Origin: Achatina immaculata
Lineage: Eukaryota > Mollusca > Gastropoda > Stylommatophora > Achatinidae
DNA length: 64,000 nt
Direction of reading: 5' to 3'
Assembly: GCA_009760885.1 (NCBI GenBank)
Contig: CM019696.1
Span: 42,950,221 to 43,014,220, forward strand
Positions within the stretch are counted from its first letter, which is position 1. Each line of letters begins with the position of its first letter. Below are positions 1 to 64,000 of the stretch, piece by piece. Made by a program: the position numbers and the translations under genes. Under the pieces are notes generated by a model. That model was not told where the DNA came from. It searched no databases and worked only from the letters and a program-made list of their open reading frames with translations.

Positions 1-452
1 TCTCCTAGGATAGAAGGCTCCCCCTCCTAGGATAGAAGGCTCCCCCTCCTAGGATAGAAGGCCCCTCTCCTAGGATAGAAGGCCCCTCTCCTAGGATAGA
101 AGGCTCCCCCTCCTAGGATAGAAGGCTCCCCCTCCTAGGATAGAAGGCCCCCCTCCTAGGATAGAAGGCCCCCCCTCCTAGGATAGAAGGCTCCCCCTCC
201 TAGGATAGAAGGCTCCCCCTCCTAGGATAGAAGGCTCCCCCTCCTAGGATAGAAGGCCCCCCTCCTAGGATAGAAGGCCCCCCCTCCTAGGATAGAAGGC
301 CCCCCTCCTAGGATAGAAGGCTCCCCCTCCTAGGATAGAAGGCCCCTCTCCTAGGATAGAAGGCTCCCCCTCCTAGGATAGAAGGCTCCCCCTCCTAGGA
401 TAGAAGGCCCCCCTCCTAGGATAGAAGGCCCCCCCTCCTAGGATAGAAGACC
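1..452. repeat. Minisatellite, ~23 bp unit
   Basis: About 20 head-to-tail copies of a 22-24 bp unit built on CTCCTAGGATAGAAGG followed by a C-rich spacer of variable length. The array runs off the left edge of the window. Most copy-to-copy variation is in the number of Cs and in CTCC versus CCCC. No coding link was seen. Confidence 0.97.
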
Positions 453-974
453 CTCCAGCTTTTGACATTGCACACCTGTCAATAGGTGGAGGTGAGATCT
501 TGGCCTGGGGCAGCGCTGAGCTGTTCGGGATGGTGGATGGATGGAGACACAGAGATCACCTGTGGGGATAGGGAAAGTCTGGTGGAAATCGATGAGTCCA
601 GGACGTGACAAGCCTATGGGTCTCTACAACAATGGCTATCAGAATGAGGCGAACAAAGTAGCCAGAAGACTATAGGTGGCGGGGAATGGACATCGTTGAA
701 GCACCATCAGATCCCTCATCTCAAGGTCGGAGTGTCTCTGTGAAACTGTCTCAAAGCTGTCGGACGAACCGGTGTTGCACTTGGGGCCTGACCTCAGCTT
801 CTCACTGGAAAGGCCTCCTGAGTATGAAAGAAAGAACAAAACCCCCAAAATATGAAAATGCTAGAAACAAAAGGAAACCCATTCGAGCCCGAACGTCGCC
901 TGGTAAAAGGCCCGAGCCAGGTTGTTCGCCCCCCCCCCCAGGCTACCCTGAGCGAAGAATCAGCTACGGGGGGG
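453..974. other. No recognisable gene; C and G homopolymers
   Basis: I see no feature with support here. There is an 11-base C run at about 929-939 and a 12-base G run at 968-979, either of which can cause consensus errors. The short open frames over 639-1100 are not recognisable upstream of about 975. The segment may hold the 5' end of the Jockey-like element that follows. Confidence 0.5.
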
Positions 975-1520
975 GGGGGCACACTAGACATTCTTAAAAT
1001 CAACATTTCTAGACTTAGGCCAAAGGCCTCGGAATTAAGCAGACAGCTGAAAAAAGGTCAACATCCATACTGCGATCGTACAAGAAACCCTTCCATATGA
1101 AAAAGATCACTCAGTGCCTGGATACACCATGTACAAATGTGAATCAAGTAAATGTAGGGGTATTGCCACACTCTTGAGAAATGACATCCAAGGAGAAGTT
1201 AAAAACAGAAAGTGCAATGAGAATGATAGCCAAGAGATAACAGTATGACATGATGGACTGTGGTACACTCTGTATAATGTTTATTGTCCCCCAAATTCTA
1301 AAAGTCAAAACAACATACAGATATGCAGAAAACTATCATTGCAGGAGATTTTAATGCACATCTACCATCACTAGGATACAAAGACTGAAACCCTATGGAA
1401 AACAACACTGAAGAGCTACCTGACCTCACAACTGTCTCAGCAGACATCCACAACGATTGTACTATGAGAGCGCTTGATGACATAGGAAGCGACCATCGTC
1501 CTAAAGACCACACAAAGCAG
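975..1520 (+). pseudogene. Jockey-like LINE, broken endonuclease domain
   Basis: Reading all three forward frames gives an ordered AP-endonuclease-like domain of a Jockey-type ORF2. It starts with KINISRLRPKASELSRQL (the usual 'wNcrGLrpn..EL' start), then RGIATLLRNDIQGEV, WYTLYNVYCPPNSKSQ and IIAGDFNAHLPSLGY (the GDFNAH catalytic block), and ends near GSDHRP (the SDH block). At least two frameshifts and two stops break it, and no reverse transcriptase follows. The enzyme would nick target DNA for retrotransposition; this copy is dead. It could be the same family as the reverse transcriptase remnant at 54966, but the two do not overlap, so this cannot be tested here. Confidence 0.75.
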
Positions 1521-1603
1521 AATGTCAGACGGGCCTGCCTGCCCAATTCTTAACCCTTTTGAAATAAAGATCAATCAATCAATCAATCAGTCAGCAAGAC
1601 TTC
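1521..1603 (+). mobile_element. L2/CR1-like LINE, extreme 3' end
   Basis: About 80 bp matching the ends of the two L2-like fragments at 12910-12990 and 18300-18376. It carries the shared GCCTGCCTGCCCAATTCTTA block, AATAAAGAT, and an (ATCA)n tail. It is a severely 5'-truncated insertion between the Jockey-like endonuclease remnant and the Tc1-like remnant. Confidence 0.75.
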
Positions 1604-1812
1604 AGCTCATAACGTGATCACAAAATATGGAGATGCTGGTGATTTCAGTGATCAGAGGAGAAGTGGACATCCCTGGAAAACAACCCCACATGATGATAAT
1701 ACCACACGGCGAATTGTTATGCCTGCTAGCTAGGAGTTTGCGCATTAAATGTTAAAAGACAATCTGGTAACTCATATGACAGTGCACAGATGCTCATTTT
1801 TTCATGGTTGAT

Positions 1813-1990
1813 GGCGCCCCATGCCGTAGATCAAAGGCTGTGAAGGACTACCTGACGTGGCGCCCCATGCCGTAGATCAAAGGCTGTGAAGGACTACCTG
1901 ACGTGGCGCCCCATGCCGTAGATCAAAGGCTGTGAAGGACTACCTGACGTGGCGCCCCATGCCGTAGATCAAAGGCTGTGAAGGACTAGG
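1813..1990. repeat. 46-bp tandem array inside Tc1 coding sequence
   Basis: Four nearly identical copies of a 46-bp unit beginning GGCGCCCCATGCCGTAGATC. In the transposase frame the first unit encodes GAPCRRSKAVKDYLT, the segment around the second catalytic Asp of Tc1 transposases. 46 is not a multiple of three, so each copy shifts frame. Confidence 0.93.
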
Positions 1991-2087
1991 ACCAAAATGA
2001 CTGCTTGACTGCCCAAGTAACAGCTCAGACCTCATGCCCACAGAGAACTTGTAGACCCTCCAAGGGGATAGGCTGGCAGACAAGCCG

Positions 2088-2575
2088 CCATCACATTCCC
2101 GAGCTTTGACTGGAGTAATAAAGTAGGTTTGGTGCAGTTAACTTCCATGTGACCACTGGCACATCTCTAACTGATAGCATGTCACATCACATTCCGGAGC
2201 TTTGACTGGAGTAATAAAGTAGGTTTGGTGCAGTTAACTTCCATGTGACCACTGGCACATCTCTAACTGATAGCATGTCACATCACATTCCCGAGCTTTG
2301 ACTGGAGTAATAAAGTAGGTTTGGTGCAGTTAACTTCCATGTGACCACTGGCACATCTCTAACTGATAGCATGTCACATCACATTCCCGAGCTTTGACTG
2401 GAGTAATAAAGTAGGTTTGGTGCAGTTAACTTCCATGTGACCACTGGCACATCCCTAACTGATAGCATGTCACATCACATTCCGGAGCTTTGACTGGAGT
2501 AATAAAGTAGGTTCAGTGCAGTTAACTTCCATATGACCACTGGCACATCCCTAACTGATAGCGTGTAACATCACA
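2088..2575. repeat. 96-bp tandem array at Tc1 C-terminus
   Basis: Five copies of a 96-bp unit; the motif GAGCTTTGACTGG starts at about 2101, 2197, 2293, 2389 and 2485. In one frame the unit reads ALTGVIK.VWCS, resembling the Tc1 C-terminal 'L..aIKevW' segment, so it probably grew out of the transposase gene just upstream. Later copies are more diverged (GTTCAGTGC for GTTTGGTGC). Confidence 0.95.
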
Positions 2576-2760
2576 CTCTATCTGTTATAAACAACAAATG
2601 TGGCCATACCAGTGGCTTTTTGTTCACAGGAGTGTAAATATTCCTCCGCTGTGTCAGTTTTTTTCGTTAGTCACATATACATATTCAGATTTGGATTACT
2701 TGTTTCTGTAGAACCTGGAATTTCAAGACAATGACAATCTTAAACTTTTGCAAGTGACTG

Positions 2761-2801
2761 TATATACATACATACACACACACACACATATATATATATA
2801 T
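2761..2801. repeat. CA/TA microsatellite
   Basis: Compound simple repeat: (TACA)n, (CA)n, then (TA)n. About 170 bases upstream (2590-2760) show nothing recognisable. Confidence 0.9.
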
Positions 2802-2802
2802 A

Positions 2803-3010
2803 GTGCTAAGTTTCATGATAGATGAAGATATAACAAATACATATACTTGTACATGAAGATGTGGCAAAGATATATACTTGTACTTGAAGATGTGGCAAAG
2901 ATATATACTTGTACTTGAAGATGTGGCACAGAGTTATACTTGTTCTTAGTTCCATGATAGATGAAGATGTGGCAAATATATATAGTTGTACATGAAAATG
3001 TCGCAGAAAT
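2803..3010. repeat. 31-bp minisatellite
   Basis: About six copies of a 31-bp unit containing ACTTGTACTTGAAGATGTGG; the ATATACTTG block starts at 2841, 2872 and 2903. Outer copies carry the variant TTCATGATAGATGAAGAT. No coding association was found. Confidence 0.85.
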
Positions 3011-3158
3011 ACCTTCAAAAGCTCATGTAGATGCTAAACTATTTAAAATACAAGTAAGAACAGCTTTATTAATTAACGAATTAAATTTTCTGTTTACACC
3101 TTAATTCTACAAAAACATACAGGACATAGGAAAACATAAAATATAAATTCCCATGAAC

Positions 3159-4083
3159 GATAAGGGGACCGTCAGGGATGCATATTGTCGCCGTACTTAT
3201 TTAACTTGTATGCTGAAAATATAATGAGGAATGTTAGAGAAGATGCAGATAAAGAATATTACGATGCCATAACAATTGAAGGTTATGATATACCAGAGAT
3301 TAGATATGCTGATGACACAGTATTACTGTCAACAACACAAAAAGGAATTAAAAAACTAATTATGTCAGTCCGTAAGAACAGCGAAGAGCAAAACCTTTAT
3401 CTTAATGTAAAGAAAAAATTAAATTGATGACAAATGACAAAATAAATAAGGCTGCTGAAGTGTATATCAATAAGGATAAATTAGAAGAGGTGGAAAGTTT
3501 TGAATATTTGAATCTTTACTAACTAATAATGGAGATACAAGGAGGGAAATTAAAAGGAGGACATCTACCGCTCTTCAGAAAGTAAAACAACGAAATAAGC
3601 TGTGAAAAGGAACAGACAGAACTACAAAATAAGATTTTTAAGGGCATGCATCTTTCTCATCGCAACATATGCCTGTGAGACCTGGACACTTAACAAAACA
3701 GCTGAGAAACGCGTAAATGCCTTTGAATGCAAATGCTACAGAAGAGATCTTCAAATATCATGGACACAAAAAATGAACAAATATATCCATACTACAAGAA
3801 CTTACTACTGAAGAATGTAGAGTAGCAAGGAAGATTAAACACAGAAAACTTAAATATTTTGGGCATATCATACGTCATGATAATCTAGAGAAGATCTTCT
3901 TGGAAGGGTACATAATGGAAAAAAGAAAGAGAGGAAGATCAAGGCGAAGATGGGTGCAAGGCATCGTTGATAATCTGTGAATAGACACATCAGCAGCAGG
4001 GCATCTTGCTTACAACCGAGAGGCCTACAGGAGAGCTGTTAGGGAGGCAAAGTTCAGCAATAGACATGCAAATAACTGACTGA
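3159..4083 (+). mobile_element. RTE-like LINE family B, 5'-truncated (copy 1)
   Basis: Starts inside the reverse transcriptase (degraded QGVRQGCILSPYLFNLY), then an open frame at 3185-3427 with NIMRNVRED and the catalytic RYADDTVLLS block. After a frameshift, 3602-3811 carries the C-terminal TYACETWTLNKTAEKRVNAF segment. The end (GHIIRHDN, then KRGRSRRRW) leads to a (CTGA)n tail at about 4072. Frameshifts at ~3427 and ~3520 make it non-functional. Confidence 0.85.
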
Positions 4084-4152
4084 CTGACATGGATGATATT
4101 CAACAAAAACATACAGGACATAGGAAAACATAAAATATAAATTCCCATGAAC

Positions 4153-5077
4153 GATAAGGGGACCGTCAGGGATGCATATTGTCGCCGTACTTATTTAACT
4201 TGTATGCTGAAAATATAATGAGGAATGTTAGAGAAGATGCAGATAAAGAATATTACGATGCCATAACAATTGAAGGTTATGATATACCAGAGATTAGATA
4301 TGCTGATGACACAGTATTACTGTCAACAACACAAAAAGGAATTAAAAAACTAATTATGTCAGTCCGTAAGAACAGCGAAGAGCAAAACCTTTATCTTAAT
4401 GTAAAGAAAAAATTAAATTGATGACAAATGACAAAATAAATAAGGCTGCTGAAGTGTATATCAATAAGGATAAATTAGAAGAGGTGGAAAGTTTTGAATA
4501 TTTGAATCTTTACTAACTAATAATGGAGATACAAGGAGGGAAATTAAAAGGAGGACATCTACCGCTCTTCAGAAAGTAAAACAACGAAATAAGCTGTGAA
4601 AAGGAACAGACAGAACTACAAAATAAGATTTTTAAGGGCATGCATCTTTCTCATCGCAACATATGCCTGTGAGACCTGGACACTTAACAAAACAGCTGAG
4701 AAACGCGTAAATGCCTTTGAATGCAAATGCTACAGAAGAGATCTTCAAATATCATGGACACAAAAAATGAACAAATATATCCATACTACAAGAACTTACT
4801 ACTGAAGAATGTAGAGTAGCAAGGAAGATTAAACACAGAAAACTTAAATATTTTGGGCATATCATACGTCATGATAATCTAGAGAAGATCTTCTTGGAAG
4901 GGTACATAATGGAAAAAAGAAAGAGAGGAAGATCAAGGCGAAGATGGGTGCAAGGCATCGTTGATAATCTGTGAATAGACACATCAGCAGCAGGGCATCT
5001 TGCTTACAACCGAGAGGCCTACAGGAGAGCTGTTAGGGAGGCAAAGTTCAGCAATAGACATGCAAATAACTGACTGA
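4153..5077 (+). mobile_element. RTE-like LINE family B, 5'-truncated (copy 2)
   Basis: Duplicate of the fragment at 3159-4083, with the same open frames (4179-4421 and 4596-4805), the same frameshifts and the same (CTGA)n tail. It arose by segmental duplication, not by a second insertion, since the flank is duplicated too. Confidence 0.85.
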
Positions 5078-5097
5078 CTGACATGGATGATATTCAA

Positions 5098-5370
5098 CAA
5101 AAAAGGAATGGAAAAAATAGCAGAAAAAATGGCAGCACTTAGCTGTGAGTTGCATGAAGCTGAGTTCACTTGGTGGAGTATTGTGAATGTGGGGACTTGT
5201 GAATGTGGGGACTTGTGAGGTGTAATAGGTTGGCAGTGAAGAGAGGGTGGGGAAAGCGAAAAGGAAATGGAGGTCTAAACTGGTAATCTAGCCCAGACCA
5301 GGTGTGGGTGGAACAGAAGATGGTAGCTCCGCTAGAAGGTTTGTCATCTAGTGCAATGAGGAGGTTCTGC
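5098..5370. other. No recognisable feature
   Basis: Purine-rich single-copy sequence; no gene, repeat or transposon motif that I recognise. Confidence 0.5.
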
Positions 5371-5642
5371 AATATGAGTTACAGGTGAGGAAAGAGTAGA
5401 ATTTAGCACAGAGGGAATATGAGTTACAGGTGAGGAGAGAGTAGAATTTAGCATATAGAGAATATGAGTTACAGTTGAGGAAAGAGTAGAATTTAGCACA
5501 GAGAGAACATGAGTTACAGGCGAGGAAAGAGTAGAATTTAGCACAGAGAGAATATGAGTTACAGGTGAGGAAAGAGTAGAATTTAGCATAGAGAGAATAT
5601 GAGTTACAGGTGAGGAAAGAGTAGAATTTAGCACAGAGAGAG
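5371..5642. repeat. 45-bp minisatellite
   Basis: Six copies of a 45-bp unit starting AATATGAGTTACAGGTGAGG. The length is a multiple of three, so the minus strand stays open for hundreds of codons; I regard that as a consequence of the period, not a gene. Confidence 0.95.
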
Positions 5643-5717
5643 AATGATTGTAAAGAAAAGGAAGGTTATGTTTCATCACTACAGTATCACCTGTCAATAA
5701 AAGAGGATTAAAGTCAA

Positions 5718-6660
5718 ACAGCAGCAGGACAGAAACATTATAACAGAGATAAATAGCAACAAGACAGAACCATGATAGCAGAGATAAATAGCAACAAGAC
5801 AGAAACATGATAACAGAGATAAATAGCAACAAGACAGAAACATGATAACAGAGATAAATAGCAACAAGACAGAAACATGATAACAGAGATAAATAGCAAC
5901 AAGACAGAAACATGATAACAGAGATAAATAGCAACAAGACAGAACCATTAAAACAGAGATAAATAGCAACAAGACAGAACCATGATAACAGAGATAAATA
6001 GCAACAAGACAGAAACATGATAACAGAGATAAATAGTAACAAGACAGAAAAATGATAACAGAGCTAAACAGTAACAAGACAGAACCATGATAACAGAGTT
6101 AATCTGTAACAAGACAGAAACATGATAACAGAGATAAATAGCAACAAGAGAGAACCATTATAACAGAGCTAAACAGTAACAAGACAGAAACAAGATAACA
6201 GAGCTAAACAGTAACAGGACAGAAACATGATAATGGAACTAAGCAGTAATAAGACAGAAACATTATCATAGAGCTAAACAGTAACAAGACAGAACCATGA
6301 TAACAGAGCTAAACAGTAACAAGATAGAAACATGATAGCAGAGTTAACAGTAACAAGTCAAAGCACGAACATTATAAAAGAGCTAAACAGTAGCAAGACA
6401 GAAACATTGTAACATAGCTAAACAGGAATAAGACAAAAGCATGATAACAGAGCTAAACAGTAACATGACAGAAACATGATAACAGGGCTAAGCAGTAACA
6501 AGACGCAAACATGATAACAGAACTAAACAGTAACAAGACAAGACATGAACATGATAACAGAGCTAAACAGTAACAAACATGATAACAGAGCTAAATAGTA
6601 ACAAAACAGAAATATGATAAAAGAGCTGAGCAAGACACAAACATGATAAATTAACGGAAA
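5718..6660. repeat. 35-bp minisatellite, graded divergence
   Basis: About 27 copies of a 35-bp unit (CAACAAGACAGAAACATGAT plus AACAGAGATAAATAG). Copies at 5740-6050 are nearly identical; from ~6060 to 6660 they become more diverged and irregular. This gradient suggests recent expansion at the left end. Long minus-strand open frames here (5344-6077) are periodic artefacts. Confidence 0.95.
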
Positions 6661-6899
6661 AACTACAGTCAAAATGAACAATGGATCTGGTGGATTCACT
6701 GAAGGCTGAAATATGGATCTAGTGGATACACTGAAGGATGAGTTAAAGTCAAAATAAATAACAGCTGGAATAATCTAACAGGTGAACTAACACAAAAATA
6801 GAAAAAAACTAATAGAGGAACTACTAGAAGAACTAATAATGGAACTAACAGAAGAAGGAACTAAGAAATAGCTTTGATATTGAAATATATTTTACTGCA

Positions 6900-7473
6900 C
6901 GCAGAAATCCCTTAGTGGAAAATGTAGATTGAAAATAATGAATGATGCCGCGTCAGTGAGGCGTCATAAGATTAATCAGGCTTGGTCCTTGTGACTCTCA
7001 TACTAGTCACGTGATTTCATCATGGCGGTCGATGTATTTGGTCAGAGTTAGGCTGCTAATCTCGCGGAGAAATTGAAGGAATGCCACGTATGGACATTCG
7101 GGTCACTTGGCAACCAAAGAAGGAACAATTGCTTTCTGGTGAAGTGGACAGGTTTTAAGACAAAGATGCCATTCTGTCAGTTAAAGTGACATTATGATTG
7201 GATTCTGTCCAAGTGACTAAACGAACATAAAACTGATCATAACAGACTTCATGGCTCGGAAAACTGAAGAAGAAGAAGACTTCAAAATGGAATAAATCAA
7301 AGATTATCGGCAGATTCTGAATACGTCAGACAAATACAATTCTCATTCAATAAACTCTCAAGACATCAAGTTCAAACATGAAAATGACAGTTGTAAGTGA
7401 ATAAGACATTTGTTGCACAACATGAACGTAGTTAACTTAAAGATATTATATTTAGCCAGTATTTATATTTAGC
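6900..7473. other. Unrecognised single-copy-like block (repeated at ~7930-8503)
   Basis: Less repetitive sequence in both copies of the duplication. It contains ATCATGGCGGTCGATG, but no open frame longer than a few dozen codons and no transposon motif. I see nothing that identifies it. Confidence 0.5.
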
Positions 7474-7886
7474 ATCAGTAAGAATAAATGGTGAAACAAC
7501 AACTTGGTCTGATATAAAATAAGGTGCATACTGTCGCCTTATTTATTTAACTTAGATACTGAAAATATAATGATGAATGTTAGAGAAGATGTAGACAAAG
7601 AATATTACGGTGCCATAAAAATTGGAGGTTATGAAATACCAGAGATTAGATATGATGATGACACAGTATTACTGTCCACAACACAAAAAGGAATTCAAAA
7701 AATAATTATGTCAGTCCGTAAGAACAGCGAAGAGCAAAACCTTTATCTTAATGCAAAGAAAACTGAATCGATGGCAACTGACAAAATAAATAAGACAGCT
7801 GAAATATATCAATGAGGACAATTAGAAGAGGTGGAGAGTTTTGAGTATCTTGGATCATTACTAACTAATAATAAAGATACAATGAG
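7474..7886 (+). mobile_element. RTE-like LINE family B, truncated both ends (duplicate)
   Basis: Begins at VRINGETTTWSDIK within the reverse transcriptase, then an open frame at 7570-7815 with NVREDVDKEYYGAIKIGGYE and RYDDDTVLLS (YADD changed to YDDD). It lacks the C-terminal part because the duplication breakpoint cuts it. Small indels relative to the copy at 8504 break the frame at ~7808. Confidence 0.85.
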
Positions 7887-8503
7887 GGAACTAAGAAATA
7901 GCTTTGATATTGAAATATATTTTACTGCACGCAGAAATCCCTTAGTGGAAAATGTAGATTGAAAATAATGAATGATGCCGCGTCAGTGAGGCGTCATAAG
8001 ATTAATCAGGCTTGGTCCTTGTGACTCTCATACTAGTCACGTGATTTCATCATGGCGGTCGATGTATTTGGTCAGAGTTAGGCTGCTAATCTCGCGGAGA
8101 AATTGAAGGAATGCCACGTATGGACATTCGGGTCACTTGGCAACCAAAGAAGGAACAATTGCTTTCTGGTGAAGTGGACAGGTTTTAAGACAAAGATGCC
8201 ATTCTGTCAGTTAAAGTGACATTATGATTGGATTCTGTCCAAGTGACTAAACGAACATAAAACTGATCATAACAGACTTCATGGCTCGGAAAACTGAAGA
8301 AGAAGAAGACTTCAAAATGGAATAAATCAAAGATTATCGGCAGATTCTGAATACGTCAGACAAATACAATTCTCATTCAATAAACTCTCAAGACATCAAG
8401 TTCAAACATGAAAATGACAGTTGTAAGTGAATAAGACATTTGTTGCACAACATGAACGTAGTTAACTTAAAGATATTATATTTAGCCAGTATTTATATTT
8501 AGC

Positions 8504-9456
8504 ATCAGTAAGAATAAATGGTGAAACAACAACTTGGTCTGATATAAAATAAGGTGCATACTGTCGCCTTATTTATTTAACTTAGATACTGAAAATATAA
8601 TGATGAATGTTAGAGAAGATGTAGACAAAGAATATTACGGTGCCATAAAAATTGGAGGTTATGAAATACCAGAGATTAGATATGATGATGACACAGTATT
8701 ACTGTCCACAACACAAAAAGGAATTCAAAAAATAATTATGTCAGTCCGTAAGAACAGCGAAGAGCAAAACCTTTATCTTAATGCAAAGAAAACTGAATCG
8801 ATGGCAACTGACAAAATAAATAAGACAGCTGAAATATATATCAATGAGGACAAATTAGAAGAGGTGGAGAGTTTTGAGTATCTTGGATCATTACTAACTA
8901 ATAATAAAGAGATACAATGAGGGAACTAAAACGATGACATCTACCGCTCTTCAAAAAGTAAAACAACGAAAGAAGCTGTGGAGAGGATCAGAGAGAACTA
9001 CAAAATACGATTTTTAAGGGCATACATCTTTCTCACCACAGCACACGCATGTGAGACTAGGACACTTAACAAAACAGCTGAGAAGCACATAAATGCCTTT
9101 GAATTAAATGCTATAGAAGAGTCGTTCAAATATCATTGGACACAAAAAAGAACAAATATATCCATACTACAAGAACTTAATATTGAGGAAGCCTGGCTAG
9201 TAAGGAAGATTAAACAGAGAAAACTTAAATAGGTTGGAAATATTAAACGTCATGATAATCTACAGAAGACAGTTTTTGAAAGGGTACATAATGGTAAAAG
9301 AAGACCAAAGCGAAGATGGCTGCAAGACATCGTTGATAATCTGCAAATGGATGCATCATCAGCAGGGCATCTTGCTTACAACCTAGAGGCCTACAGGAGA
9401 GCTGATAGGGATGCAAGCAAAGTTCCGGAGGGGACGTGCAAAAGATTGATTGATCT
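8504..9456 (+). mobile_element. RTE-like LINE family B, 5'-truncated
   Basis: The longer partner of the fragment at 7474. Open frames at 8600-8920 (RYDDDTVLLS; IYINEDKLEEVESFEYLGSL) and 8978-9232 (ACETRTLNKTAEKHINAFE) are joined by a frameshift at ~8920. It continues through the usual 3' end and finishes in a (TTGA)n tail at 9445-9455. YDDD in place of YADD and several stops mean it is dead. Confidence 0.87.
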
Positions 9457-9808
9457 ATATTTAGAGCGACCGATTTAAATAAATATGCTAAGAGCTCAGA
9501 TACCGGCACGACTACAAGTTGTTGTTGACCTTTGCTCTCCAGTAACAGACTGAACGTCTGCGTGGAGAATACATACTCGTACAAGCAAGGCTAAAGAAGT
9601 AAAGGCAGTTGGAAAATTACGTAGTAACGACAATGGACAGAAAATAATGCAAAAGAAATTCGTAGTGGCTGATAGGTAGTTGGAACACCCCACAAATTAG
9701 TGTTCAGTCCTTAGTCTAGTTGAAACCTAGGTCAAATAAACATGGATGCTCCAGTGAATGACTGCACCATGGTTGAACTAACATCCTAGCGAGTTTAATT
9801 TGTTGCAA
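9457..9808. other. No recognisable feature
   Basis: Single-copy-like sequence with no gene or repeat I can support. A minus-strand frame here (9243-9584) is mostly LINE read in the wrong frame. Confidence 0.5.
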
Positions 9809-10290
9809 AAAGAGTGAAACCTGTAGGAATTTGCCGTAGAATGTTGTAGGAATTCACTGTAGTGTTGTAAAAATTCATCGTATAATGTTACAGGAATTCA
9901 CCGTAGAATGTTAGAATTCAGTGAAGAATGTTACAGGAATTCACTGTAGAATGTTGGGATTCACAGTAGAATGTTGCAGGAATTCACAGTAGAATGTTGG
10001 AATTCACCTTAGAATGGTGCAGGAAATCACCATAGAATGTTGGAATTAACCGTATAATGTTGCAAGAATTCACCGTAGAATGTTGAAAGTCACCGTAAAA
10101 TGTAGGAATTCACCGTAGAATGTTGCAAGAATTCACCTTAGAATGTTGCAGGAAATCAGCGTAGAATATTGCAGGAAATCGGCGTAGAATGTTGCAGGAA
10201 ATCAGAGTAGGATGTTGCAGAAAATCAGCGTAGAATGTTGCAGAAAATCAGCGTAGAATGTTGCAGAAAATCAACGTAGAATGTTGAGGC
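9809..10290. repeat. ~23-bp minisatellite, degenerate
   Basis: About 20 copies built on AATTCACCGTAGAATGTTGC, 14 to 23 bp long because some units lack the TGCAGG segment. The right half has AATCAGCGTAGAATGTTGCA. A mixed-length, old array. Confidence 0.9.
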
Positions 10291-10566
10291 AATAAAAAAA
10301 AGTGGCGTGATGAAGTTTATGACCAGATGGAGAGGTCGGAAGTGATAAAAAAAGCAAGTGGACCCGACATGGCTTCATCTGGTCCGCCGTCAGTTTGTGG
10401 TCCACCAGCCCTCATCAGTATTACTCAAAGAAGCCTACACCAACATCGTACACACAAACCCACATCATAATATATATAGCGCCGTGACGCGTGGCGTAGG
10501 CGATCACTTCGCTCCACAATTCCCTGTCTTTAGACTTGATTATGAGATCTGCCGGTGACTTTCTTC
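10291..10566. other. No recognisable feature
   Basis: Single-copy-like sequence between the minisatellite and the antisense LINE. A 66-codon forward frame (10358-10558) has no recognisable motif and I do not call it a gene. Confidence 0.5.
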
Positions 10567-11270
10567 CTAGCCACACTGATAGCCCATCCAGTAACATCTC
10601 TCTCTGTGTCTTCCTCTGTCTCTTTTTCCCTCAGTTTTTCCAGTTGCCACAATGTGTTCCAATGTTCCTCTTCTCAGAAAATGTCCTACAGATCTCGCTT
10701 GTCTGCTTCTGATCTTTGCTGAAATTTGCCTTTTAACTCCAGCCTCTCTTAAGACTTCTTCGTTGGTTTTCTTAGCTGTCCATGGTAGCTTCAATATCCT
10801 TCTTATGAACCACATTTCCATGGCCTCCGTTTCTCGCTGTACTTTCTTATACATAGACCATGTTTCACATCCATAAAACAAAACTGGCTCGATGTAACAT
10901 TTAAGTACTCGTAATCTTGTTCCATTGATATGGATCTGTTGCACAAGATGTTTCTCATTGTCTGTAATTCTGACTTGGCCTGAGCACGTCTGCTTTTTAT
11001 TTAGTTGTGACATTTCCCATCAGCTATTATAATTGCTGCTAAGTACTTGAATCTATCAACTTGTTTCAGTTCTGTGCCATCGATGGTAATGCTACATTTT
11101 GGTGATATTCTTTTCTTCTTTTTATTCAGACTGAGATGACCTTTACTTTTACTTTCACGAACCACGACGTCCAGAAGAACTTGTAGCTCCCCTTCACTCT
11201 TAGCAATCAGGACTGTGTCGTCTGCATATCTTAAGTTGTTACGGTTGTATATATACATATATATGATCTG
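10567..11270 (-). mobile_element. LINE family F, 3' part
   Basis: Minus-strand open frames at 11001-11258 (NNLRYADDTVLIAKSEGELQ, the catalytic YADD block, then the FKYLAAIIIADGKC segment) and 10567-11013 (VLKCYIEPVLFYGCETWSM, EMWFIRRILKLPWTAKKTNE) form the end of an RTE-like reverse transcriptase and its C-terminal domain. A frameshift near 11005 separates them. The 5' part is missing. A second fragment of the same family lies at 63602-64000. Confidence 0.85.
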
Positions 11271-11488
11271 ATGATTGCAAAAAATGACACAAGTTTGTTC
11301 CTATCAGCTCTATATTTTTGTTAGATACAAAACATATGTCACATATCACTTGTCACTCTGCTCGTCCATAATAAATCAATATATTTTAATGTAGTGTTTA
11401 AATTAATATCTTTTAAGCTTGAAGGAAATATTAAAAATTAAACGAAAACTGTACTATATGAAAATATAGTTATTTCATATCACAAGCA
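11271..11488. other. AT-rich spacer
   Basis: AT-rich sequence downstream of the broken gene on the minus strand; nothing recognisable. Confidence 0.5.
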
Positions 11489-11871
11489 CAAGTTTATGAT
11501 ACAAACTTTCCACTCATTCCACACACAAGAAGATCATTTTGTAAGACTTCCGAGAATTGAATCTGCCAGGACAAACCCGCATAAGATTCCAACAATAGTC
11601 TGCCATCATGTGTACATCTCATCTTCTTTGGTATCTGGCTTCCATTGTTTTTATGTCTTGGTGAAATCTTTCGCCTTGCTCTTCGCTTATGGTCTAACAA
11701 AAATTACGTACCAAAATAACCCTCATCGCGCAAAAAGTATACCAGTTAGCCAAAGTTAAGCACTTCATCGATCAAGATACAAGACATGTTACATATCACA
11801 TATACAAACACATTTAGACTATTGCTCAACAATCTGGGATGATTGCTCAGTGTCAAATACAAAGAGGCTTT

Positions 11872-12176
11872 TAGTCAGTCAGTCAACTGCATGTCACTTG
11901 CGGAACTTTGCCTCCCTAACAGCACTCTCGGTTGTGAGCAAGATGGCCTGCTGCTGATGCTCCATTTGCAGATTATCAACGATGTCTTGCAGCCATCTTC
12001 GCCTTGGTCTTCCTCTCTATGTTTCCCCATTATGTACCTTTCCAAGATGGTCTTCTCTAAATTATCATGACGTTTAACGTGTCCAAAATATTTAAATTTC
12101 CTCTGTTTAATCTTCCTTACTAGCCAACCTTCATCAATATTAAGTTCTTGTAGTATGGACACATTTGTCCATATAT
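11872..12176 (-). mobile_element. RTE-like LINE family B 3' end, nested in the L2 copy
   Basis: About 300 bp antisense fragment; minus-strand frame at 11875-12162 reads SILQELNIDEGWLVRKIKQR, the family B C-terminus. Its (GACT)n tail lies at the left end. Flanks ATACAAAGAGGCTTT (11857-11871) and ATACAAAAAGGCTTT (12177-12191) are a 15-bp target-site duplication with one mismatch, and the L2 reading frame resumes across it. Confidence 0.92.
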
Positions 12177-12237
12177 ATACAAAAAGGCTTTACTCACTTC
12201 AGAAGCCAGCAGTAAAGCTTATTAGTAACAAAGATCA

Positions 12238-12335
12238 AGCACAAACAACTAACCAGCACAAACAACTAACCAGCACAAACAACTAACCAGCACAAACAAC
12301 TAACCAGCAAAGACAACTAACCAGCACAAACAACT
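12238..12335. repeat. 17-bp tandem array inside L2 coding sequence
   Basis: Five full copies plus a partial of AGCACAAACAACTAACC, lying where the L2-like ORF2 runs from LQKPAVKLISNKDQAQTT to the RIKILTLKNRF block. The array is absent from the second L2 fragment's visible part, which starts just after this point. Confidence 0.95.
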
Positions 12336-13971
12336 TATCATCGCAAACGTATCAAAATACTGACTCTTAAGAACAGGTTTCTCTTCAACAAAGCCAAGTT
12401 TGTTCATCAAATTCTTTCACAGAGTGCTCCGCCTTATCTATAAAACATTTACATTTAGCACAAAGTGTAGCCAACATTTAAATAACACATGTCTTTCAAA
12501 ACCTAGACTTGATCTTTACAAGAAAAGCTTTATTTATTCGGCTGCTCATCTTTGGAATACCCTTCCATCCTGTATAAAAAATATAAACTATACTCCTTCC
12601 TACAACTACAAACGTTCCCACTATCTATTTGATGTCGACTACATGCCTCCATGATTTATAAAACTTAAAAGGTATTTTAGACTGCTCTTACAGACACCGA
12701 ATTCAGTTAATTGTTTATTCTGGACAGTCCGAAATTTTGTTTGGTAGATAGTCATTTATATGTGTATGTGGTTACTTTCTGTACTGAGTACATGGATAAG
12801 AGCGTAACGTAAATATTATATTTTATTTTATGTCTCTCAGATTTCCAATGTTAGTTATATTGGTTATATGAGCAGCATATTTGTAGAATGTCTGGAACAG
12901 AGTGAAAATTGTATGATAAAGGGCAGACTGACAGACGGGCTTGCCTGCCCAATTCTTAACCCCTTTGGAAATACAGATCAGTCAATCAGTCAGTCACAAA
13001 GGCTCTCTGGAAAGCGATCTAAGTAACTGTGCGGATAATGGCTTTTAACACTCATGTTATAGTCAAGCTTGTTGCAATGAAAGAGCATATCCTCTATTAA
13101 CTGTGTGTAGTTGTCTGCCTTCTTGTTGCCAAGAAAGCTTTTCTGAAGAACAAATGAAGACCAGGCAACATGATTCGATTCCCAAAGACATACAAAACAG
13201 TGATACTGTGTGTAGCCATTTTGTTGACCAAGAAGAAAATTAATCATCTTCTACAAAAATCACCCATTGATGTTCTTGGTAATTTATCTTTTCCAAAACT
13301 AAAGAGATGGCCTTGTACTCTTCTTTCATCCTAGTGGAATGACCGATTGAAATAGAATCATATTTTTTGCCGTTATTTAAAAGAACACATTTCAAACAAC
13401 GTTTTGAACGGTCGATGAAAAGACGCCACTCACTTGGGTTATATTCTGAAAGACCAATTTTCTTCACAAGGTTTCCGATGTCGTTGCAGAATACTAAGTT
13501 GTTGTCTTCGGTAAAGAATGACACAAATCCTCTCCTCTCCTTCGATAAAATGTCATTTTCGTTCCAGGCTGAAGTACATTCTATTCCTTTAGTCTGGAGG
13601 CAAGCAATTCAGAAGACTCCTTTGAAAGATTTAAGTCCCTGATCAGATCATTCAATTCATTCTGATCAAAGCGATCACTATGTGAAATTGTTTGGAATTC
13701 ACTGTCACTGCCCCCACTTTCTTTAGCTTGTGAGATATCAGACATGCAAGACTCATCCTCTGAGAGCTGGGGTAGTTCAAGGAAAGGTGGAACGGGTACA
13801 AGATCTGAGTGCGGAACAGGTCTCCTGGCTGACGGTAGATCAAGGCCACTTGTCACGATTATTTCCACTGATGCCTATGATATTAACAATACAAAAATAA
13901 AAATCATCGAAGAAGTGGTTTTTGTCCCCCCCCCCCTCTCCTCCACGCACACACTACTGGTTCTCCAAATT

Positions 13972-14180
13972 TCAGGCAGCTTCTCTTTCCATTTGTCCAC
14001 TGGTACAAATGCTCAGTACAAATTTCAGGCAGCTTCTCTTTCCATTTGTCCACTGGTACAAATGCTTAGTACAAATTTCAGGCAGCTTCTCTTTCCATTT
14101 GTCCACTGGTACAAATGCTCAGTACAAATTTCAGGCAGCTTCTCTTTCCATTTGTCCACTGGTACAAATGCTCAGTTCAA
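13972..14180. repeat. 53-bp tandem array inside the broken gene
   Basis: Four copies of a 53-bp unit (CAAATTTCAGGCAGCTTCTC start). On the minus strand the unit reads TEHLYQWTNGKRSCLKF, the segment after the VCE(I)C zinc-like motif of the uncharacterised family. The gene resumes beyond the array with KFGEPVV and NHFFDDFYFC. 53 is not a multiple of three. Confidence 0.95.
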
Positions 14181-14360
14181 ATTTCACATACAATATGAGA
14201 AGCCCATGGCTTATCTTCATCTCCAAGCTTGACACCAAAATAACCTACTTTTGGTCTTTTTACAAACTCAGAAATAGATTTCCTACTTGCTTTCAGTGTG
14301 TACTCCCCACAAATATAGCAAAATACATCGGGAAGATTCAGGCAGCTCCGTCTTAGCCAT

Positions 14361-14860
14361 ATCCTCTGTTCGATTTGCAAAAATGAAATGATGTGAGCGG
14401 GAATATACACACACCTCCAGTTCGATATAACTATTATATAAGTACAACTGTTTTAAACAGATCGGGTTGAGATACCTCAGAAATACAAATTTATATAGTC
14501 TGTGAAAACCATGATTTACCATCTTAATTGTTTGCCATAAATATGTATTAAAACAGAACAAAAGCCGTTTTATCATTTGAGCTATACATTTTTATGCCAG
14601 TGTGTATTATAGGAAAGAAAGTAGACGAATAGTTGTGAAACACAGGTCACTGTACATCTAAAAAATGTGGGTAAATTAAATACATACATTTCCCATTCAA
14701 ATAAAACAAATTGTTATGACATCCCAGTTCTGCAGCAGAGATCTGTTAAAGAGTGGACTAAAATTTTATAAATTCAACCAAATATAGGAAACTAGAGCTG
14801 ATGCGGTCTATTCAATGCAATTTTCTGGATCAACAACCTAAACAACCTCAGAACAAGACC
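14361..14860. other. AT-rich spacer upstream of the broken gene
   Basis: No recognisable coding sequence; this is where a promoter of the minus-strand family member would lie, but I see no element I can defend. Confidence 0.45.
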
Positions 14861-14864
14861 TATA

Positions 14865-14993
14865 AATCAAGGCACCAAGAAACCCCAGGAACATGGCTAA
14901 AAACCAAGGCACGAAGAAACCCCAGGAACATGGCTAAAAACCAAGGCACGAATAAACTCCAGGAACATGCCAAAAAACCAAGGCACGAAGAAA
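14865..14993. repeat. 37-bp minisatellite
   Basis: Three to four copies of a 37-bp unit containing CCAAGGCACGAAGAAACCCC and AGGAACATGGCTAAAAA. Confidence 0.92.
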
Positions 14994-15044
14994 AAAAAAT
15001 GTGTTTGGCCGTGTTATTTACTATATTTACTTGCTCAGAGTTAT

Positions 15045-15190
15045 CAGTAGCTAAAGTTATGTTTGCTTGTTAACAATTATCAGAATTAAAACTTACGTTT
15101 ACTTGCTATCTTTTATCAGTATTAAAAGTTACATTTACTTCTTTACAGTTATCAGTATTAAAAGTTATGTTTCCTTCACCTTTAGATTCT
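15045..15190. repeat. ~42-bp degenerate repeat
   Basis: About three diverged copies with TTATCAGTATTAAAAGTTA followed by a TTTACTTCTT-like segment. Confidence 0.75.
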
Positions 15191-15204
15191 CTCTAGTATA
15201 ATTA

Positions 15205-17375
15205 AAGTTGTCTGTAGAGTGTGTTTAGGTGTATGTGGGTGTATATGTGGGTGTGTGTGATGGTGTGGTGTGTGTGTGTTGGTGTGGTGTGTGTATGTTG
15301 GTGTGGTGTGTGTGTTGGTGTGTGTGTGTTGGTGTGGTGTGGGTGTTGGTGTGGTGTGTGTGTTGGTGTGGTGTTTGAGTTGATGTGGTGTGGGTGTTGG
15401 AGAGGTGTGTTTGTGTTGGTGTGGTGTGTGTGGTGATGTGGTGTGTCTGTTGGTGTGGTGTGTGTGTTGGTGTGGTGTATGTGTTGGTGTGGTATGTCTG
15501 TGTTGCTGTGGTGTGTGTTGGTGTTGTGTGTGTGTTGGTGTGGTGTGTGAGTTGGTGTGGTGTGTGTATTGGTGTGGTGTGTGTGTTGGTTTGGTGTGTG
15601 TGTTGGTGTGATGTGTGTGTTGGTGTGATGTATGTGTTGGTGTTGGTATGTGTGTTGGTGTAGTGTGTGTGTGTTGGTGTGGGTGTATGTGTTGGTGTGG
15701 TGTGTGTTGGTGTGGTGTTGTGTTGGTGTGGTGTATGTGTTGACGTGGTGTGTGTGTGTTGATGTGGTGTGTGTGTTGGTGTGGTGCGTGTGTTGATGTG
15801 GTGTGTGTTGGTGTGGTGTGTGTGTTGGTGTGGTGTGTGTTGGTGAGGTGTGTGTGTGTGTGTTGGTGTGGTGTGTGTGTTGGTATGGTGTGTGTGTTGG
15901 TGTATGTGTGTTGGTGTGTGTGTTGATGTGTGTGTTGGTGTGGTGTGCGTGTTGGTGTGTGTATGTTGGTGTGTATGTTGGTGTGTGTATGTTGATGTTT
16001 GTGTGTTGGTGTGTGTGTGTTGGTGTGTGTGTTGGTGTGTGTGTTGGTGTGGTGTGTGTTGGTGTTTTTGTTTTGGTGTGGTGTGTGTGTTGATGTGGTG
16101 TGTGTGTTGGTGTGATGTGTGTGTTAATGTGGTGTGTGTATTGGTGTGTTGTGTGTGTTGGTGTGGTGTGTGTGTTGGTGTGTGTGTTGGTGTGATGTGT
16201 GTGTTGGTGTGATGTATGTGTTGATGTGTGTGTTGGTGTATGTGTGTTGGTGTGTGTGTTTGTGTGTTTTAGTATGTGTGTGTTGGTGTGTGTGTTGGTG
16301 TGTGTGTTTTGGTGTGTGTGTTGGTGTGGTGTGTGTGTTGGTTTGTGTGTTGGTGTGTGTGTGTGTTGGTGTGGTGTGTATGTTGGTGTGGTGTGTGTTG
16401 CTATGGTGTATGTGTTGATTTGGTGTATGTGTTTCTATGGTGTATGTGTTGGTGTTTGTGTGTGTTGGTGTGGGTGTGTGTGTTGGTGTAGTGTGTGTGT
16501 TGATGATGTGTGTGTTGGTGTGGTGTATGTGTTGGTATGGTGTGTATGCTGGTGTGGGTGTGTGTGTTGGTGTGTGTGTATTGGTGTGGTATATGTGTTG
16601 GTGTGTGTGTTGTTGTGGTGTGTGTATTTGTATGGTGTATGTGTTGGTGTGGTGTATGTGTTGGTGTGGTGTACGTGTTGGTGTGGTGTGTGTGTTGGTA
16701 TGGTGTATGTGTTGGTGTGGGTGTGTGTGGATGTGGGTGTAGTGTGTGTGTTGGTGTGGTATGTGTGTTGGTGTGGTGTGTGTGTTGGTGTTGGTGTGGT
16801 GTATGTGTTGGTGTGGTGTATGTGTTGGTGTGGTGTGTGTGTGTTGGTGTGGTGTATGTGTTGGTGTGATGTATGTTTTGGTGTGGTGTGTATATTGGTG
16901 TGGTGTGTATGTTGGTGTAGTGTATGTGTTGGTGTGGTGTGTGTGTTGGTGTGGTGTGTATGTTGGTGTGGTGTATGTGTTGGTGTGGTGTATATGTTGA
17001 TGTGGTGTGTGTGTTGGCGTGGTGTGTGTGTTGGTGTGGTGTGTGTTTGTGTTGGTGTGGTGTATGTGTTTGTGTGGTGTGTGTGTTGGTGTGGTGTGGT
17101 GTGTGTGTTGGTGTGGGTGTGTATGTGTTGGTGTGGTGTGTGTGTTGGTGTGGTGTGTGTGTTGGTGTGGGTGTGTATGTGTTGACGTGGTGTGTATGTG
17201 TTTGTGTGGTGTGTGTGTTGGTGTGGTGTGGTGTGTGTGTTGGTGTGGGTGTGTATGTGTTGGTGTGGTGTGTGTGTTGGTGTGGTGTGTGTATTGGTGT
17301 GGTTTGTGTGTTGCTGTGGTGTATGTGTTTTTGTGGGTGTGTGTGGATATGGGTGTGTGTGTATGTGTGCGAAAG
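15205..17375. repeat. G/T-only minisatellite, ~2.2 kb
   Basis: Well over 100 copies of a 15-19 bp unit based on GTGTGTGTTGGTGTG. The plus strand is almost entirely G and T with isolated A and very few C, so purine/pyrimidine type changes little across 2 kb. Because stop codons are rare in this composition, both strands stay open for up to 460 codons; I treat these frames as artefacts. Confidence 0.97.
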
Positions 17376-17394
17376 GGGCCGTTCATGAGAAGAA

Positions 17395-17659
17395 AAAAAA
17401 ACGATCGAAAAACCTCAGATATATATACGACATTTTGTTTTATTCTCTTCCTATAGAGATAAAATTGACAAAATTTTGTTGTATTCTTTTCCTGTGCAGA
17501 TAAAAAAGACAATTTTTTGTTGTATTCTTCTCATGTAAAGATAAAGCTGACGAATTTTGTTGTATTTTATCTGTGTATAAATAAAGCTGATGACTGTATT
17601 CTCTCTCTGCATAGATAAAGTAAATATGTAGATAAAACTGATGGCTGTATTCTCTCTCC

Positions 17660-17696
<37 letters not shown>

Positions 17697-17730
17697 TGAT
17701 GACTGTATTCTCTGTATTATATATTGATAT
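17395..17730. repeat. ~40-bp CT/TA-associated minisatellite, segment 1
   Basis: Six to eight diverged 40-41 bp units of the form GATAAAGCTGATGACTGTAT then TCTCTCTC and a variable tail, with a (TA)n run at ~17665-17690. The same unit, in the same orientation, reappears at 21505, 23940, 25603, 30479 and 35883. Confidence 0.85.
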
Positions 17731-18372
17731 AGACGTATCAAAATACTACCTTTTAAGAACAAGTTCCTCTTCAACAAAGCCAAGTTAGTACATCAAATTC
17801 TTTCACGGCATGCCCCGCCTTATCTATGGAATCTGTTTAAACTTACCCCAAAGTGCAGCCAACGCTTGAACAACATGTGTCTTCCAAAACCTAGACTTGA
17901 TCTTTACAAGAAAAGCTTTAGTTATTCTGCTGCTCATCTTTGGAATACCCTCCGATCCTATATAAAACATATAAATTATACTCCTTCCTACAACTACAAG
18001 CTTTCCCGGTATCTATTTGATGTCGACTACATGCCTCCATGATTTATAAAACTTAAAAGTTATCTTAAACTGCTCTTACAGACACCGAATGCAGTTAATT
18101 GTTTTCTGAATAGTCCCGCAAATTTTGTTTAGTAGATAGTCATTTATAATGTATGTAGTTACTTCTGTACTGAGGGAATGTTTAAGAGCGAAACGTAAAT
18201 GTTATATTTTATTTTATGTCTCTCAGCTTCAATGTTAGTTATGTTTGTTATATGAACAGCATATTTGTAGAATCTCTGGAACAGAGTGAAAGATGTATGA
18301 TAAAGGGCAGAATGTCAGATGGGCCTGCGTGCCCAATTCTTAACCCTTTTGAAATAAAGATTAATCAATCAA

Positions 18373-18376
<4 letters not shown>
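17731..18376 (+). mobile_element. L2/CR1-like LINE, 3' end (second copy)
   Basis: Aligns along its length with 12347-12990: the frame LFNKAKLVHQIL, RLDLYKKSFSYSAAHLWNTL and LSRYLFDVDYMPP, then the same 3' UTR and AATAAAGATTAATCAATC end. Truncated at 5'. A frameshift is needed near 17830. Its tail passes into a CT microsatellite. Confidence 0.87.

Positions 18377-18438
<62 letters not shown>
18377..18438. repeat. (CT)n microsatellite
   Basis: About 30 uninterrupted CT units between the L2-like tail and a mariner terminal repeat. Confidence 0.97.
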
Positions 18439-18441
<3 letters not shown>

Positions 18442-18444
18442 GTT

Positions 18445-18725
18445 TACGAGGTGTATTAAAAAATATAACCAACCTTTAAAATAGTGCCAACTGGTACTTA
18501 GGGCAAGAAACAAGTTTTTGGCTGTAACACAGTCGTTGTCTGATGACCAAAAACGTCAGCGTGTTGAGTATGCAAAAACATCAGCCTGTTGAGTATGAAA
18601 AAACATCAGCGTGTTGAGTATGCAAAAACGTCAGCGTGTTGAGTATGCAAAAACATCAGCGTGTTGAGTATGCAAAAACGTCAGCGTGTTAAGTACGCAA
18701 AAGACATCAAAACGTGTCGCATACA
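18445..18725 (+). mobile_element. Mariner fragment with a 25-bp array
   Basis: Begins with a mariner-type end (TACGAGGTGTATTAAAA after a TA-type site), like the element at 30711. 18538-18570 translates to SDDQKRQRVEYAK, a mariner transposase block (compare MSDDQKHHHVDYAK in the element at 21596). This block is repeated about six times as a 25-bp array (CAAAAACATCAGCGTGTTGAG core) to ~18700. No further transposase follows. Confidence 0.7.
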
Positions 18726-19850
18726 CATCATCACCTTTCACTTATAACATTGATAAGTTTGTGAATCATATATTTCTGAATAGTTCCATATTATAGAATT
18801 GTTCTATAGAACTGAATCTTACAGATGCTCTTTGATTAACACTTCTCAGGTTTCACAAAACATTACAGTATCACTAGATCAGATCAGAGCAAGTCCGATG
18901 AAATGTTCCTTGAATTCATTTATTTTAACAAATAAGTTCAAGATGTATAGTTGATTACATCACTTGGATTGAATCACTTAATCATTTGTTCACAGTATTA
19001 AACTCTATCATATTCTACATGCAGCATTTCTCAATTAATTTCCAAATTCACAATATTCTACACCTGATAGGAGAACACTTCCTAACTCAGCATTATATCA
19101 GGTCTGCAAAACGTGGTCAATCAACTACCCGATTAAATCACTGTACTCGGAGTTCAAAAAGTATCAGTTCTTCATAATCACTTGAAATGCTTCTTCAATC
19201 TGTTCTAAAACTACTTTTGCAAAACTGCTTTTCCTGAGTATCTTTTGCTCTAATTGTCTATCTATTCTAACTGTCTTTACTTACGTCTTTTTTTTTCTCC
19301 TGTCTTCTCTGGAATGTGTTCTCCTTCTGCTATTCTTCTCTTCTTCTCTTGTCTGGACTCGTCACTATTCACTGACCGTCCTTGTTCCTCCGTCTTCAGG
19401 CTCCCTCCTCTCTCCCCCACTTCCGTACTTCTTGGTCCTCTCCTGTACTTCCGTAATTTTTCTTCCTCTTAGTTCCCTTCCCCCCCCCCCCCACCCCAAG
19501 TCTCTCCGCTCGACTTTTTAACTTCCAGTCCAGCTTGACAGATTAATTATAAGTATTTTGGCTCCACCCTTCAGATGTCCACTGGTTCCCATGAGCGTTC
19601 TGATTGTCCATAATTCTAACTGCCCCGTGACTTATATGTCGTAAGTCAATTGTCCAATAGGCCACCCCTTTAAATATTTAATTGGTCAGCTGGCCGAGTT
19701 GGTCACTTCTTTATTTAACAACCATGTGCAATCGCGTCCTAACGCGTGTCATTCTGTGTCAGTTTCGTCTATACAATTGTTATTTACCTAAGTCATTATC
19801 TTGCTCTTTCATGTCGAAGGTTTTATTGTGTCCTCGCTTTTTCATTGTGT
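18726..19850. other. No recognisable gene
   Basis: AT-rich to ~19250, then C/T-rich with a 13-base C run near 19482-19494. Short frames exist but none has recognisable motifs. It could be single-copy host DNA or an older transposon. Confidence 0.5.
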
Positions 19851-19852
19851 AT

Positions 19853-21014
19853 CTCTCTCTGAACCTTAAGTGCCCAGGGCACATGGGGCTTCCGCAAGGG
19901 TTTTCCACAAATGCTTGTCCTTCGCCTTTTTTTCTGCTCTGGCCCAGGTGAGCCCTCTAGTACTCAACATCCTTTCTGTTGTTCTTCTCCATGTCTCTTT
20001 TGGTCTACCCTTACTTCTGCTCCCCTGTGGTGTCCATCTTAGTGCTATTTTTGGTAGTGAGTTGTCAGTCATTCGGAGCACATGTCCCAACCATCGCCAG
20101 CATCTTTCCTCAATAATTGTTGTCAGTGGTTTCATCTGCATTTCTGCTAATAAGATGTTATTTCTTATGGTGTTTGGCCAAAATATTTTTCTAATTCTTC
20201 GTAAACATTTAGTCTGGAAAGAATTCAACTTGTTTTCTATGGTTTTGGTGATTTTCCAGCGTTCACTTCCATAGAACATTACATTTAGAACATTACTCTT
20301 AAATATCCTGATTTTCATATTTATGCTTAGTTTTTTTTTCATTTCCATATAGTCTGCAGCATTGCAAAAGCCTGGTTTGCTCTAGTAAGTCTGCTGTTGA
20401 TGTCCTCTGTGCTGTCTCCATTTTCTACTACTCTGCTGCCAAGGTATACAAATTCGTTGACCTCCTCCACTAACCTGTTATCTACTCTGAGTACATTTCT
20501 GTTGTTCACATTTTGCTTCATTAACTTTGTTTTCCTACGTTGATCTTTACTCCTATGTTGTTTGCATTCTGAGTTAGCTTGTTTATTTTATCTTGCATAT
20601 CTTTGTGACTGCTTGATAATAGACAAATGTCGTCCGCAAAGTCAAGGTCCTCCAGCACTGTGTCAAGGGTCCATTGTAATCCTCTGCGTTTGTCTGATGT
20701 TGCCTCCTTCATTAACCAGTCTACTGCCAAGATAAATAATGTTGGTGATAGTACACATCCCTGTTTCACTCCTGTTTGTACCCTAAAGCTGCTGGAGGTA
20801 TGTTCTCCACAGATAACTTTGCACTGAAAACCCTCGTATAGGGCTTTGATTACATTAACTATTTTATGGGGGAGGCCATGCCATCTTAGGATTTTCCACA
20901 GTGCATCTCTGTTGACACTGTCAAAGGCTTTCTCAAAATCTATGAATAATGCATATGTTGTGCTATGCCACTCATTTGCCTGTTCTAATATTTGTATATT
21001 TTCATAATCATATT
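19853..21014 (-). mobile_element. LINE family D, reverse transcriptase to 3' end
   Basis: Minus-strand frames at 20521-21102 (YALFIDFEKAFDSVNRD, VQTGVKQGCVLSPTLFI, LEDLDFADDICLLSS), 20339-20521 (VDNRLVEEVNEFVYLGSRVV) and 19866-20348 (NVLNVMFYGSERW, RRWLGHVLRMTDNSLPK, SKGRPKETWRRT) are consecutive parts of one RTE/Jockey-like ORF2, in three frames. The YADD-type catalytic residues (FADD) are intact. The 3' end carries a (GA)n tail (CTCTCTCT at 19853). The 5' half is missing, cut off by family E. Confidence 0.88.
20521..21014 (-). CDS. Family D reverse transcriptase core (partial ORF)
   Basis: Longest uninterrupted part of the family D LINE. It holds the FIDFEKAFD block, the QTGVKQGCVLSP block and the FADD catalytic pair in correct order, with typical spacing. 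The frame continues into family E tail sequence past 21014, which is not part of this protein. It needs frameshift correction to reach the C-terminal domain, so it is not a functional gene. Confidence 0.6.
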
Positions 21015-21505
21015 CATCAATAATAATAATAACAGCTATAATCAAGGCCATGCTACACACTCCCTTGAGAGAATAGGCAAAGGGTAAAAGGTCTCCAGTC
21101 ATCCCTGTTCTTGGAATTATTTTCTGCTTCCTTCCATGTGTATCCCTTGTCTCTGAGGACTGCCATAATTTCTCTTCTCCAAGTAAGTCTAGGTCTTAAG
21201 CGTTTTCTATTTACTTGAGTATTCCATGTCAGTACCTGTCTTGCTATGCTGGTGTCAGGTTTCCTCAGAGTGTGGCCAATCCACCTCCACTTCCTAGATT
21301 TGATTTGAAGATTCATAGGTTCCTGTCCTGCCCTTTCCCAGACCTCCTCATTCCTCATCTTGTCCTGCCATTTAATATTTAAAATCCTCCTCAGACAGTA
21401 GTTCATGAATGTTTGCATCCTGTTGTATTGTCTTGGTCAGAACCCATGTTTTTGAACCATATAGTAGGAAATCTTTACGTTTGTATTGAAAATCGTACCT
21501 TTGGT
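21015..21505 (-). mobile_element. LINE family E, 3' end
   Basis: Minus-strand frame at 21053-21418 reads MNYCLRRILNIKWQDKMRNE, RKWRWIGHTLRKPDTSIARQ and LTWRREIMAVLRDKGYTWKE: the C-terminal domain of a LINE distinct from family D. A (TTA)n tail (AATAATAATAATAAC on the plus strand, ~21020-21034) marks its 3' end. 5'-truncated next to a CT/TA microsatellite. Confidence 0.82.
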
Positions 21506-21537
21506 ATATATTATACAGATACAGCTGATGACTGTAT

Positions 21538-21595
<58 letters not shown>
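21506..21595. repeat. CT/TA compound microsatellite, segment 2 of the 40-bp repeat
   Basis: ACAGCTGATGACTGTATTCT followed by (CT)n and (TA)n, abutting the left end of the mariner at 21596. Confidence 0.93.
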
Positions 21596-21597
<2 letters not shown>

Positions 21598-22903
21598 AGG
21601 TCCGACCATTAAGTAATGAGACTAATTAAATAACAAAATAAAATAAACAACAATTGAAGATATAACCTGTATTTTATTCAAAGTAAGCTTCTTGTACATT
21701 GATACAGCGAATGGCACGATCTTACAAACACTGGAACGACCTCTGCAGTTCTTCTGTTGGTTTGGCCCTTAAACTCGATTTTACGGCGATGTGGATGTCG
21801 TCAGTATTGTCAAAGATGAGTCCTTTAAATGGTAACTTTAATTTTGGGAATAGAAAATAATAGCAAGGAGACAAATCTTGGGAATACGGTGGATGGTTGT
21901 GAACACACACTTGTTTTGGGCCAAAGATTCCTGTACAACTACCGCCCGGTGAGCCGGTGCATTATCATGAAAAAAGAAAAAAACTGCCAGGTATTGAATA
22001 CTTGGTTCGAACTCGGAGAATCCTCTTCGACAGACATTTAAAAAAACTTAAATAAACAGTTACAGTCTGTCCCTCTGGAATAAATTCTTTGTGAATAACT
22101 CCTTTGCTGTCGTAGAAGCACATCAATATTATCTTCACTTTCGTCTTTTGAAGAAGAAATTTTTTCGCCTTTTGGTGATGATGATGACATCCACTGAGCT
22201 CTTTGGCGTTTAGTTGTCTGATCATAGCGGAAAATCCATGTTTCATCAACTGCAACAATCAAATGTAAGAAATATTTATTTCTGCGATACGTTTGGATGA
22301 TATCTTTTGCATAATCAACATGGTGATGTTTTTGGTCATCAGACAACGAATGTGGTACAAACCGGCAAGCAAACTTTCTTCTTGACCAAATCTTCCACTA
22401 AAGTTTTACCATTGTTCTCTCGGTTAACACCAAGTTCATCTGCCATCATCCTCGCAGTTAAACAACGATCTTCTTGTATTCGTTCTCTGACTTTTGCAGT
22501 GTGTTCCTCATTACGAACCGAAATTGGGCGTCCATGTCTAATTGCATTTGTAATCGTTTCCACATCACATTTAAATCGTGAATACCACCTGAATATCTGG
22601 GCGCGAGATAAACAATTATCACCATAAACTTGTCGCATCAATTCAACTTTCTCAATGACAGTTTTTCCGGGTTTTAAACAGAATTTAATATTGGCTTTTT
22701 GCTCCATGCTGATTACATGACAATGTACGTCTAACTAGGTCAACAAAATGGCCGCTTGTTTGTCGTCTGCTTATCGGGTGGCGATGAAAAGTTTTAGATC
22801 ATAGTTGAAAGTTGCCTCTTTTGATTCCATGCTTTGCTTCATAGATGACATTTTTGTCTTGGCCATAATAAAATCAGTCACATTACTTAATTGTCGAACC
22901 CTG
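21596..22903 (-). mobile_element. Mariner element, full length, inactive
   Basis: About 1.3 kb with ~28-bp imperfect terminal inverted repeats (GGTCCGACCATTAAGTAATG at left; GGTTCGACAATTAAGTAATG when the right end is reversed), set in TA-rich DNA. The transposase runs on the minus strand from an ATG at 22707: MEQKANIKFCLKPGKTVIEK, LSRAQIFRWYSRF (N-terminal helix-turn-helix), VAVDETWIFRYDQTTKRQ (first catalytic Asp), FFHDNAPAHRA (second), PPYSQDLSPCYYFLFPKLK (where the third Asp block lies). Size and spacing fit mariner D34D. At least three frameshifts separate the frames at 22339-22707, 22038-22346, 21965-22258 and 21722-21910. Confidence 0.92.
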
Positions 22904-22904
22904 T

Positions 22905-22944
<40 letters not shown>

Positions 22945-22950
22945 TATCTT
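22904..22950. repeat. (TA)n microsatellite
   Basis: TA repeat between the mariner right end and the 3' tail of LINE C. Confidence 0.9.
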
Positions 22951-23940
22951 ATATCTTATATCCTTCCCGTGCCGTTAGACGTCACATAGGGCTCGCAAAG
23001 TAGTTCGCCAATTTTTCCTGTCTTCGGCGAGTCTTTCAACCTCATCAAAGGATGTTATGCCTGTTAACTTGGCCTCTCTTAATAATGTCCTCTTTAGAGT
23101 TTCACGCGGTCTGCCCCTTTTTCTTCGGCCTGTTGTGTTCCACTTGATAGCTTGTTTTGGGATTCTCTGATCATTTCTTCTCATCAAGTGACCAACATAT
23201 GTCCATCTCCTTTTCCTGATCACCCGTGAGACTGGTTGTTGTTCAGTCATCTGTCTTATCTCTGCATTGTTCTTGAATTCATTCCACTTGATGCCGAGTA
23301 TTTTCCTTAGGCATTTGTTTTCAAAAGAGTCTAATTTCTTGTCTATTTCTTTAGTTGTTTTCCAGCTTTCGCATGCATAAATGAGGGTGGATATTACATT
23401 TGAATTGAATAGTCTTAACTTGGTTTTTGTGCTTATAACTTTTGAATTCCATATGTTCTCAAGATTCTTGAAGATTGATGCTGCTTTTGCAATTCTGATC
23501 CTAACTTCCTTTCTAGTGTCACCATCCTTGTCTATGTAGCTGCCAAGGTATGCAAATTGATTGACTTCTTCAATATCTGTCCCTTCTATGTGTATTTTTC
23601 CATTTTGATTGATGGGAATTTTCATTATCCTTGTTTTGTCCTTGTTAATTTCAAGTCCTATTTTGCTAGCCAGTGAAGATAGGCTATCTGTTTTTTCTTG
23701 CATGGAATTCACATTATTACTGATAAGAGTTATGTCATCAGCAAAATCAAGATCTTCTAGTTGGGTCCCATGTACCCAGTCAATACCTGTGTTACCTGTG
23801 CAGCATTTTTTCATTATGAAGTCTATTGTAATCCCAAAAAGTAAAGGAGACAGTATACATCCTTGTTTCACGCCTGTTTCAATCTGGAACCATTCACTCA
23901 TCCCTTCTTCTGTCTTGACTGCACAACCATATTCTGCTTT
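22943..23940 (-). mobile_element. LINE family C, reverse transcriptase to 3' end
   Basis: A single long minus-strand frame (22975-23901) with the RT end and C-terminal domain, followed by a 3' tail that reads TTATCTTATATCTTATATCC on the plus strand. The same tail and C-terminus end the copy at 46155-47300. The 5' portion is absent. Confidence 0.88.
22975..23901 (-). CDS. Family C LINE polyprotein, C-terminal 308 codons
   Basis: Uninterrupted frame with FQIETGVKQGCILSPLLFGI, LEDLDFADDITLISNN (catalytic FADD), EINKDKTRIMKI, FAYLGSYIDKDGD, STLIYACESWK, NKCLRKILGIKWNEF, RRWTYVGHLMRR and KRGRPRETLKRTLLREAKL in order, matching the distal half of a non-LTR reverse transcriptase plus its C-terminal domain. 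The first Met lies inside the domain and is not a real start. It is the longest intact LINE C stretch here and could be a recent insertion, but with no N-terminus it cannot act alone. Confidence 0.75.
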   Translation of the reverse strand: MSEWFQIETGVKQGCILSPLLFGITIDFIMKKCCTGNTGIDWVHGTQLEDLDFADDITLISNNVNSMQEKTDSLSSLASKIGLEINKDKTRIMKIPINQNGKIHIEGTDIEEVNQFAYLGSYIDKDGDTRKEVRIRIAKAASIFKNLENIWNSKVISTKTKLRLFNSNVISTLIYACESWKTTKEIDKKLDSFENKCLRKILGIKWNEFKNNAEIRQMTEQQPVSRVIRKRRWTYVGHLMRRNDQRIPKQAIKWNTTGRRKRGRPRETLKRTLLREAKLTGITSFDEVERLAEDRKNWRTTLRALCDV

Positions 23941-23978
23941 ATATATATAAAGATGATGACTGTATTCTCTATATATAT
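23940..23978. repeat. Segment 3 of the 40-bp CT/TA repeat
   Basis: ATAAAGATGATGACTGTATT then CTCTATATATATA, between LINE C and the Tc1 left end. Confidence 0.85.
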
Positions 23979-25602
23979 ACTGTCCAAAAAAAAACCGAAA
24001 CGCATAGCTTATATAAGTTTCATTTTTATATGTTATTACAAAAAGTTTTTCCCGGGTATCTCAAACCAAACCAAAAACTATCACCAAGATATCAGGTCCA
24101 CGATTTACCGTGAATTTTGCTATTCTCGTGTATAGTCAGAACACAGTAGCTGCCCTTGCTAATCACTCATCTTTTTACCATAACTCACGTTGCTTTTATG
24201 GAAAAGTCATGCTTTTTGTGGTGAGCACAACTCACTTCCCACGCAAATTAGTTAGTTTATCCTCTTGGGTAGAAGGCAGCGCATAGAGCGGAGGACAAGG
24301 CTCTCCATGTCTGGCGATTCCTTGCTACTTGCTTGAGATCTTCGGTGTTTCTGATGAGCATTGTTGAACACTCCTTGGTAATAACTCTTCTTAGTGTGTC
24401 TTTGGGTCTTCCTCGCTTTCTTTTACCCCCTGGTGACCATGTAAATGAAACCCTAGGATGAGATTACACAAACAAATTCAGTTAATTTTCAACCAGACAA
24501 TTATGGCGCGTCTATCGCAAAATATTACGAAATATTGATGTTGGTGGCCTGCAAGCAGGCGAAAGTCAAAGCCAGGTTGTCAGGCATTTAAACTTGCCGT
24601 AGGTTACAATCAGTCGACTTTGGCACCGTTTCCAAACCACTGGCTCAGGTGAAGACCGGCACCGCAGTGGACGACCCAGGGTGACAACAGCAGGTGATGA
24701 TCGCTTTATTCTGGTTCACCATCTCAGAAACAGGTTTACAACAGCTTCCTCAAGTGCCTAGTTATTGCTTGCAGGACGTCGTGTGTCTGATCAAACTGTC
24801 CGGAATACACTGCATGAAGCTGGACTGGTGGCACGACGACCTCACCGAGATCCTGTCTTAACGAAACGCCATCGCCAAAATCGACTTGTTTGGGCCAACC
24901 AGCATCGGCCCTGGACAACTGACAATCAATGGAGACGTGTTTGGTTTAGTGGGCAATCTTCCTTTTTGTTGCACCGCCATGATATGCGGAGAAAAGTCTA
25001 CCGTAGGCCAAATGAACGTTTTGCCCAAAATTGCGTTGATGAAGCTCTGCCGCACGGTAGTGGTGTTGTAATGGTATGAGGAATGATCAATTTCAACGGA
25101 AGGAGTCCATTGGTGCAGATTGAAGGAGGATTGAATGCGCAACGATACATCAATGACATTCTTCGACCCCATGTTCTTCCATTTTTGGCTGCGCAAAGGT
25201 CTGTGTTTCAATAAGACAACGCCAGACCCCATTCTGCACGGTTCACCACACAGTTCCTGACTGCCAACAACATTCTCACCCTTCCCTAGCCATCCCTGTT
25301 TCCAGACATGAATCCGATCGAGCACCTAAGGGACGAGCTGCAAAGACGTGTTTGTCGCCGAAATGTTTCTCCAGCCAATCATCGATGCAAGCGTAGGCCA
25401 CACTCATACTAACATGAGAACCCCTCGGACTAACATATTCGTGTCACACAGATGCAAGAAAACGTCAAGTGAGTGTTTAAGTCCTTAGGTATTATTGTGT
25501 GCAATTTGAAAATTGTATTCATTCAATTTAAAAAATAGGGAATATCAAAGTTATGGCTAAAATTGGGTCATCAGTAGTTGTGCATTTCTCTTTTTGGACA
25601 GT
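23979..25602 (+). mobile_element. Tc1-like element with terminal inverted repeats, inactive
   Basis: About 1.62 kb flanked by TA repeats. Ends ACTGTCCAAAAA (23979) and the reverse of TTTTTGGACAGT (ending 25602) are inverted repeats, extending imperfectly to GCA. Transposase from an ATG at 24503: MARLSQNITK, ISRLWHRFQTTG and RHRSGRPRVTTAGDDRF (helix-turn-helix), SDQTVRNTLHEAGLVARRPH, then RVWFSGQSSF (FSDES block with Asp and Glu lost), VFQ then stop then DNARPHSARF (second Asp kept), and FPDMNPIEHL (third acidic kept). Stops and frameshifts occur; an antisense LINE fragment interrupts the 5' UTR. Confidence 0.92.
24241..24465 (-). mobile_element. LINE 3' end nested in the Tc1 element
   Basis: On the minus strand: FTWSPGGKRKRGRPKDTLRR, VITKECSTMLI, LKQVARNRQTWRALSSALCA, the C-terminal 'RKRGRP..TwRR' domain of an RTE/Jockey-like LINE (nearest in style to families C and D). 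It lies between the Tc1 left end and the transposase ATG. No clear target duplication was found. Confidence 0.8.
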
Positions 25603-25733
25603 ATATATATATATATATATTGATAAATTTGATAACTGTATTCTCTCTCTTTCTCTCTCTCTCTTTCTCTCTCTCTCTCTGTATATATATATATATTGAT
25701 AAAACTGATGACTGTATTCTTTCTCACATCATG
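25603..25733. repeat. Segment 4 of the 40-bp CT/TA repeat
   Basis: Two units of TGATAAA.TGATAACTGTATT with (CT)n and (TA)n runs, between the Tc1 right end and the 3' tail of LINE A. Confidence 0.92.
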
Positions 25734-27696
25734 ATCATCATCATGTGCCGTCTGACTGGCGTTGGCTATTATGCTTCTCGAGAGACCATGATCCTTCATG
25801 CAGGCCATCAGTTCAGTTTGTGATCTCCTCTCACACCATCCCGTCAGACTGTCAAGTATCTTCCTCTGGATCTTCTTCCCCCTAGTTTTCCTGTTGTTAT
25901 AATATTTTCAATGCCCCCTCTTCTCATTGCTTGTCCTATTAAAGTACAGTGTTTCTCTCTTATTTTTTTATTGACAAGATTTTTTTGTATCTCAAGCTCT
26001 TCTCCTACATTCTTCATTAGTTATTTTTGCTGTCCAGGGGATTCGCAACATTCTTCTAATAAACCACATTTCTGCTGCTTCCAATGATTTTTGTGCAGAC
26101 CTGCCTATTGTCCATGATTCACTTCCATATAACAAGATAGGTTCAATATAGCATTTTACGACTCGTTTTCTAACATTCATTGATAAGGATGTGTTGGTTA
26201 ATATGTTTCTCATTCTCTGACATGCAGTCTTTGCTTGGCCTATTCTGTTCCTAATTTCTGTTCTGCATTTCCCATCTGAAGTTATTATTGCTCCAAGGTA
26301 TTTGAATTTCTGCACCTGGTTTAGAACAGTTCCGTTTAATTTAATACTGCATGCTGGTGGATTCTGTTTCTTAGATATAACCATAGTCTCTGTCTTTTTG
26401 ATGTTCAAAGTAAGTCCTTTCTGTTCACTTTCTTTAGCGACTTTATCCAAGAGATTTTGCAGGTCTTGTTGGTTCTCAGCTATCAGTACTGTCTCGTCAT
26501 CATACCGAAGGTTGTTAATATTGTATCCTCCAATTTTTATGCCTGGTTCTGTGATGATTGTTCTTAGAATATTCTTGCTGTACAGAGAAAAAAGGTCTGG
26601 AGATAGAACACATCCTTGTTGCACCCCTTGTTTTATAGGTTGATATTTTCCAGTTCTATTTTCAACTCGAATTGCCGCTTCTTGCTGCCAGTATAGATGT
26701 TTTACAATCCCCAGATCTTTGCATTTTAATAATTTCATTATGTTTCACCTTGTCGAATGCCTTGGTGTAATCAATGAAGCATAAGTAGAGATCTTTCTAT
26801 ACAGCTAAAGCTTTTTCTGTTAGTGTTTGTAAAGCATAAATGACATTGTGTGTTCCCTTTCCTTCAACAAATCCAAACTGTTCATCTGCTATTTCCATTT
26901 TCATCTTTTCCCTTGTTCTTGTCATAATTATTCTCAGAAGTAGCTTCGTTATGTGACATGAGAGGCTGATAGTCCAGTGGTCATCACATTCCTTTGCACC
27001 TGGTTTCATTGGTAGTGCTATAAACGTGGATTTAAGCAAGTCACTGGGCATATAACCACTGTTGTAAATGTCATTCAGTAACTTGGTTATTGTTTTTATT
27101 CCTATCTCCTCTAGAGCCTTTATTTCTTCTATTGTTATATTATCAGACCCAGTCGCTTTTCCTTTCTTCATGTGTTTGATGGCGTCTGTGATTTCATCTT
27201 CAAGTATTGGTGGTCCATCACAGTTTTCAGTATCTGGTGTTAATTCTGGTCTTTCTCCTCCATATTGCTCACCTATGTACTCTGTCCACCTGTCCACAAT
27301 GTCTTCTTTTCCCATTAACATTTTACCTTCTTTTGATTTCAGGCATCCTGTGGTATATTTTGTTTTCATGCATGTGAGTTCACTCATTCGTTTGTGTATA
27401 TTTTTGCTGTCTTTATTATGAATGAATGAATGAATGATTATGAGAGTCCTCTATTTGTCTGCACTGTTCATCTGCATTTGCATCTTATTTCTTTATTTAT
27501 CTTGCTATATTTTTCTTGGTTATATTTACTCCTACTTCTCTTGTCCATCAGTCCTAAGATGTCGTCTGTCATCCATTTATTCTTGGGGGCTTCTTTTTTC
27601 CATGGTATTATCTCCTTAACAGTTTGGTGATTAGAATCTCTTAACATTGCCCATTGTTCATCTATACAATTTGTCTTTGCTATTGCAGTGTATCTC
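25734..27696 (-). mobile_element. RTE-like LINE family A, copy 1 (distal part)
   Basis: Minus-strand frames at 26797-27387 (RWTEYIGEQYGGERPEL, MKKGKATGSDNITIEEI, EQFGFVEGKGTHNVIYAL) and 25992-26738 (QGVQQGCVLSPDLFSLY; RYDDETVLIAENQQDLQN, where YADD is changed to YDDE; LKCNIEPILLYGSESWT-type C-terminus). The 3' end has a CATCATG tail at 25735. The catalytic change and frameshifts make it inactive. It continues at 30303-30478 beyond an inserted family B element. Confidence 0.88.
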
Positions 27697-30291
27697 ATTC
27701 ATTCATTCATTTGCATGTCCCTTGCGGAACTTTACCTCCCTAACAGCACTCTTGTAGGTCTCTCGGTTGTGTGCAAGATGGCCTGCTGCTGATGCATCCA
27801 TTTGCAGATCATTAACGATGTCTTGCAGCCAGCTTCGCCTTGGTCTTCCTCTCTTTCTTTTTCTCATTATGTATCCTTCCAAGACAGTTTTCTCTAAATT
27901 ATCATGACGTTTAATATGTCCAAAATATTTAAATTTTCTCTATTTAGTCCTCTTTACTAGCAAGCCTTCTTCAATATTAAGTTATTGTAGTATATTTGTT
28001 CTTTTTTGTGTCCATGATATCTGAAGAACTCTTCTGTAGCATTTACATTCAAAGGCATTTATGTGTTCTCAGCTGTTTTGTTAAGTGTCCAGGTCTCATA
28101 GGTATACATTGCAATGGGAAAGATGCATGCCCTTAAAAATCTTATTTTTGTAGTTCTTTCTGTTCCTCTCCACAGATTGTTTAGTTGTTTTACTTTCTGA
28201 AGAGCGATAGAAGTTCTCCTTTTAATTTCCCTCATTGTATCTCCATTATTAGTTAGTAGTGATCCAAAATAATCAAAACTCTCCACTTCTTCCAGTTTTT
28301 TTCCTCATCGATACATATATCAGCTGCCTTGTTTGTTTTTTTTAGGTGTCATCAATTTCTTCGCATTAAAATAGAGGTTTTTCTCTTCGCTGTTTTTACG
28401 GACTGACATAATTAGTTTTTTCCATTCCTTTTTCTGTTGTGGACAGCAATACTGTGTTATCACCATATCTAATTTCTGTCATTTCATAACCTCCAATTGT
28501 TATGGCATTGTAATATTCTTTGTCTACATCTTCCCAACATTCCTCATTATATTTTCTGTATACAAGTTAAATAAATAAGGCAACAATATGCACCCCTGAC
28601 GGACCCCTTGTTTTATGTCGAACCAAATTGTTGTTTCACCATTTATTCTTACTGGTGCTTGTTGGTCTAGATACAGCAGTGATGTTAATTGTATCAAATG
28701 TGTTGGAAATCCCATTTTTTCCATTATTTCCAAATGTTTCTGGTTTTGTACACAATCAAATGCCTTTGAGTAGTCTATAAAGGCTAAATATAGATTCACA
28801 TTAAACTCTCTACATTTCTCTATTATTAACCTTATATTGAATATATGATCTCTTGATCCTCTTCCTTGCCTGAAACCAGCTTGGACCATATTGACTTATT
28901 CTTCTATTTTCTTACAAAGTCTACCCATCATGATTTTTAACAGAATTTTACTTGCATGACTAATCAGGGCAACAGTTTTGTAGTTTGTGCATAATTTCAG
29001 GTTACCCTTTTGTGGCTGTGGTATGAATACAGTTCTTTTCCATTCTTTTTGTCACAAACCTGAATGCCATATCTTTTTACATAGTACATGATAGATTGTT
29101 GCACATTCCTTTCCTCCTGCTTTAATAAATTCAGCTGTTATCTCATCACATCCTGGTGATTTACCATTTTTCAGATTCTTTATTGCCCATAAAAGTTCTT
29201 CTATTGTCGGTTCGGGTTCTTTCTTCTCCAATAATAATTCATTTTGTTTATTTCTTTTTTGACAGCTGGTTGTTTCATACACTCCTCTGCAATATTCCTT
29301 CCATCTTTCTAGAATTTCCTCTGTCTCTGTCAAGGTATTCCCCATCTCATCACAAATTACATTTAGCTTAGGTGTGACATTTCTCGTCAATGTCTTGATT
29401 TCTTTAAACATTTCACTATCTCTTCCACACTTGTGATGTTCCTCTATTCTTTCACAACAATCTTGTATGTATTGTTTTTTGCCTTTTCTTATGTTTCTTT
29501 GTACTTCTTTTGTTAAAGATTTATATTTCTCTTTGTTGTTGTTTGTAACTTTCCATTGCGTCTTCATTTCTCTACATTGTTTTATCAGCTCTAGTGTGCC
29601 TGTTGTAATCCATCCATTCTTTTGTGTTTTCTTTACTGGAATCATGTCTTTATCTGTTGTTATTAAGATATCTCTGGCCTGTGTAGCCAAATCATCTGGT
29701 GTCATCTCCTCCTGTACAGCCATAAAAATTTCTAAATGGTTCTTCACTTCTATACCGTATTGTTCTGGTATTTTTGTAAGATCAAAATGGAGTGGTCTTG
29801 ATCCCGTAACTGTCTTTTTTATCTTTATCTTCATGTCTGCTATTAATAACTCATGGTCTGTGTCACAATCAGCACCTGGTAAAGTTTTTGCTGGTGTTAT
29901 ACTTGACCTCCACCTTCTTTGCACTAAAATGTAATCTATTTGATTCTTGGCTTTCCCATCAGGTGATGTCCATGTGTAAAGTTTTCTTGGATGCTGTTTA
30001 AATAGTGTGTTAGCAATCATTAGCTGATTTTCCATGAAAAAAGCCATTAGATTGTCACCTGCCTCATTTCTATGTCCTATGCTAAATTTCCCTACAACAT
30101 GTCCTTCATCTTCTGCTCTTTCTGTACCAATCTCTGCATTACAATCCCCCATTATTAATACAGTATCATTTTTCGTACCTGGTCTATCATTGTTCGCAGT
30201 GTGTTATAACAGTCTTCTACTTCCTCTTCTTCTGTTGCTGATGTAGGTGCATATATCTGCATGATTGTTATATTTCTAGGAGTGATCTTAA
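27697..30291 (-). mobile_element. RTE-like LINE family B, long copy nested in LINE A
   Basis: About 2.6 kb. On the minus strand from 30291: SPRNITIMQIYAPTSA and a 366-codon frame (29052-30152) with GDCNAEIGTE, NQIDYILVQRRWRSS, GADCDTDHELL (end of the endonuclease), then LWAIKNLKNGKSPGCDEITA (start of the RT). 28524-28889 gives AGFRQGRGSRDHIFNIRLII, FIDYSKAFDCVQ and QGVRQGCILLPYLFNLYTEN. The C-terminus lies at 28059-28286 and the (GAAT)n tail at 27697. Flanks GCAGTGTATCT (27685-27695) and GCAATGTATCT (30292-30302) are the target duplication. Confidence 0.92.
29052..30152 (-). CDS. Family B endonuclease end plus RT start, 366 codons
   Basis: The longest intact family B frame. It starts within the AP-endonuclease domain at MGDCNAEIGTE, keeps the GADCDTDHE (SDH-type) residues, passes through a basic linker rich in Lys and Arg, and reaches the first RT block (GKSPGCDEITAEF). 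The 5' third of the endonuclease is lost by truncation. The stop at 29052 ends it before the polymerase core, so this is a remnant. Confidence 0.65.
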   Translation of the reverse strand: MGDCNAEIGTERAEDEGHVVGKFSIGHRNEAGDNLMAFFMENQLMIANTLFKQHPRKLYTWTSPDGKAKNQIDYILVQRRWRSSITPAKTLPGADCDTDHELLIADMKIKIKKTVTGSRPLHFDLTKIPEQYGIEVKNHLEIFMAVQEEMTPDDLATQARDILITTDKDMIPVKKTQKNGWITTGTLELIKQCREMKTQWKVTNNNKEKYKSLTKEVQRNIRKGKKQYIQDCCERIEEHHKCGRDSEMFKEIKTLTRNVTPKLNVICDEMGNTLTETEEILERWKEYCRGVYETTSCQKRNKQNELLLEKKEPEPTIEELLWAIKNLKNGKSPGCDEITAEFIKAGGKECATIYHVLCKKIWHSGL

Positions 30292-30302
30292 GCAATGTAT
30301 CT

Positions 30303-30478
30303 ATTTGTTATTATAACTCTCTGTTGTTCTCGCAGTTCTTATTCATTTTTTAAGGAGTTCTGTATACAGTTTGATGTTTCTCACTTTTCTGCCTGCTTTC
30401 TTTAGCTTTATTCTAATGTTTCCACACAGTGCGTCGTGGTTACTATTACAGTCAGCTCCTGGCATAGTTTTTGTTATC
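30303..30478 (-). mobile_element. LINE family A, copy 1 (proximal part)
   Basis: Continuation of the LINE A copy interrupted at 27696: minus-strand MPGADCNSNHDALCGNIRIK and KKAGRKVRNIKLYTELLKK, matching the end of the endonuclease domain at 53800-53900 in copy 2. Truncated at 30478, where the CT/TA repeat begins. Confidence 0.9.
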
Positions 30479-30615
30479 AGTCTCTCTCTATATATATAAA
30501 TATTGATAAACTGATGACTATATTCTCTCTCTATCTCTCTCTCTCTCCATATATATATATATATATATATATTGATAAACTGATGACTATATTCTCTCTC
30601 TATCTCTCTCTCTCT

Positions 30616-30649
<34 letters not shown>

Positions 30650-30710
30650 ATAAAGCTGATGGCTGTATTCTCTCTCTCTCTCTCTCTCTCGCTCTCTTTC
30701 TCTCTCTGTA
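30479..30710. repeat. Segment 5 of the 40-bp CT/TA repeat
   Basis: Three units of TATTGATAAACTGATGACTA or close variants, each with (CT)n and a (TA)n run, between LINE A and the expanded mariner. Confidence 0.93.
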
Positions 30711-31235
30711 TACGAGGTGCATAACAAACACACAAAAAATTAGAGAACTTTTAAAACAATGCTAACCGATAGAAGGGGCGCGGCGCAGCTACAGCACCCA
30801 TCTAGCAGCAGGTCCTGACAACAACCTGCCATTTGCTCTGTTCTGCTAAGAACATTCGTTGTCCAGCTACATTCACTGAGGCCAGGCGCGATGCTGACCA
30901 CATCAGCCTCTGGTGTGCCGACAGCTCAAGGAAAATATGACAGGATTACCCTTACCTTTTACATCCGCTGAGGTGAGCACATTCACAAGCTATTCGTTGG
31001 ATACCTGAAGAACACCATGCGTGGTTTATGTGAAATGTTGCTGCAGACTTGGTCAAAGTCTTACAGGGACGTGACAGTTGTTCCACCAAGCATATAGGGG
31101 ATGACCCTATAAGCAGTGCTATAAGTGTTTTAAAGATGGCAGAACGTTGGTAGGGCAGGACGACCTTACACATCAACAGATGACGACATTGTCCAGAGAG
31201 TTCGTGCTGTGATTCGTGGAAATCATCATTTAAAT

Positions 31236-31619
31236 GTCTGAGAGGTTGCTGACCTAGTTGTCTGAGAAGTTGCTGAACTAGTTGTCTGAGAAGTTGCTGA
31301 CCTAGTTGTCTGAGTGGTTGCTGACCTAGTTGTCTGAGAGGTTGCTGACCTAGTTGTCTGAGAAGTTGCTGACCTAGTTGTCTGAGAAGTTGCTGACCTA
31401 GTTGTCTGAGAAGTTGCAGACCTAGTTGTCTGAGAAGTTGCTGACCTAGTTGTCTGAGAGGTTGCTGAACTAGTTGTCTGAGAGGTTGCTGAACTAGTTG
31501 TCTGAGAAGTTGCTGACCTAGTTGTCTGAGAAGTTGCTGACCTAGTTGTCTGAGAGGTTGCTGAACTAGTTGTCTGAGAAGTTGCTGACCTAGTTGTCTG
31601 AGAAGTTGCTGACCTCGTG
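31236..31619. repeat. 24-bp array from mariner codons (V-stop-EVADLV)
   Basis: Sixteen copies of a 24-bp unit GTCTGAGAAGTTGCTGACCT plus AGTT. In the transposase frame each unit is V, stop, E V A D L V; the family form is V R E V A D. Every unit carries the TGA, consistent with a CGA to TGA change before amplification. Confidence 0.95.
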
Positions 31620-31705
31620 GACATCACCGTAGGTCCTGCTATCCAATTTGGAGTAAGACATTTCAAAGACATCGTGTCTGTGCAAAATTCATACTGCTTT
31701 TTGCT

Positions 31706-31998
31706 GACTGGCAATCAGTAAGAGAACTGGCAATTAGTAAGAGAACTGGCAATCAATAAGAGAACTGGTAATCAGTAAGAGAACTGGCAATCAGTAAGAG
31801 AAGTGGTAACCAGTAAGAGAACTGGAAATCAGTAAGAGAAGTGGCAATCAGTAAGAGAACTGGCAATCAGTAAGAGAACTGGTAATCAGTAAGAGAACTG
31901 GAAATCAGTAAGAGAACTGGTAATAAGTAAGAGAACTGGCAATCAGTAAGAGATACTGGTAATCAGTAAGAGAACTGGCAATCAGTAAGAGAACCATG
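31706..31998. repeat. 19-bp array within the mariner
   Basis: About fifteen copies of CTGGCAATCAGTAAGAGAA with variants (GGTAATC, GGAAATC). It begins at the transposase segment reading LLTGNQ/FADWQS and ends just before VEISQEL. 19 is not a multiple of three. Confidence 0.95.
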
Positions 31999-32067
31999 TT
32001 GAAATAAGTCAGGAACTGTTTGCCAGTGCACATGGCAATGGAATCTTTCTTGAGACCCTCATAACAG

Positions 32068-35000
32068 GAGATAACATGTGGGGCCATCTCTAAGATGTTA
32101 AAAACAAGACAACAGGAGATGAGTCGTGGGGCCAAGGCTATGACGTTAAAACCAAGATAAAATGAGATAAGTTGCTGATTTAAGGCCACTATTTTAAAAC
32201 CAAGATTACAACAGATGACACGTGGGTCCATGGTTATGATGTTAAAAGTAAGATAACATGAGATGAGACGTATGTTCATGACTATGATGTTAGAAAATAA
32301 AACAGGAGATAAGATGTGGTTCCGTGACTATGATGTTATAACCAAGATAAACAGAAGATAAAACGTGGGTCCATGACTATGATGTGAAAACCAAGATAAC
32401 AATAGATGAGACTAGGCTTCATGGCTTTGATATTAAAAAGAAGAAAACTGGAGACAAGATGTGGGTCCATGGCTATGATATTTTAAAAAAGATAACGGGA
32501 GATACCATATGTGTTTATGGCTATGATGTTAAAACCAAGAAAACAAGAGATACGATGTGGATCCGTAGCAATGATGTTAAAAGCAAGAAAAAAGGTGATA
32601 CGATGTGTGTCCATGGCTATGATGTTAAAACCAAGTTAACAGGAGATAATATGTTGGTCCATGGCTATGATGTTAAAACCAAGATAACAGGAGATGATAT
32701 GTTGGTCCATGGCTATGATGTTTAAACCATGTTAACAGAAGATAAGATGTGGGTTCGTGTCTCTGATGTTAAAAGCATGAAAAAGGACATAGGATGTGTG
32801 TCCATGGCTATGATGTTAAATCAAAGATAACAGGAAATGAGACGTGGGTCCATGGCTATTATGCTATACTTAAGATAACACTAATTGAGACATGGGTTCA
32901 TGTCTATGATGTTAAAACCAAGAAAAGAGTAGATAAGATCTGGATTAATGGCTGTAATATTAAAACCAAGATAACAGCATATGAGATATAGGCCCATGGC
33001 TCTGATATTAAAATCAGGTTACCAGGAGACAAGACGTTGGAACATAACTATGATGTTAAAACAAAGATACCAGAAGATGAGACATAGATCCATGGCTATG
33101 GTGTTAAAACAAAGATACCAGAAGATGAGACATAGATCCATGGCTATGATGTTAAACCCAAGATACCAGAAGATGAGACATAGATCCATGGCTATGATGT
33201 TAAAACCAAGAAAACAGGCGATATGACGTGGGTCCATGGATAAGATGTTAAAATCAAGATAACAGTAGATAAGATACTGGCCCATGGCTATGATCTTAAC
33301 ACCAAGATAACAGGAGATAAAGAGTGGGTATATGACTATGATGTTAAAACCAATATAACAGGAGATGAGATATGGGTACATGGATATAATATTAAAACAA
33401 AGATCTTAGGAGATAAGATCTGTACAAAGGGCTATGACGTTAAAATCAAGAAAACAGGATATAAATGTGCATCCATGGCTATATTGTTAAAACCAAGATA
33501 AAAGCAAATAAGATATCATCATCATCATCAGCTGACGTGCCGACTGCCGTTGGCTATTATGCTTCTACAGAGCACACAATCCTTCATGCAGGCCATCAGC
33601 TCAATTTGTGATCTCCTCTCACACCATCCCATCAGACTGTCCAGTATCATTTATCGTGGTCTTCCTTTTGATCTTCTTCCTTTTATTTTTCCTAATGTCA
33701 TAATATTTTCAAATATTATAAGATATGGGATCATATTTATGATGCTGAAAACAGATAACAGAAGATAAGATCTGGGACCGTTTCTATGATGTTAAAACCA
33801 AGTTAACAGGTGATAAGACGTGCGTCCAAGGCCATAATATTAAAACAAAGATAATAGGAGATGAGATGTGGGTCCATGGCTACGATCTTAAAATCAGGAT
33901 AATGTGGAATGAGACGTGGATCCATTACTGTGATGTTAAAACCAAGATAACAGGAGATGAGACATATGTCCATGACTCTGATGTTAAAACCAAGATAATA
34001 AGACATGAGGTCATTATGTTAAAACTAAGAACACAATACATGACACGTTCGTCCATGGATATGATATTAAAACCAAGATAACAGGAGATAAGATGTGGGA
34101 CCACTGACTATGATGCTAAAACCCAGATAATAGGAGATGAGACATGGGTCCAATATTATGATGTTAAAACCAAGATAACGGGAGATTAGGCGTGGGTCCA
34201 TTCCTATGATGTTGAAACCAAGATAACAGGAGATGAGATGTGGATCCATGGCTATGATGCTAAAACCAAGATAACAGGAGATGAGATGTGGATCCATGGC
34301 TATGATGCTAAAACCAAGATAACAGGAGATGAGATGTGGATCCATGGCTATGATGCTAAAACCAAGATAACAGGAGATGAGATGTGGATCCATGGCTATG
34401 ATGCTAAAACCAAGATAACAGGAGATAAGACATTGATCCATTACTATCATGTTAAATCCAAGATAACAGGAGATGAGAAGTGGATACATGACTATGATGT
34501 TAAACCCAAGATAACAGGAGATGAGAAGTGGATACATGGCTATGATGTTAAACCCAAGATAACAGGAGATGTGAAGTGGATATATGACTATGATGTTAAA
34601 CCCAAGATAACAGGAGATGAGAAGTGGATACATGGCTATGATGTTAAACCCAAGATAACAGGAGATGAGAAGTGGATACATGACTATGATATTAAACCCA
34701 AGATATAAGGAGTTAAAATGTTGATTCATGGATATGACGTTAAAACTAAGATAACAAGAGATATGACCTGGGTCCATGGCTATGATGTTAAAATAATGAT
34801 AACACTAGGTGAGACATGGGTCCACGGCTACGATGTTAAAATAATGATAACACTAGGTAAGACATGAGTCCACGGCTAACAGGAGATGAGACATGGGTCC
34901 ATGGCTGTTATGTTAAAACAAAGATAACAAGAACTGAGAAATGGGTCCATTGTTATGATGTTAAAACCAAGATAACAGGAGATGTGACGAAGGTCCATGG

Positions 35001-35265
35001 TTATGATGTTAAAAGTAAGATAACAGGAGATCAGACGTGAGTTCATGGATATGATGTTAAAAGTAAGATAACAGGAGATCAGATATGGATCCATGGCTAT
35101 GATGTTAAAAGTAAGATAACAGGAGATCAGATATGGATCCATGGCTATGATGTTAAAAGTAAGATAACAGGAGATCAGACATGGATCCATGGCTATGATG
35201 TTAAATCCAAAGTAACAAGAGATAAGATGTGTGTCCATGGCTCTGGTGTTTGAACCAATATACAA
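32068..35265. repeat. 48-bp array of the mariner catalytic motif
   Basis: Roughly 60 copies of a 48-bp unit encoding the 16 residues ITGDETWVHGYDVKTK or variants, the mariner block with the first catalytic Asp (family form TGDETWV.GYD.ETK). Copies at 34205-34440 are nearly identical; those at 32100-33400 are diverged with indels. Because the period is 16 codons, a plus frame at 34238-34708 and a minus frame at 34067-34777 stay open. Upstream (LETLITGDNMWG) and downstream (TNIQSS.W) codons show the array sits exactly within the gene. One LINE A fragment interrupts it. Confidence 0.95.
33517..33717 (-). mobile_element. LINE A 3' fragment inside the 48-bp array
   Basis: Starts with CATCATCATCATCAGCTGAC and matches the LINE A 3' end (GTTGGCTATTATGCTTCT, GATCTCCTCTCACACCATCC). 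Flanks ATAAGATAT at 33508-33516 and 33718-33726 form a 9-bp target duplication. Only ~200 bp of the element is present. Confidence 0.93.
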
Positions 35266-35882
35266 TCTTCATAGTGGGTGGCAAAAGTGTCTTCTCGAAC
35301 ATTACAAAAATAGAGAGTGAGAAAGCACGGATGAGTTGGTCAAAGATCAAAGAGGTGCTGGTTGTGATTTTTTATTGGAAAGGCGTAGTCCATTATTAGT
35401 GTGTAGCACATGGTCAGATGACAAAGCAACAGTTGTAGCAGAAAGTTTTAGCACGCTTGAGGGATGCTGTGCTGAGACCTGACCTGAACTGTTGGAAAAT
35501 CCGACTTGGATCTTGGGGTACAGTGCACCGGTTCATGCATCCCTCCTTTTCCTCAGCTGTCCAGCACAGTATCAGATATCCTTGTGCCCCATCCACTTTA
35601 TTCTCCAGGAGATTTTCCTGTTTTCCAGACTTAAAGCAGCTTTGAAACGTTCCCATCTCACATAGAAGAGTTAGGAAAATGTGATAAGAGAACTGCGCGC
35701 CATTACAGAGTGTTCTAAGAAGCTTTCCAACAATGGACGAAACGTTGGGAAGTGTGTAACACTAGCGGGGAGGGGGGGTTACTTTGAAGGGCACAATGCT
35801 CAAAATATTGTCATATGAGCACTTATGTCTTTATAGCTAATGCTAGGCCTTTTTTTAGCTTTTGTTCTGGACACATCTTGTA

Positions 35883-36095
35883 TATAAAGTTGACAGAATT
35901 TGTGGTATTCTCTCCGTTTATAGGGGAAGCTGACAGCATTTGGTGTGTTCTCTCCATTTATAGGTAAAGCTGACAGCATTTATTGTGTTCTCTCCGTTTA
36001 CAGATAAAGCTGACAGTACGTGTTGTATTCTTTCCATTTATAGATAAAGCTGGCGGCATTTATTGCATCCTTGTCGTAGTGACAGAAGTGGAGAA
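35883..36095. repeat. Segment 6 of the 40-bp repeat
   Basis: Five 40-bp units (AAAGCTGACAGCATTTATTG then TGTTCTCTCCGTTTACAG), with the TGAC step at 35891, 35931, 35971 and 36011. Same orientation as segments 1-5 but without long CT or TA runs. Confidence 0.85.
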
Positions 36096-36159
36096 GGAAG
36101 AGGAAGGTAAGTGACAAATATATACCTTATACCACTGATGGATGTCCTGTATTATAGAA

Positions 36160-36229
36160 TTGATGTCCACATTTGTTTATTTCGATGTCCATACCTGTTT
36201 AATTAGATGTCCACACTTGTTTATTTTAC
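36160..36229. repeat. 22-bp minisatellite, left part
   Basis: Copies of TGTTTATTTAGATGTCCACA interrupted at ~36230 by a foldback element; the array continues at 36664. Confidence 0.85.
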
Positions 36230-36617
36230 GTAGTTAGAGATTATGGTGAAGTTTTACAAGGCAGCAGAGGGAGTGAGTAAGTGAAGAAAAACGAATAGAA
36301 AGTATGAGAGTAAGATAAGAATGTATAAATGAAAAACTTATCTTAGTGGGATCCTCCTAAGTAGGAGAGACAAGTTGGCATTCTTGTGTTTCCTAATTGG
36401 GAGGATGCCATTAAGATAAGTTTTTCATTTTCTGTTAGTTATATGTCGTGTTTTGTTTGTGTATGTAACCCTCGAAAAAGGCTCATACCGAAATATTGGA
36501 TGCTGTATGTTTTTCATTTATACATTCTCGTCTTACTCTCATATTTTCTATTCGTTTTTTCTCATTTACTCACTCCGTCTGCCGCCCTGTATTACAGCAC
36601 CATACACCTCTATCTAC
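36230..36617. mobile_element. Foldback (inverted-repeat) element inside the 22-bp array
   Basis: Left arm 36230-36336 and right arm ~36510-36617 are inverted copies of ~107 bp: GTAGTTAGAGATTATGG and the reverse of CCATACACCTCTATCTAC at the tips, AAAACGAATAGAAAGTATGA in the arms. A second inner pair, AAAAACTTATCTTA (36333) and TAAGATAAGTTTTT (36413), nests inside. No transposase is encoded, so it looks like a non-autonomous MITE or foldback element. The GGCTCATACCGAAATATTGG stretch resembles the 'pseudo-LTR' tail phrase of Penelope-type elements, but only weakly. Confidence 0.65.
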
Positions 36618-36663
36618 ATTTATTATATGATCCAGTTTTACTGCAGTCGCCATCCCTTTTATT

Positions 36664-36900
36664 TGTTTATTTTAGTGTCCACATTTGTTTATTTCAATGC
36701 GAACGAAGAAGAAGAAGTTTATTTCAATGTCCACACTTGTTTATTTAGATGTCCACACTTGTTTATTTAGATGTCCATACTTGTTTATTTCAAGTTCCAC
36801 ACTTGTTTATTTAGATGTCCACATTTGTTTATTTAGATGTCCACACTTGTTTATTTAGATGTCCACACATTGTTATTTAGATGTCCACTCCTGTTTATTT
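36664..36900. repeat. 22-bp minisatellite, right part
   Basis: About ten copies of TGTTTATTTAGATGTCCACA with variants (TTCAATG, TTCAAGT). Confidence 0.92.
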
Positions 36901-37620
36901 CAAACAAAAACGTCCTGCGTCTGTGATGACGTTTTCTGGCAGAACAAACTGCCTTGACCATGAGACAAACTGCCTTTCACCACAAGACATTTTGTGATTC
37001 CCCCCCCCCCCCCCCCCCCGGTTGTCACATGTTTGTAGGTCATCTGCTCCGCGTTTACATTTTGTGTGATTCATGTTTTTTATTTCCTCGGTGCTTGGTG
37101 ACAACAATCATCTGTTTAATTGTGCCGCGGTAATATTCCAGTTTCAAACTTCATTATAGCTTTTCTTAAAAAATGCCACTTTCCTATTAAAAGAAAATGT
37201 GTTAAGCTGCTTCAAATATTGATGCATTAAGTTGTTGATGCAAACTTTATGACAAGCTGAAGGTAGGTTCTGACCAGTCTGTAAAGGTTGAGAGGTTAAA
37301 TGTTGTTCCGAGTTAATGTTGTGTCTCTTGTATTTCCGTTTCTTATTTCGCTTGCAGCCTGTGGCGAGCCAGACATAAATCATCGTCATTGTTCTGAGGT
37401 TGTACATATTATTTGGACAATCTTTTTCTTCTATTTCACTTTGCATAATTTGTTCTTCTATGTTCAACCTTCGTCCTTCTTTTCATGATTAAAAAATCCC
37501 TTGAAATTTGGCACTTAACGACGTCACTCTGCATGCATGCTGTGTTCATATAGCGGAAGTTTTTTTTTTCTTTTAAATCTAATAACATATGTCACAGAAA
37601 TCAGAAAACTAAACATAAAT
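36901..37620. other. No recognisable gene; 22-base poly-C
   Basis: A run of about 22 C residues at 36998-37019 is the only distinct feature. Open frames here (36895-37107, 37144-37467, 37300-37488) have no recognisable motif. Confidence 0.5.
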
Positions 37621-37629
37621 ATAAATGAA

Positions 37630-37790
37630 AGTATTGGGTAAGCTGAGGTATCGGGTATGTTGATGTATCGGGTATGTTGATGTATCGGGTATGTTGAGGT
37701 ATCGGGTATGTTGATGTATCGGGTATGTTGAGGTATCGGGTATGTTGATGTATCGGGTATGTTGAGGTATCGGGTATGTTGAGGTAAATG
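37630..37790. repeat. 17-bp minisatellite
   Basis: Nine copies of ATCGGGTATGTTGATGT, with GATGT and GAGGT forms alternating irregularly. Confidence 0.95.
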
Positions 37791-37919
37791 GCTCTGCTGA
37801 GGAGCGAATGAGAGAAACGGATGTGTACAGAGAGTCTGAAGTAAGTAGAAAGATAAGCAATAAAGTCATGAGATCTAACCATGAATAACCATGGTTAGGC
37901 ACCGTACATATATACAAGG

Positions 37920-38310
37920 AAATATAGGCAACAGAAAGATGGACACCAGCAAGTATAGGCAACAGAAAGATGAACACCAGCAAATATAGGCAACAGAAAG
38001 ATGGACACCAGCAAATATAGGCAACAGAAAGATGGACACCACCAAATATAGGCAACAGAAAGATGGACACCAGCAAATATAGGCAACAAAAATATGGACA
38101 CCAGCATATATAGGCAATAGAAAAGTGGACATCAGCAAATATAGGCAATAGAAAAGTGGACACCAGCAAATATAGGAAGTAGAAACACTGATACCAGCAA
38201 ATATAGGAAGTAGAAACACTGATACCAGCAAATATAGGAAGTAGAAACACTGATACCAGCAAATATAGGAAGTAGAAACACTGATACCAGCAAATATAGG
38301 AAGTAGTGCC
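37920..38310. repeat. 31-bp minisatellite
   Basis: About twelve copies; left copies contain AATATAGGCAACAGAAAGAT, right copies AATATAGGAAGTAGAAACAC. The right form matches the 30-bp array at 39668 apart from one extra A. Confidence 0.95.
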
Positions 38311-38528
38311 ACTTATAAAAGGATCTGCTGTACCGATCTGAGAAAGGATTGACACCAATTAAAGAAGGTTCCTCTCTTCTGCTACAGAATCATGAGAAGA
38401 AGTAGGGCTACATGTTACTGGTGGTTAATCTGTGCTGCTATTCAATCATTTGATGTCTAGTGGAATGATTGTAAGAATTTTTGAACCACTCCTCAGGATC
38501 AAGATAATAAATGTTTTATCTGTGGAAT

Positions 38529-38760
38529 CTCTTACAACTTGTTTCATCCATACACTCAAGAAACTTAAGACACCCAGACATGCTGTTGAACCTCTTACTA
38601 CTTGTTTCATCCATACACTCAAGAAACTTAAGACACCCAGACATGCTGTTGAACCTCTTACTACTTGTTTCATCCATACACTCAAGAAACTTAAGACACC
38701 CAGACATGCTGTTGAACCTCTTACTACTTGTTTCATCCATACACTCAAGAGACTTAAGGC
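38529..38760. repeat. 63-bp tandem array within an open frame
   Basis: Almost four copies of a 63-bp (21 codon) unit starting TGTTTCATCCATACACTCAA. Copies 2-4 look identical. It lies in a 139-codon plus frame (38432-38851) reading CFIHTLKKLKTPRHAVEPLT per unit and ending SNLDDKSTEGLNRRELNGTK. I do not recognise this protein; by analogy with other arrays here it could be a transposon segment. Confidence 0.9.
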
Positions 38761-39665
38761 ATGCATCTCCAACCTAGATGACAAAAGCACAGAAGGACTC
38801 AACAGGCGAGAGCTCAATGGGACCAAAGCAGCAACAGTGTTGAGTAATTAACCAAGAGAGTAATTTCAACATCAAGACAACAGTTTTATTAATGGGAAGA
38901 TGGAGGATGACTGATGAGGATGGCAGACTCAACAAACTACATAAAACTGCCTACACTCCCCGGCAAGAACTATGTTTGCCATGTGGGGAGGGATTGTTAA
39001 AAAAAACTAAGGCCTACAGAAGGACCACAAATCAATCACTAGCAACAAAATGCCATAATTACTGGTGTTAGAAAAAACACAGCAACCGACTTCCCACATG
39101 TCGACAAAACACATCTTTCAACTACTAAGCAACTATCTGCCCAATCAGTCTACAAATGCCAGCAACAAAACCTGCTCTGTCCTAATAAGGACAGCTGACA
39201 TTAATCTCTACATCAGACAAATTAGCTGGAATGCTCTACTATCAACATAGTCATGAAAAATCAAACACATGATTCCAAAATCATAAAAAAATCCTTATCC
39301 TAATATTATCCTCAATAATGAACACTTCATCATCCTAACAATCCTAATAATAATGATGCTTTTTTCTCTTTTATAACTCACATTTTCTCTAAGAGTCTCT
39401 TCCTTCTAGTCCTTGCTCTAGCAAAGCTTACTCTGACTGTTCATTGTTTCACTTCTGCTTGTGCTGTCTGCTTCTTCCAGTGTGTTCAGTCTCCGTGCCT
39501 TTATGTGCAACTTTACAGTTGTTAATTTTGGCAGTGCAGGCTCTAACCTTTAACCCCTAAGTTCTCAAATAGATTATCTCTGATCTAGTCAACTCACGTT
39601 TTCTTTAACTAGCGTATTTCCTCTTACCACAACTATCGTTTATTTTAACAAAATCACTGTCACAC
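38761..39665. other. No recognisable gene
   Basis: Single-copy-like. A plus-strand phrase (38890-39000: GRWRMTDEDGRLNKLHKTAY) is open but unfamiliar. The rest is AT-rich without motifs. Confidence 0.45.
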
Positions 39666-39667
39666 AA

Positions 39668-40701
39668 TGACACTAGCAAATACTGGAAGTAGAAACACTG
39701 ACACCAGCAATATAGGAAGTATAAACACTGACACCAGCAATGTAGGAAGTAGCAACACTGACACCAACAATATAGGAAGTATAAACACTGACACCACCAA
39801 TATAGGAAGTATAAACACTGACACCACCAATATAGGAAGTATAAACACTGACACCAGCAATATAGGAAGCAGAAACACTGACACCAGCAATATAGGAAGT
39901 ATAAACACTGACACCAACAATATAGGAAGTATAAACACTGACACCAGCAATATAGGAAGCAGAAACACTGACACCAGCAATATAGGAAGTAGAAACACTG
40001 ACACCAGCAATATAGGAAGTAGCAACACTGACACCACCAATATAGGAAGTATAAACACTGACACCACCAATATAGGAAGTATAAACACTGACACCAGCAA
40101 TATAGGAAGTATAAACACTGACACCAACAACATAGGAAGTAGAAACACTGACATCAGCAATATAGGAAGTAGCAACACTGACACCAGCAATATAGGAAGT
40201 ATAAACACTGACACCAGAAATATAGGAAGTATAAACACTGACACCAGCAATATAGGAAGTATAAACACTGACACCAGCAATATAGGAAGTATAAACACTG
40301 ACACCAGCAATATAGGAAGTATAAACACTGACACCACCAATATAGGAAGTATAAACACTGACACCAGCAATATAGGAAGTATAAACACTGACACCAACAA
40401 TATAGGAAGTAGAAACATTGACACCAGCAATATAGGAAGTAGCAACACTGACACCACCAATATAGGAAGTATAAACACTGACACCACCAATATAGGAAGT
40501 ATAAACACTGACACCACCAATATAGGAAGTATAAACACTGACACCAGCAATATAGGAAGTATAAACACTGACACCAACAATATAGGAAGTATAAACACTG
40601 ACACCAACAATATAGGAAGTATAAACACTGACACCAGCAATATAGGAAGTATAAACACTGACACCAACAATATAGGAAGTATAAACACTGACACCAGCAA
40701 T
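39668..40701. repeat. 30-bp minisatellite, main block
   Basis: About 34 copies of a 30-bp unit with AATATAGGAAGTATAAACAC. Ten codons per unit (NIGSINTDTS) give a 350-codon plus frame (39667-40719) and a 364-codon minus frame; both exist only because no frame of the unit has a stop. No initiation context or domain argues for coding. Confidence 0.96.
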
Positions 40702-40926
40702 CTCTCTCTCTCTCTCTGAACCTTAAGTGCCCAGGGCACATGGGGCTTCCGCAAGGATTTTCCACAAATGCCTGTCTTTCGCCTTTTTTTCTGCTCTTGC
40801 CCAGGTGAGCCCTCTATTGCTCAACATCCTTTCTGTTGTTCTTCTCCATGTCTCTTTTGGTCTACCCTTACTTCTGTTCCCCTGTGGTGTCCATCTTAGT
40901 GCTATTTTTGGTAGTGAGTTGTCAGT
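40702..40926 (-). mobile_element. LINE D 3' fragment inside the 30-bp array
   Basis: Matches 19853-20071: (CT)n then GAACCTTAAGTGCCCAGGGC. Minus-strand TDNSLPKIALRWTPQGNRSK, GRPKETWRRTTERMLSNRGL. CACCAGCAAT occurs at 40692-40701 and again at 40927-40936, out of array register, so it is a 10-bp target duplication. Confidence 0.92.
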
Positions 40927-41125
40927 CACCAGCAATATAGGAAGTAGAAACACTGACACCAGCAATATAGGAAGTAGAAACACTGACACCAGCAATATAG
41001 GAAGTAGAAACACTGACACCAGCAATATAGGAAGTAGAAACACTGACACCAGCAATATAGGAAGTAGAAACACTGACACCAGCAATATAGGAAGTAGAAA
41101 CACTGACACCAGCAAATACTGGAAG
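40927..41125. repeat. 30-bp minisatellite, right block
   Basis: Six copies with AATATAGGAAGTAGAAACAC, nearly identical to each other and distinct from the TATAAACAC form that dominates left of the insertion. Confidence 0.95.
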
Positions 41126-41264
41126 TAGAAATAAGGACATCAACAAACACTGACGCAACAAATATGAACGCTCAATATGTTGCCGTAATAAATATTGACA
41201 TCACATAAAAAAAAATAACTCAGCACTGAACTTCCTTTGGGCTGTTCAAATTGTTTGTGTGTGT

Positions 41265-41830
41265 ATGTGTTGCTGAATGTTTACGGCGTGTCACTATGTT
41301 TATGTTCACGTATGTTGCTGAATGTTTACGGCGTGTCACTATGTTTATGTTCATGTATGTTGCTGAATGTTTACGGCGTGTCACTATGTTTGTGTTCATG
41401 TATGTTGCTGAATGTTTACGGCGTGTCACTATGTTTATGTTCATGTATGTTGCTGAATGTTTACGGCGTGTCACTATGTTTATGTTCATGTATGTTGCTG
41501 AATGTTTACGGCGTGTCACTATGTTTGTGTTCATGTATGTTGCTGAATGTTACGGTGTTTCACTATGTTTGTGTATGCTTATGTTGCTGAATGTTTACGG
41601 CGTGTCACTATGTTTATATTCGCGTATGTTGTTGAATGTTTACGGCGTGTCACTATGTTTATGTTCGCGTATGTTGCTGAATGTTTGCGGCTTGTCACTA
41701 TGTTTGTGTATGCTTATGTTTCTGAATGTTTACGGCGTGTCACTATGTTTGTGTTTGCATATATTGCTGAATGTTTACGGTGTTTCACTATGTTTGTGTA
41801 TGCATATGTTGCTGAATGTTTGCTGTCATG
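41265..41830. repeat. 45-bp minisatellite
   Basis: About thirteen copies of a 45-bp unit with TGCTGAATGTTTACGGCGTG TCACTATG; left copies are nearly identical, right copies from ~41560 diverge and lose segments. Open in two frames for periodic reasons. Confidence 0.95.
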
Positions 41831-42140
41831 TTGCTGACTTAGTTCACGTGAGTACTTACCTTTCATGCTTCCTGTCACACGTCGTGAGTGAACACGTCAT
41901 CACTTTTATATCCTGATCTCTGAGACCTGTTACTATGGCAACATTTGACATGATGTAACTAAGCCTTCCATGTTGTAAATTTATATCATTTACAAAAGAC
42001 AATTGCAAATCAAAGGCTAAAGTTTGCATCTTTTTATGACTATGTTTAACTATAACAGAGTTTTCCAGAAGAGAAAAAAAAAATTTGAAACATGAGGTAG
42101 ATGTTGGATATGACATCATCGAAGTTAGGAAAGAAAGGAA
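41831..42140. other. No recognisable feature
   Basis: Single-copy-like sequence between the 45-bp array and the LINE. Confidence 0.5.
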
Positions 42141-42149
42141 ACAAATTAT

Positions 42150-44556
42150 TTTCCTATTATTTTTCAGGACACTTCAAGAGCGAGATCGATAATATCTTTA
42201 TGTTCTCTGGTGGAGGGTTAGGAGGAAAGAATGGAGTGGTTTTTTACTTAGACAAATCAAAATCAAAAGCATTACTAGGTTACAGTCCAGTAAGTGATAG
42301 AATCCTCACTGACTTAAGGGCACTCCTAGAAATGTAACAATCATACAGATATATGCACCTACATCAGCAGCAGAAGAAGAGGAAGTACAAGACTTTTATA
42401 ACACACTGCAAACGACGATAGATCAGGTACGGAAAAATGATATTGTATTAATAATGGGGGATTTTAATGCACATATTGGTACAGAAAGAACAGAAGATGA
42501 AGGACATGTTGTAAGGAAATTTAGCATAGGACATAGAAATGAGGCAAGTGACAGTCTAATGGCTTTTTGCATGGAAAATGAGCTAATGATTGCTAACACG
42601 CTTTTTAAACAACACCCAAGAAGACTTTAACATGGACATCACCTGATGGGAAAACCAAGAATCAAATAGATTACATTTTAGTGCAAAGAAGGTGGAGATC
42701 AAGTATAACATCAGCAAAAACTTTAGCAGGTGCTAATTGTGACACAGACCATGAGTTATTAATAGCAGACATGAAGATAAAGATAAAAAAAGATAGTTAT
42801 GGGATCAAGACCACTCTGATTTGATCTTACAAAAATACCAGAACAATACGGTATAGAAGTGAAGAACCGTTTCGAAATCCTGATGGATGTACAGGAGGAA
42901 ATGACACCAGATGATTTGGCTACACAGGCCAGAGATATCTTAATAACAACATATAAAGACATGATTCCAGTAAAGAAAACACAAAAGAATGGATGGATTA
43001 CAACAGGCACACTAGAACTGATAAAACAACGTAGAGAAATGAAGACGCAATGGAAAGTGACAAATAACAATAAAGAGGAATATAAATCTTTAACAAAAGA
43101 AGTGGAAGAAACATAAGAAAAGACAAAAAACAATACATACAAGATTGTTGTGAAAGAATAGAAGGACATCAGAAATGTGGAAGAGATAGTGAAATGTTTA
43201 AAGAAATCAAGACATTGACGAGAAATGTCACACCTAAGCTAAATGTAATTTGTGACTGGATGGGGAATACCTTGACAGAGACAAAAGAAATTCTAGAAAG
43301 ATGGAAGGAATATTGCAGAGGAATGTATGAAACAACTGACTGTGAAAGCAGAAGTCAACAGTCTAAATTATTATTGGAGGAGAAAGAACCCGAACCGACA
43401 ATAGAAGTTTTATGGGCAATAAATAATATGAAAATGGTAAATCACCAGGATGTGATAAAATAACAGCTGAACTTATTAAAGCAGGAGGAAAGGAATGTGG
43501 AAAAATCTATCATGAACTATGTAAAAAGATTTGGCCAAAAGAATGGAAAGAACTGTATTCATACCACTGCCAAAAAATGGTAACCTGAAATTATGCACAA
43601 ACTACAGAAATGTTGCCTTGATTAGTCATCATCATCATCACATGCCGTGCCGACTGGCGTTGGTTAGTATGGTTCTCCAGTGTACACAACCTTTCATGTT
43701 AGAGAAGATGTAGACAAAGAATATTATGATGCCATAACAATTGGAGGTTATGAAATACCAGGGATTAGATATGCTGATGACACAGTATTACTGTCCACAA
43801 CACAAAACGTAATGAAAAAATTAATTATGTCAGTCCGTAAGAACAGCAAAGAGCAAAACCTCTATCTTAATGCAAAGAAAACTAAATTGATGACAAATGA
43901 CAAAATAAACAAGGCACCTGACATAAGTATCAATGAGGAAAAATTGGAAGAAGTGGAGAGTTTTGAATGTCTTGAATCACTACTAATTAATAATGGAGAT
44001 ACAATGAGGGAAATTAAAAGGAGTACATCTATCGTTCTTCAGAAAGAAAAACAACTAAAAAATCTGTGAAGAGGAACAGACAGAATTGCAAAAATAAGAT
44101 TTTTAAGGGCATGCTTCTTTCCCATCGCAACATATGCCTGTGAGACCTGGACACTTAACAAAACAGCTGAGAAACACATAAATGCCTTTGAATGTAAATG
44201 CTTTAGAAGAGTTCTTCAAATATCATGGACATAAAGAAGAACAAATATATCCATACTACAAGAACTTAATATTGAAGAAAGATGGCTAGTAAAGAGGATT
44301 AAACAAAGAAAACTTTAAAATTTTGGACACATTAAACGTCATGATAATCTAGAGAAAACCGTCTTGGAAGGGTACATAATGGAAAAAAGAAAGAGAGGAA
44401 GACTAAGGCGAAGATGGCCTCAAGACATCGTTGATGATCTGCAAAATGGATGCATCAGCAGCAGACCATCTTGCTCACAACCGAGAGACCTACAGGAGTG
44501 CTGTTAGGGAAACAAAGTTCCGCAAGAGACATGCAAATGAGTGAATGAATGAATGA
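42150..44556 (+). mobile_element. RTE-like LINE family B, long sense copy with chimeric centre
   Basis: Reads through the endonuclease (IFMFSGGGLGGKNGVVFYLD, IYAPTSAAEEEEVQDF, GDFNAHIGTE, NQIDYILVQRRWRSS, GANCDTDHELLIADMK), linker and RT start (42859-43116, 43194-43463), then TNYRNVALIS at 43610. A ~70-bp piece of LINE A follows, and family B resumes at 43697 (REDVDKEYYDAITIGGYEIP, RYADDTVLLS intact, TYACETWTLNKTAEKHINAF) to a (GAAT)n tail at 44540. About 0.4 kb of RT (RT blocks around FIDYSKAFD) is missing at the joint. Several frameshifts. Confidence 0.9.
43626..43694 (-). mobile_element. LINE A 3' fragment at an internal deletion of family B
   Basis: CATCATCATCATCACATGCC then GTGCCGACTGGCGTTGG, the LINE A 3' terminus in antisense, sitting exactly where ~0.4 kb of family B sequence is lost. 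No target duplication is visible. Confidence 0.82.
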
Positions 44557-44815
44557 ATTATTTTTAATGATTTAAATTGTGTTCAGATTTCCTTCACTTT
44601 GTCTGATCATCCCAAATTCTAACTCCATCTTGCTATTCCTCTTTTCACGTGAATGTGTCAGTTTATCTCTTGAGTACCGCTTTCAGAAAACCTTTTTTCT
44701 TTCTTTCTTTGTCCATAGAATTTTACAAGTGAATCTAGACGCTATTTTTTAAAGTTACAATTTAAAAAAGAGTAAGTACATACTGCACATTAGATCGAAT
44801 GTCAAAGATTTGTAG
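44557..44815. other. No recognisable feature
   Basis: AT-rich; a (TTTC)n stretch near 44700. Confidence 0.5.
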
Positions 44816-44817
44816 AA

Positions 44818-45205
44818 ATAATGTTAACATGTTGCTAGCTAACAGCTGCTGATATAATGCCAACATCTTGCTAGCTAACAGCTGCTGATATAATGCCAAC
44901 ATCTTGCTAGCTAACAGCTGCTGATATAATGCCAACATCTTGCTAGCTGACAGCTGCTGATATAATGCCAACATCTTGCTAGCTAACAGCTGCTGATATA
45001 ATGCCAACATCTTGCTAGCTAACAGCTGCTGATATAATGCCAACATCTTGCTAGCTAACAGCTGCTGATATAATGCCAACATCTTGCTAGCTAACAGCTG
45101 CTGATATAATGCCAACATGTTGCTAGCTAACAGCTGCTGATATAATGCCAACATCTTGCTAGCTAACAGCTGCTGATATAATGCCAACATGTTCCTAGCT
45201 AACAG
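44818..45205. repeat. 36-bp minisatellite
   Basis: Eleven copies of a 36-bp unit with TGCTAGCTAACAGCTGCTGA, highly uniform. Twelve codons per unit keep the minus strand open (44762-45289, LALYQQLLASKM per unit). Each unit contains GCTAGC and CAGCTG palindromes. Confidence 0.96.
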
Positions 45206-45561
45206 CAAATGAGAGGCACAAATTATGTGGGAAGTTTTCTGCTTCAAGGGTGTATCAAGAACTGTCAAATTTAAAATTCGGCTCCACAACTGTCACTGGA
45301 TTTTGAGATAATGAGGAAATTTAATTTTTAAAAAATAAATGACACAATAAATTGTTTCTTTTCACTTTTCTCTAATGAGGTGTATCATTTATGTATGTGA
45401 TACAATTTTTCATTTATCTCTAATGTATCATAGGGTAACATTTTTTGCTTGCATATCATTCATGTATCATAAGATAAAGTTATGTGTCAATCATTCATGT
45501 ATCATAAAATATTTAAATGTCTATCAGTCATGTACCATAAGATAAAGTTAATTGTCTGTCT
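45206..45561. other. AT-rich, loose ATGTATCATA repeats
   Basis: From ~45370 the sequence repeats variations on ATTCATGTATCATAAGATAA about five times. No gene seen. Confidence 0.55.
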
Positions 45562-45572
45562 ATCACTCTTGT

Positions 45573-46068
45573 TAAAGAATCTGTGGAGAGGAGCAGACAG
45601 AACCACAAAAATAAGATTTTTAAGGGCATGCATCTTTCCCATCGCAACATATGCCTGTGAGACATGGACACTTAACAAAACAGCTGAGAAACACATAAAT
45701 GCTTTTGAATGTAAATACTACAGAAGAGTTCTTCAAATATCGTGGACACAAAAAAGAACAAATATATCTATATTACAAGAGCTTAATATTGAAGAAGACT
45801 GGCTAGTAAAGAGGATTAAAGAGAGAAAACTTAAATATTTTGGACACATTAAATGTCATGATAATTTAGAAAAAACCGTATTGGAAGGATACATAATGGG
45901 AAAAGGAAAGAAAGGAAGACCAAAATGAAGATGGCTGCAAGACATCGTTGACGATCTGCAAATGGATGCAGCAGCAGCAGGCCATCTTGCTCACAACTGA
46001 GAGGCCTACAGGAGTGCTGTTAGGGAGCCAAAGTTCTGCAAGGGACATGCAGATGAATGAATGAATGA
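45573..46068 (+). mobile_element. RTE-like LINE family B, short 3' fragment
   Basis: An intact plus frame at 45482-45928 contains the whole family B C-terminus: LWRGADRTTKIRFLRACIFP, TYACETWTLNKTAEKHINAF, ISILQELNIEEDWLVKRIKE, KGKKGRPK. Ends in (GAAT)n. Flanks ATCACTCTTGT (45562-45572) and ATCACTTTTGT (46069-46079) are the target duplication. Confidence 0.93.
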
Positions 46069-46154
46069 ATCACTTTTGTGTCCCAGGATAAAATTATGTG
46101 TCTGTCATTCATATATCACAAGGTTGATTTATTTATTTATTTAGAGACATGTAT

Positions 46155-47300
46155 AATGACCAGAAAAATGAGCAGTTTAATGTAAACATGAATAATGAAG
46201 GACCACCAATACTGGAAATGGAAGTAAGAAATGCATTCAGACAAATGTAGGCACGGAAGGCTCCACGACATCACAAGAGAAATGATCACAGCACTAGGAG
46301 ATATCATCACAGAAAAAGTAATAAACCTCCTAAATATGATCTATGACACAGGACATATACCATCAGATCTATGACACAGAACATACACCATCAGATCTAT
46401 GACACAAGACATATACCATCAGATCTATGACACAGAACATACACCATCAGATCCATGACACAGAACATACACCATCAGATCTACGACACAGGACATACAC
46501 CATCAGATCTATGACACAGAACATACACCATCAGATCCATGACACAGAACATACACCATCAGATCCATGACACAGAACATACATCATCAGATCTATGACA
46601 CAGAACATACACCGTCAGATCCATGACACAGAACATACACCATCAGATCTATGACACAGAACATACACCGTCAGATCCATGACACAGAACATACACCATC
46701 AGATCTATGATGCAGAACATACACCATCAGATCTATGACACAGAACATACACCATCAGATCTATGACACAAGACATATACCATCAGATCTATGACACAAG
46801 ACATACACCATCAGATCTATGACACAGAGCATACACCATCAGATCTATGATACAGAACATATACCATCAGATCTATGATGCAGAACAGATATCATCAGAT
46901 CTGTGATGCAGAACATACACCATCAGATCTATCCAAATCAGTTTTCACTGGATTTAGAAAAAGAGCTGGAACAAGATAATGTGGACAACATTGCATGATC
47001 AGTTTTACTGAGCCACATCACAAAAATATTATTAAAAATCATTAACCTGAGAATATGATAAAGGAGAATATGAATAAGAAAAAAAATGAAATCACAGCAT
47101 AGCAATGTGGTTTTGTTGAAGAAAAAAAAACAAGAAAAAGAGGCAGACCACGTGAAACTCTAAAGAGGACATTGATAAGAAAGGCCAGATTAACAGACAT
47201 AAAATCCTTTGATGAGGTTGAAAAGTTCGCCGAAAACAGGAAAAATTGACGAACTACCTTACGAGCCCTATGTGACGTTTAACGGCACGGGAAGGATATC
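46155..47300 (+). mobile_element. LINE family C, internally deleted, with a 28-bp array
   Basis: Starts GPPILEMEVRNAFRQM (linker to RT), then ITALGDIITEKVINLLNMIY, then the array, resuming at 46930 with SKSVFTGFRKRAGTR and SHITKILLKI. It then jumps to the C-terminus at 47140 (RKRGRPRETLKRTLIRKARL, SFDEVEKFAENRKN) and ends with the family C tail GATATCAGATATAAGATATA. The polymerase core is deleted. Confidence 0.85.
46340..46930. repeat. 28-bp array from LINE C codons
   Basis: About twenty copies of a 28-bp unit ATCTATGACACAGAACATAC plus ACCATCAG. The founding copy encodes IYDTGHIPSDL, part of the RT N-terminal region ('IY.tG.iPsDl.kS.fi.lPKk'); the gene resumes with SKSVF after the array. The period is not a multiple of three. 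Confidence 0.95.
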
Positions 47301-47946
47301 AGATATAAGATATAATATGCCCCTTAAACCTGTTTCTTTCCTCAAACTTTCTACACACAAAAGTTAGGTTTTAAAAAAATGGATGGATCTCCCCCTTAAA
47401 TGATAAGAAAAACGCAGGCCGAGACATTGACCAATAGTAACACAATTTGAAAAAACGCCTTCAGGCAATGAAGAAATTCTTTCTGCTGCCAGCGCAAACT
47501 GGTCGAGTTTTCTCGTTTAAGTTTCATTTATTTTACGGGACAGAACCGGCGGCCGGAAATGCAATCATGCAAATGTTGAGTGTACAACTTTACTCAGCAC
47601 GTTCCTAGATCAACTTCCAATTTTAGATTGTAGATAATGTTGAAGATTTGTGATTTCCTTGCCTGTAATAAAATTTAAGAAACAGTCAAGCAGAAATCTC
47701 TTAAAAAGAATCTAAATATGCTTAGATTATATTTCGACTTGTGAGATTTGACTCTTGCGACTAAACTTTGACTGGTGTAAATTTTTACTCGTAGAAACTT
47801 TTGGAAGTTAAGCATTTTCATGAAGTTAAGAACTGTATTAAGAGGCTATCTGTGTTTTTACAGAACTAGAGCTAGAACTTTGATACAGTCCAGATCATTT
47901 TTATTTAATGACTCCAAACATGTCTCAGATAATATAGATAATGTGA
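47301..47946. other. No recognisable gene
   Basis: Single-copy-like sequence. One 65-codon frame (47820-48017) runs into a CT repeat; no motif. Confidence 0.5.
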
Positions 47947-48010
47947 TCTTTCTCTCTCTCTCTCTCTCTCTGTCTCTCTTTCTTTCTTTCTCTTTCTTTC
48001 TTTCTTTCTC
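47947..48010. repeat. CT/CTTT microsatellite
   Basis: (CT)n then (TTTC)n, about 60 bases. Confidence 0.93.
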
Positions 48011-48124
48011 GCATTAGTCCTGCTGGTGATGTCATTTTTTTTCCATCAACAAAAGGACAAGTTTGAAGAACATCGCTTTTGACAGAGGAATAATCAGTGT
48101 ATAAGTGTATAAAAATAAGCATAT

Positions 48125-49767
48125 GTATTCCTTTGCGGAACTTTGCCTCCATAACAGCACTCTTGTAGGCCTCTCAGTTGTGAGCAAGATGGTCTACTAC
48201 TGATGCATCCATTTGCAAATAATCAACGATGTCTTGCAGCCATCTTCGCCTTGGTCTTCCTCTCTTTCCTTTTCCCATTATGTACCCTTAAAAGACGGTC
48301 TTCTTTAGATTATCATGACGTTTAATGTGTCCAAAATATTTAAGTTTTCTTTGTTTAATCCTCTTTCTTAGCCAGCCTTCTTCAATATTAAGTTCTTGTA
48401 GTATGGATATATTTGTTCTTTTTTGTGTCCATGATATTTGAAGAGCTTTTCTGTAGCATTTACATTCAATGACATTTATGTCTTTCTCAGCAGCTTTGTC
48501 AAGTATCCAGGTATCACAGGCATATGTTGCGATGGGAAAGATGCATTCTCTTAAAAATCTTATTTTTGTAGTTCTGTCTGTTCTTCTTCACATATTCTTT
48601 AGTTGTTTTACTTTCTGAAGAGCGATATATATCCTTTTAATTTCCCTCATTGTATCTCCATTATTAGTTAGTAATGATCCAAGATATTCAAAACTCTCCA
48701 CTTCTTCCAATTTTTCCCCACTGATATATATTTCAGCTGCCTTGTTTGTTTTGTCATTTGTCATCAATTTAATTTTCTTCGCATTGAGATAGATGTTTTG
48801 CTCTTCGCTGTTCTTACTGACTGACATAATTAGTTTTTCTATTCCTTTTTGTGTTGTGGACAGTAATACTTTGTCATCAGCATATCTAATTTCTGGTATT
48901 TCATAACCTCCAATTGTTATGGCATCGTAATATTCTTTTTACATCTTGTCTAACATTCCTCATTATATTTTCAGTATACAAGTTAAATAAGTAAGGCGAT
49001 AATATGCACTCCTGACGGACCCCTTGTTTTATGTCAAACCAAGTTGTTGTTTCACCATTTATTCTTACTGCTGCTTGTTGGTCTAGATACAGCAGTGATG
49101 TTAATTGTATCAAATGTTTTGGAAATCCCATTTTTTCCATTATTTCCCAAAGTTTCTGGTGTTGTACACAATCAAATGCCTTTGAGTAGTCTATAAAGGA
49201 TAAATATAGATTCACATGAAATCCTCTGAATTTCTCTATTATTAATTTTATATTGAATATATGATCTCTTGATCCTCTTCCTTGCCTGAAACCAGCTTGG
49301 ATCATATTGACTTCCTCTTCTATTTTCTTACGAAGTCTATCCATTATAATTTTTAACAGAATTTTACTGGCATGACTAATCAGGGCAACAGTTCTCTAGT
49401 TTGTGCATAATTTCAGGTTACCCTTTTTTGGCAGTGGTATGAATACATTTCTTTTCCATTCTATTGGCCAAATACCTGAATGCCATATCTTTTTAAATAG
49501 TGCATGATAGATTGTTGCACATTCCTTTCCTCCTGCTTTAAAAAGTTGAACTGTTATGTCATCACATCCTGGTGATTTACCATTTTTCAGATTCTTTATT
49601 GCCCATAAAACTTCTTCTATTGTCGGTTCGGGTTCTTTCTCCTCTAATAATAATTCACACTGTTGATTTCTGCTTTCACAGTCGGTTATTTCATACATTC
49701 CTCTGCAATATTCCTTCCATCTTTCTGCGATGTCCCCTGTCTCTGTCAAGGTATTCTCCATCTCATA
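48125..49767 (-). mobile_element. RTE-like LINE family B, 5'-truncated
   Basis: Minus-strand frames: 49396-49761 (LWAIKNLKNGKSPGCDDITV, WPIEWKRNVFIPLPKKGNLK), 48901-49344 (MIQAGFRQGRGSRDHIFNIK, FIDYSKAFDCVQ, QGVRQECILSPYLFNLYTEN), 48588-48827 (IYISGEKLEEVESFEYLGSL), then the C-terminus down to 48125. Between 48900 and 48827 lies the YADD region, with a frameshift. There is no tetranucleotide tail at the 3' end, unlike the other copies. Confidence 0.9.
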
Positions 49768-49814
49768 TAAATAAATAAAGCAAAATGTTATATATTATTA
49801 AATATAACAAAATA

Positions 49815-50915
49815 TATAAACTAGGAAAAAGTGTAGAAACATCGAAAAGTTAAGAAAATTCTTTATCGCCATCTACCACTAATCCAATATTCGCCACATT
49901 TTCTCTGATCTGCCCCTGTCAGCAGACAGACGGGAACCAGATCTTAAGGATATCCTCGTCTATAGTCACCAGAAGCGGAACCTTGCAAATGTTGGCACCA
50001 GACAATGTAACCACCCCCGCTGCGTTACCTGCCCGGTAGTCTGGGAAATGAAAACGATCAACTTTCCCAAAACTATTCTCTCTCCATGAAGGATTCACAT
50101 GCGAGTCCTGTAATGTGATATATGCTACAGAGAATGTATGATGTATCCAAACAAATGCAGGAAACCTTATATTGGTGAGACTGGCGTCAGAGTAGCTGAC
50201 CGCATGCTAAAACATCTGTACGACATCGCCCAGAATGCTTCGAAACCAGTCCCAAATCATTTCAGTGGCCCCAATCACAGAGGCGAATCTGATTTTCTAG
50301 TAACAGCCGTCAAACAATGTCACCCTGATGACAAAAGCCGCGTAGTGCTTGAGAACCGCTACATACAAGAATATGAGACTCTGGAACCACATGGTTTAAA
50401 CTCGCAATTCAGCTAAACCTAACACTCCCCTCTTCCACAAATATATTCCCTCTGCACTAAGTTTCACTCTTTTCTCACTTGTAACACATAGTTCAGAAGC
50501 TCCTCACAGCATCAGATTATAACCCCTCTACCCTAACCCTACTTTAATCAGCTATTGATCTTCTCCCGGTTAGATTACCATTGCATCACTCTCTCTCTCT
50601 TTCTACATTTCCTCTCCCCCCCCCCCCCTTTAAAACCCACCTATCACACATCACAAATCTCCATTTAAACATTCTCTACACTCCACCATGCGCAGTTCTG
50701 AACACAGCCTCTTAAAAGTCACAGACAAGTGTTCCATTCATTTTATTGTATTCTACTTTTTCCATTCCATTTTTTTACACAGAATTGATGTGAATGTATA
50801 TTTTATCATCTCTCTCTCTCTATTTCTTCGTGCTGTGTGTTTTCTATGATTAATAAACGTCACAACTTTATGCTCGTTGCATAATTAAACTGTTCGTACT
50901 TTTTTCCTAGTTTAA
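49815..50915 (+). mobile_element. Penelope-like element, 3' part
   Basis: A plus-strand reading from ~49920 gives REPDLKDILVYSHQKRNLAN, RQCNHPRCVTCPVV (Cys-rich segment between reverse transcriptase and endonuclease), CDICYRE, then a GIY-YIG-type domain at 50138-50416. AAACTAGGAAAAAGTG near 49819 and CACTTTTT-type CTAGTTT near 50905 are inverted to each other, consistent with terminal repeats. The RT core is absent. Sequence 50430-50900 looks like 3' UTR with (CT)n and poly-C. Confidence 0.8.
50138..50416 (+). CDS. GIY-YIG endonuclease domain of a Penelope-like element
   Basis: Frame of 92 codons: CRKPYIGETGVRVADRMLKH corresponds to the 'YIGeTgr.l..R...H' core, followed by KPVPNHFSGPNHRGESDF and VVLENRYIQEYETLEPHGLN ('E..wI..l.T..p.GLN'). 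The first half of the GIY-YIG motif (cysteine-rich VIYxI.C..C) lies just upstream in another frame. The domain looks well conserved, including the Glu of the LENRYIQ helix. The enzyme would nick DNA for insertion; this copy is 5'-truncated. Confidence 0.8.
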   Translation: MMYPNKCRKPYIGETGVRVADRMLKHLYDIAQNASKPVPNHFSGPNHRGESDFLVTAVKQCHPDDKSRVVLENRYIQEYETLEPHGLNSQFS

Positions 50916-50942
50916 ACGCTTTTGACAGAAGACTTTCGTATT

Positions 50943-51232
50943 CAGGTTGCTATAGGTATGTCATGTTGATTCAGGTTGCTGTAGGTATGTCATGTTGATT
51001 CAGGTTGCTATAGGTATGTCATGTTGATTCAGGTTGCTGTAGGTATGTCATGTTGATTCAGTTTGCTTTAGGTATGTCATGTTGATTCAGGTTGCTGTAG
51101 GTATGTCATGTTGATTCAGGTTGCTGTAGGTATGTCATGTTGATTCAGGTTGCTTTAAGTATGTCATGTTGATTCAGGTTGCTGTAGATATGTCATTTTG
51201 CTTCAGGTTGCTTTAGGTATATCATGTTGATT
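50943..51232. repeat. 29-bp minisatellite
   Basis: Ten copies of TTCAGGTTGCTGTAGGTATG plus TCATGTTGA. Confidence 0.96.
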
Positions 51233-51540
51233 ATGTCATTGATGATGAAGTGTATGTCTTACTAGTGATGTGTGTGTGTCATGATAGTGATTATTTATAT
51301 GCTATATATATGATGTTGTATATATTGTGTTAGGGAATTTATTGTTCTGTAATTTCTCATATATTTTGGTTCTTGTATAATCTTTAATTATTCAGGAACA
51401 TTTGTTTATCCTGTACTTTTCACCTCCCGTTCATTCAGTGTGTGTTTATGTTTGTATGCATTTGTGTCTCTGTGTGCTTGTGTGTCAATATGTATTTGTA
51501 TGTTTGCATGCATATGTGTTTGTATGTTTGTACTTATTAA
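51233..51540. other. No recognisable gene
   Basis: AT-rich with TG-rich stretches around 51440-51530; nothing identified. Confidence 0.5.
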
Positions 51541-51545
51541 TTGTA

Positions 51546-51692
51546 TACGAGGTCCAGCACACAAAAAAGTGACTACCCTATTCCGTAGAAAGCAAGAATG
51601 GAAGGAGAGAAGAAAGATAAACTTGTAGAGCATGTTCTGACCTGTCATTGTAAGAGCAGGCATACTTCCATCACTTTATTCAGCACCACCGG
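51546..51692 (+). mobile_element. Possible mariner left end
   Basis: TATACGAGGTCCAGCACACA resembles the mariner ends at 18445 and 30711 (TACGAGGTG...). Only ~140 bp follow before LINE A, with no transposase motif recognised. Confidence 0.4.
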
Positions 51693-51734
51693 ACATCATC
51701 ATCATCATCATCATCGTCATCATCATCATCATCA

Positions 51735-53207
51735 TCAGCAGCAGCAGATGCCGTGCTGACTGGCGTTGGCTATTATGTTTCTCCAGAGTACCCGATCCTT
51801 CATGCAGGCCATCAGTGCAGTTGGTGATCTCCTCTCACACCATCCCGTCAGACTGTCCAGTATCATTTCTCTTGGTCTTCCTCTTGATCTTCTTCCTTCT
51901 ATTTTTCCTGTTGTTATAATATTTTCAATGCCCCCTCTTCTCATTGCATGTCCTATGAAAGTACATTGTCTCTCTCTTATCTTTTTGACAAGGTTTTTTG
52001 TCTCTCCAGCTCTTCTCATACATTCTTCATTAGTTATTTTTGCTGTCCAGCGGATTCGCAACATTCTTCTAATAAACCACATTTCTGCTGCTTCCAATGA
52101 TTTTTGTGCAGACTTGCCTATTGTCCATGATTCACTTCCATATAATAAGATAGGTTCAATATTGCATTTTAGGACTCGTTTTCTAACATTCATTGATAAA
52201 GATGTGTTAGCTAATATGTTTCTCATTCTCGGAAATGCAGTCTTTGCTTGACCTATTCTGTTCCTAATTTCTGTTCTGCATTTCCCATCTGAAGTTATTA
52301 CTGCTCCAAGGTATTTGAATTTCTGCACCTGCTTTAGAATAGTTCCGTTTAATTTAATACTGCATGCTGGTGGATTCTGTTTCTTAGATATAACCATAGT
52401 CTCTGTCTTTTTGATGTTCAAAGTAAGACCTTTCTGTTCACTTTCTTTGGCGACTTTATCCAAGAGATTTTGCAGGTCTTGTTGGTTCTCAGCTATCGGT
52501 ACTGTGTCGTCAGCATACCGAAGGTTGTTAATATTGTATCCTCCAATGTTTATGCCTGGTTCTGTGATGATTGTTCTTAGAATATTCTCGCTGTACAGAG
52601 AAAAAAGGTTTGGAGATAGTACACATCCTTGTCGCACCCCTTGTTTTATAGGTTGGTATTTTCCAATTCTATTTTCAACTCGAACTGCTGCTTCTTGCTG
52701 CCAGTATACATATTTTACAATCCTCAAGTCTTTGCCGTCTATATTGATGTCTTCAAGCATTTTAATAATTTCACTATGTTTCACCTTGTCAAATGCCTTG
52801 GTGATATCAATGAAGCATAAGTAGAGATCTTTCTGTACTTCTAAAGCTCTTTCTGTTAGTGTTCGTAAAGCATAAATGGCATTATGTGTTCCCTTTCCTT
52901 CAACAAATCCAAACTGTTCATTTGCTATTTCCATTTTTATCTTTTTCCTTGTTCTTCTCATAATGATTCTCAGAAGTAGGTTCGTTATGTGACATGAGAG
53001 GCTGATAGTCCGGTGGTCGTCACATTCCTTTGCACCTGGTTTCTTTGGTAATGCTATAAACTTGGATTTAATCAGGTCACTGGGAATATAACCACTTTTG
53101 TAAATATCATTCAGTAACTTGGTTATTATTTTTATTCCTGTCTCCTCTAGTGCGTCTATTTCTTCTATTGTTATATTATCAGGCCCAGTCGCTTTTCCTT
53201 TCTTCAT
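51735..53207 (-). CDS. Family A reverse transcriptase and C-terminal domain, 490 codons
   Basis: Uninterrupted frame with all RT blocks in order: KGKATGPDNITIEEI (block 0/1), SKFIALPKKPGAKECDDHRT, EQFGFVEGKGTHNAIYALRT, FIDITKAFDKVKH (catalytic Asp), QGVRQGCVLSPNLFSLYSEN, RYADDTVPIAENQQ (catalytic DD), LGAVITSDGKC, then LLYGSESWTIGKSA, MWFIRRMLRIRWTAKITNEE and GRRSRGRPREMILDSLTGWC. The polymerase residues look intact. The first Met is internal: the real protein starts upstream in the endonuclease, separated by one frameshift and one stop. Confidence 0.85.
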   Translation of the reverse strand: MKKGKATGPDNITIEEIDALEETGIKIITKLLNDIYKSGYIPSDLIKSKFIALPKKPGAKECDDHRTISLSCHITNLLLRIIMRRTRKKIKMEIANEQFGFVEGKGTHNAIYALRTLTERALEVQKDLYLCFIDITKAFDKVKHSEIIKMLEDINIDGKDLRIVKYVYWQQEAAVRVENRIGKYQPIKQGVRQGCVLSPNLFSLYSENILRTIITEPGINIGGYNINNLRYADDTVPIAENQQDLQNLLDKVAKESEQKGLTLNIKKTETMVISKKQNPPACSIKLNGTILKQVQKFKYLGAVITSDGKCRTEIRNRIGQAKTAFPRMRNILANTSLSMNVRKRVLKCNIEPILLYGSESWTIGKSAQKSLEAAEMWFIRRMLRIRWTAKITNEECMRRAGETKNLVKKIRERQCTFIGHAMRRGGIENIITTGKIEGRRSRGRPREMILDSLTGWCERRSPTALMACMKDRVLWRNIIANASQHGICCC

Positions 53208-53275
53208 GTGTTTGATGGCATCTATGATTTCATCTTCAAGTATTGACGGTCCATCTCAGTTTTCAGTATCTGGTG

Positions 53276-54184
53276 TTAATTCTGGTCTTTCTCCTCCATA
53301 TAGCTCACCGTATACTCTGTCCACCTGTCCACAATGTCTTCTTTTCCCATTAACATTTTACCTTCTTTCGATTTCAGGCATCCTGTGGTATATTTTGTTT
53401 TCCTGCCTGTGAGTTCATTAATTCGTTTGTGCATGTTTTTGCTGTCTTTATTATGAGCGTCCTCTATCTCTCTGCACTGTTCATTTAACCACACTTCTTT
53501 TGCTTCTCTGCATTTACGCCTTATTTCTTTATTTATCTTGCTATATTTTTCCTCGTTATTTTTACTCCTCCTCCTCTTGTCCATCAGTCTTAAGATGTCG
53601 TCTGTCATCCATTTATTTTTAGGGGCTTCTTTTTTCGGTGGTATTATCTCCTTAACAGTTTGGTGGATAGAATCTCTTAACATTTCCCATTGTTCATCTA
53701 TACTATTTATCTTTGCTATTGCATTGTATCTATTTGTTATAATAACTTTGTATTGTTCTCGCAGTTCTTGGTAATTTTTAAGAAGTTCTGTATTCAGTTT
53801 GATGTTTCTCACTTTTCTGCCTGCTTTCTTTAGCTTTATTCTAACTTTTCCACAGAGTGGATCATGGTCACTATTGCAGTCAGCTCCTGGCATGGTTTTT
53901 GTTGTCAGTAATGCATTGCGGAATCGTTTGTTGATTAATATGTAGTCTATCTGGTTAAATGTCTTTTTGTCTGGGCTGCACCACGTTGCCAGTCTTCGAG
54001 GATGTTGTTTAAACCAGGTGTTTCCTACAACCATGCTATGTATTCTTGCCCATTCAATTAATTTATAACCTCTGTCATTCCTCTCCCCCAGTCCATAGTC
54101 ACCAACGATGTCCGAAGCTGTCTCTGTGTCATTATAAAATAGCTGTACAATCTCCTTAGAACTTTCAGATGTTGGAGCGTACAC
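53276..54184 (-). CDS. Family A endonuclease (distal) and linker, 302 codons
   Basis: Frame starting MYAPTSESSKEIVQLFYNDT, with VGDYGLGERNDRGYKLIEWA, TWFKQHPRRLATWCSPDKKT, NQIDYILINKRFRNALLTTK and GADCNSDHDPLCGKVRIKLK. It holds the second half of the AP endonuclease and the Lys/Arg-rich linker (NKWMTDDILRLMDKRRRSKN). The GDYGLGE segment replaces the usual GD.NA.vG. The frame ends at a frameshift that garbles YIGEQYGGERPEL into YTVSYMEEKDQ. Confidence 0.8.
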   Translation of the reverse strand: MYAPTSESSKEIVQLFYNDTETASDIVGDYGLGERNDRGYKLIEWARIHSMVVGNTWFKQHPRRLATWCSPDKKTFNQIDYILINKRFRNALLTTKTMPGADCNSDHDPLCGKVRIKLKKAGRKVRNIKLNTELLKNYQELREQYKVIITNRYNAIAKINSIDEQWEMLRDSIHQTVKEIIPPKKEAPKNKWMTDDILRLMDKRRRSKNNEEKYSKINKEIRRKCREAKEVWLNEQCREIEDAHNKDSKNMHKRINELTGRKTKYTTGCLKSKEGKMLMGKEDIVDRWTEYTVSYMEEKDQN

Positions 54185-54489
54185 TTTATGTTTATTGGTC
54201 GTCCTTTTAGTTGGACTAGCAGGACTCGGTCCGAGATATTCAAATATCCTACAATTGTCCTTGCTGTTTGTTCGTCAAATATTATTCCTACTCCTCGTTC
54301 ATGTCTCTCACTTCCTGAATATATTATTGTATATTTATCAGAGTTTATCTATCCTGCACCTGTCCATCTAACTTCACTCACTACTAAAATGTTGATCTTC
54401 ATCGCTTCCATTTCCCTCTTTACATTTTCTAATTTTCCAGCTTACAATAAAGTTCTAACATTCCATGCTGCTATTTGTTAGTTTTGCCA

Positions 54490-54958
54490 CCAGTAGCTTG
54501 ATGACGATCTGGCCTCATCTGTGGCTCGTGAGCTCCCCTACCGGACGAGGCTGTTCCAAATGAACATCCATTAACGTCGTTCATGACAAATCTATTACTC
54601 TGAATAAGCATAATTGTTCTTGGCAGCTACAACAGTGGTTTCCCGTTTGTGTACGGACTCTCCGCTAGCCTTTGGACTTCCTGTTCTACTCGCAAGGCAG
54701 CGGGAGCGAGAGGTTTTAAGGCGCCTCTTACCCGCCTGGTATTCCCTTCACTGAGCACCTGAGGCACCTTATAGGAGTAGTAGAGCCACCTACTACCCCA
54801 CCTCGCTCTCTGAGTCTACCGCCAGTTGGTCCGCGCCTGCATATTTGGATAACTCCTTATCCACAGGGATCCTCCATTTCTGGAGGACTTTTATCATCCG
54901 CCACCTGTGACGCGCTGGGTTGGGGATGGTCGCCCCAGCTTTACCCCACCGGGCGCTT
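54490..54958 (-). promoter_or_regulatory. GC-rich 5' UTR / likely internal promoter of LINE A
   Basis: This segment is clearly richer in G+C and CpG than its surroundings, lies upstream of the endonuclease start and ends abruptly at 54958 next to Jockey-like sequence. Full-length LINEs carry an internal promoter in this place; no specific element can be named from sequence alone. Confidence 0.45.
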
Positions 54959-55194
54959 GTTCAAAAATGAAACATCACACAGTATTTGCAGATGATGTAC
55001 CAATGTGGACATCAGATCAAAACAAAATCGTAGCCACCAGCAGAATTACAAGACGGAATCAGAAAGTGAGAAGACTGGACCAAAAGATAGTTAAAGACTA
55101 TTAACGAGGAAAAAAACATTGCACACAATCTTCCCACAATCAAACAAAATTCAAATCATATACCTAACAATTCATGGACACAAACTTCCAATGG

Positions 55195-58100
55195 AAGACA
55201 GTCGAACATACTTAGACATCACTTCAGAACACAGTCCAACATACTTAGGGATCACTTCAGAACACAGTCCAACATACTTAGGCATCACTCCAGAACACAG
55301 ACCAACATACTTAGGCATCACTCCAGCAAACAGTCCAGCATACTTAAGTATCACTCTATGACACAGTCCAGTATACTTAGGCATCACTCTAGAACACAGT
55401 CTAGCATACTTAAGCATCATTCTATGACACATTGCAACATAATTAAGCATCATCTAGAACACAGTCCAACATACTTAGGCATCACTCCAGAACACAGTCC
55501 AACATACGTAGGCATTCCTCTAGAAGACAGTCCAACAAACTTAAGCATCACTCCAGAACGCAATCTAACATACGTAGGCATCACTCTATGACACAGTCCA
55601 ACATAACTAAGGCACCACTCCAGAACACAATCCAACATACATAGGCATCCCTCTAGAAGATAGTCCAACAAACTTAAGTAATACTCCAGAACACAGTCTA
55701 ACATACGTAGGCATCACTCTATGACATGGTCCAAAATACTTAGGCATCACTCCAGAAAACAGTCCAACAAACGTAATCATCATCATCATCATCATGTGCA
55801 GTGCCGACTGGCGTTGGCTATTATGCTTCTCCAGAGTACGCGATCCTTCATGCATGCCATCAGGTCAGTTGGTGATCTCCTCTCATACCATCCCGTCAGA
55901 CTGTCCAGTATCATTTCTCTTGGTCTTCCTCTTGATCTTCTTCCTTCTATTTTTCCTGTTGTTATAATATTTTCAATGCCCCCTCTTCTCATTACATGTC
56001 CTATGAAAGTACATTGTCTCTCTCTTATCTTTTTGACAAGGTTTTTTTGTCTCTCCAGCTCTTCTCCTACATTCTTCATTAGTTATTTTTGCTGTCCAGG
56101 GGATTCGCAACATTCTTCTAATAAACCACATTTATTATGCTTAAACAAACGTAAGCTTCAATAAAAAACACAATCCAACATACTTAGACACCACTGGATA
56201 AAACAGTCTAACATTCTTTAGGCATTCCTCTAGAAGACAGTCCAACATACTTAAACAACACTCCAGAACACAATATAATATACTTAGGCATCACTCTATG
56301 ACACAGTCCAACATGCTTAAGCAACAGCTCAGAACACAGTCCAACATACTTAGGCATCACTTTAGAACACAGTCCAAAATACTTAGGCATTACTCCAGAA
56401 CACAGTCCAACATACTTAGACATCACTCAAGAACACAGTCAAACATACTTAGGCATCACTCTAGAACACAGTCAAATATTCTTAGGCATCACTTCAGAAC
56501 ACAGACCAACATACTTAGGCATCACTCTATGACACAGTCCAACATGCTTAAGCAACAGCTCAGAACACAGTCCAACATACTTAGGCATCACTTTAGAACA
56601 CAGTCCAAAATACTTAGGCATTGCTCCAGAACATAGTCCAACATACTTAGACATCACTCAATAACACAGTCAAACATACTTAGACATCACTCTATGACAC
56701 AGTCCCACATACTTAGTCATTGGTCTATGACACAGTCCAACTTACTTAGGCATCACTTCAGAAAACAGTCCAACATACTTAGGCATCACTCTATGACACA
56801 GTCCAACATACTTAGGCATCACTCTATGACACAGTCCAACATACTTAGGCATCACTCTATGACACAGTCCATCATACTTAGGCATCACTCTATGACACAA
56901 TCCAACATACTTAAGCAACAGTTCAGAACACAGTCAAACATACTTAGGCATCACTCCAGAACACAGTCCAACATACTTAGGCATCATTCTATGACACAGT
57001 TCAACATACGTAGGCATCACTCTATGAAATAGATCAACATGCTTAAGCATCACTTTAGAACACAGTCCAACATACTTAGGCATCACTTCAGAACAAAGTT
57101 CAACATACTTAGGCATCACTTCAGAACACAGTCCAACATACTTAGGCATCATTCTATGACACAATTCAACATACGTAGGCATCACTCTATGAAATAGATC
57201 AACATGCTTAAGCATCACTTTAGAACACAGTCCAACATACTTAGGCATCACTTCAGAACAAAGTTCAACATACTTAGGCATCACTTCAGAACACAGTCCA
57301 ACATACTTAGGCATCATTCTATGACACAATTCAACATACGTAGGCATCACTCTATGAAATAGATCAACATGCTTAAGCATCACTTTAGAACACAGTCCAA
57401 CATACTTAGGCATCACTTCAGAACAAAGTTCAACATACTTAGGCATCACTTCAGAACACAGTCCAACATACTTAGGCATCACTCTATGACACAGTCCAAC
57501 ATACTTAGGCATCACTCTATGACACAGTCAAACATACTTAAGCATCACTCTATGACACAGTCCAACATACTTAAGCATCACTCCAGAATGCAGTCCAACA
57601 TACTTAGGCATCACTCCAGAATACAGTCAAACATTCTTAAACATTCCTCAAAATACGGTCTAACAAACTTAGGCATCATTACAGAACACTGTCTAACATA
57701 CTTAGGAATCACTCCAGAACACTGTCCAAAATACTTAAGCATCACTCCAAAATACAGTCCAACATACTTAGGTATCACTCCAGAACACAGTCTAACATAC
57801 TTAGGCATCACTCCAGAACACAGACCAACATACTTAGACATCACTCTATGACACAGTCCATCATACTTAAGCAACAGTTCAGAACACAGTCAAACATACT
57901 TAGGCATCACTCCAGAACACGGTCCAACATACGTAGGCATCACTCTATGACACAGTTCAACATACTTAGGCATCACTTCAGAAAACAGTCCATCATACTT
58001 AGGCATCACTCTATGACACAGTCTAACATACTTAGGCATCACTCTATGACACAGTCAAACATACTTAGGGATCACTCCAGAGCAGTCCAACATACTTAGG

Positions 58101-59262
58101 CATCGCTCTATGACACAGTCCAACATACTTAAGCATCACACCAGAACACATTCCAACAAATTTAGGCATCACTGCAGAATACAGTGCAACATATTTTGGC
58201 ATAACTCTAGAAGACAGCCCAACATAATTAGGCATCACTCTACAAGACACCCCAACATACTTAGGCATCACCCTACAAGACATCCCAACATACTTAGGCA
58301 TCACTCTATGACACAGTCAAACATACTTAAGCATCACTCCAGAACACAGTCCAACATACTTAGGCATCACTCTATGACACAGTCCAATATAGTTATGCAT
58401 CAATCCAGAACACAATCCAACTTACTTAGGCATAACTCTAGAAGACAGCCCAACACACTTACGCATCACTTTACAAGACAACCCTACATACTTAGGGATC
58501 ACTCCATAACACAGTCCAACATACTTAGACATCACTCTATGACACAGTGTAACATACTTAAGCATCACTCTATAATACAGTCAAAGATAGTTAGGGATAG
58601 AATCAAACATAGTTAGGGATACAGTCAGACATAGTTAGGGATCATTCCAGAACAAAGTATAACATAATTAAGCATTACTTTATGACACAGTCCAACGTAC
58701 TTAGGCATAACTCTAGAAGACAGCTCAACATACTTAGGCATAACTCTAGAAGACAGCTCAACATACTTATGCATAACTCTAGAAGACAGCTCAACATACT
58801 TAGGCATAACTCTAGAAGACAGCTCAACATACTTAGGCATAACTCTAGAAGACAGCTCAACATACTTAGGCATAACTCTAGAAGACAGCTCAACATACTT
58901 AGGCATAACTCTAGAAGACAGCTCAACATACTTAGGCATAACTCTAGAAGACAGCTCAACATACTTAGGCATAACTCTAGAAGACAGCTCAACATACTTA
59001 TGCATAACTCTAGAAGACAGCTCAACATGCTTAGGCATAACTCTAGAAGACAGCTCAACATACTTAGGCATAACTCTAGAAGACAGTTCAACATACTTAG
59101 GCATAACTCTAGAAGACAGCTCAACATACTTAGGCATAACTCTAGAAGACAGCTCAACATACTTAAGCATCACTCTACAAGACAGCCCAACATGCTTAGG
59201 CATCACTCTACAAGACAGTCCAATATGCTTAGACATCACTCTAGAAGACAGCAAAATATACT
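55195..59262. repeat. 33-bp array of the Jockey RT motif SPTYLGITPEH
   Basis: About 110 copies of a 33-bp (11 codon) unit TCCAACATACTTAGGCATCA plus CTCTATGACACAG or variants. Sub-families replace each other along the array: CAGAACACAG at left, CTATGACACAG mixed, and a uniform CTAGAAGACAGCT block at 58685-59160. A ~160-bp higher-order unit is repeated three times at ~57010-57480. Open frames on both strands follow from the 11-codon period. Interrupted by a LINE A fragment. Confidence 0.95.
55777..56143 (-). mobile_element. LINE A 3' fragment inside the 33-bp array
   Basis: Begins with (CAT)n and matches LINE A 3' sequence; minus-strand frame 55792-56079 (RQCTFIGHVMRRGGIENIIT, GRRSRGRPREMILDSLTGWY). 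Flanks AACAAACGTAA at 55766-55776 and 56144-56154 form an 11-bp target duplication. Confidence 0.93.
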
Positions 59263-59588
59263 AAAATATAAAAAAACTAGTAGGGACTACCTAGGTAGTA
59301 AACCGTGGCATACTAAAAAACTAGTAGGGACTACCTAGGTAGTAAACCGTGACATACTAAAAAACTAGTAGGGACTACCTAGGTAGTAAACTGTGACATA
59401 CTAAAAAACTAGTAGGGACTACCTAAGGAGTAAACCGTGACATACTAAAAAACTAGTAGGGACTACCTAAGGAGTAAACCGTGACATACTAAAAAACTAG
59501 TAGGGACTACCTAAAGAGTAAACCGTGACATACTAAAAAACTAGTAGGGACTACCTAAGGAGTAAACCATGACATACTAAAAAACTAG
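59262..59588. repeat. ~60-bp array from the Jockey motif KKLVGTT
   Basis: Seven copies of a unit with AAAAACTAGTAGGGACTACC, TAGGTAGTAAACCGTGACAT and ACT. Reading ACT AAA AAA CTA GTA GGG ACT ACC gives TKKLVGTT, the motif that follows the PTYLGIT block in Jockey-type RTs. The first copy overlaps the end of the 33-bp array. Confidence 0.9.
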
Positions 59589-60292
59589 TATGCCTGCATG
59601 TAAGGTATATGCTTATGTGTGAGGTGTATATTTGTATGTGAGGTGTATCCTTGTATGTGAGGTGTATGCTTGTATGTGAGTTGTATGTCTTTATGTAAGC
59701 TATATGTTTGTATGTGAGGTGTATGGGTGTGTGTGAGGTGTATGTTTGTATATGGGGTGCATGCATGTGTGTGAGGTGTGTGTTTGTATGTGAGGTGTAT
59801 CCTTGTATGTGAGGTGTATGCTTATATGTGAGTTGTATGTCTTTATGTACATATATTTGTATGTGAGGCATATGTTTGTATTTGAGTCTAATGCTTGTAT
59901 GTGAGGTGTATACATGTATGAGGTGCATGTTTGTTTGTGAGGCATATGTTTGCATGTGAGCCATATGTTTGTATGTGAGGTGCATGCTTGTATATAGGCA
60001 TATGTTTGTATGCGAGTTGCATGCTTGTATATGAGGTGTATGACTGAATGTCAGTTGTACCCTTGTATTTGATTTGCATGCTTGTATGTAAGGTGTATGG
60101 TTGTGTGTGAGTTGTTTGTCTGTATGTGGGGTGTATGCTTGTATGTAAGATGTATGGGTGTGTGTGAGTTTTATGTCTGTATGTGGGATATATGCTTGTA
60201 TGTGAACTACATGCTTGTATGTGAAGCTTATGTTTATATGTGAGCTGTATTTTTGTATGTGGGTTGTATGCTTGTATGTGTATACTCTTCAT
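59589..60292. repeat. ~19-20-bp minisatellite
   Basis: About 35 diverged copies of TTGTATGTGAGGTGTATGC, with CT to TT and GG to GT variants. Minus strand is open for long stretches for periodic reasons. Confidence 0.9.
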
Positions 60293-60329
60293 ATTACATT
60301 TACTTGATCATTTAAAACTGTCACATATG

Positions 60330-61545
60330 TTTATTGTTTCATGTTAAATATGTCCTGTTTATTGTTTCATGTTAAATATTTCCTGTTTATTGTTTCATGT
60401 TAAATATTTCCTGTTTATTGTTTCATGTTAAATATTTCCTGTTTATTGTTTCATGTTAAATATTTCCTGTTTATTGTTTCATGTTAAATATTTCCTGTTT
60501 ATTGTTTCATGTTAAATATTTCCTGTTTATTATTTATTGTTAAATATTTCCTGTTTATTGTTAAATATTTCCTGTTTATTGTTTATTGTTAAATATTTCC
60601 TGTTTATTGTTTCATCTTAAATATTTCCTGTTTATTATTTCATGTTAAATATTTCCTGTTTATTGTTTCATGTTAAATATGTCCTGTTTATTGTTTCATG
60701 TTAAATATTTCCTGTTTATTGTTTCATGTTAAATATTTCCTGTTTATTGTTTCATGGTAAATATTTCCTGTTTATTGTTTCATGTTAAATATTTCCTGTT
60801 TATTATTTATTGTTAAATATTTCCTGTTTATTGTTAAATATTTCCTGTTTATTGTTTATTGTTAAATATTTCCTGTTTATTGTTTCATCTTAAATATTTC
60901 CTGTTTATTATTTCATGTTAAATATTTCCTGTTTATTGTTTCATGTTAAATATGTCCTGTTTATTGTTTCATGTTAAATATTTCCTGTTTATTGTTTCAT
61001 GTTAAATATTTCCTGTTTATTGTTTCATGGTAAATATTTCCTGTTTATTGTTTCATGTTAAATATTTCCCATTTATTGTTTGTTAATTATTTCCTTTTCA
61101 TTGTTTCATGGTAAATATTTCCTGTTTATTGTTTTGTGTTAAATATTTCTGTTTATTGTTTCATGATAAATATTTCCTGTTTACTATTGTGTGTTAAATA
61201 TTTCTGTTTATTGTTTCATGATAAATATTTTCTGTTTATTGTTTCATGGTAAATATTTCCTGTTTATTGTTTTGTGTTAAATATTTCTGTTTATTGTTTC
61301 ATGATAAATATTTCCTGTTTACTGTTGTGTGTTAAATATTTACTGCTTACTTTTTTTCATGTCACATATTTCCTGTTTATTTTTCATGGTAAATATTTCA
61401 TGTTTGTTGTTTTGTGTTAAATTTTTCTGTTTATTATTCATGATAAATATTTCCTGTTCAGTGTTGTATGTTAAATATTTATTGCTTATTTTTTCACGTT
61501 AACTATTTCTTGTTTATTGTTTTATTTTAAATATTTGTGATTTCT
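60330..61545. repeat. 28-bp minisatellite with higher-order structure
   Basis: About 43 copies of TGTTTATTGTTTCATGTTAA plus ATATTTCC. A pattern of variant units starting at ~60529 (TATTATTTATTGTTAAAT) recurs at ~60802, giving a ~273-bp higher-order period. From ~61080 units diverge (TTTTGTGTTAA, CATGATAAA). Confidence 0.96.
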
Positions 61546-61564
61546 TTCTCACTGGTTGACTTAT

Positions 61565-61908
61565 CTGGGTTGTTATATTAAAATGTGTTTTCTGATGGAA
61601 GGTTCATTATACTAAAATGTGTTTTCTGATGGAAGGTTCATTATACTAAAATGTGTTTTCTGATGGAAGGTTCATTATACTAAAATGTGTTTTCTGATGG
61701 AAGGTTCATTATACTAAAATGTGTTTTCTGATGGAAGGTTCATTATACTAAAATGTGTTTTCTGATGGAAGGTTCATTATACTAAAATGTGTTTTCTGAT
61801 GGAAGGTTCATTATACTAAAATGTGTTTTCTGATGGAAGGTTCATTATACTAAAATGTGTTTTCTGATGGAAGGTGTGTTATAATAAAATGTGTTTTCTG
61901 ATGGAAGG
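61565..61908. repeat. 34-bp minisatellite
   Basis: Ten copies of TTCATTATACTAAAATGTGT plus TTTCTGATGGAAGG, nearly identical until the last two. Confidence 0.97.
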
Positions 61909-62290
61909 TTTGCTACTTCTGAAACTCCGATGAGGCTGGCCACAGCGTCTGCATGTGCGTGTGTGTCTGTGTGTGAGTGCATGTAGAGTGTGCAGTTGTT
62001 CTGTTCAAGCAGGTAGAATGTCCGATATGTTTCTGAGTTTATGTTCATATGTCATACTGTGTACTCCTAATACTGCCTTATGTTATTTTGTTTTGATTTA
62101 TGTTTATTATAACCATCATCAGAATACTTATGTCTTTATATGTGTACGTGATGAGAACAAGCCTGACTTCGCCACAACATAATGAGACTCTTACGTTAGA
62201 GATTGAAATGATCTTAGCTCGGGTCTTCAGAAATAGAACATTGGGTTTGAATGACAAGTCTGATAACAGATAAACATTTATAAGAAGTGA
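61909..62290. other. No recognisable gene
   Basis: Single-copy-like with short TG-rich stretches; no motif in the short frames on either strand. Confidence 0.5.
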
Positions 62291-62294
62291 TGAA

Positions 62295-62405
62295 AAATGG
62301 AATTTAGCCTGCATTTTTCATGGTTTTTTAACCTTATTTTTTTCATGGTTTTTGGATAACATTTTTTCATGGTTTTTGGACCTTATTTTTTTCATGGTTT
62401 TGATT
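62295..62405. repeat. ~28-bp short array
   Basis: Four copies around TTTTTTCATGGTTTTTGGAC. Confidence 0.85.
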
Positions 62406-62640
62406 GTATGTGGGGTCCAAGATTGAAAACTGACACATGTGGCATGCATACGTTTCTGTGGTTGTATTCATCTGTACGAATGTTTGTGCATGTGTGTATG
62501 TGTGTGCGACCTTGCTGTCCTGGCACTAGTTTTGCTTGACTGATGAATGTGTCAAGTAATTTAAAATATTTTTAGACTTTTTAAACAAGGAACATCCAAC
62601 ACCTGAGATACAACTTTTGTTGTAGCTAGTAAAAGGACTG
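62406..62640. other. No recognisable feature
   Basis: Single-copy-like spacer with TG-rich stretch at 62480-62510. Confidence 0.5.
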
Positions 62641-62659
62641 AAATAACTGGAATATAATA

Positions 62660-63062
62660 CTGCTATATCAAGAACAAATGCAGACAAAGACATATGAAAT
62701 ATAATAATTCTGTAACAAGAACAAATGCAGACAAAGACATATGAAATATAATATTGCTGTAACAAGAACAAATGCAGACAAAGACATATGAAATATAATA
62801 ATTTTGTAACAAGAACAAATGCAGACAAAGACATATGAAATATAATATTGCTGTAACAAGAACAAATGCAGACAAAGACATATGAAATATAATAATTCTG
62901 TAACAAGAACAAATGCAGACAAAGACATATGAAATATAATATTGCTGTAACAAGAACAAACGCAGACAAAGACATATGAAATATAATATTGCTGTAACAA
63001 GAACAAATGCAGACAAAGACATATGAAATATAATATTGCTGTAACAGGAACAAAAATAAACA
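62660..63062. repeat. 47-bp minisatellite with alternating units
   Basis: Eight to nine copies of a 47-bp unit (AACAAGAACAAATGCAGACA, AAGACATATGAAATATAATA, then ATTCTGT or TTGCTGT). The two endings largely alternate, giving a 94-bp dimer period in the left half. Confidence 0.95.
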
Positions 63063-63600
63063 AGTGAGAAAATCACCATTATATTTTGCAAAAGACAAGA
63101 AAGTAACAGACATGGACACAAGCACAAGATCTCTGAGCAAGAAAAAAACTTGGATGCTGATTACTTTCTCACCAGCGAAAAATAACAAGAGTTTTTTCTT
63201 CTTATTTCTTGCAGTCTGCTCCACCATTTTCTGTCTGCAAATTGTGTCAGCATGTGAACATTTTTGTTCTTTGCTGCATCATTGAACTTTCTGATTTAGA
63301 TATACAGACTTTCTGCTCAGACAGATAAATGGCCATGGGATATTTTGTATACACACCATACACACCATGACATAATGCATGACATAATTGCATGACATAG
63401 TGTTTTATATCGACACATTTTTGTGTTGTAAGAAACACAGTAACGTCACGTGCAAAATATGCAAGCACATCATTTCTTATCTGGTGAGAATATCTTATTA
63501 TCAGTTGAAAATGGAATAAAAAAAACAGTTTTCTGAGACAGCAGATTTATTTGAAAAGTGTTTGAGACAACGGAATTGTTTTAGAAATGTTTGAGACAAC
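63063..63600. other. No supported gene
   Basis: A 73-codon plus frame (63064-63285) has a hydrophobic stretch (FFFLFLAVCSTIFCLQIV) preceded by a basic segment, but starts immediately after an array and has no recognisable homology. I leave it uncalled. Confidence 0.45.
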
Positions 63601-63601
63601 A

Positions 63602-64000
63602 CAGACTTCTTCTTTGGTTTTCTTAGCTGTCCATGGTACCTTCAGCATCCTTCTTATGAACCACATTTCCATGGCCTCCATTTCTCGCTGTACTCTCTTA
63701 TTCATAGACCATGCTTCACATCCATAAAACAAAATTAACTCGATGTAACATTTAAGTACTTGGAATCTTGTTTCCATTGATATGGATCTATTGGACAAGA
63801 TGTATCTCATTGTCTAGATTGCTGACTTGGCCTGAGCACGTCTGCTTTTTTATTTCATTGTGACATTTCCCATCAGCTGTTATAACTGTTCCTAAGTACT
63901 TGAATACTATCAACTTGTTTCAGTTCCGTGCCATCGATGTAATGCTACATTTTTGTGGTATTTTTTTTCTTTGAGATGACCATCACTTCAGTCTTCTTTT
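63602..64000 (-). mobile_element. LINE family F fragment, continues past the window
   Basis: Minus-strand frame 63547-63810 with FQVLKCYIELILFYGCEAWS, EMEAMEMWFIRRMLKVPWTA, matching family F at 10567-11013. The 63811-64000 part matches 10975-11150 (LKQVDRFKYL region and upstream). The 3' end is cut at ~63602. The element runs off the right edge. Confidence 0.88.

Follow-up and report, generated by a model that had tools for sequence, protein, structure and literature searches.

Tandem arrays in transposon coding relics of Achatina immaculata are probably ordinary, locally born minisatellites

Within a stretch of 64,000 nucleotides of the Achatina immaculata genome (here called the window; contig CM019696.1, positions 42,950,221 to 43,014,220), comparison with other genomic copies supports an in situ amplification of internal transposon segments into tandem arrays. 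The reading that we favour, with a probability of roughly 0.68, is that we are dealing with ordinary minisatellites, which arose in place from any sequence that happened to be present and which occur at high density. It is tempting to take recognisable transposon motifs in satellites as a sign that transposons cause satellites, but the one need not mean the other; the coding motifs are probably conspicuous simply as the part of old DNA that is still recognisable to a reader.

Arrays in the coding relics of the window

All 11 arrays named in the original prediction are present in the window, where they are 11 among 47 with a period of at least 10. Coordinates below are on the plus strand, except for the 53-bp array and the 225-bp element end, to which no strand is assigned. 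In-situ origin was judged against other genomic copies, an array segment that is single there between continuous flanks being taken as a local birth. The arrays had been described as beginning and ending inside transposon coding sequence. This applies to the mariner, Tc1 and LINE arrays, in which a single transposon copy supplies the unit as well as the sequence on either side and the segment is single in other copies, and by one copy to the array at 12238; for the array at 18548 only half of it was confirmed. The statement that unit sizes ignore codon size holds well, with periods of 173 arrays falling 61/61/51 into the three classes modulo 3. The flanking codons were also said to be consecutive, and this is not exact everywhere: the window's 46-bp array is, at its right end, about 8 bases short of what its relatives have. 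A Pfam scan of the Tc1, mariner and 13966 relics together with four array readings gave no family at the curated cut-off. Against solved structures, the Tc1 read-through matched Sleeping Beauty at no better than E 0.077, and the mariner read-through Mos1 at E 0.54.

As an example, a single mariner relic contains a 24-bp array (31235..31615; about 16 units of the VREVADLV segment, on average 0.95 identical to one another and with identity unaffected by lag), a 19-bp array (31707..31994; 15 units) and a 48-bp array (32061..35250; about 67 units of the ITGDETWVHGYDVKTK segment, mean unit identity 0.69). Among the matches listed, one alignment spans all three sites in 30 of 38 other places. The sequence was inspected for five of the eight that do not span them: four are array-free at the site (through deletion, truncation or decay), and the fifth, L037, has a separate 45-bp array of its own that overlaps the 48-bp site. 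The other three show no additional length by alignment. The sequence carries on past the array site in copies L034 and L038, and part of the 48-bp segment is missing in L034, L036 and L044. Each array segment occurs at most once in the 16 aligned copies (L037 excluded), and seven protein relatives of the relic are colinear with it. Unit change and within-array change amount to 0.13+0.03, 0.21+0.04 and 0.08+0.20 in this relic versus a flank change of 0.20, and to 0.09+0.05 versus 0.13 in L037; we read the two kinds of change together as being of about the order of the flank change.

A 28-bp array (46338..46932; 21 units) lies in the IYDTGHIPSD segment of a LINE reverse transcriptase (RT), and 38 of 39 other copies cross its site with at most about 21 extra bases, again among the matches listed. 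The closest listed relative (86%), 0.7 Mb away on the same contig, has about 711 extra bases of unread content at this site. The 17-bp array (12238..12335) sits in a LINE relic that the original prediction classed as L2-like, and its site is empty and continuous in one copy, L010:3051-2665 (68%). In the case of the 25-bp array (18548..18709), which has a mariner-like flank by eye, the left flank and one unit run unbroken at two places where the right flank is not continuous. The remaining assignments were also made by eye: a 53-bp array (13966..14186) in an uncharacterised coding relic with a minus-strand reading, a 33-bp array (55194..59251; about 123 units) in a Jockey-like RT segment, SPTYLGITL, and a 44-bp array (59271..59590; 7.3 units) read as the RT segment next to it. 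A protein search using the Jockey-like flank of the 55194 array returned no homologue.

Tandem repeats in sampled DNA and in dispersed copies

In 25 random 10-kb stretches of the genome, tandem repeats called by TRF make up 21% of the DNA, and larger arrays occur at 0.35 per kb. At this rate about 22 would be expected in the window, which has 32; the earlier impression that so many origins are unusual for 64 kb is not confirmed. Unit sharing among 103 arrays compared came to 6 pairs, of which 1 joins different loci; array units are nearly all private in the sample. With private units and a median array length of 202 bp (173 arrays), the arrays do not look like a classical satellite, in which one unit family forms long arrays at many loci.

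Arrays are scarce within dispersed repeat copies, the term being used only for families that recur often enough within 314 kb. A strict count places 2 of 90 arrays inside such copies, both from one family with inherited arrays, versus 23-32 of 90 in a planted-block control (binomial P 7.5e-12, with arrays taken as independent). Two further arrays outside the strict count are probably also inside dispersed copies, namely L014:2624-2736, whose continuation matches have z values of 75-102, and L031:6895-7400, with z values of 7-8 in 2 of 6 matches. With 500-bp flanks, L023:5377-5591 is scored inside as well (1 of 58). Among smaller arrays, 8 of 61 are bordered by dispersed repeats on either side. 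Six of the 8 are in L013, L020 and L023, and these three have in common, within one element, arrays with sizes near 88 and 107 bp. Similar arrays fill about one fifth of the sampled DNA and are rare in young transposons, so transposons look mostly like bystanders.

Dispersed elements also interrupt at least three arrays. In the window, a 30-bp array is split into two halves with a shared unit (39664..40701 and 40927..41131) by a 225-bp element end with a (CT)n tail (40702..40926), which we read as a LINE; CACCAGCAAT on both sides forms a 10-bp target-site duplication. The element end has seven other near-full-length matches, 93-99% identical. One unit likewise flanks dispersed DNA on both sides in L017 (4423/5104) and L021 (127/4268), and remnants of units are found beyond dispersed DNA at L015 and L010; L028 is doubtful, at 35% dispersed. 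Targeting of arrays by the LINE was considered and dropped, as 4 of 8 near-complete ends lie in or beside arrays, which is not clearly over the 21% tandem content.

The original prediction held that satellites are preferentially seeded by transposon coding motifs, and that hyperactive slippage or a process of the rolling-circle type may amplify them. The 11 named arrays within one window speak for it, as does the Tc1 segment described below. As a general claim it is not supported, in view of the abundance of arrays throughout the sample, their private units and their scarcity in dispersed copies. In addition, 55 kb of LINE and mariner coding matches contain just one larger array counted as flanked by matches on both sides, itself cut by the end of a stretch (a test blind to short flanks like those between the mariner arrays), and most of the listed mariner and LINE copies have no array at the corresponding sites. 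We regard preferred seeding as improbable.

The 46-bp segment of Tc1 transposase

The Tc1 relic contains a 46-bp array (1812..1988; 3.8 units of the transposase segment DGAPCRRSKAVKDYLT) and, further 3', a 96-bp array (2089..2575; 5.1 units). The 96-bp region is single in 11 of 12 inspected Tc1 copies (L061 ends near its edge), a different 45-bp array overlaps the site in L060, and L063 has an additional array. Of the 39 other copies among the matches listed, 37 run through the 46-bp site with no more than about 31 extra bases, and the remaining two hold the window's 46-bp array in the same register and period, with 9 units in L051 and 23 in L052. With the window counted, the segment forms arrays or has more than one unit at at least 15 places, most of those with readable spacing having a period near 46, versus 0 of 40 listed places for a control segment ending 17 bp upstream. 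The 46-bp arrays read here extend to about 1.1 kb at most. A hairpin as the cause was rejected, the unit folding no better than its shuffles (z -0.12).

It is worth noting that the first units of the three arrays differ from the Tc1 family by 0.043, 0.043 and 0.065, versus 0.21, 0.13 and 0.14 for their own flanks and a mean of 0.105 for the same 46 bp in 10 array-free copies. For 46 bp in each of three copies, this gives a Poisson P of 0.0002 versus own flanks and 0.025 versus array-free copies. The C22 and C3 units are 91-98% identical to the window's, and the flanks 74-77%. The units thus look less decayed than their hosts, which could reflect inheritance, a hot spot or ectopic supply. With one register at several loci, these arrays misfit the explanation that we prefer, and the site is the one place that resembles a preferred seed, a possible exception to transposons as bystanders.

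Whether transposition or segmental duplication brought some multi-locus arrays to their places, as opposed to a birth in each copy, is an evenly balanced question. The common register and spacing of the 46-bp arrays fit carriage, as do the arrays shared by L013, L020 and L023 and the extra DNA in the LINE relic's closest listed relative, and a flank tree groups the window with L051 (local support 0.73). The same tree places L052 elsewhere, which counts against carriage only weakly with such short internal branches. Flank identity is also 0.74-0.77 among the three copies with arrays and 0.70-0.83 to array-free copies, and units resident since insertion should equal their flanks in divergence, whereas the observed values are lower. 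That deficit is what would be expected if array DNA had moved between Tc1 copies by homology, through gene conversion or reintegrated circular DNA, leaving units younger than their hosts. We consider such a supply rather unlikely; the measured DNA is short, the flanks may be hypermutated or mixed by conversion, a 38-bp array has a different junction, and neither a circle nor a conversion tract was observed. With similarly little confidence, the segment could be described as a recurrent amplification site, at which arrays were repeatedly born or re-supplied in separate copies and the array DNA is younger than the host; this would point to homology-guided exchange of small arrays between copies, e.g. 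via circular DNA. Assembly errors are common in tandem arrays, and this general proneness is what favours an assembly or sequencing artefact. Mean unit divergence of up to about 30% in several arrays, the colinearity of other copies with array flanks and the element with a target-site duplication inside one array make that explanation very improbable.

Amplification and comparison with known systems

The proposal of slippage or a rolling-circle process fares unevenly across 57 arrays: 18 fit one-unit slippage only, 22 a star-like genealogy only, 5 both and 12 neither, and block duplication is compatible with all. Flat curves of identity versus distance had suggested a pure one-burst (rolling-circle) origin, which was rejected when simulated block duplication yielded an identical flat curve; variant linkage also argues against it, reaching p<0.01 in 25 of the 41 arrays (out of 57) that lent themselves to the test. 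A model cited by Ahmed and Liang (2012; PMC3389668) lets a minisatellite start between direct repeats of 5-20 bp around the founding segment. At the four births that we could read, microhomology is 0, 2, 2 and 6 bases, too little for proof of slippage.

In our preferred explanation, a short segment (mostly 15-100 bp), of almost or entirely arbitrary sequence, would undergo one tandem duplication, and the array would then grow to tens of units via slippage or block exchange and persist for a long time. Births would be slow and genome-wide, so arrays would accumulate in old unconstrained DNA, part of which is decayed transposons. Younger dispersed elements would have few arrays inside them and would themselves insert into existing arrays. 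We infer that age is the deciding factor, and duplication followed by slippage or exchange the mechanism. As a counterpoint, many arrays look young (unit match of at least 93% in 30 of 81 arrays, 0 of those 30 being enclosed on both sides by a dispersed copy), and pure accumulation with age therefore needs ongoing turnover within arrays, of which the star-like genealogies give no obvious sign. Transposon families with many copies can act as a natural clock here. They supply the empty site, the age of the host copy and the birth of the array, so that birth rate, hot spots and turnover of minisatellites could become directly measurable in a genome with tandem repeats in about one fifth of the DNA sampled.

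Several known systems offer a comparison. In humans, Ahmed and Liang attribute 23% of minisatellites, about 0.32% of the genome as stated there, to transposons; these mostly have two units and are commoner in younger elements, under filters of unit >20 bp and 95% identity. The arrays described here are similar in that they arise from any transposon part, seem mostly to occupy a single locus, and expanded in place from a start no earlier than insertion, with initiation mostly unexplained. As to locus number, 30 of 38 listed mariner copies are empty, the Tc1 segment recurs, and the LINE relative has its unread DNA. They differ, under the stricter human filters, in that TRF assigns some 21% of the DNA sampled to tandem repeats, units are many, and arrays are scarce in dispersed copies. 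The central repeats of the non-autonomous Cg_HINE Helentrons in Crassostrea gigas (PMC7492417) are likewise satellite-like arrays scattered across a mollusc genome. Those arrays are part of the element and cluster across loci, with one unit between constant modules at many places; by unit sharing (1 between-locus pair in 103 arrays) ours do not follow that pattern. Finally, as in the satellites from transposon open reading frames reviewed in PMC9659126, a coding segment can be the monomer and any part of an element is usable, but where those satellites are named and multi-locus, the arrays here are mostly private and short.

Tandem arrays in the window and the genome sample

All arrays named in the original prediction are present in the window, where TRF returns 83 rows covering 34.8% of the sequence. 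The source genome (1.65 Gb, 145 contigs) was sampled with 25 stretches of 10 kb at random positions from parts of 20 contigs; these stretches fall on 13 contigs, and in one of them 3,109 bases are withheld. Of the sampled sequence 21.1% is tandem repeat, and larger arrays (at least 3 copies and at least 100 bp) occur at 0.35 per kb; the array density of the window is about 1.4 times as high. Extrapolating the sample density would give several hundred thousand arrays genome-wide. One random stretch (L033) is 75% tandem repeat. Units are rarely held in common: among 103 arrays with a period of at least 14, out of 104 larger arrays in the window and the first 20 stretches, a unit is common to only 6 array pairs, 5 of them within one locus. 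In the window, a GT-rich array of 2.1 kb (15229-17369, unit about 17 bp) has one strand with a strong excess of G and T.

To judge how arrays grow, the similarity of neighbouring units was compared with simulations in 57 arrays of at least 8 full units. One-unit slippage fits 18 arrays that a star does not, a star fits 22 that one-unit slippage does not, both models fit 5 and neither fits 12; block duplication, for which only the low side was tested, is rejected in none of the 57. Of 41 arrays that could be tested, 25 show linkage between columns at p<0.01. From the simulation fits and this linkage, array growth is therefore mixed. Four births have readable family sequence, and here 0, 2, 2 and 6 bases match at unit spacing, as read by eye.

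Arrays inside transposon coding copies

Origin in situ was tested by reducing each array examined to one unit and seeking other genomic copies; these searches score the best 40 candidates and favour unbroken copies, so that empty copies are over-represented among them. The original prediction, that transposon protein motifs seed the satellite arrays of the window, stands in one part: arrays do lie inside coding copies of mariner, Tc1 and a LINE, with continuous flanks and most listed copies free of the array. For mariner (arrays at 31235, 31707 and 32061), 38 other places are listed, with 67-76% identity over the main alignments, and a single alignment spans all three sites in 30 of them and not in the other 8. 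Of five non-spanning places fetched, four are without an array at the site; the copy runs on past it with deletion or decay in L034 and L038, and the element is lost there in L035 and L036. L037 bears an array of its own (45 bp x 7.6) over VYGYDV.TKMQSSQ; it overlaps the window's 48-bp segment but differs in register and period, and a second one (45 bp x 2.2) lies downstream. An alignment of 16 copies (12 picked from the site-spanning ones, plus L034, L035, L036 and L038) shows no repeated mariner segment, and part of the 48-bp segment is missing in L034, L036 and another copy, L044. All 7 protein relatives aligned, of 50 found, are colinear. In the mariner arrays the change in the unit consensus, added to that within the array, is of the order of flank change, so that a simple clock is roughly obeyed.

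The LINE site at 46338 is crossed by 38 of the 39 other copies listed. The nearest relative among these (86%; contig C14, 42298056-42299196) has about 711 extra bases at the array site, and in another copy (contig C2, 3949324-3949925) about 240 bases are added roughly 75 bases past the site. The peptide is colinear with the protein relatives P0008 and P0103. Among 120 listed relatives of a LINE protein in the window, those with a named organism belong to the sea slugs Plakobranchus and Elysia, which makes a mollusc the likely source of the genome. For the array at 12238 one empty copy was found (L010), for that at 18548 only half of the site was recovered in other copies, and the placement of those at 13966, 55194 and 59271 in coding relics rests on reading by eye.

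Arrays and dispersed repeats

Dispersed repeats were defined by BLAST matches between sampled loci. Flanks were usable for 90 larger arrays and unusable for the other 28 of the 118. Only 2 of the 90 are flanked by dispersed repeats on both sides (in L020 and L023, which belong to one family with 88-bp arrays in common), against 32, 28, 27, 23, 27, 26, 24 and 30 of 90 when masked blocks were planted at random. As a general source of satellites, transposon motifs are thus not supported. An earlier version of the test (81 arrays) gave 3 observed versus 32 expected, and flanks of 200, 300 and 500 bp give 2/76, 0/61 and 1/58. The strict count misses some arrays inside dispersed copies: among 22 arrays with one dispersed flank, the DNA beyond L014:2624-2736 clearly matches the element's continuation, and that beyond L031:6895-7400 does so in 2 of 6 matches, which brings the true number to perhaps 4 of 90. 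Of 61 smaller arrays, 8 are flanked by dispersed repeats on both sides, six of these in L013, L020 and L023. These stretches hold three sampled copies (L013:1439-2125, L020:3740-4386, L023:588-1266) of a dispersed family, which have arrays with units of about 88 and 107 bp in common, unlike the private arrays elsewhere in the sample; the homologous region L014:2447-3286 bears the 37-bp array at 2624-2736. In coding matches to LINEs or mariner (55 kb), 12 larger arrays have at least one flank inside matches, and the sole one counted with both is cut by the stretch end; the test overlooks short flanks like those separating the window's mariner arrays.

The reverse arrangement also occurs. The same unit clearly stands on both sides of dispersed DNA in the window (39664/40927), L017 and L021, and a unit remnant lies past such DNA in L015 and L010, with L028 doubtful. 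At 40702-40926 of the window an inserted element end has CACCAGCAAT on either side, as a target-site duplication would give. Being scarce within dispersed repeats and interrupted by them, arrays therefore appear to be older than most dispersed copies, or to avoid them.

A LINE 3' end that is very common also occurs twice in the window, as 494-bp copies (3593-4086 and 4587-5080) that are 100% identical, 994 bp apart and probably a recent local duplication. On the window's minus strand, at 51735-54274, an open frame of 506 codons containing reverse transcriptase adjoins one of 332 codons, perhaps a young LINE.

The Tc1 site and known systems

The 46-bp Tc1 site at 1812 is a possible exception, a lead that deserves a second look. 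Of 39 other copies listed, 37 cross it and 2 bear the same array (9 units in L051, 23 in L052); at the place of the window's 96-bp array (2089), L060 has an array of 45 bp x 2.9. A search with 100 bases spanning two 46-bp units, with the best 40 of 74 candidates scored, gave at least 15 places, window included, with a match longer than one unit. Match spacing is about 46 at six of them and close to 46 at another two; one has 45, as does part of a further one, two have 38, and three have a single match and no period; sequence was read at the window, L051, L052, L063 and L064, and the other periods come from match spacing. L064 has a 41-bp array, which is in the 46-bp register and has a short internal deletion. 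The 38-bp array of L063 over the Tc1 segment (contig C22, 17637270-17637470) is taken as a separate birth because its junction differs. A similar spacing recurs on this contig at a distance of 87 kb (17550514-17550672), either by duplication or by repeated birth. A control query of equal length, from a segment starting 63 and ending 17 bp upstream of the unit, gave no array and 40 single matches among the best 40 of 77 candidates, in a comparison that is not fully even because the array query follows the register of arrays already known.

By their flanks the three fetched array copies (window, L051, L052) do not clearly group: identity is 0.74-0.77 among them and 0.70-0.83 to array-free copies, although L051 is the nearest copy to the window's flanks and a tree joins the two with support 0.73. 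Their first units differ from the family at 2, 2 and 3 of 46 bases; over all three copies, the divergence of their own flanks predicts 22 differences, and that of the same segment in 10 array-free copies predicts 14. Since unit lineages resident since insertion should match flank change, the array DNA seems younger than the copy that hosts it, a lead from 138 bases in all.

Satellites derived from transposon ORFs are among those reviewed in PMC9659126. For human minisatellites, PMC3389668 gives 23% as transposon-derived, from any part of the element and with initiation unexplained for most. The oyster arrays described in PMC7492417 are parts of Helentrons, unlike the arrays here. Compared with known transposon-derived arrays, this genome differs in the density of its arrays and in their scarcity within dispersed copies.
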